This document shows, in pieces, positions 1 to 64,000 of a stretch of 64,000 nt of DNA. Below the pieces are notes generated by a model. The model made no database searches, had not been told where the DNA came from, and saw only the letters and a program-made list of their open reading frames with translations. Origin of the DNA: Ectobius pallidus (taxonomy: Eukaryota; Arthropoda; Insecta; Blattodea; Ectobiidae); NCBI GenBank assembly GCA_964059195.1, contig CAXKWD010000007.1, positions 157,031,269 to 157,095,268 of the forward strand. Direction: 5' to 3'. A program made the position numbers and the translations under genes. Every line of letters starts with the position of its first letter. Position 1 is the first letter of the stretch.

Positions 1-2970
1 GGATCAAAAACTGACGAGCTACAACAAATTGCTGGACTTATCCTTTACTATATGAATTCTGAATACTACTGCTAGGTGAGCTAGCTAGTACTTGAACAGA
101 AAATCTGACAAGATTAATTAAACTTAAACATGCCTGAATTACTACCTCAACATTTTGTCTACTTCTGTCAACATAACCTCTATTCACATACACAATGGAA
201 CGCAGTCGTCAGGTGGCTATAGTACAATCTGCTCAAGTCGCTCCCACTGAAAAGAAATGAACCCTTCCCTTTGGCTACACCAACCCATAGTACATCCAAC
301 TTGGATGCACCAGCAAACGCCACACTTAGCCAGTACTTTGCAGAGGCCAGCAACAGCATACCCCGCTGAGCTCCTCACCTTTTCCCCAGGCTAACGGGAC
401 TGAAAACCCCACCAAGAAAAGAGAACACATATCTATCATAGAGACAACAATGACAAACAATTACTGAGCCTAAATACACGACGCTGCACTCAAATTCCAT
501 TACAATTCATAAATTCAGGACTTACTGCATCTATTTCATTATTTATTTTGACACTATCGGGACAGTAAACTAATCTGACCAATCGAGTGTGAAAAACCCA
601 GCAGCGGCCGAACAACTAGGCTTCACAGGCGAACAGCAGATAATTAATTGACACTATTCTTGAAGTTAAAATTCAACAATTACAAGGTCTAGGCCTTCAA
701 ATTACTATCTAACCTACACATTTATTCAGTCACATAAATCTCACAACTAACCTACCTACTGTACAAAAATTTACATCCTAACCTCACTACTATAGGCTAC
801 TATATACAACTATATACAATAAACACAGCACAGCTTCTAGACAACCAGCAGAAGCCTTGACCCACCAGCAACAAACAACATGTCCCCTCCTGGTACCTGG
901 AGAGTCCATGAAGCTCTCAGCTTTAAACGGCCAGGTCAAAACTCCCACCAAATAGTCACTACTCCATGATCCTGAACCTACTAACTTTCACACCTGCACA
1001 AACACATCTTTTGTTAAAGGTCAAAATCGGGAATTTTAAACACTGGTAACTTCTTGGTTATTACTAACCTCACTTCTACGAGCTTTTTCACTATCATCTG
1101 TTTAAACTAGTCACGGTTAGCAAAATAAATAAGATGGAGAAAACTCACCAAGCCAGAGTTGATCCACTGAAGCATTTACAACAATTCAAAGAACTTCTTT
1201 TATGAGTCACCCACTATCAGCTGATGTAACAAAAGGCCAAAGAATCACTGCTCTAAACATCACAACACAGGTGTCAGAATAGCTTGCAATCAGGACCCCA
1301 ACCAGCACACCCGGTCCACACATGAAATCACAGTAACAACCAGTTATACCCAATTCATAAAATTTCTTTCAGTACATAGTTTCTCTTTTTTATAAACACC
1401 ATACAAATTAAAATGAATGCTGGAAAAAATGATTAAATTATATTATTAGCTTGAAATAAACGGTGTTTAAATACTTCTAGTGCCTGAAATACAATCTTTC
1501 ATTAGTACAAAAATTAGGCCTAGGCTATCAGTAGATTGAACCAAGAACCTTTACAAACTGAAATATTAATTAAGTTAATAGACAAAAGGAAAATGTGGAC
1601 GATAACCGCGCTCTGCATTAACAATTGTAACCCCGCCCTAAGGGATGAAAAGTGTGAAAGGAAGCTTGGGAAACCAACCCCAGGGAAGTTAGCCTATTCC
1701 CTGAAAACGGGCCCACCCATAGGTCTAGTAGGACATCCCGGAGGGGGCACAAAACAGAATGTAAAAGTTCCTGATTCAAAAACAATAACAGATAATATAT
1801 AATTTGGAACCAGATGTTTACAAGACAAAGGAAAATACAAAATTAGTATAGCCTGAAATAAAAAAAACAATAATAATTCACAGCACTGTTTACATTCACT
1901 CTTTGGGCAAATAATTTGATAGAGTGTTTTCATCATTACTTGAGACATTCAAACTGACAAATTGGAATTTACTGTAATGTAATTATACTGAATACATCGA
2001 AATTACAAAATGAAAAAGTAACCAAACATAATAATCAATTTCACTATTACCAACACTCGGAAGAAGGGGACTTTACAATAGAACAAGGGAGGGGTTTACT
2101 CAGTAAAATGACACAAGGGACGATGGCTTTATTTCATAAAGGCCAGAATCGAAACAAACCGGGGAAAATATAATGTAGGCCTACAAAACAATCTTTAACA
2201 AGGGGCAAAATTTAGTAAAAGGCGGGAAACATTACTGCCATCGGGATGCCTTTTAAAATCCCGATGGACAGGAGAAACGGGCATGGCACAAAGACTAAAT
2301 ACAGACCAAAATAATAGAAGAAACACGAAACTAAAAATGACTTACCAGACCGCGACACATCAGGTTTGCAAGCAGGCACGGGGAGAAGGGAAAGAAACAG
2401 ACGCCATCATTATAGCTTGATGACGCCGACTACTTAGGCTATTACTAAGAAACCCCCCCAGCAACTCAAATAAACAGAAAACCCTTTAAATATTACTAGC
2501 CAAGCAAAAGGAGACAGAACACATGGTTTCTACGAAGATTCTACCAAAAATACACTACCAAATCAATCAGAGAAACTACCAGCTACCAAGCGCAGAAAGA
2601 GGGGAAGGGAATTCTACCGTTACATAATTACTAAGTTAAAACACAAGAAAGTTAAACTAAAAACCTGTTGCAAACCTGAAGGATACACTGGGACTACATT
2701 ATCCCACGAACGAAAGCACAAATACCGAAGAAATTACTTATAAACAAACTAACGAAATGCAACTACGAAAACAACGTCAATGCCGAAATAAACCATGCCC
2801 ATAACTGAAGCCAGAAAAGACAAACACTCGCTAAGAGGCTGTACCAAAGGATGAGGGGAGAGGCCAGCGGACCTACGCCCGCGAAAGCATATACAAAAGA
2901 GAAGGTCGCGCCATCCAGCGACCAAACTTAAAAACATGTACCATTACGCGCGAAAAATAAATACAAATCA
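1..2970. other. no gene recognised
   Basis: I see no recognisable gene, RNA or mobile element here. Open frames are short (88 residues or fewer), lack family motifs and overlap on both strands. The only local structure noted is a small perfect hairpin at 2238-2267 and two copies of the octamer TAGGCCTA (1515 and 2176). Confidence 0.6.
2238..2267. repeat. short perfect inverted repeat (hairpin)
   Basis: CCATCGGGAT at 2238-2247 is exactly complementary to ATCCCGATGG at 2258-2267, with a 10-base loop. There is no T-run or gene beside it, so no terminator or regulatory role is claimed. Confidence 0.6.
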
Positions 2971-2975
2971 AAATA

Positions 2976-3548
2976 ATGGTACAACAGTTAGGATTTATTT
3001 TTCGTAATTCCAAAAATATTAAAGACGAACGTGTCTTACAATTACTTTATAATAGTTTTGTACGCAGTAAGTTAGAATATGCATCAGTTATATGGTCACC
3101 ATTGTATAAAACTCATATTAATGACATAGAAAAAATTCAGAAGAGTTTTCTCCGATATATGTATTTTAAAAAATATGATAGATCTGCTTTAATTGATAGA
3201 ATTTCTTATAATACTTTATTAAATGAATTTAAATTTGTTACTTTAATTGGTAGAAGGTTGGTAGCGCAACAGTTATTCTTATATAAAATTATCAATGGTA
3301 AAATTGATAGTAATGAACTTTTAAAACGTATTAAATTTAATGTAGTGCAATTAAATTTAAGGAATAGGGAATTATTATATATTCCTGTCATTAAATCGAA
3401 AATATTAGAATGTTCATCTATCATCCAAATGTGCAAACGATATAATTCTCTATCACTTCAAAATGCTCTTCTGGATTTTGACTTGTCATTGAATCAGTAC
3501 ATAGGACTTCTTCATAAACTGTTATATGTTCCATATGATTTGGCTTAA
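2976..3548 (+). pseudogene. C-terminal end of a non-LTR retrotransposon reverse transcriptase (ORF2), 5'-truncated
   Basis: A 190-residue open frame that matches the thumb and C-terminal part of non-LTR retrotransposon ORF2 proteins. The diagnostic part lies at residues 20-65, reading LLYNSFVRSKLEYASVIWSP, then YKTHINDIEKIQKSFLRY: the family pattern of a short Y.S.VRS.LEY...W.P segment followed by an IE.IQ..F helix. The catalytic palm (YADD) is missing, so the copy is 5'-truncated, as is usual for LINE insertion by target-primed reverse transcription. The ATG at 2976 is probably just an internal methionine near the truncation point. The frame is uninterrupted to its stop, which suggests a fairly young copy. 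It ends 170 bases before an A-rich tail, which supports its orientation. Jockey- or CR1-like clades are plausible; the exact clade is not decided. No function is expected. Confidence 0.85.
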
Positions 3549-3771
3549 TTTTTAGATTGTCTTGTTAAATTAATTGTAGTTATTGTAAATCATTTATGTA
3601 TTTTTTTTCTTTATCCTCGCACATTCGTTCATTTATTGTATTGTATTTTTTTTTATAGTGTAAAACATGTATTGGCGAAACTACGCCAACTGTAATTGGG
3701 ATTTCTTCCTGTAGTTGGCAGAATAAAATAAAATAAAATAAAAAATAAAAAAAATAAAAAATAGAAATGTA
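3549..3771 (+). mobile_element. 3' untranslated end and A-rich tail of the 2976 retrotransposon copy
   Basis: A non-coding 3' region after the reverse transcriptase stop, ending in an A-rich tail of AAAAT repeats at about 3722-3764. The tail marks the 3' end of a plus-strand LINE insertion. I could not find a convincing target-site duplication. Confidence 0.7.
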
Positions 3772-3784
3772 CATTGATTAAAAA

Positions 3785-4125
3785 CACAATTTCGATTCTG
3801 TGCAAGCCAGTTCGTGTGATTTTATTCAGTTCTGCTGTTAGCTTACTTCAATTAGATTAACTATGTCTTATTTGCACCACTGGTAGCAGTTGTCACCATA
3901 TGGTAACTCGAATCGATTCATGGATGGTTGGTTCACAGTATACCGTAAACTCGCAGCTGCTTTGTTTTTATATAACAAAGCACGACATTAATTATTATTT
4001 GTACAATCTGTTACATTTTTATTCATGGAATAGTCTTAATAGATCCAACTCGAGTTTACGAGTTTCATCAGATAAATCTATCGGTAAACTCGTAAACTTT
4101 CGTGGGATTACTTATGAAAAACAGT
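3785..4125 (+). repeat. dispersed repeat G, copy 1
   Basis: This segment resembles the reverse complement of 40017-40380; the ACACAATTTCGATTC start and the region around AAACTCGTAAAC are clearest. The last 50 bases recur at about 44935-44990. The segment contains internal inverted motifs (CGAGTTTACGAG and CTCGTAAAC). No coding capacity or target duplication was found. The class is unknown. Confidence 0.6.
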
Positions 4126-4127
4126 GA

Positions 4128-4800
4128 GCGTCTTTGTTTACTTTTCTTTATTTCTCTCCCTTTTAAACCTCTTTACACGTTTTTGATCATCCACTCTCTC
4201 TTTCAATCTTTAATTAGTTTTATATCCTTTCCTTCTTCCAATAGTTCTCTCTTTCCCTCTTTTCATTGTTCCTTTATTTCTTTTAATCTTTGTTTTTCTT
4301 TCTTTATTTCGTGTATTTTCCTTGCTTCTTTCTTTGTGAATCTATTTATCTTTATTTTATTTTTGTTCTTTCCTTTCTTATCCTTTGTCGTTTAATAATT
4401 TTTAATTCCTTCTTTCTTTCCTTATTTATACTTCTCGCGTTTACTTCTTTCTTTCTATTTTTATTTATTTTTCATTTCTTCCCTGCTTTCTTTATGTCTT
4501 CCTGTCTTTCTTCCTCTCTTTCTTTCTAACTTTCCTTTCTTCCCTTTCTTGTCAGTTCTCAACTTGTCTGATTTAATATTTTGTCATTAATTTTCTTTGT
4601 TTCCCTTTATTAGCTTTTCTTTCATATTTTGCCTTTTTTGATTCTAAATTACTCTCTTTCAGCAATTTTTTCATTTAGTTAGTTTCTCTTTCAATTTATT
4701 TAAATTATGACTATTCAATTTTCTTTTGCATTCGCTTTGTATTTATTTCCGTTTCTAATGTCAATATTACCTCTTTTTTCACTCATATTTTCTTGTCTTT
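4128..4800. repeat. long degenerate pyrimidine (T/C) tract
   Basis: About 670 bases almost entirely of T and C on the plus strand, dominated by variants of TTTCTTTC. It looks like a decayed tetranucleotide or polypyrimidine satellite. The phenylalanine- and serine-rich open frames here are artefacts of composition. Confidence 0.85.
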
Positions 4801-5264
4801 AATACCGTGTTTTATCCCTTGTAGGCCTACTCTTTCGCCTGCTCATGAATAAGTATCATTTGTCATTCACATCTAGTGGCAAAGTATTATGACTCATGAT
4901 GGCAACATGTAGTATTCAGGTGGGGTCATAGCGAGGGTGGTTTGTGGGTTGTGATTAGAATTGTGGCGCTGAATTTGACCCAAAGCCTGGATTGTGAGTT
5001 GCTTGAGCTGCGCCCGAGCGTGAAGCCTGGCGGGGCTTCAGGGGTGCTTAATTCCGCGGCGCGACTCAAAACGCCCTGAAAATAAACATAAAAAGGTATG
5101 AAATATTTTAGCACTCTTCTTTATAAAACGAGAATCATCTAATATTTTTTACCTTATTGATTCGTGCATGTGACAATAAAGATCTCGCCAAAAATATAAG
5201 AACCTCAACTGAGAAAAGTTTGCTAACTAAATCTCTACTACCAAAATATCTTGTATCACATTTT

Positions 5265-6186
5265 TTTGCTCGACTTAATTAATTAGTGGTACTTACGAAT
5301 GTGTTTGCCGTGGATCGTAAGTTAACATTCCCGCACGCAATCTTGTTGCTATGGAAACAAAACAAATTTCCATGCGGTAAGAATTTACTTACGCCACACA
5401 TCATAATACAAGCCTTTATGGACAAGGCCCCCCAGGACAAATATTCGGTTCCCATAACAACAAACACATGCAAATCACTCTCTGAAAAAAACATCTATCT
5501 TCAATAATGTAACTTATATAGAATATTTTCAGGTAGGCTAATATCTCAATTAATATAACTTAATTAAATTGATATAAATAATCATCGTGCAAAAAATAGG
5601 ATGCAATACTCGTGCCGTAAGCGCACAACGGATCTCGGAAAATTTAAAAAACTCGGCGCGAGCGCCTCGTTTTTTCAAACTCTTTCCTTGATCCGTATGC
5701 ATCGCTTACGGCACTTGTATCGCAATATAGTATTTTGCACGACTTAACTAATTAGTGGTACTTACGAATATTGTTGCCGTGGATCGTAAGTTGACATTCC
5801 TGCACGCAATCTTGTTGCTATGTGCGGTAAGAGTTTCCGTGCGGTAAGAATTTACTTACGGCACATCATAGTACAAGCCTTCATGGACAAGGCCCCCCAG
5901 GACAAATTTCGGTTCCCATAACAACAAACATATGCCAATCACTTTCTGAAATAAACATCTATCTTCAATAATGTATATAGAATATTTTCAGGTAGGCTAA
6001 TATCTCAATTAATATAATTAAATTGATATAAATAATCATCGTGCAAAAATTAGCATGCAATACTCGTGCCGTAAGCGCATAACGGATCTCGGAAAATTGA
6101 AAAACTCGGCGCGAGCGTCTCGTTTTTTCAAACTCTTTCCTCGATCCGTATGCATCGCTTACGGCACTTGTATCGCAATATACTAT
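5265..6186 (+). repeat. hairpin repeat P, two tandem copies (period about 469)
   Basis: Two head-to-tail copies. CGACTTAA followed by TTAGTGGTACTTACGAAT begins at 5271 and again at 5740. Each copy has a non-palindromic left part of about 300 bases and a roughly 160-base palindromic right part. In copy 1 TGCCGTAAGCG at 5613 pairs with CGCTTACGGCA ending at 5713, and outside it TCGTGCAAAA at 5585 pairs with TTTTGCACGA ending at 5742. A third partial copy lies at 7343-7603, and an inverted copy with its inner hairpin lost lies at 37217-37693. Confidence 0.85.
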
Positions 6187-6703
6187 AAAATGTTTAATAT
6201 GCTGAAATTTCGGGGTCTTTTATATGATTCAACTATCTGCGGAAATATAAGTAAATAATATCTTCATAACAAATACACGAACATCTGCAGGGGTCTTTAG
6301 AGCGCTGGATGCGGCAGAGATAGGGGTGTTTGACACCCCTTCTATAGACAATTCTGTGTGTTTGTAGCTGAAAGTCTTTGCTTTCTGCAGTCGTTAGAAG
6401 TCACTCCAAGATTGGCAACATCATTAAATGTTTCTGGCGAAAGAGAGCGTTCCTGATTATCCACACAGTTTGCGGCGAATGGAGTGGTGCAGTGTACCAT
6501 GAAATGGCGTGTAACTGGGGGCGAATTATTTAGAATCCGCCACACAGTATTCGCTACCCTCACCCGGATCAAAGGTGAACTCTGGAAATTGTTTTAAACT
6601 TCTGCTCTCGGAAGAGACTTTGTACAATACCAAGTTTACGTCTCCGCCCTGCAAAACTAGCTCAAGTCACATGCTATATTTAATTCTACAGTCATACGTG
6701 TTA
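6187..6703. other. no gene recognised; one small hairpin
   Basis: No family motif is visible. The AGGGGTGT at 6322-6329 pairs perfectly with ACACCCCT at 6333-6340 over a 3-base loop. The 76-residue minus-strand frame at 6342-6572 has no recognisable domain. Confidence 0.5.
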
Positions 6704-6763
6704 GAGTGAAACCTCCGTATAGCGATATTTGTGGGCCCTAGTAGATTGTATTGTTACTAGCAG

Positions 6764-7340
6764 GTGCCCGCGGCTTCGCCCACGATAATTAATTGAAAAA
6801 TTAAAAATTAAGAGTATAATAATTATTAAAGCATTATATTTATTAACACTTGCACGCGAATCAGTCATAAACTAAACCATTAATAATTAATGAAACAGCT
6901 AAAATTCCGGCTTTAGAGTATATTCCACGATTAGAAAGCGCCGCCTGGGAAAACGATCTTAGATTCGATTATGCAGTTCCAAAGCTAACTGTGAACACTG
7001 ATAATACCACTGCCTTCTAGACTGCATTAGGCTACTCGTGTGTAATTCTCGAGACGGCAGTGGATAATACGTATCGTTTCTCAGCTGTTGACAGATGAAT
7101 ATGATGTGAATTTTATTATAAATTCAGTGTAATTTTCAGAAATTATATAATTTTTCAAGGGAAGAAGTAGTTTGTTTGGATTTTTATTGTCCGCGATACT
7201 TCCAGGGTTATACTATCAATATATTAAAGCTGGTGCCCGCGGCTTCGCCCGCCATTATTAATTGACTCCTGGATTTTAAAGAAATTTGCACTGGCAGTTT
7301 ATTAAAAATGTTTGTGGTTCAGAGCTATGAAAACAACAAC
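6764..7340 (+). repeat. dispersed repeat A, full unit plus partial second unit
   Basis: The hallmark GTGCCCGCGGCTTCGCCC occurs at 6764 and again at 7233. The same two-start arrangement recurs at 35622 and 36033, so the pair is a standard form of the repeat. A minus-strand copy lies at 59590-59790. Elements with such ends are common in arthropod genomes, but I cannot assign the class. Before the second start it shares a segment (AGAAATTATATAATTT) with repeat B at 22165. Confidence 0.65.
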
Positions 7341-7342
7341 AA

Positions 7343-7603
7343 CAACAAATGCGAATCACTTTCTGAAATAAACATCAATCTTCAAGAATGTGTATACATA
7401 ATATTTTCAGGTAATATCACAATTAATATAATTAAATTGATATAAATAATCATCGTGCAACAAATAGCATGCAATACACGTGCCGTAAGCGCATTACGGA
7501 TCTCGGAAAATTGAAAACACTCGGCGCGAGCGCCTCGTGTTTTCAAACTATTTCCTCGATCCGTAATCATGCCTTACGGCCCTTGTATCGCAATATACTA
7601 TTT
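7343..7603 (+). repeat. hairpin repeat P, partial copy
   Basis: The copy matches the right part of the tandem units at 5265-6186, including the palindromic core with CCGTAAGCGCATTACGG. It lacks the left part and lies inside the 6704-7938 element. It also lacks the GGCTA that follows CAGGTA in both tandem copies. Confidence 0.75.
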
Positions 7604-7941
7604 CATTGTACATTATAAGGGATGATTTTAGTCTCAGTGATCCTATTTTCCACCCTTCATGAATGTTTCTTTTAAGGAATTCCTAAGAAAACAATATTGG
7701 TGACTGGGAAGGATACTGATCTGATACCAGATACCATCATAGGGCTAAGCTACTGGTTTTGCAGTAACAATTCAACCTCCAAATATCGTTATAAAATGGT
7801 GCTTCTAAAATAGCTTCATCGTTATAATGAGTTACATTTATCATTATTAAAATAGGAAATTCGCCGGCACCAAACAAAAATATTGCTATATGCGGGTTTT
7901 ATCGTTATATCGACCTTCGTTATACAGAGGTTTGACTGTTA

Positions 7942-8998
7942 CTGGAGTTAGTACAGGGTGAAGAGACATTCCTTTTTTTAATGGATTTTCCCTTTTTATA
8001 ACTCTATGGACACATCTCAATTTTTGAGGATGGTGGACTTAACTCTCTTTGCCCGCGCATTAATTTAATTGCTTTTAAAATAAAAAATGAAATCTATCTC
8101 AGACAGATAATAAAACAGGAACCTGAATTTTTTGTGAGTTTCTTTTATGCTTGCCTTACAATTAATTGATAGCTTTTTTGATATTGTTTATTCTTTGTTT
8201 AAAAAATATTTTACCGAAAATAAAAATGAAGAACTGTCCTGGGTTATAGGCTATATTTAAAAAAAAAACTAAGGCCTGTACAGAAAATCTTATTAGACAA
8301 TTTACTGCATGCGTCGTAAAGTATATTGTGAAAAAATGCCACAGCTGTATCTCTATTTTCGTGGAAGAATATAGATTTTGAACTTTGCAAATTACCATGC
8401 AAATTGAAGCTGGTGGTACCGGCAGCACCCTGTTCCATGCGTCATGAATTTTTTCAGTGGTATATTTTTTACACTACAATATTCAAAATTCGTATTTTTT
8501 TTACCAAAATGGCTAAATAAGTTACTTCTGTCATCCTTAAATACTGAATTAGTGTTGAATTCTGATGATGAAATTAATTTACACATTATAAAAACTGTAG
8601 GATATTTATAAACGAAATAATTAATTTTGAAAAATGCATAATGTTAAAGGAAGTAGGAAACTCTGCAATTCAAACGCGTTAATGGAGAACCGACACTGAT
8701 AGATAAAGTGAAGTGGATGAGTAAGTGAGAATTTTTCGAATGTAGATTTGATTAAAACCACAGAATTTAGGCTTTAGGTTTTTTAAATTGGCTTTTTTCA
8801 TTTATTGTTACAATGCTATCTGCTTGCAGAATTTCATCTAGTTCCTGTCCATGGTTAAATCACGATTAACGACTTAACTAACAAATATAAAAACTTACAT
8901 ATTTTCCCTTATTTGGCCCTAGTGTAAATAGGAATCTTCAGACATGGTTTATGTGGATGAAGCTTTGTGGGCACTGCATAGGATTCCGTCTTGAGATG
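7942..8998. other. no gene recognised
   Basis: AT-rich DNA with short overlapping open frames on the minus strand and no recognisable protein family or repeat boundary. Confidence 0.5.
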
Positions 8999-9006
8999 TT
9001 TATAAG

Positions 9007-10814
9007 TAGGGACCGGATTTTTAGGTTTTTAAAAACACTGTTTTAGGTTTTCCATTACGTGAAATAGTTTTTTTAGGTTTTTTGTCCAAAATATCTTTTC
9101 CGGGTAGAATAACTGGTTTAGTGAATTTGAATGTGCTACATAGCATTCAATACATAATACTTGTAAAGTTTAACTTAACAAAATTGACTTAAATTTGTGT
9201 AAACTTGCTTTTGGACAATATTATACAATTGAAGAAAGAAAGCATAAACAATCAAAATAAGCAGTGAAAATAAGATTGCCTCACATTTCCTGGTTACAGT
9301 ATATCACTAAATATCTTTCAAGATTCTCAACAAGTTCTTTCTGTTATCTCTTAGTTAATAGTTAATACTGTATCTAGACACTACCCTTCTCAGGATTCGA
9401 ATCCGATGCTTTTAATTTAGTATGTAAAATACTTTATGGTTGGATGTGGATAATGTGACACTGATTATTTTCCTTTCTTCGGTTGTTACGCATGCTAACC
9501 GCACAACAGATCAATTAGGGACGAAACTTCCCCCTTTTCTAGAAAGGTAAATACTTATGTCCCACGATCCAATTTGTTGGTTGAAAATTTTGTATCAAGT
9601 AGCATTTCTATACAATTATTTCTGACTGTGCACACGAGAGTGCGTTTTGGTCCAATATCCAGCGCCAGCTGTTCTCCCGAGACGAAAATCGATGTCTACT
9701 ACAATCGACATGGCGGTCGATATGTACGCACGACCATCTGTGTAGATGGTCTTGACACTAGTAACATTTTTTACGGAATTTTTATCATAATTTCCAGAGC
9801 ACCTCAGCTTTTATGCCGGTTGTAATAATAATTGTTGTTAATATTGTTAAATTCAAAGTCTTAGCATCCGTTAATCTTCTTGACTTTAATGTTATAATAT
9901 TTTATCTTTTTGGTTATGTTCGCTGGTCGAGCGAGCGCTGGCAACGGAGAGAATCAGCTGTACGGAGGAAGAAGCCATGTTTCTACGTCATGCACGTCAC
10001 GCGGGGATAGAATGACGCTCATTGGTTGATTTCATACTTTTGGATGGAAAAATAGAAACGTTTCTATTCCGTTGCATGCAAAATAATTGTATGGAAAATA
10101 TAGGATGAAATTGTGTGCAATGACAGTCGGCCATGTCACACGATCCAATCTGACGGTTTGCAGACATTTGGACCAAAAATTGGATCGTGGGACATCGGCT
10201 ACGTGTTTCTGGCAGGCCTGACGAAATATTACTTTGCCATGTATAGTGAAATAATTCAGGTCGCTGCCAATCCACTGCCGTAATAAACTCGATTTCATTT
10301 GTTTCGGCATAATTAACACGTCTTCTTAAAATTCACAGTGTGACCACAAAGTATGAATAACCGTGAAGTAATAAAGGCAAACAAGCGCTTTAAAACACAG
10401 AAATCTATATCCTTGTCCATACACGGCAACAATGGTTGTTCGTACGAATATTTTAAAAGGAATACGCCGGTACTGTTACACTTCCTCTCTAGATACTGTC
10501 CATCCTAGACGACAATGGGTTGAACGAAACGCTGGTGGTATTAATTTCAACCCGACAAAAGTTACCGTCTCTCCGCAAAATATCGATTTCTCAACTGACA
10601 AACAAAAAAGACAAAAAAGTAGCCTAAATTAGATATTTTAGGTTATATATCCCGTTTAGGTATATTTAGGTTTTTATACCCCATTTAGGTATTTTTAGGT
10701 GCCACAGAATTAATGTGGGTGAATCCTATGGACATGATTCGAAAAAGTGTATGAGCGCTTTTTGTTTTGGAAGTAAGGAAAAAAATAGGTAAAAACCTAA
10801 GAATCCGGTCCCTA
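9007..10814 (-). mobile_element. hAT element family 1, copy A, with exact 8-bp target duplication
   Basis: The ends TAGGGACCGGATTTTTAGG and its inverse (CCTAAGAATCCGGTCCCTA) are flanked on both sides by TTTATAAG (8999-9006 and 10815-10822). An 8-bp duplication with TAGGG termini is the hallmark of the hAT superfamily. Subterminal regions are rich in the motif TTTAGGTTTTT in both orientations, as expected for transposase-binding repeats. The only coding remnant is a transposase N-terminus on the minus strand. A shorter sister copy lies in opposite orientation at 12208-13106. Confidence 0.9.
10032..10310 (-). pseudogene. N-terminal fragment of a hAT transposase (zinc-finger region)
   Basis: The frame begins MPKQMKSSLLRQWIGSDLN and continues through a segment reading HGKVIFRQACQKHVADVPRS. 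This resembles the N-terminal BED/CGBP1-like zinc-finger region of hAT transposases, where the pattern is GKV.FC..C.K.V followed by a QH..T..H segment. Several metal-binding residues look changed, and the catalytic DDE and C-terminal dimerisation regions are absent. The start is the ATG ending at 10310, not the GTG nine bases upstream, because the sister copy at 12708 keeps the same MPKQMK start. The frame points away from the right terminus of its element across about 500 non-coding bases. The identification rests on a short match and the hAT context, so it is moderate. No activity is expected. Confidence 0.55.
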
Positions 10815-10822
10815 TTTATAAG

Positions 10823-11493
10823 CCAAGAGTCTAGGAGTAGCCAAGTTGGAAGATGAAGTGTTGGATAGCGCATTGTTGCGCTGAGGGAGTTTGTGAAAGC
10901 GAACGCCAGGAGCGTCCCTGCACAAGAAGAGCTCCTTAGCCTCTGTTGTGATGTTGTCTTGTTATTTTCTGTTTCCGCTCCGCTGCCGCCATCTTGTGTT
11001 GTGAGAAAGAGCAAAGTCTCTCTCTCTGTATAGAATCTGCTGGCTCTGTATCTTATCAAGAGACTTGCAAATAAAGGTGTAAAGTTTATGCAATGAATGG
11101 GGACACATTTCTCTCAACTTCATGCAAAGTTGTATTCCAGCCCTTTCTACTCTTACTTTATTAAATTTATCCTTTTATGCCAGAAGCTCGAAAATAGCTT
11201 TCTTTTGTCACAATAAAATTCAGTAGCCTACATCCTAATTCACCCCCACACATTTAAACCAGTACTCCGCATGTGCGAGAAAGTACAGCATTATGAAGAA
11301 ACGCTCCCCTGAGATATAGGCAAAAATACAGTGCGTTTCACGCAAGAGTTGGCCAATCGTGTGCGTTTCTGCGTCGCGGCGACCACAGCTCTAACTCCCG
11401 AGCGATCGGGTGAAATATCTACGCAAATAAAGCCGCTAACGGTGTAATGATTCAGATTCTCACAGTTACTGCTAAAATTGCTATGAAAATAAC
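10823..11493. other. no gene recognised
   Basis: Spacer between two terminal-inverted-repeat elements. The 124-residue minus-strand frame at 10685-11059 crosses the boundary of the hAT copy and has no family motif. Confidence 0.5.
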
Positions 11494-12196
11494 CAGTCGG
11501 TCGAATAAAAAACGTCGGGACTCGTATGCAGTTAAAATTAAAGTTTTAACGCATTAGTTCACAAGTTTCCTATAAAAAACATTAAATACAGGTCATTTTC
11601 GGAACATATGAGGCCATGCGACAGGAGGGAAAAAATGAACAACGAGGGAAAAATGAAAAACGCGGAAAGCGCAATACACGATATTCAACTTAATGTATTG
11701 TCATAGTTCATTTTGCTTTGTGTCATCGCATCACATACAAATGCTAGCTTGAGAGAAAGTGTAGTTAGGGCTGTAATTGACCTGCATTTTTCGGCCTCTG
11801 AAGCAGCGAGAAGGTTCCATATTTCTTAAAGAGGTGGGTACTTCACTATAATGCGACCGGAAGTTTTCACAGGGATCTGGCCGGCCGCGTATTTCGATCC
11901 TAGATTGGTTGAACGTAAGTTATTGATTTTGCACTGCAAGTACCGGTATTATAAAATAAAATCTTAAAAAAATGCTCCTTGAATAATCATATTCAAGAAT
12001 ATGGCGGATGTGAGACATAAAGCCACAGCCTTCTATACATGTTCGTTTTGGAACAAAACTGACTAAATAATCAAGAATATACATGGACAGACAAGAGGCA
12101 GGTGTGAACCTAACCTTAAGTCTTCCTGTACATGCGCATATGCTCGTTCGTGATACTTAATCAAATACCGCCCGACGTTTTTTATTTGACCGACTG
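11494..12196. mobile_element. 703-bp element bounded by inverted repeats starting CAGTCGGTC
   Basis: CAGTCGGTCGAATAAAAAAC at 11494 is matched by the inverse of GTTTTTTATTTGACCGACTG ending at 12196, and the match continues through ACGTCGGG. No clean target duplication is visible. No transposase frame was found. It is probably a non-autonomous DNA transposon of unknown superfamily. Confidence 0.6.
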
Positions 12197-12207
12197 TACC
12201 TCATCAC

Positions 12208-13106
12208 TAGGGACAGGATTTTTAGGTTTTTACCTATTTTTTCCTTGCTTCCAAAACAAAAAGCGCTCATACACTTTTTCGAATCATGTCCATAGGATTC
12301 ACCCACATTAATTCTGTGTCACCTAAAAATACTTAAATGGGGTATAAAAACCTGAATGTAGGCCTACCTAAACGGGATATAAAACCTAAAATATCTAATT
12401 TAGGCTGTTTTTTTTGTTTGTCAGTTGAGAAATAGATATTTTGCGGAGAGACAATAACTTTGTCGGGTTGAAATTAATACCACCAGCGTTTCGTTCAACC
12501 CGTTGTTGTCTAGGATGGACAGTATCAAGAGACGGAGTGTAAGAGTACCGGCGTATTCCTTTTAAAATATTCGTATGAACAACCATTGTTGCCGTGTATG
12601 AACAAGGGTATAGATTTATGTGTTTTAAAGCGCTTGTTTGCCTTTAGTACTCCCCTATCATTCATACTGAGTGGTCACACTGTGAGTTTTAAGAAGACGT
12701 GTTAATTATGCCGAAACAAATGAAACCGAGTTTATTACGGCAGTGGATTGGCGATGACCTAAATTTCATTCTTTTCCCCTTCTTCTTCTTCTTCTTCTTC
12801 TTCTTCTTTTTTCTTTCTTCTTCTTTTTTCTTTCTTCTTCTTCTGATGTTATTTTATGACGTTGCACCCCGCGGGTTTCTACGTCTGCTCTGTCCTAAAG
12901 CAAGTTTACAGAAATTTAAGTAAATTTTGTTGAGTTAAACTTTACAAGTATTATGTTTTGAATCCCATGTAGCACATTCAAATTCGTTAAACCAATTATT
13001 CTACCCGAAAATGATATTTTGGACAAAAAAAACCTAAAAAAAAACTATTTCACCTAATGGAAAATCCTAAAACAGTGTTTTTAAAAACCTAAAAATCCGG
13101 TCCCTA
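12208..13106 (+). mobile_element. hAT element family 1, copy B, with exact 8-bp target duplication
   Basis: This copy is flanked by CTCATCAC at 12200-12207 and 13107-13114. The ends TAGGGACAGG and CCGGTCCCTA match copy A in opposite orientation. It keeps the transposase start (ATG at 12708, MPKQMKPSLLRQWIG) but loses it after about 20 codons in a CTT microsatellite at 12778-12842. Relative to copy A it has an exact GGCCTA insertion at 12361-12366. Confidence 0.9.
12778..12842 (+). repeat. CTT microsatellite
   Basis: A (CTT)n run with short interruptions, replacing most of the interior that copy A of the same hAT family retains. Confidence 0.9.
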
Positions 13107-13314
13107 CTCATCACAAGAGATGTTGGAAATTTCCTCCTCTAGCAACCACACAACACTGGCACCTTTTTAAGAAATTTTCTTTCATGTGAATAAGTTCAGC
13201 TTCCGAGATAGAGTTAATTTATCTTGTGATATTGTCTTTAAGTTCTTCTAACAGTTTGTGACTATTATTTATGGGGAAACTTGAAAAATAAAGTGTATAG
13301 GTTAATTTCGCATA

Positions 13315-13415
13315 CATTAAGATAAACGATCGTGATTGGTCTATCCGAGGAATCGCTAAACGTTATTGGTCAATATCAAACACGCGGCTTATGAATGGAA
13401 TAGTCAGCTCAATAC
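13315..13415 (+). repeat. short dispersed repeat, copy 1
   Basis: GATAAACGATCGTGATT and GCTAAACGTTATTGGTCAAT recur in the same order at 40560-40650. No coding capacity or defined ends. Confidence 0.6.
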
Positions 13416-13512
13416 ATGTAGGCCTACAGGTAGTGAACATTGCTTCCATAAAACGCTATGCTATTTACTTATCCCTAGATTATCTATACCACCAAATACA
13501 TACTTAGGCCTA

Positions 13513-13960
13513 CCTTCTTAAAAGGCCCGGCGTCACCCGGGTTTTGTATTTTGTAATTAGAAATTAACTTATGAAGGACTTTCTATTTTCAAATTCTAGG
13601 TCCTTATGTAAATATTTATTTACCGCAATGAATTATATCGATAGCTTCTCTAATTTGTCAAAGTCCCGTATCATTTACTTCCAAACCTACCTGAGACCAC
13701 TTCCAACAATACACTGTTGTCATGCGAACTGTGATTTGGATTTGATAATTCTGTGTAAAAAGGGTTTAAGTATTCTCAAAAACATTTGTTTTTTGGCATT
13801 TAAAATAAAAAAAATTCAAAATCCTTTCTTGGTGTCCACTTACATTATAAAACGAAGATACTGTCAAAATTTCAAGTCTCTACCTATTATAGTTTAGGCT
13901 CTACGTTGATTCTCTGCCAGTCAGTCAATCAGGGCAAAGCCTCTCTTATATATAGAGATT
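13513..13960 (+). repeat. dispersed repeat B, internally deleted copy
   Basis: It starts AAAAGGCCCGG and continues CACCCGGGTTTTGTATT, like the longer copies at 19100-20097 (minus) and 21373-22336 (plus). Later it carries AACAATACACTGTTGTC, shared with the 21373 copy, and ends near TTATATATAGAG. The 108-residue frame inside it is a chance frame in non-coding repeat DNA. Confidence 0.65.
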
Positions 13961-14066
13961 TTGAAATAACTGCAACTTGACCAATGCCTTAAAGGCAACC
14001 TTTCGTGCATGAGGCTAATGTATGAGTGAATTAAATGTCTAAATAGTTTTATTAATGAATCATTAT

Positions 14067-14525
14067 TAGGGGGTGGACTTCTATGACATGTCATATTTTT
14101 TCCCTTGGCATTATTTCAGGTTTCCGACTAATCTAAACCCGATTCCAAGCATCCTGGTGAAAATGGAACGGCTTTTATTGTGCATATAACTGCATATTTA
14201 GGAAATGTTCAACTATTGTAACTTAGCATATTTAGTATGAATATGCATATTTAAGTCATATTTTTGGTATATTTGTGTGCATGTTAAAGAAATTTTGAAG
14301 TTTTATGTCATATTTTGCACTATAATGATACTTTTTAGAATTTACAGACATTTTAAATAATTAACATTATATTTTAATAAAATGAATTGTAATGAAACTT
14401 AAAATACACACAAGGTGTAAGTGGTAAAGTGATATTTTAAGTTTTATTGGTCATATTTTAATGTTTTTTAGGTCATAAATGCATGCATATATCCTATTTT
14501 TTAGGTCATAGAAATCCGCTCCCTA
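14067..14525 (+). mobile_element. hAT MITE family 2, copy 1, with exact 8-bp target duplication
   Basis: A 459-bp non-autonomous element with ends TAGGGGGTGGACTTCTATGAC and its near-perfect inverse. ATCATTAT flanks it at 14059-14066 and 14526-14533. The body is rich in GGTCATATTTT motifs and has no coding frame. Confidence 0.9.
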
Positions 14526-14993
14526 ATCATTATTAAGTAGACTAGGTTGTCATATTGGTATGATGGTAATTAACTTAGTTAACAGAAGAAATGGAAAAGA
14601 TGCAGCCCTGTAATTTCCTTATGAAGCAAATGTTAAGGGTATTTTAATTTAAGGACAAGTAGCAATCGATTCCGAAGAGAATAATAGACTGTGCTGACAT
14701 CTGGCAAGGACATTTTAAAAAGAGAGAAACTTTGGGGGGGAGTTATTACAGAGAGAGATTCTCAATTACAAAACTTTTGTCGAAGAAGAACTTTCTTTTT
14801 CACACATTTATATCGTTATATATGTCTCCCCCCCCTGCTTTTGAATAATCTGCTTATAAATTACAAATTATGCTGTTTAAAATGGGGTGACACAAGAGAT
14901 ACGCTTCAGCTCAGACAATGGGGGTTGGCGGAGGGACTTTTCTCAACTTCCCGATGAAATTTCTCTCTTCTTCTTATTCTTCTCTTTTTAAAA

Positions 14994-15164
14994 TAATTAT
15001 CATTATTATAGTCTATAAGAATTAAAGTTTGTATTGCTGGAACTTTTGGGGGTGAGTAACATTGCAATTAAAGAAACCTTAATATAGCCGGTGCTATTCG
15101 TTTGCAAGAGAATTAAAAAGAGATTAGTAAAAGAGCTATGCGTTCAAAGTAGTTTCTTCATAGC
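14994..15164 (+). repeat. left copy of a 171-bp direct repeat flanking a hAT MITE
   Basis: This segment, from TAATTATCATTATTATAGTC to CTTCATAGC, recurs as 15657-15832 directly on the other side of the element at 15165-15658. The copies differ by a few substitutions and by an exact GGCCTA insertion in the right copy. Confidence 0.9.
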
Positions 15165-15658
15165 TAGGGGGTGGATTTCTATGACCTAAAAAATAGGATA
15201 TATGCATGCATTTATGACCTAAAAACGTTAAAATATGACCAATAAAATTTAAAATATGACTTTATCACTTACACATTGTGTATATATTTTTTTAAAGTTT
15301 CATTACAATACATTTTATACTGTTAATTATTTACAATAAGTTATATATAAATTCTAAAAAAGTATCATTATAATGCAGAATTTACAAAATATATGAAACT
15401 TCAAAATTTCTTTAATTTGCACACAAATATGCCAGAAATATGACCTAAATATGCATATTCATACTAAATATGCTACAATAGTTGAAAATTTCCTAAATAT
15501 GCTACAATAGTTGAAAATTTCTTAAAAATGCAGTTATATGCACAATAAAAGCCGTTCCATTTTCACCAGGATGCTTGGAATCGGATTTAAATTAGTCGGA
15601 AACCTAAAAAATAATGCAAAGGGGAAAAATATGACATGTCATAGAAATCCGCCCCCTA
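15165..15658 (-). mobile_element. hAT MITE family 2, copy 2 (inverted relative to copy 1)
   Basis: A 494-bp copy of the 14067 element in the opposite orientation, with ends TAGGGGGTGGATTTCTATGACC and TCATAGAAATCCGCCCCCTA. It has no 8-bp duplication. Instead it abuts a 171-bp direct repeat exactly on both sides. Part of its interior (CCTAAATATGCTACAATAGT and following) is locally duplicated near 15490. Confidence 0.88.
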
Positions 15659-15832
15659 ATTATCATTATTATAGTCTATAAGAATTAAAGTTTGTATTGC
15701 TGGAACTTTGGTTGGTGAGTAACATTGCAATTAAAGAAACCTTAATAGGCCTATAGCCGGTGCTATTCGATTGCAAGAGAATTAAAAAGAGATTAGTAAA
15801 GAGCTATGCGTTCAAAGAAGTTCCTTCATAGC
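15657..15832 (+). repeat. right copy of the 171-bp direct repeat
   Basis: It matches 14994-15164 from TAATTAT through CATAGC. It carries TAGGCCTATAGCC where the left copy has TATAGCC. Confidence 0.9.
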
Positions 15833-17180
15833 CATATTCTCCACAGGCGTTCTGGGTTTCCAACTCCAAGAGGCCTATAGCCCCTTAGATTACACAGCCC
15901 AACAAAAAGAACCTTTTGTTTGGTGTCTCAGATGTTTTACTGGATTTTGGCTATATACTTAGTGTGCTTATTTCAAATATGTAAACCGTTTTTCTCTACC
16001 AGCTCTACTTTTATATGGATTTTATTCGTGAACTCTTAGTCTAGCGAAACAAAATCTTGCTTGATAATATAGCTAGTGAAGGTTCTTGACCATACTTGGG
16101 ACACGTAGGACGAAAACTGTACGAAGTACAGAACAACTAAAAGCTGGATTAATTTTCGGTCCTCAAATTGACAGCTCATAAGCCATAAACGACTGTACAA
16201 TATGTGATAATATTTTTTTTAAAGACCCCATGTTATTTTGTTATTGTAATGTTAATGTAATGTTAGTGTGTTGCTTTTTTCTTCAAATGATTTAGAAGCT
16301 AAAAATAGGCACTGCTTTTTATTTATATCAAACGTAAAATGGAATAATATGCATAATGGTAATACCATATCTCCAAACTAAAGTCGATTGGGCATAACTA
16401 ATGGCACATTCGGCATGAGCGACCTTAATATACCCAAGAATAGGTGTAATGCAAAACAAAACAAAAAATTCTAAGGCAACAAAAAGGCTGTTGGTCTGTG
16501 TAATGAACCGATCTGGATCTTAACTCGCAGATCGATTACAAAAATTGCAGTTTAATAGAACTTGCTATTTAACGCCATATTGATTAAACAAAATCGTGCC
16601 TTGTTAAGTAAAGAATAAGAAACTTCGTCTACGAGCTATGAGTACATAATATAATGTTTTAGATTTATTTGATAAGGACAGGAAGCAACTTTGTTATCTG
16701 CAGACAAAACATAATATTTGGATTGGATTCCTGGAGATCATTTATTTATTTTTTGATTTTTTGGTCCCTTCAGTATTTTCTGGTTCCGCTCTTGGTTGAG
16801 ACGAAAATAAGATATCCTAGGAGGAGCTTTGGTAACCGTTACATGTAGAGCTCAGTCATTTCCGTAACGTCTATGAGTGATTCCTATTAGCAGCTTCGTT
16901 GCGAGTTACCTACTAGCTATCACCACGCCTACGTGGTGGCTAGACTGGGTACTGGGAGTCAGCTTTTACTCAGACTAGAAAATCCTTACACCGCGTGATT
17001 AAACTCGTAATCTTTAATTAACCCTTGGTCGGATTCCTGTGAAATTTGTGCAGGAATAATCTACACACATCAGCCCTACTGTTGGTTAAAACAGAGCCTT
17101 AAAAAAGCGGGCACAAATGTTTTTATTTTATTTTATAAACATCACCCGTTGCACAAAATTCATGGAGGGAGAAGCGAATT
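15833..17180. other. no gene recognised
   Basis: AT-rich sequence without a recognisable protein family, RNA gene or repeat boundary. Confidence 0.5.
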
Positions 17181-17182
17181 TC

Positions 17183-17529
17183 ACTATGCGACAATTTTTT
17201 GTATTTTTGTGTCCCGAAAAAACTTCAAGCGAGAAAGTTTTAGTGAAATAATTGAATTTTAATATAAATGAAGTTCCAGCTCTATATCTCGAATGGTTTA
17301 CGAGTAATTGAGTGGTAATTATTATTCCATGCGCTTCAATTGTCGGACTGATTTGTGACGACCGTGAACTGTTCCGGAAGAAGCATATTTTGACTATGCG
17401 ACAATTTGTTTATTTCTGTGACCAGAAAATGATTCAAGCATGTAAGCTTTAGGGAAATATTTTAATTTTATTATACATCAAGTACCACGTTTATATTTTG
17501 AATGGTTTACGAGTAATAGAGTGGTAATT
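17183..17529 (+). repeat. diverged tandem duplication, period about 210
   Basis: ACTATGCGACAATTT at 17183 and 17393 and GAATGGTTTACGAGTAAT with GAGTGGTAATT at both unit ends define two diverged units of about 138 bases, with the repeated block spaced by 210 bases. Confidence 0.75.
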
Positions 17530-18385
17530 GCTCCAGCGCTAAAGCTATAAAATATATAGGCTATAAAATAGGCCTACTAGCAATTACGTAAAAATCCTTA
17601 AATATTTTATTCGTGGACTCAATAATAAAGGATATTTACTGGCTACTTGTATCCATACTGAAAGATTGACCCGCTGGGGAAGAGAATGAATTAAACTTTT
17701 TCCTAATCTTGTAAATCTGCACTACATTTATTTAGATATTTGTTGAATTATTTATTTTATATTTTGATCCTTTTTGCTAGTAGCTTTTATGTCTAATTAC
17801 CTTATCAAATGCCTTATTAGTTTAATACCTTGTTACGCCCTTTTCATATTTTAATATAATTTATCAACATGAAAACGTATTACAGTTAAAATGGGCGGTG
17901 AATTGCCGAGGCTTTATGAGCATGCTATCCGGTTATAGATAGGGCAAGACGATGGTACTTTTTAATGAAAAATTCATGGAAAAATCCTTTGAAATATTGT
18001 GTGTTTTATGTAGAATGCATTGCGAAGCAATTTGTGCGAATGTGTGTCCTTTTTTTATGTTGAGACGCCGATTTTAATGATCCTGCGCCTCTTTTTGTTG
18101 TGTTGCTCATGAAAGTTTCCCTGCTCTGCAATTCACAAACCATCCCCTAGTTTATTAGGTCTATATTATCTCTGTTGTCACATAATTTGTATACAGATCT
18201 ACACTTTTGGCCGTGTTTCACCAATCATTACCTACATAACTTACCCCATATAACCCGGAGAAAATTATTATTTATATTAATGTATTGCTATGATGACAAT
18301 ATTAATACAAATTAATAATCTACAATAGTCTACACAATGTAATAATAATATTAGTACTGTACATATTAATATTAATATATAAAAA

Positions 18386-19095
18386 TTCCCGTAGTTGTTT
18401 TCTACCCTTATTATAAGGTGTAATTGCTATACAAATATAGGATACATACTTTAACAAATTTTCATCAAATTATACTAATATAACCTCTAGAATGAGAAAT
18501 ATTTTCTAGGCAACAAAATATTAGATCAAATCACCCTTTAGTTGTTGTATAGGCCTACCTATATTATATAATTTCTATTCAAATCTAGATACTTTGAGAG
18601 ATTTTTACAAGATTTTAAAGACAAATGCTGTAGAATCAGAAGAACATTTTAAGTAACTTGAATAACAGAACAGTTCACATCTTAGCTGTTTTCTACCCAT
18701 ACGTTGTGATGTCTGTACAAATCTACATTCTTCGAACAGTTTTCTACCCTATTACATAATCTATATATAAGTATAAATACTTCGAAAGATTTTTAGCAGA
18801 TTTTTAAATAGATTCTGCAGAATCAAATGACAATTCAAGGCAGCAATAATAACAGAAAAGGATCATACCATAGCTCTTCTCTACCCCTATTTCCAATCCC
18901 TATACAAATTTAAATTCTTTGAAGGATTATACAAAACCAGATCCTATAGAATCAGGAGAAAATTCTATTCAACAATACTATCCTTCCCTTAGCTGTTTTA
19001 TACCGCTAATATATAATCTCTATACCCGTCTACATTCTTTGGTTAGTTTTTATGAAATCTTACACACAGATCCTTCAGAAACATATGAATTATGA
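18386..19095. repeat. degenerate minisatellite, period about 140
   Basis: The block TTAGCTGTTTTCTACCC, then an AT-rich stretch, TATACAAATCTACATTCTT and GAATCAGA, recurs with much divergence near 18391, 18540, 18683, 18871 and 19000, plus a short extra piece near 18738. It directly adjoins repeat B on the minus strand and may be part of its internal structure. Confidence 0.6.
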
Positions 19096-19099
19096 CACA

Positions 19100-20097
19100 A
19101 CATGAATATCACTTGAGAACGGCTCGACCGATTTGGCTGATTCTTTTTTTGTTGTGTTCGTAATTGTCAGGACAAGGTTTGTATGAAAGAAAATTTATGG
19201 AAAATCCACGGGAAAAGTCGGAAATGTGAAATGAGGCAGAGTTAGAAAGTTCTGCTTTCAATTGTTTACATAACGAAAGTTTTGTTTACGGTGTTCGCAT
19301 AGGACTTTGGAAACTATATTATATTACTGGGCTCTAACAAATTCTGATACAATCGATGTAAATGTGAAAATAATTCTTGAAGAATAAAATCCACGAAAAT
19401 AAAGCAGTCACAAAACTTTCTCTACCCTCGACATGGAAAACATCATTTTTTCACTTCACATTTTGATGTAGAATAAGCGGTCGTATTACAGGGACAACTT
19501 AGTTGCAGTGAGTATGCTATATCAGAAGTCGGTAACAAATTCTATCCACTGATACGTCACTCATAGCTGTAGGCTTTGTATTAGTTGAGAAATAGACCTA
19601 GGGATGTTTATCAGAGGCCCTAAGCAACTAAAAGAAGACAAAATGGGATGGAACATTTTCAGTCCTACGCGCGCAGTAAGTTATAGTATGTCCCAGGTTT
19701 TTGGGAAGGAAAATATGAAAGTGATATTGAATTTATTTTTTACTTCAGCCCCGAAACGGTTGTATGGTAATATGAGAGTGAGAAATACAATTTTCTGTAA
19801 AGACAATACAATATTATGTAACCTGAATTTATTTTTCTTCTTATTTGCACTCCTCCCAGGCATGGTGTGTAGAAGCAATGGAATGCAACATTCGACATCC
19901 TCTATGAGCCATAAAAAGCTATATCTAGCGTTTTCTGAGGGATTAGTCTGATGATTGTCATATGTCGTTCTTCCTCATTTCGAATTCTACATACATATTA
20001 TATAAGGACCTAGAGTTTCAAAATCGAAAGTCCTCCATAAGTTAATTTCATATTACAAAATACAACACCCGGGCGACGCCGGGCCTTTTAAGCTAGT
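19100..20097 (-). repeat. dispersed repeat B, long minus-strand copy
   Basis: Read on the minus strand it begins CTAGCTTAAAAGGCCCGGCG at about 20097. It then matches the plus copy at 21373-22336 through landmarks such as GAAAACGCTAGATATAGC and TCTGATATAGCATACTCAC. The far end near 19100 carries CTCGACCGATTTGGCTGA, similar in style to the GCTTTATCGGATTTTCATGA of repeat F. No coding frame is credible. Confidence 0.7.
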
Positions 20098-20562
20098 ATA
20101 TATAAAGTTTATGTAATTCCTGCCATTTCTGTAAAAACAACGTGAGCGTTAATAAATATAATATTTTAATTATTTTAATGTTAAATAAAACATCTAGCAG
20201 TTGAGTAAATAATCGCGATCGAAGCAGCGGTCACGTGCTAATATAATATAATAATTATATTCCTTAGGCGGATTCCACTGGTTGACAACAAACGTTCACA
20301 CACAGGTCTAAACAGTGAATGACTATGCGCACACAATGTCGCGCTTCCCCACCACTACCAACCAGGGCAGGGCAGGACAGAACAGAACGCGCGCCAACTG
20401 CGTCATTTCCTAGGTCTGCTGACTAGCACCCCATAGACGTTCCGAATCTGTCCGACCTTCTAACAGTTTAACAATAATTACTATCAGAATGCATAAGTGC
20501 CGAGTTTCACTCTATTTTATAATTTTAAATTAACATAGTCTATCTAATAAGTAGTAGCTAAA

Positions 20563-20619
<57 letters not shown>

Positions 20620-20667
20620 TCAGCAACCACTTGATATTTAAACATTATTATTATTATTATTATTATT
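20563..20667 (+). repeat. AAT and ATT microsatellites facing each other
   Basis: (AAT)n at 20563-20620 and (ATT)n at 20646-20667 are separated by about 25 bases. As complementary tracts they could pair as a cruciform. Confidence 0.9.
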
Positions 20668-20796
20668 TTTTATTTATTTGGCGAAAGACAAATACAAGGT
20701 GCACTTTAAGCTCCGCCCACTCGATATTCACATTTTGTTTCTCAGCGAAGCAGGGTGACCAACTATCCTTGTATATTGTCGCCGACACTCCCGATC

Positions 20797-20854
20797 GTAC
20801 CAAATATTAAAAATGCGAGAGTGCCCCTTGTACCAAATATTAAAAATGCGAGAG
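20797..20854 (+). repeat. 33-bp tandem duplication
   Basis: TACCAAATATTAAAAATGCG with GAGAGT following occurs twice, starting near 20798 and 20831. The short frame across it has no family match. Confidence 0.8.
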
Positions 20855-21116
20855 TAAGTGCTTTGTACCCACAGGTTTGCCCTGTACCCAACGGTTTGTC
20901 AGCCTGTTTATCCTCGAAGAATTCGCTAGATCGTGGTATAAAAGAAAGTGCTTCACTGAGGGTGGGTTAGGGTGGGAAATGTCTCATGCGACGATGTACC
21001 TTACATTTGGTTTTTCCCATTTATTTTGTTGAGAATATTAACAGGCTTATTGCCCAATTACAACATTCTATTATAATAAATGCACCAGTTTTACAATACT
21101 AAATTATATGTTTAAT

Positions 21117-21372
21117 GTATGTTTAATCTTCATGACTGCTGACGCTGTCTTCCGGAAACCAAACGCCACTCTTCTCTGCCTTTCCAGTGCTCTGGCTCTA
21201 TGTGTCTTGAAATCATTTCTTTCTGTACTCCTTTTCCATGTCTTTGCTGGACGACCTCTTTTCCTTCTTTCTGGAGGTGTCCATTCCATAATTTGTCGCG
21301 GAAGTCGATTCTCCGTCATTCTTTTAATATGTCCGTACCATTGTAGTCTTTTCGTCTCTATTATATCTATGA
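21117..21372 (-). pseudogene. C-terminal end of the same non-LTR reverse transcriptase ORF
   Basis: The minus-strand frame reads IETKRLQWYGHIKRM, then TENRLPRQIMEWTPPERRKR and GRPAKTWKR. This is the conserved ORF2 C-terminal signature, W.GH..RM....LP followed by a basic GRP..TW segment. It continues the fragment at 22337-22874 from the far side of the nested repeat B. The open frame runs on into the target duplication, so the native stop has been lost or replaced. It is inactive. Confidence 0.82.
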
Positions 21373-22336
21373 CTAGCTGAAAAGGCCCGGCATCGCCCGG
21401 GCTTTGTATTTTTTAATTTGAAATTAACTTATGGAGGACTTTATGTATGTAAAACTTGAAATGAAGAAAAAGATTTATCACACTCAAACTATTCCATCAG
21501 AAAACGCTAGATATAGCTTTTTATGGCTCATAGAGGATGTCGAAAGCTGCATTCCGTTGCTTCTACACATCATGCTTGGGAGGATTTGAAATAAGAAGAA
21601 ACATAAATTAAATAAGATTGTATTGACTTGACGGAAAATTTTATTTCTCATTCTCATGTTACCATACAACCGTTTCGGTTCTGAAATAAGAGAAATGCAG
21701 TATCACTTTCATACTTTCCTCCCCTAAAACCCGGGACATAAAATACTGCGTGCATAGGACTCAAAATGTTCCATCCCATGCTTAGGGCCTTATTTCTCAA
21801 CTAATACAAAGCATTCAGCTATGGATAACGTATAAGCGGAAAGGATTGTTTACCTACTTCTGATATAGCATACTCACACACTTAAGTTATCCCTGCATTA
21901 CGACCTCTTATTCTACATCAAAATGTGAAGTGAGAAAATATTTCTTGTGTCGAGGGTAGAGAAAGTTATGTGACTGCATTACAATGTGCTTTATTCTCGT
22001 GGATTTTATTCAAGAATTATTTTCACAAAACGTTAGCATCAGAATTCGTTAAAGTCCAATAAATTATTATGTAGTGTCCAGAGCCCCATGTGAACTGTGT
22101 AAACAATACACTGTTGTCTTGACAACTGAATGGGATTTCATTTTTTTTTGCATAATATTCTCAGAAATTATATAATTTTCAAGGGAAGGACTGATTTGTT
22201 TCAATTTTAATGTTGACAGCTATACTTCCCGGGCTTAACTGGGTATGTGTGCAAAATGTCGTGTAAATTGGTAAAAAAATGTAGATTTGTATAAGGAACA
22301 AACATACATACATACACACTTTCGATTTTATATATT
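21373..22336 (+). repeat. dispersed repeat B, full-length-looking copy nested in a retrotransposon
   Basis: It begins CTAGCTGAAAAGGCCCGGCA and ends in an ACATACATACATACACAC stretch followed by TATATATTAGA. That end type is seen on a widespread class of arthropod elements. It splits a reverse transcriptase frame, which gives both boundaries to within a few bases. The class is not determined. Confidence 0.75.
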
Positions 22337-22874
22337 AGATTATGGTTCTCCCTTCATTTTCATAACTTCTTTTATTTGTATATTCTTTAATTTTTCTCTT
22401 CTTTATTTCCTTGCTGACCTCCTTAAAAAATCCATTTCTGTAGCTAATATTTTGTTTTCATTTCTGTGAGAAATTTGCCAAACTCCTGCACCATATGTGA
22501 GGATGCTTTGAATTACTGTTTTATATATTTGCAAATTCCAGTTTTTTGTTATAACTTAGCCTATGTTTATCCCACCAAATTGAATATAGAACATTTATTG
22601 CTTTCTTTGTTTCGGAAATTCTGTGTTCAATTTCTGTGTTGCTTTTCCCATGTTGATCTATTTTTGTCCCTAGATAGGCCTATATACATTCTGTGCATGG
22701 TTCTATTGTTTCTCCATTGTCTAATTTCAATGGTTCTGTCTTTTCGCCAGGAATTAAGTATTTGGTTTTCTTTGTTTTTATTGTCAATCCCCAACTTTCA
22801 TATTCTTCATTTAATTTTCTTACCATATGGTCATGGTCCTGTGCAATTAGTACCTGGTCATCTGCATAGTTTAA
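22337..22874 (-). pseudogene. reverse transcriptase palm-to-thumb fragment of a non-LTR retrotransposon
   Basis: Minus-strand translation starts YADDQVLIAQDHDHMVRKLN, the catalytic YADD motif followed by the usual helix. It continues with EEYESWGLTIKTKKTKYLIP, then YLGTKID (the conserved YLG motif), then EIEHRISETKKAINVLY and ILTYGAGVW, the start of the thumb. The order and spacing match RTE- or Jockey-like ORF2 proteins. A stop lies at 22677-22679, just before YLGT, and comes from an in-frame GGCCTA insertion; without it the frame reads straight through. The fragment continues at 21372 beyond the nested repeat. It has no endonuclease or N-terminal palm and cannot be active. Confidence 0.85.
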
Positions 22875-23191
22875 TATATGTTTAATCTAATACTTAAATT
22901 ATTTAAACTAATACTACAACTAAAAAAATACAGAAAAAAGAAACCAGAAACACATACAATATGGAAATTAGACAATGAAGGGAACAGATCAAAACATAAG
23001 TAATATAATAGTTTTGGAGGAAAAAAAAAAGACTTAAATAAAGAAAATGACATGGGTCATACTTTAACTATCACTTTTTAATTACTACTATTTTAAAGTT
23101 TTCAAATTCTGGTCACATATACTTTTAAACCGCTTATTGTTAGTATTGTATATAATTAGACTGTCCATTTTGTGCAATTGATCGTATAGAC

Positions 23192-24121
23192 CAGGCCTTT
23201 CCAACTCAGGTGCTTCCACGGCGCAGGCGAGCACCTGTGTTACACCAGAGGCAGCTCCACAGGTCTAGCCAGCGTTCAGCTTATGAAAACATTATTAATA
23301 ACAATTTTGTGAACACATAAACACACCATTTATTCTCTACTTATATTGTGTTTGTGAGCATTTAGAATTTAAGTAGATTGTTAACATCGTTTTGCCGCAA
23401 CTAATTTACCAATATTTCGTACAATCGATTTGGCAGTAGAAATTCAAAGTACAGCCTCTAAGACAACATCAGACAGAGAAGTCCTGGTTTTACTTTTATT
23501 TAAATTCGTAATTGAAAACATCTGTTCGCATACATGAGTTGTCTCGAACATTGGCGTAAGTTTTAAGCAAGTGCGTGAAGTCTTGGCAATTTTTGTGGAT
23601 GAATGTAATTGTAAAATGAAAGCAAATCGCCGGTGTAGTAGTAGTACCTGTACTTTTATCACCTCTGTTTGGAAACATGATGGTGATTTTCAGGACAAAA
23701 TATGGCGTCATGAGTATTCAAGTTGAGGTGCCGTATAGGCCTAATCAATTTCTTTGAATGGGCATTGCATTCATCGTGCAACAACGTCTGATGCTATCCG
23801 AAGTTTTCGTAAATAGACAAATTTAATGATTTTAATGAAGGAAAATTGTCAACATTTCCGGCTTTAAGTTGATATTTAAATAATAAATTATGCATTTTGA
23901 AAGCCTTAATTCTGTTACACATGGTGCTATTAACTAATTTCTCCCTTGCAACTAAATATTTAAATCATTTAAATAAGACGTTACATCCACCAAGAAAGCG
24001 ATCCATTGTGCTGTCTGACGCACGCACATGCAGTAGCGACATGGGGAAGGAGAGCACCGGGCTGCCGTTGGGTGCTGCGATGGTGCGCACCAGCGCAGAG
24101 TGCTCGAGTTGGAAAGGCCTG
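23192..24121 (-). mobile_element. hAT element (Charlie/GTF2IRD2-like) with exact 8-bp target duplication
   Basis: The ends CAGGCCTTTCCAACTC and GAGTTGGAAAGGCCTG are inverted repeats. GTATAGAC flanks them at 23184-23191 and 24122-24129. A transposase C-terminus lies on the minus strand inside. At 930 bp it is an internally deleted copy. Confidence 0.92.
23444..23662 (-). pseudogene. hAT transposase C-terminal dimerisation region
   Basis: Minus-strand translation contains FETTHVCEQMFSITNLNKSK and then TRTSLSDVVLEAVL. In hAT transposases of the Charlie/ZBED5/GTF2IRD2 type the C-terminal dimerisation domain has the pattern F.ST..CEQ.FS.M...KSK.R..L.D..LE..L, so the match is clear. The DDE catalytic core and N-terminal zinc finger are missing, and an overlapping frame at 23496-23711 suggests a frameshift just upstream. 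The fragment sits within an element with firm hAT ends, which supports the call. It is a non-functional remnant of the transposase that once mobilised this family. Confidence 0.85.
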
Positions 24122-24194
24122 GTATAGACGGAGCACATTATAAAGAGGAGAAATATTATGGGAGTCAGTGTTTGCTTTTGGAATGAAAAGATTA

Positions 24195-24620
24195 TGCAGT
24201 TTTTTATTTTTTTTTTAAATTTTTTTATTTCAAAATTGATTACAACCCGTGTTTCGCCATAGGGCATATCACGGGGAATTTACAGTGATTTGTTCAGTCT
24301 AAATATGGTTATTCTTGCAGTGTGCAGAAGATGTGTCTCAGGAAGGCAGCGATCTCCACGGTGTGGAAGTGGTGTTTGAGAACCATTGGCAAAGGAGCTG
24401 TCAGTAGAACTTTAGGTCGACTTCTTGCGAATTGTGAGCATTCAGTTAACAAGTGTAGGGCCGTTTGAGGAGGTTTTTCGGGAAAGTTGCAGAGTGGTGA
24501 AGGACATTTATTCATTTTATACAGGTATGACTTGAAAAAGCCGTGATGCAGTTTATAAGATCTAGGGTATAACGTGGAACATAAAAAGATATTTCTGCGA
24601 GAATAATATAATCTATTTCG
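24195..24620 (-). pseudogene. C-terminal (RNase H-end) fragment of a non-LTR retrotransposon, with A-rich tail
   Basis: Minus-strand translation reads YSRRNIFLCSTLYPRSYKLH, then HGFFKSYLYKMNKCP, then LCNFPEKPPQTALHLLTECS. This is the region after RNase H in I/R1/LOA-type ORF2 proteins, where GHG.F..YL.... precedes C..C......T..HLL..C. The frame is open from an upstream stop near 24620 to the stop at 24309. The T-rich stretch at 24196-24236 is an A-rich tail on the minus strand, which fixes the 3' end. No RT catalytic motif remains. The clade is uncertain. Confidence 0.8.
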
Positions 24621-24639
24621 TTAATAAGTAATTTATATT

Positions 24640-25690
24640 TAAAAAAACCCCTTCAGGCAAGCCTACAGGCTGAGGTAGATTTCGAAGTGCTTTTGGCTTA
24701 ATTTACTGTCGCTCTGTAGCACTCTTCTTCTTTAGCCTTGGCATGACAAACCCGCAATAATAACTGCAAAAAAGAGGAAAGAACACTTTTCAAGCATTCA
24801 AATCTCGCCTTATATCAGAACTATCAAGAAAGTAGTTATTGATTTGTAGAGTACTCATCAAGAGCTTTTCAGCAATACCCCACAAGACGTAGTTTCAAAA
24901 ATTTCGAATTTCCATCCCCCACCCCACTCGTACCCCCAAAACCCCCGAATCGTTGGTGTCACTGTGAACTCCATAGGGAGTAGGCCTACTCTAATATATT
25001 CAAACAAAGTTTCCCTCTATACTTCATAGGGGCCGAGATATAATTGTTTTAAAATTTCAACCCCCTCCCCCGACCACCCCCTTGGGCCAATTTTGCTCAT
25101 TAACGAACTTGTCCGAACTATTGGGCCTAGAAATAACATAATAAAATTTGGTTCAAATATCTTCAAAATTACGGCCGCTAGCGTGTAAAGATATATATAA
25201 TAAATATCACAATTTTTTTTCGAACAGGCGGTGGTTTCGTACTTAGGGAGGCATGAAACGTAAAGATATGAAAGAATTTTTCGAAATTCATGACGTGGTA
25301 TCGATTGCAATAGGCAGATTTTTCTTCGAAATCTACCTAAAAACTGCTGCTTTAATTACAATTAGCGTAGGCCTAAATCTATTATTTATTCCACAATTTT
25401 CTGAGCATTGTCCTGTAGAATATTCCACGCTCATTAGTCAGAAAACGTGGATGGTTTAGTCGATCTGGAGTAGAATCTGAATTACAGGACTAACAATCTT
25501 TCAGGCCATCATTAAGCAGATGAAATATTGATGAAAATTATCGCTCCGTTCAACTCGCTTAATCCGGTTGCTTAACCTTTTCTCTGCTATTAGCGTATAA
25601 ATGTATCACATCAAAATATCGTTTGAAGCCAAGATATAAGATTAATGCAGTCATTCTTTCTGTAAAGTAGTGAGGATTTATATTCATGTT
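24640..25690. other. no gene recognised
   Basis: There are C-rich patches near 24916-24948 and 25060-25083, but no family motif. Short frames on both strands overlap one another. Confidence 0.45.
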
Positions 25691-25739
25691 TTAAAATTAT
25701 CATCCTTGGAAACCAGCTATTTCATGGAAATTTTTATGA

Positions 25740-27150
25740 TTGATTTCAAACTTAGAGTCCACTGATGGTTTCACTTGATATTTGCTTATAAGAAAATAAA
25801 AAAACAAAATTACAAGAAAATTTCAATATTGGATGTCAGTTTCAATGATAACTACCCCTTAACTGTAATAGTTAAATTAATTCCGAAAATAGTATTCAAT
25901 TATAATAATATGATGGATATCGCACAATGTGCATTATGTAGTACAAAAGTTTGTCATAGAGTTTTCCCTTTTTTTGCACCATTGCAGGTGGTATCGGTCA
26001 CATATTACTCCGCACAGTTTGCACCTGCAGTCAACGTTTGGGTCGTGGAACTTCTCCGTCTGGCATATTCGATGATGAAATCCGTGTACGGCGTATCTTG
26101 TGACCACATGTCGTAGGTCATATCTGGCTTGAGTCCACTCCCTGTGGGTCATCGCGTCTGTTGCGTAGAAAGTTGGCCATATCTCATTTCTTTTCATGTA
26201 GAGTTCCTGCAGAAGTTCCGTATAGGCTCTGGTGTTCGGTAGTAATAGGTCAATTCGTAGTTCCTCAATGAAAAATTGTTCTCTTGCTAGCACATAGGTG
26301 AGGCGAGATGGCGTATACTTGGACAGGCATAACGCTTTTTTCAGAAATGTGGCTTTCACCTTTTCTATGTCTTCTAGGTTTTTCTTCTTTAAGTGAGTCC
26401 AAATGATCTCTAGCCCGTAAGTTATAATTGGGCCAATTTTCAGGCGGAACAGGGTGATGGCTGTGGTCAAGGACAGGTTGTCTTAGATTCTTTATGCTAT
26501 TTGTTGCCGTTTTGGCTGCGGTGACACGCTCGCTGATGTGTAGGTCATAGGCATCTCCACGAGTTTGAAGCGTGATCCCTAGGTACTTGAAATTTGGTAC
26601 GTTCTGTAGCGGAGTGTTCTTATACAGTATCTTGTCATTTCCTGAGAGCCTTCCTCCCCTTCTGAACGTCATCTTGACTGTCTTTTTTGCATTTATCGTC
26701 AACTCGTTTTTTTCGGCCCATGTATTGAGTTTGTCGAAGGCTGTTTGAAGGTTTCCCAAGTTTTGCGAGGTAATGACCATGTCATCAGCATAGGCGAATA
26801 TTTTAACGTTTTCTGTGGCTATTTCTTCAGGCACTTCTGCGGTTGCTATTATAAACATCAGGGGACTTAGGGGATCACCCTGGAGTACTCCGTTTGTTTG
26901 GTCAAGCGGGTCTGTCTTAGATACCCTGTTGTCTATCTCGACTTGGTTTTTGGACAGAATGTTTTGTATCAACCTTGTTACTTTATTTCTTCCAGTGATT
27001 CCTTCAATCTTCTCTAATATAAGCTGTCTGTTCAGGGAGTCGAAGGCCAATTCAATTATAGAAGTAGTCTATATAGAGTATGCCAGATTGCAAGGCTACA
27101 GAACAATTCATTGCTGAGAAAAAAAATAATGAAACTTCACCCATTTTCCA
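25740..27150. mobile_element. foldback repeat H, copy 1, interrupted by a retrotransposon
   Basis: The segments 25845-25904 and 27061-27150 join to reconstitute part of the foldback element seen at 43190-43805. Landmarks are TGATAACTACC and GAAAATAG on the left, then GAAGTAGTCT, CAGATTGCAAG and ATTCATTGCTGAG on the right. The outer left limit is uncertain. Confidence 0.65.
25905..27049 (-). pseudogene. 5'-truncated, frameshifted non-LTR retrotransposon reverse transcriptase
   Basis: The insertion is flanked by an 11-bp duplication ATTCAATTATA at 25894-25904 and 27050-27060. On the minus strand it starts AFDSLNRQLILEKI (RT motif A). It continues NGVLQGDPLSPLMF (motif B), FAYADDMVI (catalytic YADD), NAKKTVKMTF and FKYLGITLQTRGD. 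A frameshift near 26480 moves the rest to another frame: LFRLKIGPIITYGLEIIW for the thumb, and near the end CKLCGVICDRYHLQWC, a CX2CX7HX3C zinc-knuckle-like motif. The N-terminal endonuclease and palm start are missing. There is no long poly(A) at its 3' end. An R1/I-like or related clade is possible but not settled. Confidence 0.88.
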
Positions 27151-28888
27151 GCATCTGTGAAACAATGAGATGTGCAATAACTGTAGTTATGTTTCCACGG
27201 AATTAGCTTACCAAGTTGGCCTTTGTGAAACATGTACCTGAAAAAAATCACTATATTAGTTCATGCGAAAAATGCCAAAATTAAGCGACTATGAAGACAT
27301 AAACGTCTGAAGAAATGTTTTCTACATGATTGACTAGTCCTTCAATAATCATCTCTGAGGTAGGCTTCCTGTTTAATACAGAATTAATTACATATGTCTT
27401 ATTCATTGTACATAGTTTTGTTTTACCTCTTTTTGTTTCAAATATCTTATAAATTAGCTTGGGTTATTGTACCGTAAAGTGTTTCTGAATTTGTGTACAA
27501 TGCGTTTTCAGAGTTCACTGCTCGACATCCAATGTGGGTGGCACAAAAAAAAAAAATTAACCCAAACAGGAAAAAAAAAACATATTTTATCTTATTTGAT
27601 ACCTTTTTGTAGCTGAAAATGTATAGGCTAATTTTAAAATGGAAGCCTAACATAGTCATTGACAAAATTTTCAGTAAACCTTATTGAAGTGATAGACATA
27701 TTATTGGGCTAGGGTCTACAGAGAAAAATCTATCCCATTATAGCTACTAGTACCAATTGGCTCTATTTGGGGCCAACGATGTCGTGAACCTAGGTTCTGA
27801 TGACAAGGATGTTAACCAAGAGCAATTATCTTATTTCTATTTTTGCTTTTTTTTTTATCTTCATTTATACACACGTTAACTGCTTTAGCTCTTAGCGTAA
27901 GCGCTTCATATACAAAATTTAAACAAAATTATTAAAGCCGTTTTCGAGAAAATCGCGAAAAACTCTATTTTTTCATGTAGATACCGTCATCAATATTCGT
28001 GTTACATCTCAGAAGATACCTAACCCAAATGTTATATATATATTTATATATATATATAGGCTATATATGTTATACAATTTTTCGTTCTGGATTTAGGCTG
28101 TTCACAGACACACAGGCATTTTTATGAAAAATAGGATTTTTGGATCCAGGGAACCTCAAAATGTGTATGTCTAAAAAATCCCGATATTGAATTTAAGGGT
28201 CGAAAACAATACTTCCTCTAGCTAAAATGTCTATGTATGGGATGTAAAAATTAAGGTAGTATTTTCTCTGTATCTGAGAGCAGTAATAACTGTTAAGGAG
28301 TACTGCACGTGTGTGTTGACGATGGCAGAAATCCGTCGGTTGAAGTCTTCATTGTGGGAGTGTCGAGCACACAAAAGACATTTTCTCATGAATGTTTGGA
28401 GTTCACTGCCTATTATATAAATGAATGTCTTTTATTTGAGTTAAACAAAGCAGAACTTTTTAATGTATCCGTTGTCTTGAGGAAACTCTAGAAGTTCAAA
28501 CAGACATAATTTCCGTCTAGTGATGTAGAAAATATCAAGTTTCCTGTAAGGCCTATCCTATTACCCCATGTTTAACCGCTAACTGCTAGTATTTCAATTG
28601 AGTTCCTATTTGTACGGCGCCTCTGCACATTTCGTGAAAACCGATATTTTATTCCTATGTATGGAATCGTGAAATCAATATCTAGTATATACACCCAGCC
28701 TTGAAGTCCAGGTACAACAGTTACCGCAAATTTAGGGGTTAATTCTGGCATTCAATTTCTATTTAAAAGAATTATTTTCAATACAGTGTCATTCTCTTCC
28801 AGCAGTAAACTTATAACTATAGTCTTCATTACTTTCCAACTGCATTCTACAATTTTTTCTATAATTATTATACAGTTATTCTGCAGTT
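27151..28888. other. no gene recognised; AT dinucleotide run
   Basis: Only an AT-dinucleotide-rich stretch at about 28035-28075 and short frames without family motifs are visible. Confidence 0.45.
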
Positions 28889-29425
28889 ATTAAGTGCCAG
28901 AATGGTAATTTCTAAGATTGTATGGTGGACGGGAAAATGTGTGTCCGTCTGTCCGTGTGCTGTACGCGGGATAACTCAAATACGCTTTATCGGATTTTCA
29001 TGAAACTTGCTATACACATTTATAACGTCCACGGGAAGAAGCCTATTGATATTGGACCAAATCGGTTGACCGGTACCGGAGTAATACCCAATTTAGCGCC
29101 TATTTTATGGTAATATATTAGACAGAATTTATCAAATGCAAATTAGTTCTCATGATATCATATTGTTTTACAGTGTTCATTTACGGCTTTGGAAGTTGCA
29201 TTACAGTTAGCTTTGACAAATAACACTACCCACATATCCCTTCACATATTATGTTTATCAAACTTTGTTCTTCCGTAAGCCCTGCTTAATGAATATATCT
29301 GGAGCTTAACTCGGAGGTAGATTACAAAAATAACTTATTTTCTGCACATCATAATTGCAATTATCACTGATTAAACAAAAGCATTCTGGCACTTTGTTAC
29401 ATCAGTTACCAGATTTTATTCTACC
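28889..29425 (+). repeat. dispersed repeat F, full-length copy
   Basis: It starts TTAAGTGCCAGAATGGTA and ends GCATTCTGGCACTTTGTTAC, so the ends share the inverted repeat AAGTGCCAGAATG. The interior has a GTCCGTCT-type variable patch followed by GATAACTCAAATACGCTTTA. At least five other copies lie in the window: 33435, 45690, 52309, 54622 and 57445. No target duplication could be fixed. It may be a MITE or a SINE-like element. Confidence 0.75.
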
Positions 29426-29652
29426 ATGGCTTGTGTACATTTCAAATTATATTGAATCTTAGCGATCATGGTATTAGATGAAATAGAGGAGATGAATCAA
29501 TGATTAGGCCTACAGTCCTATAATCTCTTCGAGTATAAAAGCTATGTGAGAAAGTATATGCGTCATATTTTGCACAAATTATTTAGGCTACTTGGTATTG
29601 CCACTGTAACTTAAATTGTTTTCAATGCTATAGTCATGTCGTAACTCATCAA

Positions 29653-32600
29653 TAGGGTTCGGATGTTTATAGGCCTATAATGTCATATTTTTATCCTGAC
29701 CTCCATTCTCGCCACAAACACAAATTAAACATAAATTGCACATTTGTTATCCTAATCGGACCGTTTTTATTTTGCATAAAAGTCATGTTTTGGTCATTTT
29801 CATGGTTTTGGTCATATTTCGGTCATATTTTGTAATATAACGTCATATTTCAGTTACAAATTCGGTAAAAGATCACAATTATGCAGTATGTGCCCTAAAT
29901 TGTCGACTTGAAATTGTTTTCCGAAAAAGAGTCACGGATATTTTGATTTTGCTGTAACTGAAATATGAAGGGACAATAACAAGTAGACCTAATAGCACAA
30001 TTACCTCTTCCTCCTTTGTTGTTAACAACTTCCAATAGACATGTTTTAAAAATATTTTCAGTTTACATTTGCAGTGGTGTCTGGAAACATTAACGGATTA
30101 GAAGTTATTTACAAGTAAAACTGTAAGTTGCCTGTAAAATTGTTAAAAAGTCATTATCTGATTGAATTAATTTGATGTAATAATTTAGTGTCATTAAACG
30201 TTTTAAATTGGAACATTTATTCTTGAAAATACGTTCCTTTATGAGGTCATATTTAGTATACAGTAGAGCCTCGGTAATTCGAGCCCCGGTATTTCTAGGT
30301 TCCGTGTAATTCGAGCTGGTCTTAAGAAAATTAAAATTGTCCATAAAACTAGAGTAAAATCCCGTTTTTATACGGTGTCCGCAAGTAAGTTTTACGCACT
30401 TCCGAATGTGTTACATTTTGAGCTTTCTTTCAATTTTTCCATGTACAAAAATGCAAGTAAAACTGTCCCACTTTGGGTTTTTGTTCATAATAAACAGAAA
30501 TAACCTTGGCTTCAGACTGCTAATGATAGCTTACCCGTTCCACTCCATTAAGGGTCAGACAAATGACTTAATCCTTAAAGGATGCCGATGTAGCAAATTG
30601 GAAATGTTTGACAATATATACATACAGGCGTAACACAGGTATGTAGGCCTACTATATTGTTTATTTATTTATTATTTAAACCATTATTGTGCTAATTAAA
30701 CATTTATTTGCGATTTACCCATTGATTTAGTTAAATTTCCGTATAATCCGAGTTTTTTGTAATTCGAGGTAGCCTCAGCCCAAGGCTAGTATATGGAAGG
30801 TTGTCTCGTTCGACGCGCATGCGTGTTGAGCACGAGGAATGTGACGTGGCCCGTAGCCCTGCACAGGATTTAAACAGCTACACACAATGGAAATGATGGG
30901 AATAAAACTTAATTTTAACTACAATAATACATGTATCTGTAAAGATATACTACATATGATCTTACAGGGGTTATGGCTTAATAGAGAGACCACTTCTGAG
31001 TGCTCAGACCTCAAATGAATAAGCTGTAACAAAATATAATGAGACGTTTGAAACAAATTAAAATATTTAAGCGGCTGGTTTCTGTAAAACATACTGTGGA
31101 TCACAAAATAAAGAAAACACACAGAAACCCTACATTTCTCTGGCAAGGGATCTCTCTTTAAATTTATTGGGGTACTTTTACAACTCTGTTTGGTTATGAC
31201 TAAGAAAATGGGAAGTATACTACGATTTTTTTTGTCTCGCAGAGGCAAGTTTACCCTTCTGTAAATAAATCTATATTCATTCACATTTCCAATAGAAACT
31301 TAAAGGGCCTGTCCATTTTATTTATAGACACCAGCAGACAGGCAGAAAATCTTTTATTGAGGCACTTTATCAACAACAAAAATAGGGAGTGATTGTGTGT
31401 TTTATTGTGAAATAATAGTGCTTCGAGTATTAAAATACTTTCATCCCATGCAGAGGAAAGGAATGCTCTTTTCCAGTAAAATCCTTGAACATTTTATTTA
31501 TGGACTCCCCTAATAAAACATCTTTCAGAAACCGAATAACTACAAGTATATACCCATAAACCAGCTGGGCCTCGCTCACTGGGGTGGGGGGGAAATATTC
31601 AACAATGGATCTGTTGTTAACAGCAAAAAAATGGAAACCTAGAAGCCAATTTCCTACTGAAGGTGAGTTTATGACGCTTTTATTATTATTTTATTATAAG
31701 CGCGTCTTAAAATCCATTTTTACTTGAAAAATATTACTAAGTTACTCAGTATTGAGTCTTGGATTGTTCGACCATTTAAATGCTGTCGGTCGGTATACAT
31801 TTAAAGATATACCTGTTAACATTTATGACGTGATCACTTTGAATCATTTGTAAATGTTTATTTCAAAATGTTCTACAAACAGTACACAGACTGGTTTGTA
31901 ATATATTAATTGTTATTCCGTGCGCATATTTTATTTGGCTACATCTTCCAGTTTTATAATATAATAATATACATCTTCCAGTTTATAATATAATAGTAAT
32001 TCCGTGCGCACATTTTATTTGGCTAAATCTTCCAGTTTTTTGTCTCTGGAAAGCATTATTCCAAGCTGTTAACTTTTAAAACTTCTATTCTTCTTTGGTT
32101 TTAATAATTGTTTAGTATCTACGATTACACGCTCTGTAATTAAATTGTGTCAAATACATTGCAATCAGAAGTGTATTGGTTCATCTTATAGATGTTTAAT
32201 TTAACTTAATTTCATGTAAAATAAATAAATATAGAAAATATACAATCTAATTAAGAAATTTATTTTTCTAAGTCAAGACGAATATCGCAAAATATGCAAA
32301 AGTCTATTCTTTTCAAGTCTCCTTCCATAAATTAGACTAATTTACCTGGAATAATTAATCATAAAATTAAAAACCTTTCAAGCATAATCTGAGCTATATC
32401 TGCTAGACTACTTTTTTTTCTCAGTCAGACAAACTTTTTCCTAACTTTGTAAAGCTGCACTATTCTTATTTGTACCTGTATTAAATATTTATTTTAATTT
32501 GTGTTAAATCCTCTTTATATGCAGGGTCGTATGCATTCTATCTTCACCTCGGAAACATGTATTAGGGGCCTATTGTTGGTAAAACGATGGTGTTTTCGTG

Positions 32601-32858
32601 TTATTTCTTCCCATCATTACCATTGTATGTAGCTGCTTAATTCTCGCGCGGGCTGTGGGTGACGTCACACAGCAGTGTAGGACTCTCCCCACAGCTCTTA
32701 CGGGAACGAGGCAACCTTTCATATACTAGCCTTGGCCTCAGCCCCAATTAGCTCGAATTATCGGGGTTCTACTGTATTTGGATCATTTTTAGTCATTTTT
32801 AAGGTCATATTTGCAGTCATATTTTCCACTTCGTTAGGTCATAAACATCCGAACCATA
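29653..32858 (+). mobile_element. hAT MITE family 3, interrupted by a nested 2.5-kb element
   Basis: The ends TAGGGTTCGGATGTTTATA and TAAACATCCGAACCATA are flanked by CTCATCAA at 29645-29652 and 32859-32866. With the nested element removed, it is about 690 bp and aligns with the copies at 46777 and 47374. GGTCATATTT-type motifs crowd both ends. Confidence 0.9.
30261..32774. mobile_element. pogo/Tigger-like element nested in a hAT MITE
   Basis: The left end CAGTAGAGCCTCGGTAATTC and the inverse of the right end, CAGTAGAACCCCGATAATTC, form terminal inverted repeats. TA flanks them at 30259-30260 and 32775-32776. Removing it restores a hAT sequence that matches the uninterrupted copy at 47374-47940. 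A second inner inverted pair (CTCAGCCCAAGGCTAGTATA near 30773 against its inverse near 32727) belongs to the same terminal region, displaced by about 400 extra bases on the left. No convincing transposase is present. The 121-residue minus frame at 30919-31284 has no DDE signature. A 40-bp direct repeat occurs at about 31917 and 31993. Confidence 0.75.
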
Positions 32859-32866
32859 CTCATCAA

Positions 32867-33434
32867 GTCTGTCGTTTACTGGAGTTAACGTCCTGATATA
32901 AGGGCTAGTGGTTCGAGTTTTTCTTTGGGCAGAGGGTCGAGTGAGCCTTGTTGTTCATTGTGAAACATCCCATTATTCTGTCAGGGATTTGAACACCACC
33001 CATTCAATTGAGTCCAACCCTTTGCGTCTCCTTTTGGCCAATAAATTTGGTGAACACGTAATGTGAACCTCAGTGTTACTGTCAGTTGGCTGGCCACGCC
33101 CCCCGGAAATGATGGGTTTGCTAATGTAATTAAGAAAAGGCTATTGTTGCTCGATTGTGTGCAAAGCGATATTATATAAGTTTGAAAATAGTCTCCAATT
33201 TCATGACCAGCAGGGGTCCTACAGATGAACCATAAAATGTGCAACACGCTCCACTGTCAGCCGGGGTTTGTCTGCTTGTAAAATAAAATTGGTTAATTTT
33301 TCGGGTTGACTATTAATTTGAAAATCTAACCACAATACGAAAGTAGGCCTAGGTCCTCTTTTTCGACAAACTGTCTGGAGTAAGCCTTCAAAATAATCGT
33401 TGATTGCACAAATAAAATGGAAACATTACCTTTA
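32867..33434. other. no gene recognised
   Basis: I see no family motif or repeat boundary. The 88-residue minus-strand frame is not recognisable. Confidence 0.45.
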
Positions 33435-33797
33435 TTAAATTAAAATAAAATCAGATGAACTGATGTAACAAAGTGCCAGAATGCTTTTGTTTGGTCAGTG
33501 ATAATTGCAATTATGATATGCAGCAAATAAGTTATTTTTGTAATAGATCTCCGAGTTTCAGCTTCAGAGCGATTCATTAAGCAGGGCTTACGGAAGAATA
33601 AATGTCTAGTTCGATAAGCTATTTGTCAAAGCTACCTGTATTGCAACTTCCTAAGCCCCATATGAACACTGAAAAACAAGGTTGTCATGAGAACTGATTT
33701 GCATTTGATAAATTCTTTCTAATATATTACCATAAAATTGGCACTAAATTGGGCATCAACCGATTTGGTCCAATATCAATAGGCTTCTTCCTGAGTT
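33435..33797 (-). repeat. dispersed repeat F, truncated minus-strand copy
   Basis: It begins with the family right end (AACTGATGTAACAAAGTGCC) and runs to CAATATCAATAGGCTTCTTCC. It lacks the GTCCGTCT patch and outer left end. Confidence 0.75.
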
Positions 33798-34029
33798 GTA
33801 ACCTATGTAACATAGGCCACTTAAAGCTATAGAGTTATATAGGTATTTATTTAATAATAGGTAAAAAACTATATATAAATTAGAACAATAAGCAAGCATG
33901 CTGTTTTCAATTTATTTTGCATATTAAGTTGTGGTTAAATTATTACTCTTTTTTCAAGTATAGTAGTAGGTTTAATCCATCTTACCATGATCATTAATGA
34001 AGTATCCACTTAAACATTCCACGTAGGTC

Positions 34030-34532
34030 TAATTGAGGGCCGTTTTGACAAAATTCAACATGTGCCAAAACATAAATTCTTCAGGAGAGGGTTTCTTTAG
34101 TTCTTATTAACATAAAGATAGAAACCTTTCATATTGAGGCTTCAAAATGGATTGGTTATGTTGACTTTTCTTATGTTCTTTTTTCACCGTCTTAAAGATC
34201 TCATTTGAAAGCACCTAAAACCATTAAAAAACGAATTTGGTAAAAATGGAGATGTTGAGTTTTGTCAAAATGCACCGTTTTTACAAAACTCAACATCTCC
34301 ATTTTTTTGCCAAATTCTTTTTTTTAATTGTTTTAGGAGGTTTGAAATGAGATCTTTAAGATGGTGAAAAAAGAACATAAGAAAAGCCAACATAACCAAT
34401 TACGTATCGTATTTTGAAGCCTCAATATGCAAGGTTTCTATCTGCTATATGTTAATAAAAACTAAAGAAACCTTCTCCTGAACAATTTATGTTTTGGCAC
34501 ATGTTGAGTTTTGTCAAAATGATCCTCAATTA
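34030..34532. mobile_element. 503-bp near-perfect palindrome (foldback MITE)
   Basis: The two arms of about 245 bases are complementary almost throughout and separated by only about 10 bases around 34278. The ends are TAATTGAGG and CCTCAATTA, so a TA-bounded insertion is possible. A transcript would fold into one long double-stranded hairpin. No coding frame. Confidence 0.9.
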
Positions 34533-34989
34533 TAGAGTTTAATTGAATCCCCTATTATCTTTATGTAGGGGCGACTACAAATGGAATTTTGATTAACATG
34601 ACTTGTGTACAATTCCTGGTGGCTTAGAGATGAATTGGCGAGTTGATATGAGCAGTGCTGTACAAACAGGGGTCCTGAAAGGAGGCCCCCCGTGTCGCTG
34701 TTGCAGTTGTAACTTATACACCCGGATATCTCTTACCAAATCTGTGGCCTCATTGTACGACTCTCTCATCACTATAAATTATACCTTGCATATACGATCA
34801 ATACAAATACAGGCATTCACATATCTTTCCCAATCCTCCCCTCAGCACTAAGGTCACATTATATTGTTTAAAATACACCACTGTTAGGCGCAGGTTTGTG
34901 GTTTCAATAAGAAAACAGATCCTATTCCGTTAACCTACAAACGTCCGAGTTGGAGTCTTTTTGTGCATTTTTATTGCCAATTGTAAAAT

Positions 34990-35618
34990 CACTCAGAATT
35001 CAGTGCATTGATAAAGGCGAAGAATGCCTTAATAATAGTTAATATCTCAAAAACAACTTTTATTAGCTTTTCTTTATATTCAGTAGTAAACGCCAAACCC
35101 AACCCAGCTTTAAATATAAAATTGCATGAAACATTTTGTAATTCTAAGCAATGTGCAATGTGCATATTGCATTTATCACAAATAAAATACGCAAGACTAT
35201 TTACAAATTTGTTATCATTCGAAATTTATTTCCAATTTCTACTTCACGGTCAATATATCTAGCACTAGTTGAATCGTTAATCCAATACGGAATTATTGAC
35301 TGGGGTAGAGTTTCTAAGACCATTTGTATAAAATTAATTTTACTTCAAAAGAGAATAATAAAAATTTGTTTAAATAAACCTATTGATTACCCATCAAAAG
35401 TATAATAATATGTTGAATTCAATGTTATGAAAATCGAACAGCTTTATAAGTTAAATTTATTAATATATTACCATAAAAACATATCTAAATTTATTTCCTA
35501 CAGTCATTGTCAAAATACAAGAAGAAACGCCATTTTTCGTTTCGCTGAATCAAAATGTAAGACGACCAAGGGGCAATTATATAGTCAAAACTATGGTTTG
35601 AAATTGTATAACAACTAG
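34990..35618 (+). pseudogene. decayed reverse transcriptase C-terminal half of a non-LTR retrotransposon
   Basis: Three successive frames make up one ORF2 region. The first has NISKTTFISFSLYSVV and IKLHETFCNS. The second has the thumb segment NKIRKTIYKF, then SIYLALVESLIQYGIIDWG and ILLQKRIIKICLNKP. The third has MKIEQLYKLNLLIYYHKNIS and an R.A.FRF segment. The pattern (a SKT.FI.F strand, LV.S.I.YGI..WG, LQKRI.K......YP and EQLY.LNLLIY) is typical of Jockey/CR1-like ORF2 proteins. At least two frameshifts are needed to join it, and the YADD region is missing. It runs directly into repeat A at 35622. Confidence 0.8.
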
Positions 35619-35621
35619 GAG

Positions 35622-36120
35622 GTGCCCGTGGCTTCGCCCACGATAATTCATTTAAAAATTAAAAATTAAGAGTATAATAATTATTAAAGCATTATATTTA
35701 TTAACACTTGCACGCGAATCATTCATAAACTAAGCCATTAATAATATTAATGAAACAGCTAAAATTCCTGCTTTAGAGTACATTCCACGATTTGAAAGCG
35801 CCCCCTGGGAAAACTATATCAGAATCGATTATACAGTTCCAAAGAAACCTGTGAACACATAATACCTATTGTTTCTCAACTGTTTATTGACATGAATATG
35901 ATGTGAATTTTATTTGATCAATTCAGTGTAATTTTCAGAAATTAGGCTATATAATGTTTCAAGGGAAGGAATGGTTTGTTTGGATTATTATCAGCGATAT
36001 TTCAAGAGTTAAACCATCAATATTTTACTGCTGGTGCCCCCGGTGCTTCGCCCTCCATGATTCATTGACTCCAGGATTTTTAAGAAATTTACACTGTATT
36101 TATACTGTATTAGTAAAAAT
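35622..36120 (+). repeat. dispersed repeat A, second locus with the two-start arrangement
   Basis: GTGCCCGTGGCTTCGCCCAC at 35622 and CTGGTGCCCCCGGTGCTTCG at 36031 mirror the pair at 6764 and 7233. A GGCTA insertion at 35945-35949 is absent from the first locus. Confidence 0.7.
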
Positions 36121-36750
36121 AAAATTTGAATATTTGTTCATTGTGTTCATTTCACTTAGGCCTTATATAATAGCGGTTTACCTAATTTTGTAGTCGTAAT
36201 GAAAGTTTACACTGCGAGAGACGAACATCGCCGAGTATACCCGATGTCTCACGAAGCGGGCGAGCGAGCAAGCACGCTATTTAGGGCCGTTGAATTGTAT
36301 AAGAGTAGATTTTATTGCTGAGCACCCTGAATATGTAAATTACAATCTTAAACATTTTAAGAAGAAAATAAAAAAAATGTTATATAATATTAATAGCACA
36401 ACTTAAAATTTTGTTTGGTCTGATCAATGTTTCGATACAATTTATTCTATTTTTTGTTGTTGAAAAATCCTATAAAACCACTGGTTAATGTTGCAGAATT
36501 ATTTTTGTATACTTTGTACTCATTCATACATTTATAATTTTTCGTTTGTAGTATACTGTGCATAGATAGGCCTATATAATTAGATTTGTATTATTCTAAT
36601 TAAAGCACGAGCTTTGCTCATATAGGGGCATGTTTGGTTTTATTTGTTTTTACTTGTACTAAATGTGTAATAATAAAAATCTTAAATAATAATAAAAAAT
36701 ATATGTATCTGAAAAAAAGTCCAAAAGTTAGTCTAAATGGTAGGTCTAAT

Positions 36751-36985
36751 ACGAGGCGCGTCCATAAAGAAAGTTTCCCTGGGGCCGTTTACAGAAACAA
36801 ACCACAATTTCATGGACAATAGATACAGCGAGTATTCAGCTATTATTCAACATATTTGCATCGAAATTGAAACATTTGTCTTACCGTGGCACCAACTTTT
36901 GAATACCTGTGTCGTACAAGTCTGACGCCAGGGATTTGAACCACTGTATAACAAACATCTCCTCTGTCATCTCCATGTTCTATGA
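36751..36985 (-). pseudogene. C-terminus and 3' inverted repeat of a mariner transposon
   Basis: Minus-strand translation reads EMTEEMFVIQWFKSLASDLY followed by DTGIQKLVPR, then a stop, then DKCFNFDANM. This matches the conserved C-terminal end of mariner transposases (W..SL..DFY..GI.KLV.RYDKC....G.YVE). The stop at 36881-36883 replaces the tyrosine of the RYDKC motif. The terminus ACGAGGCGCGTCCATAAAG at 36751 fits the 3' inverted repeat of a mariner on this strand. The DD34D catalytic core and 5' half are missing, cut off near 36985 by a SINE. It is an inactive relic. Confidence 0.8.
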
Positions 36986-37210
36986 GACTATCATAGGAGA
37001 AAAATTCCAGAGTTCACTTCACAGCGCCAGATGAGACTTCTCTCCTATGACTGATTGCCCTTAATGGCATTAAGGCTTAGCTCAGTTGGTAGAGCAGTGG
37101 CACGGATAGCCAAAAGTCCTGGGTTCAAGTTCCAGTGTCAGAGGAATTGTTCTCCTTATAGTATCCTATTCTCATGTAATGTCCAACAGAGTCAATAATC
37201 TGTGGTTCAT
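36986..37210 (+). repeat. tRNA-headed SINE S1, rearranged copy
   Basis: A tRNA-like head at 37075-37145 has box A (TAGCTCAGTTGGTAGAGC) and box B (GGGTTCAAGTTCC). It is followed by the family body TCATGTAATGTCCAACAGAG. The stretch at 36986-37058 is an inverted piece of the same family's 5' leader. Confidence 0.75.
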
Positions 37211-37216
37211 GAATTT

Positions 37217-37693
37217 ATGTATATCCAGATAAATAGTATATTGCGATACAAGTGCCGTAAGCGGTGCATACGGATTGAGGAAAGAGTGATCCGTTATGCG
37301 TTTACGGAACGAGTATTGCATGCTATTTTTTGGACGATGATTATTTATATCAATTTATTTATATTAATTGAGATATTAGCTGAAAATGTTATGTTTATAC
37401 ACTGTTGAAGATGGATGTTATATTTCAGAAAGTGATTCGCATATGTTGGTTGTTATGGGGACCGAATATTTGTCCTGTTAAAGTCGCCACAAACTGGGGG
37501 GCCTTGGTTCCGGTCTTCCATAAAGGCTTGTATTATGATGGATTTACTTACTGCACTTGTGCTTTTTGTAAATTTTACTGCACGGAGATTTCTTTTGTTT
37601 TCATAGCAACCAGATTGCGTGCGGGAATGTCAAGTTACGATCCACGGCAACAATATTCGTAAGTACCACTAATTAGTTACGTCGTGCAAAAAA
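37217..37693 (-). repeat. hairpin repeat P, minus-strand copy with inner hairpin lost
   Basis: It matches the 5265-6186 units in reverse, from GCGATACAAGTGCCGTAAGC to ACCACTAATTAGTTACGTCG. The GGCGCGAGCGCC centre of the palindrome is gone. Confidence 0.8.
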
Positions 37694-38224
37694 TATGTTA
37701 CAACACGCATTCTAATGTGTCTGCAAGATTATAAAAATCAAATTGAGTATCTAACTGTCCCCTGCCCCTGGTATACCTTAAGTACGTGGTACGAGAGTAC
37801 GTAGCGTACAAGAAGCGATTGTGACCGCATTAGAGAACTGCTTCAAGTGAATAGCTCTCCTCGAACAATGTAGGCAACGATTCTTTATCGACATGAATAT
37901 TGTTCTATTGTTACCGAGTTGACAAGCAGAGACAAAGCGGCAGGAAACACAACTATTAGCGACAAAAGAACATCACAATGGCGCATTGTTGTGCGCGCGC
38001 GCAAGTTAAGAGCGAGTCACCGCTTTCATACGTAGCTCATCTGCTTGGTTGTTAGCGTCACTCATTTCTTTCTTCATTTAAAAATCTCCAATTACTTTTT
38101 CTCCAGTATGACATATTCAGTAGACCTTCTTTACATTTTCTGCGCTAAGCTTAGGCCTACATATTAGCAATATAACATAGCCTGTCATTTTTAAGTGCGT
38201 TTTTCATTTTCATTAATTTATTAA

Positions 38225-39370
38225 AATTATTTTCAGAGAGTATTCTTCATTTCTCGTTATATGAGTAAATATTTAGATTTAAACAAAATTTTCTTTCTCG
38301 ATAAAAAGTAATCATTCTAGAATGCGAATTTCCTTCTCATAGGCTAATATTAGCAAATTCATTCTGAAATGCAATTTTCTTTCTCGTTATATTAGTAAAT
38401 ATTTATTCTGAGACGCGATCTTCCTTCTCATTATATTAGTAAATATTCATTCTGAAATGCAATTTTCTTTCTCATTATGTTAGTAAATATTTATTCTGAG
38501 ATGCGATCTTCTTTCTCATTATACTGTATTAGTAAATATTCATTCTGACATTCAGTTTTCTTTCTCATTGTGTTAGTAAATATTCATTCTGCAATGCAAA
38601 TTTATTTCATTATATTAGTATATATTCATTCTGAAATGCAATTTCTTTCTCATTGTGTTAGTAAATATTCATTCTGGAATGTAATTTTCTTTCTCATTAT
38701 ATTAGTAAATATTCATTCTGAAATTCAATTTTATTTCTTATTGTGTTAGTAAATATTCATTCTGAAATGTAATTTTCTTTCTCCTTATGTTAGTAAATAT
38801 TTATTCTGAGATGCGATCTTCTTTCTCATTATACTGTAATAGTAAATATTCATTCTGACATTCAGTTTTCTTTCTCATTGCGTTAGTAAATATTCATTCT
38901 GCAATCCAAATTTCTTTCATTATATTAGTATATATTCATTCTGAAATGCAATTTCTTTCTCATTGTGTTAGTAAATATTCATTCTGAAATGCAATTTTCT
39001 TTCTCATTATGTTAGTAAATATTTATTCTGAAAGATTAAGTAATTATTCTAAAATTCTATTTTCTTTCTCATTCTGTTATAAATATTCATTCAGAAATGC
39101 AAATTTAACATTAAGTTATGTTATTAAATATGCATTCTGGAATGCAATTGTCTTTCTCATTATGTTAATAAATATTTATTCTGAGATGCGATCTTGTTTC
39201 TCATTGTGTTAGTAAATATTCATTCTCAAATGCAAATTTCTTTCTCATTGTGTTAGTAAATATTCATTCTGAAATGTATTTTTCTTTCTCATAGTGTTAG
39301 TAAATATTCATTCTGAAATTCAATTTTCTTTCTCTTTATGTAATTCTGAAATGCAGTTTTTTTTTCTCAT
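38225..39370 (+). repeat. minisatellite, unit about 43 bp, with higher-order structure
   Basis: About 25 copies of a unit reading roughly TTCTTTCTCATTATGTTAGT followed by AAATATTCATTCTGAAATGC. A 310-bp block of seven units starting at 38491 is repeated at 38801 with the same variants, such as CATTATACTGTA, showing a higher-order repeat. Confidence 0.92.
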
Positions 39371-39592
39371 GGTGATAGGAAATATTTCATCTTGAATGCA
39401 CTTGTCTTCAGGCTATTTAACTTATGCATATCAATACATACTTTTTGTACCAACTTTTATAATAGGCCTATCAGATTAATTTACAGGTTATAAACTGAGG
39501 TCATTTGCACATATTGTACCGCAAGAATAACGTTCTATAGAAACTTTTGTGCTAGTAAAATCCATTATGCAATCCGTTATCATATCTGTTAA

Positions 39593-39660
39593 AAATCTGG
39601 ACTCGAACCTACAGTGGGAGCCAAGTGCGGGTGTAACTCCCAGCATCTACTCCGGCTATC
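39593..39660 (-). repeat. tRNA-like SINE head, minus strand
   Basis: On the minus strand, GGTTCGAGTCC is a good box B, but the box A region is degenerate. It is a relic of a tRNA-derived SINE, not a working tRNA gene. Confidence 0.4.
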
Positions 39661-40016
39661 TTTAAAATCATCTCTTAAGATATTACCTTCAGCGGGGAAG
39701 AAAGATCTATGTCCCAAGGAAAATACTATACACTAACTTCTAGACTCTAAATGGCAAGCTTGAGGACTTTATACCTATGCAAAGATGAATTATTAAAAAA
39801 ATAAAAAATAAATAACTAATAAAAAAAAAATTTAAAAATTAAAAACTTGTAAAATTAAATACGTAAAAGATGTTTAATAGTAAACACGATAGAATTGTTA
39901 AAAACTCGGAAGGCTCGGCCTACAGCATACTGGGAATTGAAAATAAAATATTCTGGTAATTGCAATGAATTATTTGGGTGTATAGGCCTAAGTATGAATT
40001 TTATTGTATGTAGACT

Positions 40017-40380
40017 AATCCCACGAGAGATTACGAGTTTATCGATGTATTATGCGAGAACGAAGTTCAAGCAAATTTATCTGATGAGATTCGTAATCTC
40101 AAGTGGTATTTATTAAGACTATTCCATGAATAAAATGTAACGGATTTTGTAAGTAATAATTATTTTCTTTCTTTGTTATCAATATTCTGTCAGCCGTAAA
40201 ATCACGGCATACATGAATGAAAAATCCACGAATCGATTCGATGAATCGATCCGAGTTCCAATGCTACCAAAAGCTCGCATCACTTGGCTCACTAGATTGA
40301 GGGCGTCGTGGTATTTCCTTACATCAAAATGCTAAAAAGTACACGAACTGGCTTCCACCGAATCGAAATTGTGTTTTTCA
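40017..40380 (-). repeat. dispersed repeat G, copy 2
   Basis: It resembles the reverse complement of 3785-4125, clearest at ACACGAACTGGCTTCCACCG and AATCGAAATTGTGTTTT. Confidence 0.6.
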
Positions 40381-40559
40381 TAAAGGGTTATATTATTTCA
40401 ATTTCCAAACATGTTATGTTGTATAAAATAATGTGTTTTCATTCTGCTGAATGGCAGTATGTGACATATTAATCACCGCACGTTGATGCCTTACGTATCC
40501 AGTAACGAGCTGACGTTTTAAAAGATAAAATTGCAACCTTGCGATCCGAGGAAGGATTT

Positions 40560-40650
40560 TATAAGATAAACGATCGTGATTTGTGTATTATATCTGAGGA
40601 ATTGCTAAACGTTATTGGTCAATATCAAATGGAATACATAATGAATTAAA
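40560..40650 (+). repeat. short dispersed repeat, copy 2
   Basis: It shares GATAAACGATCGTGATT and GCTAAACGTTATTGGTCAAT with 13315-13415. Confidence 0.6.
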
Positions 40651-40774
40651 TACATAATGCATCCTATAGGCAATTAATCTAATAATACCAGTTAGGTGTA
40701 GACTCAAATCAGGAAATGCCTGCACTTTTGCAGTTCAGAAACTCTTATCTTCTCCTTTTCTGTCCAGAAATCTA

Positions 40775-41296
40775 AAATTTATAAGACAATAAATTATCCT
40801 GCCGGTTGTATTATATGGATATGAGACATGGTCGCTTACTCTTCGGGAAGAACATAATCTGAGAGTGTTCGAAAACAGGGTGCTTAGGAAAATATATTTG
40901 GGCCTAAGAGAGATGAAAATGGGGATTGCAGAAAACTGCATAACGACGAGCTTCATAACCTGTACTCGTCACCGGATATAGTAAGGGTAATTAAATCACG
41001 GAGGATGAAATGGGCTGGACATGTTGCGCGCATGGGGGAGGAAATACATATATCAAAAATATTGACGGGGAAACTCGATAGACCACTTGGAAGACCTAGA
41101 CGCAGACGGGAGAAAAATATTAGGATAGATTTAAAGGAAGTCGGATTTGCGAGAGATGGTTAGTTGGAGTTAGCATAGAATAGGGTTGAATGGCGGGGTC
41201 AGGAAAACGCGGCAATGAACCTTCGGGTTCCATAAAATAGATAATATTCCTTTAGTTTACTTAGGAATTGTCTACTGCCATTGAGTAAGTAAGTAT
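40775..41296 (+). pseudogene. 3' end of an RTE-like non-LTR retrotransposon, ORF2 C-terminus, with AAGT tail
   Basis: Translation in shifting frames gives PVVLYGYETWSLTLREEHNL and RVFENRVLRKIYLGLREM. After a frameshift comes a segment equivalent to MKWAGHVARMGEE, then GRPRRRREKN. This is the LYG.ETW ... VFE...LRKI ... W.GHV.RM ... GRP...W signature of ORF2 C-termini in RTE- and related LINEs. Several frameshifts and stops are present. The copy ends in GAGTAAGTAAGTA, a tetranucleotide tail of the kind RTE-type elements carry. Other 3' ends of this family lie at 41820, 42222 and 62243 on the minus strand. Confidence 0.8.
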
Positions 41297-41819
41297 AGGC
41301 AATTAATCAATGCATTCATTAGGTTATATTTTACTCCACAACAGAATGTATTGCATATTATCGCCGGTCGCTAGGGAACGATTCTTGCATAAGTTCTTTA
41401 GATTTTGGTGCGCCAGACTTTTCATCATTTACCTCTAGAGAAGACATCCCTCGTCATAAATATTGATGTAAGTTACGTAGTTCTATTTACAGTTCTTGTT
41501 GAGATGGTCGCTTTTGAATGAAAAATGTTGTGTTATTTGTTAAAGGATTCGATCCATACAGTATCAGAGCAAAATGAAATGGTATTTTGTGGTATTGATA
41601 CTGAATGGAGGTATTGTATAGCCCTGGCTGGGATGGCTTTCTTAATACTAACAGATGTGAATGCTTAGACAAATGATTGGATTCATTGCAAACTGAAATG
41701 TTGAGAGATGTGCCTTGTGTGTGCTCTGACGTGAGGGTGGAAAGCGACGTACCATACGCTTCAGCGTAAAGTAATGTAGCAGTAGCATGAGGCCAAATCT
41801 AGCATTACTTACTACTTCT

Positions 41820-41992
41820 TACTTATTCAATATCATTAGACAATTCCTAAGTAAGCTAAAGGAATATTATCTATTTCATGGAACCCGGAGGTTCATTGCT
41901 GCACTCACATGAGCCCGCCATTCAAACCTATTCTGTGCCAACTCCAGCCAACCATCCCTCGCAAATCCTTCTTCCCTTAAATCTATTCTAAA
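41820..41992 (-). mobile_element. RTE-like retrotransposon 3' end, truncated
   Basis: The inverse of the 41130-41290 region: ATTCCTAAGTAAGCTAAAGG, GGAACCCGGAGGTTCATTGC and CCAACCATCC. An ACTT-rich stretch at its left is the tail on the minus strand. It is non-coding in this length. Confidence 0.75.
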
Positions 41993-42014
41993 ATTAATTT
42001 ATATATATATATAC

Positions 42015-42215
42015 CATTAAGAGCAATCAGTCATAGGAGAGAGATTCCATCTGGCGCTGTGAAGTGAACTATGGCATAGCTCAGTTGGTAGAATAGTGGC
42101 ACGGATAGCCAAAGGTCCTGGGTTCAAATTCCGGTGTCAGAGGAATTTTTCTTCTATAATATTCTCATGTAATGTCCAACAGATGTTCATGAATGCATAT
42201 TTATACATTAGTTAC
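42015..42215 (+). repeat. tRNA-headed SINE S1, plus copy
   Basis: The leader CCATTAAGAGCAATCAGTC and following is succeeded by a tRNA-like head at 42072-42143, with TAGCTCAGTTGGTAGAATAG as box A and GGGTTCAAATTCC as box B. The body ATGTAATGTCCAACAGATG follows. The 5' leader means the tRNA-like part is internal. Microsatellites (TA at the left, ACTT at the right) border it. Confidence 0.8.
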
Positions 42216-42221
42216 TACTTA

Positions 42222-42400
42222 CTTACTTACTTAGGCCTACTCAGTGGCAATAGAAAATTCCTATGCAAGCTAAAGGAATATAATCTATTTTATGGAACCC
42301 GGAGGTTCATTGCCGCGCTTACCTGTGCCCGCTATTCAACCCTGTTCTGTGCTAACTCCATCCAACCATCCTTACAAATCCCTTTAATCTATTCTAATAT
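42222..42400 (-). mobile_element. RTE-like retrotransposon 3' end, truncated
   Basis: An (ACTT)n tail on the left, then GGCAATAGAAAATTCC and GGAACCCGGAGGTTCATTGC in the orientation of a minus-strand insertion. It has a GGCCTA insertion between tail and body that the copy at 62243 lacks. Confidence 0.75.
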
Positions 42401-42404
42401 TGAT

Positions 42405-42607
42405 ATATTATACGCATTCATGAACCACAGATTATTGTCTCTGTTGGACATTACATGATAATATTATAGGAGAAAAATTCCCCTGACACTGGGATTTGTA
42501 TCCAGGACTTTTTAGCTATCCGTGCCGCTACTCCCCCAATTGAGCTAAGCCATAGTTCACTTCACAGTTCCAGATGGAACGTATCTCCTATGCCTGTTTG
42601 CCCTTAA
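42405..42607 (-). repeat. tRNA-headed SINE S1, minus copy
   Basis: It is the reverse complement of the S1 family, with the tRNA-like head at 42482-42554 (TGAGCTAAGCCATAG as the inverse of box A). It faces the plus copy at 42015 across an RTE-like fragment. Confidence 0.8.
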
Positions 42608-42749
42608 TGGTTACCTCACAATACTGTATATGACATAACTAAATCCTCATTTCTCAAAAAAGTTTACCTCTTACGATTTTGAAGGATTTCACAGTGACCC
42701 ATTCTAACAAACAAGAATTATATTATCTATTCCCCCTCACAATACTGTA

Positions 42750-42878
42750 TTTTATTATTCATCCTTCATTGTCGGGATAGCTCGTCTGTGGAATTCCTTA
42801 CCTGAGGATATAAAAGGCTACCGAACACTCAGAACGTTCAAGGTGAAGATAGTTGACCACTTCACCGCCAACCATTAA
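42750..42878 (+). pseudogene. C-terminal tip of another non-LTR retrotransposon ORF2
   Basis: Translation reads YYSSFIVGIARLWNSLPEDI, then KGYRTLRTFKVKIVDHFTANH and a stop at 42876-42878. ARLWNSLP followed by an F...L segment is the standard C-terminal motif of Jockey/CR1-like ORF2 proteins. Only about 40 residues remain. The A/T-rich sequence after the stop would be its 3' untranslated region; no clear tail was fixed. Confidence 0.75.
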
Positions 42879-43189
42879 CATTTATATCATATACTACTTT
42901 CATGTTAAAATTTTTTGTTATTGTATTGTTTTCGTTTATCTTTATTTTTATTTTACTTTTTTCTTTTTCTACCTATTATTAGGCTATTATTTTTCTTTAA
43001 TTTCTTCTACTTAAAATGTTGAACTTCCATTATTATAGTTTAATACAGTTTTAATTATAGCTTTCACTGACATAATTTACATTCTACTCATGTCTCTCTC
43101 TTTTTTATTAACTACATTATTTGGTAGCGTTTGAATGTATCATCTCTGGTTAGTGGAAGAGAAGGCCTTAAGGGGGGACATACAGCTTG

Positions 43190-43805
43190 TGGTGAAATTC
43201 ATAGATGAGAAATAGGTAAATTTCATTATTTTTTCCTCAGCAATAAATTGTTCTACAATCTTGCAATCTGACATACTCTTTTTTTGAATATTTCTAAAAT
43301 TGCATACTATTTTCAAAATTAATAAAAGTTTTACAGTCACGGATGATTATCATTTCAAAATGGCAGCTACGTTTCATGTACTAAAATGCCGTTTCCATGC
43401 AAATTTCCACAAATGGCAATATTTTCGAGTGATTCTATTTTGCTATCTACTTGCAAACAACATATGAACAACATAATCTACAATCCAGTATTTAAAAGAA
43501 ATCAATTTTTAAAATTGTCTTCACTAAAATGTATATGTAGCCTATAATCAATTAATGTTAAATGAATGATTGTAGATACTGTTGTTCATATGATACTAAA
43601 AAATACACAGAAAAATAGTCACTCAGAAATATTTATATTCGTGGAAGTTACCAAGGAAACGGCATTTCATTACATGAAACGATAACTACCCGTAACCGTA
43701 ACAGTTTGATTGATTTTGAAAATAGTAAGCAATTGTAGAAGTAGTCTCTAAAGATTACGTCAGATTGCAAGATTGTAGAGCAAATTCATTGCTGAGGAAA
43801 AAAAA
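43190..43805. mobile_element. foldback repeat H, copy 2
   Basis: Inverted arms of about 200 bases: CCTCAGCAATAAATTGTTCT and CAATCTTGCAATCTGAC on the left are answered by GTCAGATTGCAAGATTG and AATTCATTGCTGAGG on the right. Further inside, ATGCCGTTTCC pairs with GGAAACGGCAT. Copy 1 at 25740-27150 carries a retrotransposon insertion. Confidence 0.8.
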
Positions 43806-43844
43806 TCCGGTGCGTGGAACGCCACGCAACAGAAGTTAAACTTG

Positions 43845-44152
43845 GATTTTTTCAATTTTGGATTATTGGATTTTTCAATTTTGGATTATTGGATTTTTCA
43901 ATTTTGGAATGTTGGTCTTTTTAAGTTTTGGAGTTTTGGATTTTTTTTTATTTTGATTCTTTGAATTTTTTTATTTTTAATTTGGATTTTCGATTTTTTA
44001 ATTTTTAATTTTTAGATTTTTTAAATTTTGGATTTTTTTAAATTTGAATTTTTTATTTTTTTAAATTTTGGACTTTTGGATTTTTTAATTTTTAATTTTT
44101 TACATTTTGGATTTTTTTATAAATAAATAAATATAAATAAATAAATAAATAA
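43845..44152 (+). repeat. T-rich degenerate minisatellite and AAAT microsatellite
   Basis: Variants of GGATTTTTCAATTTTGGATTATT (unit near 22 bp) decay into T-rich sequence, then (AAAT)n at about 44121-44152. Confidence 0.85.
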
Positions 44153-44889
44153 ATTGGCCCATCCGTTTTGCAGCTAGCTATACATAGAAGTTTGATGCAA
44201 ACAACTTTTTCACATTACGGTTATGCAAGTCTACGGATTGTTAAGTTGGATTCTGGTTGGTGCTCGAGAGGTTGTGTACAACTTTGTTGGAGTGGAGGAT
44301 AAAGACGCAACCTCCGGCCTTTTCAGCACAAACATATGAATACATAAGTTTTGTAATAATAATGATGTGACGAGAGGAATCTGTGGTCAATTTGCTTGTG
44401 AAAGGACGCAGCCTGGCTGTCAGTTGTCGTATTGATTCCAGCCAAGTGGCCCCTCCAACTTTATTTATAAAAATCTCTGCTGTCACATAATGTTGTCAAT
44501 CTCTCAAAGACTTCGTCATATTCTGTCATCAGATAATGATCTCTCGACCGTAATCAATTGTTCGTGAGAGCACATCTCTTCTACTTTTCCTATATTTTAC
44601 AGTAAAGTAAAAAACATGAATTTCTGGGCTTACAATATTGGAAATAATATTATGTGGAATTTCGTTCTGTTCATCGCAATAGATTCAGGATTACTCCTAG
44701 GTAAGTGGTCTTTAAGAAGATTATTTCACGGATAAATTTACTGAAATTGATTCATAAAGTATTAGATCTATTGACTTAAATTTGCCAAATATGGCCTAAA
44801 TAACTTCAAAACTCAGAAACAATGACTATCTGCAGCTTTCATGACGGTAGCCAGCTAGTATCTTATACTCCAGGGATGATTCGCTCTAC
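44153..44889. other. no gene recognised
   Basis: I see no family motif. The 81-residue minus-strand frame at 44241-44486 is not recognisable. Confidence 0.45.
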
Positions 44890-44990
44890 TGATATCATTG
44901 AGCAAATTTATCGATAGCCATACTCGATAGACCAATGAATCTATCGATAAACTCGTAAACTCTCGTAGGATTACTTATGAAAAGCCATTT
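44890..44990 (+). repeat. dispersed repeat G, copy 3 (partial)
   Basis: TCTATCGATAAACTCGTAAAC and GGATTACTTATGAAAA match the end of the 3785-4125 copy. Confidence 0.55.
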
Positions 44991-45689
44991 GCTCCTACGT
45001 TCATTTGTTTTATTTTGATAAATAATACTATTATCTCTGTTTTCAATTACGTTGCCTTTTGTTTTCTTCTTTTGGATCTAGTTTACTTGTTGCATTATTC
45101 CAAATATACCAATATTTCTATTTAATATTTCGTAGCTATTACCGAAGGTTTGTTCAATATAAGAGTAGATATACTAATAGCCTAAGATAATATAGATTTA
45201 TGAGTTATACAAGTTTAATAGGCTCTGCAAGATTTGCATTGGCTTTCACGGCCGGAATCTTGATGTTGAAGCATCTGGTAAGACTTTTTAGATTTTTTTG
45301 CCTTTGGACAACGGCCCACAGCCCGGAAGATGCTTCAACATTTAAAATTTATGTCAAGTTTAAGGAATAATAGGTACAAGAGATAAACTGTGAGCTTAAA
45401 CATTGTGTTATGTGTTTTCCTTGCAGTCCGGCATGGATTTATAATTTGCGTGAAACCGAGTCTCTTGAAATCTGGAAACAAATCAATTTTTTATAGTTAT
45501 ATCCCTATTTAGTGATATCAAATTCATAAGAAAATCCTATTTTCGTCTTTGTAAATACACAAAAAGTAATAATTTGTTGTATGGTGATACTAGTAGTCTA
45601 CAGTAAACTAAATGCCTAGTAGTCTGCTACTGATAATTTTACAAAATAGTTTTATTGCACTAAAATTTCTGTCTTGCTTTCGTACAGAA

Positions 45690-46246
45690 GATTAAAAAAA
45701 TAATAAAATTAGGTAAACTGATGTAAGAAAGTGTCAGAATGCTTGTGTTTAAAAAATTATAATTGCAATTATGATATGAAGAAAATGAGTTATTTTTTTA
45801 AATCGATTTCCGAGTTAAGCTCCAGATCGATTCATTAAGCAGGACTTACGGAAGAAGAAAGGTCTCGTTTGATAAGCATTTGCGAAAGAATATGTGGGTA
45901 ATGTTTTTTATCATAGCTAACTGTATTGCAACTTCCAAAGGCGTATATGGACACTGTAAAACAATAAGTTGTCATGAGAGCTGATTTGCATTTGATAAAT
46001 TCTTTCTAATATATTGCCATAAAATAGGCACTAGATTGGGATTTACTCCGGTACCGGTCAGCCGATTTAGACCAATATCAATAGGCTTCTTCCCATGGAC
46101 GTTATAAATGCGTATACCAAGTTTCATGAAAATCCGATAAAGCGTATTTGAGTTATCGCGCGTACAGACGGACGGACAGACAGACAAACGGACAAATATT
46201 TTCCCGGCCCCACACAATCTCATAAAGTACCATTCTGGCACTTAAT
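45690..46246 (-). repeat. dispersed repeat F, full-length minus copy
   Basis: It runs from AGGTAAACTGATGTAAG to ACCATTCTGGCACTTAATAA, with the TATCGCGCGTACAGACGGAC patch near 46160. An 89-residue frame is open across it, but this occurs in other copies and reflects the repeat's sequence. Confidence 0.8.
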
Positions 46247-46776
46247 AATGCACAATTTAAACATTAATAAAACGCAAATACCCTAATAAAGCATAATTTA
46301 TAAAAATGAAATGTATAATTTACTGGTGTATGAAGCATAATCTGGTCGCTTTGATGACAAGTAAAATGAAGATGATGAGATTGTGTTGACAGTGGTGGAT
46401 TCTGTCAATGAATCCTTCACTGCATTGAGGTTTGCAGTTTCCCACAGTCAGAGAGATAGGGATCGTTAACATACTCCTCCTGTCCCACAGAATTGAAGAG
46501 CTCTTGAAAAGTGTGTCACTGTTACCCTCCTCGAGTCCCCTATACAACCCTCGAGCCGGCCAATTTGTCCTCACAACATGTCCTCTCTTGTAAATATTAA
46601 AGACCGTGAAAATAATATCACTGCTAGGCCTACCTGACTATAGGAACCAGGGGTTCATAAAAGCAGGAAATCTTGATAAGAAATTGCACCTGTAGGCAAA
46701 CTATATTGTGGAGTGCCTCAAGGCAGCCGATACAGTTTCATTCGAAATCAGAACATTTTTGTTCAACAGTAATAAG

Positions 46777-47365
46777 TAGGGTTCGGATGTTTACGACCTA
46801 AAAAAGTGAAAGAACGTACTTTCTAAAAATGAATGTTCTAATTTATAGCATTTAATGATACTAAATTATTACATCATGTTAATTCAATCAGGTAATCACT
46901 TTTTCACAATTTTCCAGGTGATTTACAGTTTTAATTGTAAATAACTTCTAATCTGTTAATATTTCCTGATACCGCTGCAAATATCAACTAAACATATTCT
47001 TAAAACATGTCTATTGGATGTTGTTAACAACAAGTAGGAAGAAGTAATTGTGCTATTACTTGTTATTGTCCCTTCACATTTAAGTTATAGTAAAACCAAA
47101 ATATTCGTGTCTATTTCTCGGAAGAAGTTTAAGTCGACAATTTAATGCACATAGGCTACCGAATTTATAGCTGAAATATGAAATTTAATTACAAATATGA
47201 CCGAAATATGACTTAGATCATGAAAATTACCAACATATGACTTTATATGCAAAATAAAAAAGGTTCAATTAGGATAAGAAATGTTCAATTCATGTTTAAT
47301 TTGCTTTTGCGGCGAGAATGGAGGTCAGGATAAAAATATGACATATCACAAACATCCGAACCCTA
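46777..47365 (-). mobile_element. hAT MITE family 3, copy sharing its target site with a neighbour
   Basis: A 589-bp element with ends TAGGGTTCGGATGTTTA and its inverse. GTAATAAG flanks it at 46769-46776 and 47366-47373. GGTCATATTT-like motifs are present, and no coding frame. Confidence 0.92.
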
Positions 47366-47373
47366 GTAATAAG

Positions 47374-47940
47374 TTGGGTTCGGATCTTTATGACATGTCA
47401 TATTTTTATCCTGACCTCCGTTCAAGCCGCAAATAGAAATTAAATACGAATTGAACGCTTGTTATCCTAATTGGACCGTTTTTATTTTGCATATTTTGGT
47501 CATTTTTGTGGTTTGGTCATATTTTGGCCATATTTGTAATTTAACGTCATATTTCAGTTATAAATTCGGTAAGGGAGTACATGGTCGAGTTAAATTTGAA
47601 ATTTAGTTCTTTAATTTAATGTTTATGCCACTTAATTGGTAACTTAATTGTTAAAATAATGCAACTGTTCACATTTTATAGGGAAACAGCAAACAGGAGA
47701 AAATTATTTATAAATAGAAGAACATTACAAGTAAAACTATAAATCACCAAAATTGTTAAACATGATTATTCGATTGATTTAAGAATTCAGTGTCTTTAAA
47801 AGTTTTAATACTTTAAATATGTGAAAATACTTTATTTTATTAGGTCATATTTAGGATTTTTGTGTCATGTTTAGTCATTTTTAAGGGCTTATTTGCAGTC
47901 ATATTTTCCACTTTTTAAGGTCATAAACATCCGAACCCTA
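47374..47940 (+). mobile_element. hAT MITE family 3, opposite orientation, inserted at the same target
   Basis: A 567-bp element starting TTGGGTTCGGATCTTTA and ending TAAACATCCGAACCCTA. Its left flank is the shared GTAATAAG and its right flank is GTAATAAA (7 of 8). It is the uninterrupted counterpart of 29653-32858. Confidence 0.9.
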
Positions 47941-48010
47941 GTAATAAACTAAAGTGCTTTCCCAAACAGTATTACTTTCTTGGAAATGTAGAGCCAGACT
48001 GAAAATGCAA

Positions 48011-48082
48011 TGCCATAGCCGGGATTTGAACCAGGGTTTTCGGCTCTTCGTGCCGCTGCTCTACTATTTTTCTACCATGGCA
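48011..48082 (-). repeat. tRNA-like relic, minus strand
   Basis: Read on the minus strand, GGTTCAAATCCCGGCTATGG gives a good T-arm and acceptor strand. A 4-bp anticodon stem encloses the loop ACGAAGA, but the D-arm is degenerate. Probably a SINE head rather than a working tRNA. Confidence 0.5.
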
Positions 48083-48520
48083 ACATGCCGGAACAGCAGT
48101 TGAGTCAGTTGGAGAATTTAATCAATAAATGACAAATGAGGGTTAAAATAGAGTATCGCTTATTCGGACCCCACTCGTCCGGACATCCGGTTAATTCGGA
48201 CGGGATTTAAAAAATAAAATATTAATTTAAATCGTAGGTTAAAACTTTTCTACCTGTACAGTAGGCCTAGTATTAAAACTAAAATTAAGTTGTAGGAAAA
48301 GTTATATTAATAAAAAAATACAGCGATTTTTATAGATTTACCCATGTAAAACTTGTATTATAGTTCTGTACGTGCATTGTAAGGCAAATCCTGTTTAATC
48401 TGGGCTTGAGGTGATCCAGACAAGATCTGGTTCCATCTATACCTGGAATGTACTGTATTTAAGGGAGGCGTTCAAGAGAAACTTGAATCTAATGAATGTG
48501 GCAATGATAATCAATTCTAA

Positions 48521-48720
48521 TCGAGCGAGGTGGCCGAGATGGTAACGTCTTGGACTCGCATTCGGGAAGTCCCGGCTTCAAATCCCGTGGCAGGCCATTT
48601 TAACAAGGGTTTTTTCATGGTTTCCCCGTCGTAAAGGCAAATGTCGATTTGGATATCTACATACCATGAATCATCCTCATCATTTCATCCTATCCATTTC
48701 ATCATATCCATTTAAATTAA
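48521..48720 (+). repeat. tRNA-derived SINE S2
   Basis: The head GAGGTGGCCGAGATGGTAAC (box A) and GGCTTCAAATCCCGTGGCAG (box B) resembles a class II (Leu/Ser-like) tRNA. The body has GGTTTCCCCGTCGTAAAGGC and a CATCATTTCATCC tail. A related SINE lies at 57618-57801. Confidence 0.8.
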
Positions 48721-48857
48721 TATCAGTTGAAATTTACTCCATAAAAATACACCAGTAATAGAAATAATTGACAATCAATAGTTCCTTGGCCTACCCTACT
48801 GTATGGACACACATCCCAAACTCCTGATACGGCTAAAAGGAGTATAAATACAGCTGA

Positions 48858-48977
48858 AATAATAATAATAATAAATTTAATAATAAATATAATAATAATA
48901 ATAATAATAAATATAATAATATAATAGTAATAATAATAATATAATAGTAATAATAATATAATAGTAATAATAATATA

Positions 48978-49034
<57 letters not shown>

Positions 49035-49053
49035 TAATAGTAATAATAATATA

Positions 49054-49098
<45 letters not shown>

Positions 49099-49110
49099 TA
49101 ATAATATTGG
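48858..49110 (+). repeat. compound AAT/ATAGT microsatellite
   Basis: About 250 bases of (AAT)n mixed with ATAGTAAT and AAATAT units. The tyrosine- and isoleucine-rich open frame across it is an artefact. Confidence 0.95.
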
Positions 49111-49942
49111 TGTTGACTGTCGATGAAGTGAATGTTTTTCTCGTTTTTCACTCCTTCACTTACCAGATTTATGTATTTTGTTTGGAAATTCTACCTACAG
49201 TAAAATGGGAGGAAAGATGAAAGAAAGTTTTAATAGTGTGATTGTTTGAAACATTTTTATGTGAATAAAGTTTGTAGAGGTTGTTGGGGATGTTTTGATG
49301 TCATATACACTCTTTCAGTGCGAAATTTATAAACGCCACCAACGCCTCCCCTTACTTCTTTCTTCTTTGCAAAACAAAACACTAACTATGACGTAAGTCA
49401 GGACGCGATCGGATCTCATTATAAATCCGCTCGTCGTCTGTTTGCCATTGAAGCGAACCCCTTCTTTTATGTCCCCTATCTTTTCAATGGAACTGAATCA
49501 AAATTTAATAAATTCCATATAAAACGAGAAGAAACTTTAAAATACAGATGTCGTTAATGTGGTAGCATTTCCCGGTAAATGTATCTGCGACGCGCCGTGC
49601 TGCGCTATAGAATTTTAATTAATTGAGCTTTTTTTTATGGTATCCACGAGGCTGAAGAAATATGTATCTGGTATGGAAATAGAGTTGCAGAGTTTTTTCT
49701 CTCTGCTGGGTGATAGAATTTTAATTAATATCACTATCGTATTGTAGAACGTTTTGTCATTCTATTCTGTCTTTCTGAATTAAACGCTCTTTATGCGAAA
49801 CATTCCAGGAATTTAAACAAGGTATTTTCGTTTCTGGGAATAAATATGAAAATGTTTATTAATTTCAACTTCATTATCATACTGTATTTTAATGTAGAGT
49901 CAGATCTAACAATTAGATTAAGCAAATTGCTAATGTAATTAT

Positions 49943-50012
49943 TAGGGCCGTACCGATTATTCGATTAAACATTTACATTTTCCGATTAATCGGTTTAGTC
50001 GAATACTGAAAA

Positions 50013-50051
<39 letters not shown>

Positions 50052-50408
50052 CGAGAAATGGGTCAAATGACCAAACTCCTTTTTCTCGCTTCTCCGGCCT
50101 TGGCACATCATCGTCTCTTGAACATTCAAATGTCTAAAAACTCGTGTGTGTCAAGCCTTGGCTGAAAAAGTAACCGGAAACGTAAGTTTTGTATATATTT
50201 TTTCACTAGTTAACCAATAATGGTATTCATTAATTCAGGATTTCTTCTGATTATCTGTAGTGTAGTAGTTATTAAACGTGTAAAACAATATTAAGTGTAC
50301 ACTTTGGTTTCGTTTAAAATACCGGCCTGTTTCCCGATTAATCAGTCGATTAATCGATTAAAGTCAAGCGTTAACTCGATTAGAAATTTTAATCGATTTT
50401 CAGCCCTA
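49943..50408 (+). mobile_element. hAT MITE family 4 with exact 8-bp target duplication
   Basis: A 466-bp element with ends TAGGGCCGTACCGATTA and TAATCGATTTTCAGCCCTA. GTAATTAT flanks it at 49935-49942 and 50409-50416. The ends are rich in CGATTAATCG-type motifs. A T-run of about 34 lies at 50017-50050. Confidence 0.9.
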
Positions 50409-50836
50409 GTAATTATACCATACCATATTTTGCCAGTAAATTGACCATAAAATCGGATTAATCGTGTTTTTTGTTAATTCGTACAACCCATCCCTTCCAT
50501 AACCGGAAGTTCACTGTAGTTTCTTTGCAATAAATAGCTTATGCGAAGTTTCGCTCATGTGGAAAACGCAGAATACGCCATCTATAATCGATATAGCCTA
50601 ATCGTATAAATGACAATTGGTACATATTAACATACTTTTTGGGGGGTTTCTTGCTCAGATAAGAACAAGAATGGGTTATTACCTTGGCATCTGCATAAAT
50701 CTTCGAAACGTTTCCTGCTGACGCCAATTTTTTTAAAAATATATTGAATAGGGTATATGATAATGTATAATATACTTTTTTCCTATAATATTCTCAGTAT
50801 GTAATTTTTATATGCTACAGTTTTGAATGGAAAGAG

Positions 50837-50897
<61 letters not shown>
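50837..50897. repeat. TA microsatellite
   Basis: About 30 uninterrupted TA dinucleotides. Confidence 0.97.
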
Positions 50898-50900
<3 letters not shown>

Positions 50901-51954
50901 AAATTAATTTTCAGGTAACTTATGTACATAGCTGTTGTGATATTTTATGTGTAACTGTATGTATAATGTGTCATTTTTGTATATATTTATGGCTGGTATT
51001 TATTACAACACTGCCACCGGGTTGTTGACCCACTTGCAACAAAATAAATATAAAATATAAATATTGTATGACATGACTTCTTAGTAGGTTGGAGTAAATA
51101 TTAGTATTTTAAACCATCTTAGTACCAACTTACAGGTCTGGGTTTTTTCAGTTAGTGAAATTTAATAAAAATAGTGTTATCCCATTATGGGACTGATGAT
51201 TTAATGAACTCTATTTTTATTCCAGACTTTGAACGACCGTTACCTCAACAGCACTGGATGAAAATGTAAGTAATTTCCACATTGATTGCATTATTAGTAG
51301 ATAGTTATCAATAGAAAGTATCATTAGTTCAGGAAGGCCTTCTCTTTGGTGCTGACGAAGCTGTTCCTAAAAATTACAAAGATTTCAGTAAAAAAACTTA
51401 TTTATTAACTTCCGTGAGGCAATGCATTCAACTGTCGCTAATACCCGCAACAGAAATAACAAATAACAAAAATGACATGGATATAAACATTCAAATATAA
51501 TTAGTAGGGCAAGGCATTTGATGATTTTGCATCTTTTTTATGTGAAGGTTAAAATATAGCTCCAATGTACATAAATGTATATCATTAAATAATTAATGAA
51601 ATAAGGGCAATTTGTTTTTGCATTATTTTGCTTTATTTTGCATATTTCGTAATTTTTCAAGAGATAGGTAATTTTTTTCCAATTTTTAGGTCATTTTCGG
51701 CATTTTAGGTCATTTTCAGCATTTTATGTCATTTTTTGCATTTTAGGTAATTTTCGGCATTTTAGCAATAAATATTTTTTCTTTCTTTTTAAATGGTACA
51801 TATTTGCTAGGGGCAATTTGATGGGCATGCCAGTTCAGAAAGAATTTATTTTTCGCTAAGGGTGTCCAAGTACTGTAGTATAAATTTACTGATTTCTTTA
51901 GTAACAAAATAAGTGTGTTTTATTTTGTAAATTCATATTAGTGATGAGCAAATG

Positions 51955-52131
51955 CAAGACCAAGACCAAGACTAAGGCGGTCTTGGTCTTGGTCTTGGTC
52001 TCGCACACTCAGTCTTGGTCTTGGTCTCGCATCGGTAACCCTGGTCTTGGTCTTGGTCTTGGTCTTGCATACTCGGTCTTGGTCTTGGTCTCGGTCTTGC
52101 ATACTCGGTCTTGGTCTTGTTGCAAGAGTCT
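51955..52131 (+). repeat. GGTCTT hexamer array, left end of the nested hAT
   Basis: About 15 copies of GGTCTT, many separated by CTCGCA or TGCATACTC. The start is in the AAGACC orientation, so the array itself forms an inverted repeat. Confidence 0.9.
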
Positions 52132-52308
52132 TGCATTTTTCTTTTACGCATCTTACTGTGATTGATGGCGTTTACGTTATTTACAGTTACACCGATTACA
52201 TGTGTGTTATTGCTTGCGAAAGTAACGAAAGCTAATTGCTTTTAGTTGCTTGAACCGTGAAAACAGTAACAAAACAACTGAAAGCTATTTCATCTTTAGC
52301 CATTAGTT

Positions 52309-52487
52309 ATTAAGTGACAGAATGGTACTTTATGAAATTTGTGTGGGGGACGGGAAAATGTCTGTCCGTCTGTCTGTCTGTCCATGTGTCTGTACTCGCG
52401 ATAACTCAAATGCGCTTTATTGGATTTTCATGAAACTTGGTATACGCACTTACAACATCCATAGGAAGAAGTCTATTTATTTTCGCT
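52309..52487 (+). repeat. dispersed repeat F, 3'-truncated copy
   Basis: It starts TTAAGTGACAGAATGGTACT and continues through GATAACTCAAATGCGCTTTA. It breaks off after GGAAGAAGTCTATTTATTTT. Confidence 0.75.
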
Positions 52488-52983
52488 GTTGCGTTTCTAC
52501 TGGCTGCAACCCCTGCAAGTGATTAGCAAAATACCTTCCTTTCAACTTGCAAGCAGTCGCACAGACGAGTTACACGTTTTCATTCCTTAGAAAGTAGAAA
52601 CAGCTATCGTTTCGTTGTGTTGTTGATTGTTGTAACGTAGTGTTTCAACATGAAACAAAAACGAGTAACCGTAACAAAACAAGGTCTGTGTGGCGTTACT
52701 TTACATGTAAGAGATCAATTTTATAAAATGATTGTAAATGGATATACCATTAAAATGGTTTGTGTCCCGTTCTTATTTTAAAATTTGAAGAGTTCAGGCT
52801 ACAGTATAGTAGGATTAAGCCACCCACACAGCAAGGCCCATTTAATGTCCCGGTCAAGTACATATTTAGAAATCAGTTTCCCGGGGGTCCTAAACTGATG
52901 AACCAGAAATTACTGACATCTTCTCTTCCTAAGTAATAAAAAAAATATTTTTTTAACTAATACTTTAAAAATCTCATATTTGG

Positions 52984-53000
52984 GTGGGGGGGGGGGGGGG
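52984..53000 (+). repeat. G homopolymer tract
   Basis: A run of about 17 G interrupted once by T (GGGTGGGG...). Confidence 0.9.
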
Positions 53001-54621
53001 TGCGGTCCGGACCCACGTCCTTGCCTCCTGTCTATTGCCTTGCCTCATGTCTATTTTAAATTCATAAAAAATTGTTGGTCTATACCTATCAAATTTTGCT
53101 GTTTTATTGCCATTGATATGCATATTTTAGAATTTAAAAAATGTTTAATTGGAAATAGGTGGAGCAGTTGATTTTATACAAGCATTAAAACTATCCGTCG
53201 ACCGGTGTCTTTATTTCTTATATATAAATATTAACAATAACAAGTTATGTCCAAAAAATTAAGTACAATGTCATTTGAAACGTAATATATATTTTTTGGG
53301 TAAAACTTAAAAAGGTATTAACAGTACCGAATGCATTTAAAACGTGTTGGATTTTTACTTTGCATTTTATTTTCTTATAGTGACTTGTTCTTTTTCTGTT
53401 ACATGTAAACATCAATTTAGGTATTGGTTAAGAATTTCAATGTATTTCACTTTTTTATTAAGTAATTTCATTTAAAGTACTAATCAAGAAGATTCATTAT
53501 TATGCTTGTATCAATGTGAGAAAACATTTTAACAGTTTTTCAAAGTTAAGGTAATTAGAAAGACCGCAAAGGACTATGGGCTGTGTGGGTTATGTTGGCA
53601 CTGAAGTCATAAAACTACCCTGCCACTATTCAGCAGGTAGCCAAAAGTTAGTTACTCACTCCACTATCCCACTGGGTGGAGTAGGGTGTATAGAAAAAAT
53701 GGAGGAAAACCAGAATTTCGAGGTTTAAGTAATCGCCAGATGTGTTTAAGCAGTCATATTGTCGTTTAGGAAAGAGACGTGGCGGCTTCTTACTGTAAAT
53801 GGTGTTTATCTTAAGTCCTGATTATACAAATTCGTGGAGTGAGTAACCTTTCACAATAGTATGTTTCTATCTCTTTCTGTTCAAGTACTGACTTCTGCCA
53901 AACATCTTCTGTCTCAATTTTCTGACCCGTGCCGTTTTACAACAAACAGACTTTAGTGTCGGCATTACACCATGTCATAAATTTCTCAAGGGTCGGCGTA
54001 GCATATCTTTCAAATGAAGGTATGTGATTTACAATTGTCCTTGGAGACAATTTTCCTCTTTGCTATTTCTTACTATGAGGGAGGAATGTATTGTTCCTAC
54101 CCCAAGAAGTAGTTTAAAACAAGTTCTCTGCAGGGCCGTGGAGAGAAAGCAAAGGACCTCAGTAAAAAATTTCCCGGGCCCCGTCAAATATTAATTTCAC
54201 CACTGAAACCCAAAGTATGCAGCAAAAAGATTTGTATAAAAATATTACATAATTATTATATAATGTATGTAATGGTATGTAAGTATCCTATTACTTGAAG
54301 ACATATGATATTTTTGTTAATCACTAAAAAGTTAGTCATATTTTACAAAAAATAAAACCATGTAAGTTTAAAAGCTTTTCAGTTGTGCACACAGAGGTAA
54401 TATACGTGTTTTGGCAAAATGCTATCAATAATCATAAAAACTAATCACTGAACAACTAGTGTCTTACTTTTCAACTATAAATAACAACATTTAAATTATA
54501 TATCGGTACCCAACTATGTTTAATTACTATGAAAAATTTGCTTGTTTTGAACAACATAAACTGAAGATAAGATAAACATATACGATTGACAATAAAACTT
54601 GACACATTGACATAAGAACTC

Positions 54622-55140
54622 TTATTAAGTACCAGAATGGTACTTTCTGAGATCATGTGGGGGACGGGAAAATGGCTGTCCGTCCGTGTCTGTCCGTCAG
54701 TCTGTCCGTGTGCCTGTATGCGCGATAACTCAAATACGCTTTATCGGATTTTCATGAAATTTGATATACATATTTATAACGTCCATAGAAAGAAGCCTAT
54801 TAATTTTGTACCAAATAGCTTGACCGGTCCCGGAGTAACGACTAATTAACGGTCACATGCTTATTAAATGGCAAATCATCACTATACTACAAAGCCGCTT
54901 AGCTAATCACTGAGGGCCTTCACCACAATGCAGTCAGATGTTTGTAAATTTATTATATCACATCTTGCTTTAGATGTGAGGCATTCGTTCTGTTGTTATC
55001 CCACTTATACCTTCACATGTGTTTAACGAACTTTCTCAAGAGTTCGGTCTAAAACTATATAGTTTCTGAAAAAAAGACCAATTAACTACATCTGGCACTT
55101 TTTTGTATCAGTTTACCTGATTTTTTATTATATTATGGCA
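54622..55140 (+). repeat. dispersed repeat F, full-length copy
   Basis: It runs from TTAAGTACCAGAATGGTACT to CATCTGGCACTTTTTTGTAT and the following CAGTTTACCTGA. The central part is more diverged than in the other copies. Confidence 0.75.
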
Positions 55141-56022
55141 CAGTCTATCTTATGCCGATATCAGACAAAGGTTGAGCTAATAAAGTATTCAAAAAGAAAA
55201 ATGTTATTGTTACTGAGACATGTAATAGGCTATACTACAAAGTAATTATTAAAATAATGTCTTAAGAATCCACCGTCTTAAAAAATAGCTTTCCTAGCTT
55301 TTTACTTTGCAAAAGTATCAATAATACTATTATAATTCAGTTGTCTAGCAAAGATATCTCCAAAAACGTCGATGCTATAAGAGGTAATGAATTTCCTAGG
55401 AATCCCGGGGATAATTTTGCAGAGATATGTACCAATTTTATATGTATTCTATGTATCAAAATTAATCATTTGAAAATTATTATTTTAAATGCCGAACGTT
55501 AGTGAGGCCTACTGTTGAGTCCAAAAGGATTTCTGCTTCTACTTTTAAAAAAAATAATTTTTCTCCAAGAATAATCCGTTTCTGATTACCTGATTAATTC
55601 CGTGTCACCGTTATGCGACAGGACAATGAAGATAAAAAATAAACACATAAAACATAGCTTAAGCTGTTTGTTGACTTATAAAACATTTAATTTTAGAGTA
55701 AATTAGAAAGTAAAAAATAAAACCTGGTCGGCCGGGCCGGGGCCCCAAGTCTTTAGTCTCGGCTGCTCCCCCTCTCGTCCTTGCCAGCCTAGCCGAAACA
55801 GTTCCAACAAAAATGCAAGTGAAACCGGTCTTTTGCAACCGTTTCATAAAACTGTTATGTGCGCGTAACAGTTTCGGCTACAACCTTTATCTAGAAACAG
55901 CTTATTTTCCCACCTCTACCGGTAACGGTAACGGCACCTTTCAGTAGTGGTTGCTGGCTTGCTGCGTACACAATCGAGCATTTAAAACATTTTCAATATG
56001 GCAAGACTGCAAGAGTCTTGCA

Positions 56023-56190
56023 GTTCGGTCTTGGTCTTGCCCGAGTCTTGCAGACTTGGTCTCGGTCTTGGTCTTGGTCTTGCACACTCGGTCTTGGTCT
56101 TGGTCTTGCTAACGCAGATGCGGTCTTGGTCTTGGTCTTGGTCTTGCATTTTCTGCAAGACCAAGACCAAGACTGCAAGACCAAGACTGG
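56023..56190 (+). repeat. GGTCTT hexamer array, right end of the nested hAT
   Basis: About a dozen GGTCTT copies, then AAGACC copies before the terminus. It is the mirror of the array at 51955. Confidence 0.9.
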
Positions 56191-56410
56191 TCTCGCTCAT
56201 CACTAATTCATATATAAAGCATCGTCATAAACTGTATTTAGCAATTCGTTACTTAAGAAAAACTAATTTTAAGTAATAATGGTAAATTTATTGGTCATTA
56301 TTTTAAGATTTCGGGTCATTTTTTCACTATTTTTAGGTCATAAATGCATTTTTTTATTTTGCATTTTTTCACTATTTTATGGTCATTAAATGCCTTGCCC
56401 TAATAATTAG

Positions 56411-56700
56411 ATTCAATAGTATTAAATTTATTGGTGTAGTACTTGATCAAGGAATTTCTTGGAATAGCCATTGTTTGAAATTAAAAAAAAAACTTAATAC
56501 TATATGATATCAGTTCTAAAGATAAACGATTTTAATACCAATTGAGATTTTCATACTTCAAGCACTCGGAATAGAGACCCCTTCAACATACTTTCTCATC
56601 GAATAAGTAATAAGTAATAAATCATTTATGGTGCTTGGTCTTAAAGTGTATAATCGCCTGCTAGGATTAAACAGATAAATAATGTCAAGGGTTTTAGGAA
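56411..56700 (+). pseudogene. non-LTR reverse transcriptase remnant split by the hAT insertion
   Basis: Joining the sequence before 51497 to that after 56410 (one target copy removed) gives the reading frame IIRFNSIKFIGVVLDQGISW followed by NSHCLKLKKKLNT. This is the KFLG...D..LSW..H...L..KL motif of non-LTR reverse transcriptases. A later piece near 56640 reads GLKVYNRLLGLNR, like the C-terminal K.YN.LP segment. An internal deletion and stops separate the two. The hAT insertion therefore post-dates this retrotransposon copy. Confidence 0.65.
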
Positions 56701-56772
56701 ACATGTTAAGATTATTTTAAGTGATATCTGCCCATATAACAGTGATGACTCGGTTTAGCAATGGGTAATTAT

Positions 56773-57390
56773 TAGCCCTCGGATTTCAGGCTTTAAAAAA
56801 ATTAGTTTTAGGCACCTAAAATAGGCTTTTAAAACAAGTAAATAGGCACTTAGAATATGCTTTAAAAATGTGTAAATAGATAGAAAATAGACTTTAAAAT
56901 ATTACAATATACACTTAAACTGTAAGATGGTCTTTTTTTACTGCAAGAAACGTGGTATACCTAATCTTAACAGGATTAACTGCAAAATTGGGCATCACGA
57001 ACTATATTCACTTAAACAGATGTTCTTTCACTGTTGACTTGACACAATAGTCCTTCCCCCTTAATCCTCCCACTCCCCCGTCATTCAGCATTCCTTTAGC
57101 AAAAATTGTTTTTAATAATCAAGTTTCTGTGAAAAACCCACCTCTGCTGTTCTGCTTTTCATTGAGGGATGTCCATTATAAGACTGTGAAGTTGAATTTT
57201 ATTTTAAATGTACAAAATAGGAATTTTAGGTACTAAAATAGTAAAATAGGCTCTAAAGGTCCAAATAGGCATTTTAGAGCACTATAAAACTCTATAAATG
57301 TGATTTATTATGAAACGTCCACATATTAAAAAAATTTCATGTTATTTCATAAGGAACAAATTAGGCATTTGCCTTAAAATCCCAGGTCTA
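56773..57390. mobile_element. hAT MITE family 6 with exact 8-bp target duplication
   Basis: A 618-bp element with ends TAGCCCTCGGATTTCAGGC and GCCTTAAAATCCCAGGTCTA. GTAATTAT flanks it at 56765-56772 and 57391-57398. AAATAGGC-type motifs are repeated in both halves. No coding frame. Confidence 0.88.
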
Positions 57391-57444
57391 GTAATTATTC
57401 ATGATCTTATTTTATAGTCTTCTGCTCTACAAGATTATTTCCTA

Positions 57445-58523
57445 ATTAAATAAATAAAGTCAGGTAAACTGATGTAACAAAGTGCCAGTATGTTTTTGTT
57501 TAAACAGTTATGATGCAATTATGATATGCAGAATATGTTTTTTTTTTAAATTGATTTCCAAGTTAAGCTCCAGATTTATTCATTAAGCAGGGCTTACGGA
57601 AGAACAAAGGTCTAGTTTTTTTAATGAGATTAAAATCTTCCAGCATCACCTAAACTGTACAGATATGTGATATCATGACAATCGCACACTCACATAAAAA
57701 TGTAAAAAAAAATTCAAATTGGCCTGTTTCGGGTTTTGAACCATGGACTCCAGAATGTGAGGCCAAAGCGTTACCATCTCGGCCACCGGGGTCATTTTAA
57801 TGGTCTAGTTGGATAAGCGCTTGTAAATCGATAGTGTTTTTTGTCATAGCTACCTGTATTTTAATTTCCAAGGCCTTATAAGATAACAGTAAAACAATAG
57901 GCAGTGTTGTCAAGATAATTGATTTTCATTTTTTTTTTATAAATTCTTTCGAATACGTATATTACCATAAAATAGGCACTAAATTGAGCATTACTCCGAA
58001 ACAGGTCAACCGATTTTATCTATTATAAATAGACGTCTTCCCATGGACATTATAAATGTGTATACGAAGTTTCATAAATATACGATAAAGCGTATTTGAG
58101 TTATTGCGCCTTTAAAGTAGACATTAAATTGGGGTTTACTCCGGTACCGGTCAACAGATTAGGTTCAAATTTAATAGGGCACTTCTCATGAACGTCATAA
58201 ATGAGTATACCAAGTTTCATGGAAATCCGATACAGCGTATTTGAGTTATGGCGCCTTTCTATTAGAAAGGCGCCATAATCTATTAAAATAGGCACTAAAT
58301 TGGGCATTACACCGGTACCGGTGAACCGATTTGGTTCAATATCAATAGGGTTCTTCCCATGGACATTATAAACGTGTATACCAAGTTTCATTAAAATTCG
58401 ACAAAGCGTATTTGAGTTATCGCGCGTACAGACACACGGACGGACGGACGGACAGACAGACAGACGGACAGACATTTTTCGTCCCCACACACAATCTCAT
58501 AAAGTACCATACTGGCACTTAAT
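57445..58523 (-). repeat. dispersed repeat F, minus copy with internal triplication and nested SINE
   Basis: The family ends are at 57460 (AGGTAAACTGATGTAACAAA) and 58523 (CATACTGGCACTTAATAAAT). The internal module ATAACTCAAATACGC...CCTATTTTA, about 140-150 bases, occurs three times in tandem between 57965 and 58430. A SINE lies at 57618-57801. The 129-residue minus frame is this module read through twice. Confidence 0.85.
57618..57801 (-). repeat. tRNA-derived SINE nested in repeat F
   Basis: It is flanked by GGTCTAGTT at 57609-57617 and 57802-57810. On the minus strand it starts with a tRNA-like head (GGTGGCCGAGATGGTAACGC; box B is degenerate, near GGTTCAAAACCC) and ends with an A-run beside the left flank. 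It is related to the SINE at 48521. Confidence 0.9.
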
Positions 58524-58529
58524 AAATAA

Positions 58530-59182
58530 TAATAAAATAAGCGTTTGATGGTATAATATTACACAATAACTTCTGCACCGGTATTCTACTTTATTCCTTT
58601 TTGTTATAATAAAACAGAAATGTTAAGGATAGCGGTGTATGTTACTAGCGTGGAGGTTATGTGTGGTAGCGATGTACGGGAGAATGGGAGGCAATAAAAT
58701 GCAGAAGACGAAACCGTGTCAGCTCTGTAGCAGAGAAGGGTGGGGCTTCTGCTTCTGATGTATTAAAACATTTCCAGAATTGTTTTAAAAAAGGGGAGCC
58801 CACAAAAAAGAACAGATGGCGCAAACATTCGCCGCAGTCATATGGACACTATCGATAATTACCAGCTAACTGTAGCCCACTGTATTTGCCGGCATTTGAC
58901 GGTTATATGGATTCCTTGTATATCACATTGCTTCGAATTCAAGGCCTATTGGGAAAGGGTTTGAAGGTTCGCGTGTATCAACTGTAACGAAAAATGTAAC
59001 TAGTCGTGTAGCTTATCTCCATAGCTAATTAGGAAAGGTGTAAAGGTAAAAGTGATCCCTAAACAGGCCATGGAGGCCCAGAGGGTTCCAGGAGGTTGAG
59101 GCTCCCAGATTTTGGACATTCGGCACATGAAGGTGGTAAGGTTGTCAGCCTTACGCACCGGCCGCTGGAAAGGTATAAACTC

Positions 59183-59186
<4 letters not shown>
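58530..59186. other. no gene recognised
   Basis: No recognisable protein family. GCCATGGAGGCCCAGAGGGTTCC near 59068 looks like a piece of a dispersed repeat but has no second copy here. Confidence 0.4.

Positions 59187-59229
<43 letters not shown>
59187..59229 (+). repeat. AAT microsatellite
   Basis: (AAT)n, about 14 units. Confidence 0.95.
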
Positions 59230-59589
59230 GAGGAAGTGTTCGTCTGTCTGTGCACTGTGCCCAGCGAAATCTACTGAACGCAGAAATTTAAAATGTAGAT
59301 GGACTGAAGGTTGGCCGAATGCACCTCGAAGCCGAATTTTTAATTTTTGCTTTCGTTCGCGAGTTATGAGTGAAAACCTGGCAGAAAACGTGATTTTTAG
59401 CGCTATCGAAGCATCAGTTTTCGGTAATAGCCTACATTACAATTGTCAATTCAATTGCAGGTGGCTTTGCATTTCTTTTTAAATTGTAACTTGAAAATAA
59501 AAGCATCGCGATTTTTTCAATATACTGTATAGCTGAATTATCGATCGCTTCAATTTTGTAAGCCCACCCTGGTCGATTCGTTTGTTTAT

Positions 59590-59790
59590 AATGTCAAATA
59601 TAATAGAGGCGCTTTCTAATCGTGGAATGCACTCCAAATCCGGATTTTTAGCTGTTTCGTTATAATTATTAATCGTTTAGTTTATGAATGATTCGCGTGT
59701 AAGTGTTAATAAATATATTGCTTTAATTTTTATGCTCTTAATTTATAATTTTTGAAATAATTATCGTAGGCGAAGCCGCGGGCTCCTGCT
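59590..59790 (-). repeat. dispersed repeat A, minus copy
   Basis: The inverse of the repeat A start (GGCGAAGCCGCGGGCTCC) at 59769, followed leftward by the family body to GCGCTTTCTAATCGTGGAAT. Confidence 0.75.
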
Positions 59791-59923
59791 AGTGTTACAT
59801 GTTTTAATACTAGCATAATAAACATATCTTATTGTTGCTATAACTCTTATTAAAACGCATTTTATGTAATACATGTGATACACTTATATAGCAAAGATGA
59901 AATCGTATTACCTTATTTTCAAA

Positions 59924-60318
59924 ATTCTACACCTTTTCAACCTCAATTTCGGAAAAAGTAATTTCAATTTCGGAAAAAGTAATTCTAATTTCGGAAAAAG
60001 TAATTTCAATTTCGGAAAAGGTAATTTCAAATTCGGAAAAAGTAACTTCAATTTCGGAAATACGAGGGCTATGAAGAGGGTATAGTAAAGTTGGTACCAC
60101 GCTAGGAAAAATGACTCAATCGGAGTGAGATTATGTAGAGAAGTAGCTGGAAGGTGTACCTAAATGTTCCAAATAAAACAGTTTGGATTTTCACTGTGGT
60201 TTTCATTTTATGCCCCATCGAATGTTTAAAAAAATAGCCCTCGTATTTCCGAAATTGAAGTTACTTTTTCCGAAATTGAAATTACTTTTTCCGAAATTGA
60301 GGTTGAAATGGTGTATAT
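59924..60318. mobile_element. palindromic element with minisatellite arms and a TACGAGGGCTAT core
   Basis: The left arm has about six units of AATTTCGGAAAAAGTAATTTC type (period 18). The right arm has about three units in the opposite orientation. Outside the units CTACACCTTTTCAACC pairs with GGTTGAAATGGTGTA. The 185-bp core at 60061-60245 starts TACGAGGGCTAT and ends ATAGCCCTCGTA. A mariner-like MITE core is plausible. No coding frame. Confidence 0.85.
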
Positions 60319-60581
60319 CTTAACAAGAATACTATCGAATGTTTTTATTTCCAATAATGGTATGTCTTAACAGGAATTTCATCGATTGTCTTTTACTTTC
60401 AATAATAAAATTCAACAATTTTTACTATTGACGCACTGCACTATAAACCGGAAGGTCATGGGTTCAATTTCCAATTAGGTCACTGAGGTTTTTCAATTTG
60501 TTTATTCTTTCTGGTGACCCTATGATAGTGGTATCGACTTAGACTCCAATAGAAAATAGTACTAAGAATATTACTGGGGGT

Positions 60582-60933
60582 CATAGGCGTACCCAGGGGG
60601 GGGGGTTTGGGGGTTTGAACCCCCCATTGATTAAAAAAAGGAAAATTGTATAATTTTTTAAGTCTGCCCATAAATTACTTAATACAAGTATAAAGCGTGG
60701 GAAGCTTAAAACTCGTTATTTTGCGTCTTAATTTTTAAAATTTTCCGGGGAGGACCCCCGGAAGCTTAAAACTCGTTATTTTGCGTCTTGATTTTTAAAA
60801 TTTTCCGGGGGTCAATCCCCGGAAGCTTAAAACTCGTTATTTTGCATCTTAATTTTTAAAATTTTCCGGGGGAGGACCCCCAGACCCCGCGGATGTTATA
60901 ACCCCCCATATGGTCGGCCTGGTTACGCCTATG
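60582..60933. mobile_element. 352-bp element with exact 8-bp target duplication and three 60-bp repeats
   Basis: The ends CATAGGCGTACCCAGG and CCTGGTTACGCCTATG are flanked by CTGGGGGT at 60574-60581 and 60934-60941. Inside are three tandem units starting GGAAGCTTAAAACTCG at 60700, 60760 and 60821. An 8-bp duplication fits hAT, but the termini are not typical, so the superfamily stays open. Confidence 0.88.
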
Positions 60934-60941
60934 CTGGGGGT

Positions 60942-62242
60942 CAAAGTGGCCAGTGCTTAAAGTTAACAACTTTACAACTTTTGTGAACAAAATGTCTAAA
61001 AATCTGGGAGCTTTAACCAACTATGAGCCTAAGAACCTCCAAGGACCAAGATCTATGTAGGGAATGCTTTATTTATTCGTAGTTAGGTTATTATGTAAAA
61101 CTACTATAGTAATAAAAAGCGTATGGAACATTTAAAATTGTACACCACAAAATTCTTTCAAAATATAGGTAATCTATTAGTAGAAGAAATGTATAATTTT
61201 CATGATGTATAACGTCTCATTTTCAACATATTCTACACTTGCTTCATATGCTATCATTGTATTGTCTGAATCTAATCCTCTTTCCTGGCTAAAGGTTAAC
61301 TCTGAGAGAATAGGCAGACCACGAGGGTTCAGTCCTTTAACAAAGGATATCAAGAATCCAACAGAAACACAATGATTCACAACAAGAATCTTTTACTTAA
61401 GTTTCCAGAAAAACTCAGATATAGACAAGTTAAATTGTGTGCTTTGCTTGTTATTTAGTTTGGGCACTCGTTCGTTCACGCCCATACCGCTTGGCTGCGC
61501 TCGCAACAATAGACGACATGATAACTAGACGCAGTCTCTGCTCAGTTGTTTGAATTAAAAGATAAAGTCGCAATCATGCGCTCCTTTTTTCCCTGTTTTG
61601 AAAAGAGAGGGTTGCTGAATGGTTGTAAAAGGGATGTGATTGACATTTGCGGTTGAAATTAACCTTGTAAGAGTGCTTCAAATTGTCTGCACAAAGCCTT
61701 CCTGGCCATGATTCTCATTGTGACTCTTCTTCAAGCTTGTAGCGGATTCCCCCCTAACACACGCAGTTTATCATCATTGTTTTGGGGTCAATTCCAATGT
61801 TGCCATCCTCACTTTGATGTTAAATTCCACGCCACAACTCGAGTTTAAAAAAAGGGGAAGATTTTTTTTCAGTGTTCTAGACAAGGACAAATTACTACAT
61901 TGTCCACAGTTCTATGTTTGAAATATCTGCTGTGGAAGTCTGCGTTATCTTGCAGATTTTGTTGCCAAATATTTTAGAGAGAACGAATTTATATTTTATT
62001 GTTCTTGCAATGAATGCATTTTAATTAACACAACAAATTCTTTATGGTTGGCGAAAAAAATAATTTTCTACTCAAAACCTACAGTAGGTGGCATTGCCTA
62101 ACTTAGGCAAAAATTTGTGCCCCTTGAAACGGAATTCTTTTAGTTTATATAACAATAGCCTAATATTTAGTATTTTTTAAATTGCACAGATACAGATATT
62201 TGATTTTTTTTACTTTTTGGCCTACCGTCTATATCATTGTGT
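60942..62242. other. no gene recognised
   Basis: No family motif or repeat boundary identified. Short frames only. Confidence 0.45.
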
Positions 62243-62530
62243 ACTTACTTACTTACTTACTCAATGGCAATAGACGATTCCTAAGCAAGCTAAAGGAATA
62301 TTATCTATTTGTTGGAACCCGGAGGTTCATTGCTGCGTTTACCCGAGCCGACCATTCAACCTTACTCTGTGCTAACTCCAACCAATCTTCGCAAATCCTA
62401 CTTCCCTTAAATATATCCTAATATTGTCCTCCCATCAACGTCTAGGTCTTCCAAGCGGTCTTTTCCCTTTGGGTCTCCCAGTCAAATGTCTGAGATATGT
62501 CTTTCCTCCCCCATGCGTTTTAAAGTCAAG
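62243..62530 (-). mobile_element. RTE-like retrotransposon 3' end, minus copy
   Basis: An (ACTT)n tail at 62243-62262 is followed by GGCAATAGACGATTCC and GGAACCCGGAGGTTCATTGC. The inverse of the ORF2 C-terminal signature follows (GGTCTTCCAAGCGGTC and TCCCCCATGCG), equivalent to RPLGRP and RMGE. It is the longest of the three minus-strand 3' ends. Confidence 0.8.
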
Positions 62531-62534
62531 CACC

Positions 62535-64000
62535 TGAAACGCTATTCCTCAAATTTTTATTTACTCAGTTCAATAAAAACCCATTTACTAATACGTTCAA
62601 GTTTTGCCTACTTCAAAATTAGCAAATTAAAATAGTTAGGTAGGCCTACTTTGCCTTTTTCCCCCTGCGAGCGCCAAAAAAAAAAAATGATATTCCTAGG
62701 TGTCCGCATGATAGGCCTTTTGCGGATGAACTGACAATACAACTAAGCATTGCCTAGTATAAAACTGAACTGAATTACTTAGCTGAATGTCCGGTTTTCC
62801 GGGGCACCTGTCGAAAGAGGGCGGAGTGAGACAGGGTTTAGTAACTTTTACATTAAAATTGGGTAGATTTTGATTTGTAGCCTTCGTTCAAGGCTACCTA
62901 TTTTAGTTAAAGAACTTTAAAAATCACATTAAGCTAATATTGTTCTTAGAGAAAACCTCAAAAAGAATAATACAGTACATTAATCGAACAGTAGTGTATA
63001 GAGCTGGAATAGCGGATTGGGTACAGGAAATAAGACACATAGGGGGCTCTTGAGAAAACAAACAGATTATTACACTCTCCACTGCTCCACAATGGCGCTG
63101 CAGTCGTTACCCACGCTCTAGTCTATTATATTTTATTTTTATTCCTGCTCTTTAGCATTATATCCTTATTCTTCCTATTATATACGTCCCATTCTATGGC
63201 TACTCCCCCATAGTTGAAAATCTCACCCCTCAAAAAAGCTCACCAAACTACAGAAGTTGATGTCAATGGGGAAAGTGGAGGGGGAGCTGCAAAGGCCGGG
63301 GGAGGGGGGGCAGACACTAGCGCGCCTGTCAAATTAACACACTCCACGAATTACAGGTGAAGAGGGGGGGGGGGTGATAGTTGGGACGGGAAGGGGTTGG
63401 AATATAATAGATTTGAGGAGACGTTGAAACATAGGCAAGTACGGTAGCATTGAGTCTGAAATGCCTAGGGGCCATTGTTTGATTTCTATTATAATTACGT
63501 TTTAATAGACAATGGAAAGAGCGGGATCTGCTGGTATAATACTGTACTATTGTCAGAGCCTCCATTCGTGATATCATAATAATAAAAAACCCTACCTGCT
63601 GGTTTCCAAATGGGCTCGAATAAAGGATGCTGCTATATGTATGTACGCATTCTCTTTTTTATTATTATATGCTACTCACTCTCCACTGAGAAATATATAC
63701 TCTTCTGTTCGATGGAAAGCAAATGTAAATTCCTATCTAAGTGCTTCTTCATATCTGTAATGTGCTCTTGTATTCCTTTGTACTTTCTGTTTGTTCAGAT
63801 TGAGAATTTCTTTCCTCTGAAGAATTATTGATTTAACGGTTTCTTGACACAGAATCATTTTTTATTAAAGAACCTTGTTAAAAAATTACCCAGATAGGCC
63901 TATCTAAGGCAAGCATATTTTTCATTTTTCGAGTGTGTTGTAAGATATGGTTTAATGTTCGAAGCATGTGGCTCTGGGTCAAAATTTATTCTGCTAATAC
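62535..64000. other. no gene recognised
   Basis: There are G-rich patches near 63283-63310 and 63362-63375. No recognisable gene or repeat boundary. Confidence 0.45.

Follow-up and report, generated by a model that had tools for sequence, protein, structure and literature searches.

Octamer excess in the window and in the genome

The window analyzed here, i.e., the whole 64,000-nt stretch of Ectobius pallidus DNA, contains the octamer TAGGCCTA at 26 places, which raises the question of whether this word was written into the DNA by an insertion process and, if so, by which one. The 26 positions listed in the first-pass annotation are all exact, and its chance expectation of about one compares with 0.66 under an order-2 Markov model (Poisson p ~3e-32). 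When the 8-mers of the window were ranked by count/(expected + 1), TAGGCCTA came first; by plain ratio, GGGGGGGG (15 vs. 0.22 expected) ranked above it.

Genome-wide enrichment, on which the first-pass annotation had made its insertion model depend, was found: the 2.12-Gb genome carries 520,230 copies of TAGGCCTA, approximately 1 per 4 kb, compared with 14,707 copies of a reversed-word control, confirming that the excess is a real observation. Twenty 10-kb regions sampled at even intervals along the same contig contained 70 copies, with none in 5 of the 20 regions, and the pooled 264 kb contained 96 copies against 2.55 expected (~93 above chance), the octamer again ranking first. One-mismatch forms were few in the 264 kb (90 vs. 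66.8 expected). The word TACCGGTA was also found in excess (12 vs. 1.7). A literature search, judged by titles and the starts of abstracts of the papers listed, yielded no report of TAGGCCTA as a genomic word or a transposon scar and, judged by titles, nothing relevant for GTAGGCCTAC. The sites in the window are listed below without strand; each rests on an exact word match unless another basis is given in parentheses.

1515..1522: TAGGCCTA, directly followed by GGCTA (TA-GGCC-TA-GGC-TA)
2176..2183: TAGGCCTA, GTAC-type flanks
4822..4829: TAGGCCTA, GTAC-type flanks
12359..12366: TAGGCCTA; paralog at 10662 with TA only (paralog alignment)
13419..13426: TAGGCCTA, GTAC-type flanks
13505..13512: TAGGCCTA
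15746..15753: TAGGCCTA; 93% paralog at 15083 with TA only (alignment; only these two copies listed)
17569..17576: TAGGCCTA, 5 bases past TAGGCTA at 17557
18550..18557: TAGGCCTA; shorter paralogs only in weak 62-64% alignments, left unused (alignment)
22675..22682: TAGGCCTA within a reverse-transcriptase-like frame; in-frame stop and one residue added (translation, relative)
23736..23743: TAGGCCTA
24981..24988: TAGGCCTA, GTAC-type flanks; 86% paralog L011:5010 with TA only (alignment)
25368..25375: TAGGCCTA
29505..29512: TAGGCCTA
29670..29677: TAGGCCTA in a repeat termed a hAT MITE by the first-pass annotation; paralogs at 47348 and 47391 six bases shorter (alignment)
30644..30651: TAGGCCTA within a CAG-tip element (pogo-like by its tips) at 30259-32777; GTAC-type flanks (word match, element comparison)
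33344..33351: TAGGCCTA
36567..36574: TAGGCCTA
38152..38159: TAGGCCTA
39463..39470: TAGGCCTA
39983..39990: TAGGCCTA
42232..42239: TAGGCCTA adjoining a TTAC microsatellite; paralog alignments not clean (alignment)
46625..46632: TAGGCCTA
48262..48269: TAGGCCTA
62641..62648: TAGGCCTA, GTAC-type flanks, TAGG before
63895..63902: TAGGCCTA
5534..5540: TAGGCTA, 3-nt relative; paralog at 7412 with TA only (alignment)
5993..5999: TAGGCTA, tandem-duplicated copy of the 5534 site (alignment)
35943..35949: TAGGCTA; paralogs at 7144 and 22169 with TA only (alignment)
29984..29991: TAGACCTA, one-mismatch relative; six-base-shorter paralog near 47056 (alignment)

Six-base insertions at TA

The proposal that octamer copies differ from their sister copies by exactly six bases after a TA holds cleanly for 15746 against 15083 and for 12359 against 10662, where the base preceding TA also differs. 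The copy at 29670 is a net six bases longer than its sisters at 47348 and 47391, although the gaps align untidily. At 42232, a net difference of six bases was seen against the paralog at 41.8 kb in one alignment, but the difference was 3 in another and 2 against 62254; this comparison is not clean because the TTAC microsatellite abuts the site. The GGCTA insertions were also borne out. The copy at 35943 carries five added bases relative to both 7144 and 22169; relative to 7412, five bases are added at 5534 and 5993, which lie within a tandem duplication and are scored as one event.

Among 171 TA-N4-TA loci in the window with a spanning paralog, seven had a paralog exactly six bases shorter, and five of these seven were TAGGCCTA; all five octamer loci with a spanning paralog showed the six-base-shorter form (four of four once the weakly aligned 18550 is dropped). 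With stricter alignments across the 264 kb, a six-base-shorter paralog was found at 7 of 16 octamer loci as compared to 7 of 309 other loci (Fisher 5e-7), and was absent at the remaining 9 octamer loci. Of the seven positives, two do not compare cleanly, L013:2615 (in an array) and L011:6009, and L024:164 has sisters with CA in place of TA. Same-length paralogs that differ by 1-2 substitutions were found for L011:480, L011:5319 and L022:5378, so some octamers may be old or substitution-derived; several other octamer loci without a six-base-shorter paralog adjoin larger gaps or belong to a single tandem array (L013).

Satellite cores were empty in 239 cases and filled with the octamer in 8, and the octamer has been copied along with tandem and satellite duplications. 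As had been read from the sequence initially, the octamer at 22675 interrupts a coding frame: it introduces an in-frame TAG GCC, and a relative with 61% identity is short by exactly those two residues. The frame itself is reverse-transcriptase-like, its RVT_1 match (E 3.5e-4) being below the curated cut-off. Another RVT_1 frame, at 26265-27068, had no relatives in viral_contigs or genome_contigs, and 19 kb of the window compared with phages gave no match. The shorter sisters at several loci, the satellite cores and the reverse-transcriptase-like relative together make it well supported that TAGGCCTA represents a six-base insertion at TA in several comparable copies. In both the paralogs and the satellite, TA is duplicated upon insertion, as in Tc1/mariner-pogo footprints.

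Target preference

Insertions prefer GTAC targets, and this preference is symmetric around TA. The first base outside TA was C in 94 of 192 octamer half-sites (33 expected) and the third base was T in 86 of 192 (64 expected), while none of the 96 octamer sites had T...A flanks; genome-wide, GTAGGCCTAC was found 68,549 times compared with 453 for its control. By comparison, Passer, a member of the pogo group, inserts at the TA in AAGTACTT (excerpt of PMC9976928). An A-to-G change before TA at 12359 and 24981 had prompted the idea that flanks are copied palindromically, and this idea was rejected, as no symmetry beyond the marginals was found (38 observed vs. 33.3 expected at +/-1).

These findings bear on three other explanations of the octamer. 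If it were ancestral, the shorter copies would be six-base deletions between two TAs, which are direct repeats and could in principle permit such events; this is very improbable given the excess of empty satellite cores, the two to three shorter paralogs each at 29670, L024:164 and the heptamer 35943, the disruption of a frame that is open in the relative, and the rarity of six-base differences at other TA-N4-TA words. We give equally little credence to a functional or selected motif, or to an effect of composition, for instance a junction of telomere repeats (TTAGG-CCTAA): the word is indeed palindromic and its one-mismatch forms are few, but it interrupts the reverse-transcriptase-like frame, several repeats and a satellite, T...A flanks are missing and the order-2 model allows for composition. 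Scars of PIF/Harbinger-type elements deserve slightly more consideration, although they too are improbable. Such elements have the terminal inverted repeat consensus GG(G/C)CC in rice and target TAA/TTA (excerpt of PMC4423477), whereas the duplicated target here is TA alone rather than three bases, with C so often the outside base and no T...A flanks; the sister at 10662 and the satellite monomer also fit a 2-base target, and no TAA/TTA duplication was found.

Related words between TAs

The GGCC gap between the TAs falls within the 2-4 bases of Tc1/mariner-pogo footprints and has 3-nt and 5-nt relatives. Apart from A/T-only words, the three most enriched TA-N3-TA words in the 264 kb were G[G/C]C (88 vs. 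22), C[A/T]G (110 vs. 55; not a pure scar count, because TACAGTA counts take in the ends of resident elements) and A[C/G]T (114 vs. 65). These symmetric words share the form of known Tc1/mariner footprints and support the reading of the insertions as excision scars. Genome-wide, TAGGCTA was found 318,704 and 321,427 times on the two strands compared with ~71,400 each for the control. The 5-base variants GGGCC/GGCCC were also in excess (7 vs. 1.1), and the 2-nt form GG/CC showed no enrichment (117 vs. 113).

A five-base-shorter paralog was found at 6 of 10 spanned heptamer (TAGGCTA) loci in the 264 kb as compared to 13 of 398 others, a count that scores one event twice (5534 and 5993) and includes 10620, where the gap is really 8 bases. 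Octamer and heptamer differ in target base, with C at +1 in 94/192 and 46/176, respectively (p 9e-6), which speaks against one common source.

Search for a source element

Tc1/mariner and pogo transposases, which carry the DDE domains of that superfamily, are abundant in the genome, with 6,151 DDE_3 and 1,354 DDE_1 candidates, 150 of each being scored. TA-flanked elements with CAG tips are present, CAGT tips adjoin TA at six of the eight DDE_1 (pogo) loci fetched, and one CAG-tip element at TA has a paralog lacking the element. The first-pass annotation had suggested the excision scar of a TA-targeting transposon with GG...CC ends; the target preference, the symmetric 3-nt words, the CAG-tip element with its empty paralog and the abundant transposases all favor this suggestion, but the predicted GG...CC-end element was not found in the sequence read.

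The searches covered ~0.34 Mb of 2.1 Gb. No TA-flanked inverted repeat with GGC/GGCC tips was listed in 288 kb (14-of-16 tip test, confined to repeats whose outside flanks did not also match), and no GG...CC-end element was among the matches listed for inverted repeats adjoining TA in the window. When TAGG-tip pairs in the 264 kb were compared with a cross-locus control, strong GGC-tip pairs were restricted to the L013 array and one L020 pair. The candidate L020:8241-9393 was rejected as the inside of a larger inverted repeat, and the C1 satellite accounts for the two strongest recurring TAGGC extensions. A comparison of paralogs for large insertions gave the one CAG-tip element at TA and none with GGC tips. 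No GGC/GGCC-tip element was accepted at 18 transposase loci (10 DDE_3 and 8 DDE_1, from the 150 scored of each), where TAGGC-tip pairs reached at most 8/15 (L038) and 9/15 (L043), both involving octamers.

Excision scars as the favored explanation

We consider it rather probable that the TAGGCCTA insertions are germline excision footprints of a cut-and-paste transposon specific for TA, which is predicted to have GGC/GGCC tips and to resemble Tc1/mariner or pogo elements. As no element with such tips was found, which is the chief weakness of this reading, we infer both the source element and the joining chemistry. The transposon would insert at TA, duplicating it, and in a later step the transposase would cleave the outer strand at a point a few bases within the element, so that the flanks would keep 3' overhangs of GGC (or GGCC). 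If two GGC overhangs paired through the final GC of each, which is self-complementary, the product would be TA-GGCC-TA; if all three bases paired despite a G.G mismatch in the middle, it would be TAGGCTA or TAGCCTA, in the way that Sleeping Beauty leaves C(A/T)G. With an overhang of four bases, GGCC, the octamer would result directly; this is kept as an alternative to shifted pairing, the present data not separating the two. The source element may be rare or lost.

Among the findings that count against excision scars, ~93 excess octamers and not one element across almost the same sequence make an extreme ratio for cut-and-paste transposition, and so few one-mismatch forms are odd for a long-lived process. 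The octamers could instead reflect one-step micro-insertion, in which TA is cut by an enzyme (a domesticated TA-specific transposase, perhaps, or some other nuclease) and the ends are joined with GGCC-TA added, no long element ever being involved. The same excess without a source element in 288 kb, the very uniform product, the few decayed copies and the strong, symmetric target preference would suit this explanation, but we are not aware of an enzyme adding a fixed GGCC, and for the CAG-type words a matching class of elements exists in this genome, making the transposon route simpler; micro-insertion is unlikely. A broader scenario, still doubtful but not quite as unlikely, is that a fixed GGCCTA was written into TA sites hundreds of thousands of times and its author is gone. 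Either one transposon population would have been excised en masse and almost completely, in an IES-like clean-out that used self-complementary sticky ends, or a domesticated TA-cutting enzyme would have inserted GGCC itself, a previously undescribed kind of micro-insertion.

The favored excision scars can be compared with those of known systems. Tc1/mariner superfamily footprints are 2-4 bp (PMC7913693), with C(A/T)GTA reported for Sleeping Beauty and T(T/A)A for Hsmar1 (excerpt of PMC3878927). The octamer resembles the Sleeping Beauty/Tc1 footprint TA-C(A/T)G-TA in being a short addition between two TAs, with tip bases end-joined (excerpts of PMC3878927 and PMC8151067), and the symmetry and central ambiguity of C(A/T)G recur in TAG(G/C)CTA. 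Unlike in Sleeping Beauty, the main product here is four bases, GGCC, without ambiguity, is known from scars alone and occurs at ~1 per 4 kb. Passer (pogo group, DD35D) leaves footprints of 0-4 bp (excerpt of PMC9976928), and its TA target within a longer site is paralleled here by the favored GTAC and the T at the third base; this likeness is one of target and footprint length. The 4-base GGCC variant of the model would recall piggyBac, in which complementary sticky ends are joined unprocessed (excerpts of PMC3878927 and PMC8151067), but piggyBac targets TTAA and leaves no footprint, whereas a 6-base scar is found here.

Studies of transposon excision scars usually deal with single scars. If the octamers are such scars, they would be among the leading classes of small insertions in this large genome, found in a reading frame, repeats and a satellite alike, and would record how a transposon that is possibly gone chose its targets in the past and processed its ends, with each event countable and datable. 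Should an element never be discovered, the process would itself be new.

Abundance of the octamer

By direct count, TAGGCCTA occurs 26 times in the window, and its positions are exactly those listed in the first-pass annotation; an order-2 Markov model expects 0.66 copies. The word ranks first among all window 8-mers by count/(expected + 1); by plain ratio, a poly-G word stands above it. The enrichment that the annotation had proposed is confirmed, on a scale that far exceeds the window: the 2.12-Gb assembly carries 520,230 copies (copies, not events) and 14,707 of the same letters reversed. Across 20 evenly spaced 10-kb regions of the 178-Mb contig C7, in which the window spans bases 157,031,269-157,095,268, 70 octamers were found, with none in 5 of the 20, and the pooled 264 kb held 96 against 2.55 expected.

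A satellite with monomers of roughly 50 bp lies at the start of another contig, C1. Each 3-kb satellite locus (L001-L008) carries one GGCCTA insertion with identical flanks, and the 8 fetched octamer copies show no differences over 88 compared bases, so they represent a single event multiplied by the satellite. The satellite cores comprise 239 exact empty forms (AACTACTATGG) and 8 filled forms (AACTAGGCCTACTATGG). Repeats noted in the window itself are as follows:

30259-32777, TA-target element with CAGTAGAGCCTCGG tips, pogo-like by its tips; absent from the paralog at 47857 (empty site); TAGGCCTA inside at 30644
38357-39341, satellite, 44 bp, higher-order unit of about 310 bp
51979-52119 and 56015-56148, GGTCTT minisatellite in two blocks

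Insertion at TA

Every TA-N4-TA word was examined for a spanning paralog lacking exactly six bases. Spanning paralogs were available for 171 loci of the window, 7 of which showed the six-base difference, namely five TAGGCCTA, one one-mismatch form (TAGACCTA) and one TA run. All five testable octamer loci were thus positive, including 18550, which was not used as its paralog alignments reach only 62-64%. Under stricter alignments in 264 kb, a six-base-shorter paralog was found at 7 of 16 octamer loci versus 7 of 309 others (Fisher 5e-7). On reading the alignments, the difference is clean at 12359, 15746 and 24981; at 29670 the paralogs are six bases shorter with untidy gaps, and at 42232 the difference appears in just one among several alignments. 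Among other fetched loci, three paralogs of L024:164 are six shorter but have CA in place of TA, and the difference is not clean at L013:2615 (in a tandem array) and L011:6009. Paralogs of L011:480, L011:5319 and L022:5378 have the same length with one or two substitutions; some octamers are therefore apparently old or arose otherwise. Where comparison is clean, the paralogs show GGCCTA to be an insertion at TA, as the annotation had held.

At 22675, the insertion adds an in-frame TAG GCC to a reverse-transcriptase-like sequence (RVT_1 E 3.5e-4, below the curated cut-off). The sole relative found is 61% identical and lacks exactly two residues there, its RVT_1 match (residues 10-84) spanning the insertion place, which bears out the earlier claim that the octamer breaks this frame.

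As a group, the octamers look young. In 264 kb, exact copies exceed chance by about 93 and 90 one-mismatch copies were counted (66.8 expected), which would put the mean divergence near 3%. Of the one-mismatch forms, TAGACCTA/TAGGTCTA shows the largest excess (19 of 90; 5.4 expected), which could reflect either decay or a variant overhang. Because they are common to tandem and satellite duplicates, octamers appear to be inherited.

Target preference and related words

C is the first base outside the duplicated TA at 94/192 half-sites, against an expectation of 33, and T is the third at 86 of 192, against 64, with no association between the two flanks beyond single-side base preferences. GTAGGCCTAC occurs 68,549 times and its reverse 453 times. 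This preference closely parallels the target described for Passer, which inserts at the TA in the centre of AAGTACTT (PMC9976928); ZB is described as preferring ATATATAT, as does Sleeping Beauty (PMC7913693).

The most enriched TA-N3-TA words that are not A/T-only, in 264 kb and in the window alone, form the GGC, CAG and ACT classes (264-kb counts in the table).

Enrichment of TA-N3-TA words in 264 kb (observed, expected)
GGC class, TAGCCTA/TAGGCTA: 88, 22
CAG class, TACAGTA/TACTGTA: 110, 55
ACT class, TAACTTA/TAAGTTA: 114, 65

All are of the form X-N-X', as from two identical 3-nt overhangs pairing with a central mismatch, a form shared by the published footprints of Sleeping Beauty, C(A/T)G, and Hsmar1, T(T/A)A (PMC3878927). 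The TA-inserted element at 30259-32777, with its CAGTAGAGCC tips, belongs to the CAG class; inverted repeats with CAGT tips are present in the sampled DNA, and 6 of 8 fetched DDE_1 loci have such tips. Five-base variants TAGGGCCTA/TAGGCCCTA number 7 against 1.1 expected, and the two-base forms TAGGTA/TACCTA are not enriched in 264 kb (117 vs 113).

Some further words and sites were observed alongside these. The palindromic TA-N4-TA words TACCGGTA and TATCGATA each occur 12 times in 264 kb (1.7 and 3.3 expected), the ACT class, TA-A(C/G)T-TA, as a second scar-like class, is seen at 5510, 5556 and 19677 with paralogs that have TA only, and at TACGTA (57954) 5/5 spanning alignments are shorter by CG and one TA, a 2-nt scar-like insertion.

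Origin of the octamer

A TA-specific transposase that cuts three bases inside GGC tips would leave two 3' GGC overhangs. Paired through their self-complementary GC ends and then filled in, these would yield TAGGCCTA; paired across all three bases, they would yield TAG(G/C)CTA. Such a model would account for the octamer, the heptamer and the lack of a corresponding octamer for the CAG and ACT classes, whose last two bases are not self-complementary. Nevertheless, C is commoner at the first outside base of octamers (94/192) than of heptamers (46/176; p 9e-6), which argues against a single source for both. Alternatively, a 4-base stagger at GGCC tips could produce the octamer directly.

No TA-flanked inverted repeats with GGC tips were listed in 288 kb among pairs with non-matching outside flanks, in a test for lengths of 60-3,500 bp that required identity at the first four tip bases and 14 matches among the first 16. 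If elements are evenly spread, this zero allows up to about 22,000 genome-wide, and there would then be at least about twenty octamer copies for every element. The single strong GGC-tip lead from TAGG-tip pairing in 264 kb, outside the L013 array, proved to be the interior of a larger inverted repeat. At 10 DDE_3 and 8 DDE_1 transposase loci (150 scored per family), other tips or none were found, and TAGGC-tip pairing at these 18 loci reached at best 9 of 15 bases, in pairs involving octamers. A short inverted-repeat element at 59928-60316 has tips, CACC.TTTCAACCTCAATTTCGG, common with a DDE_3 transposase family (365 aa, L033).

The annotation had read the octamers as excision scars of a TA-targeting transposon or as products of a micro-insertion process. 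Since the sequences searched yielded no GGC-tip element, our confidence in the scar reading is moderate and a direct micro-insertion process is kept as a less likely alternative. Excision of a predicted TA-specific transposon is nonetheless the best explanation and probably the origin of these octamers in E. pallidus.
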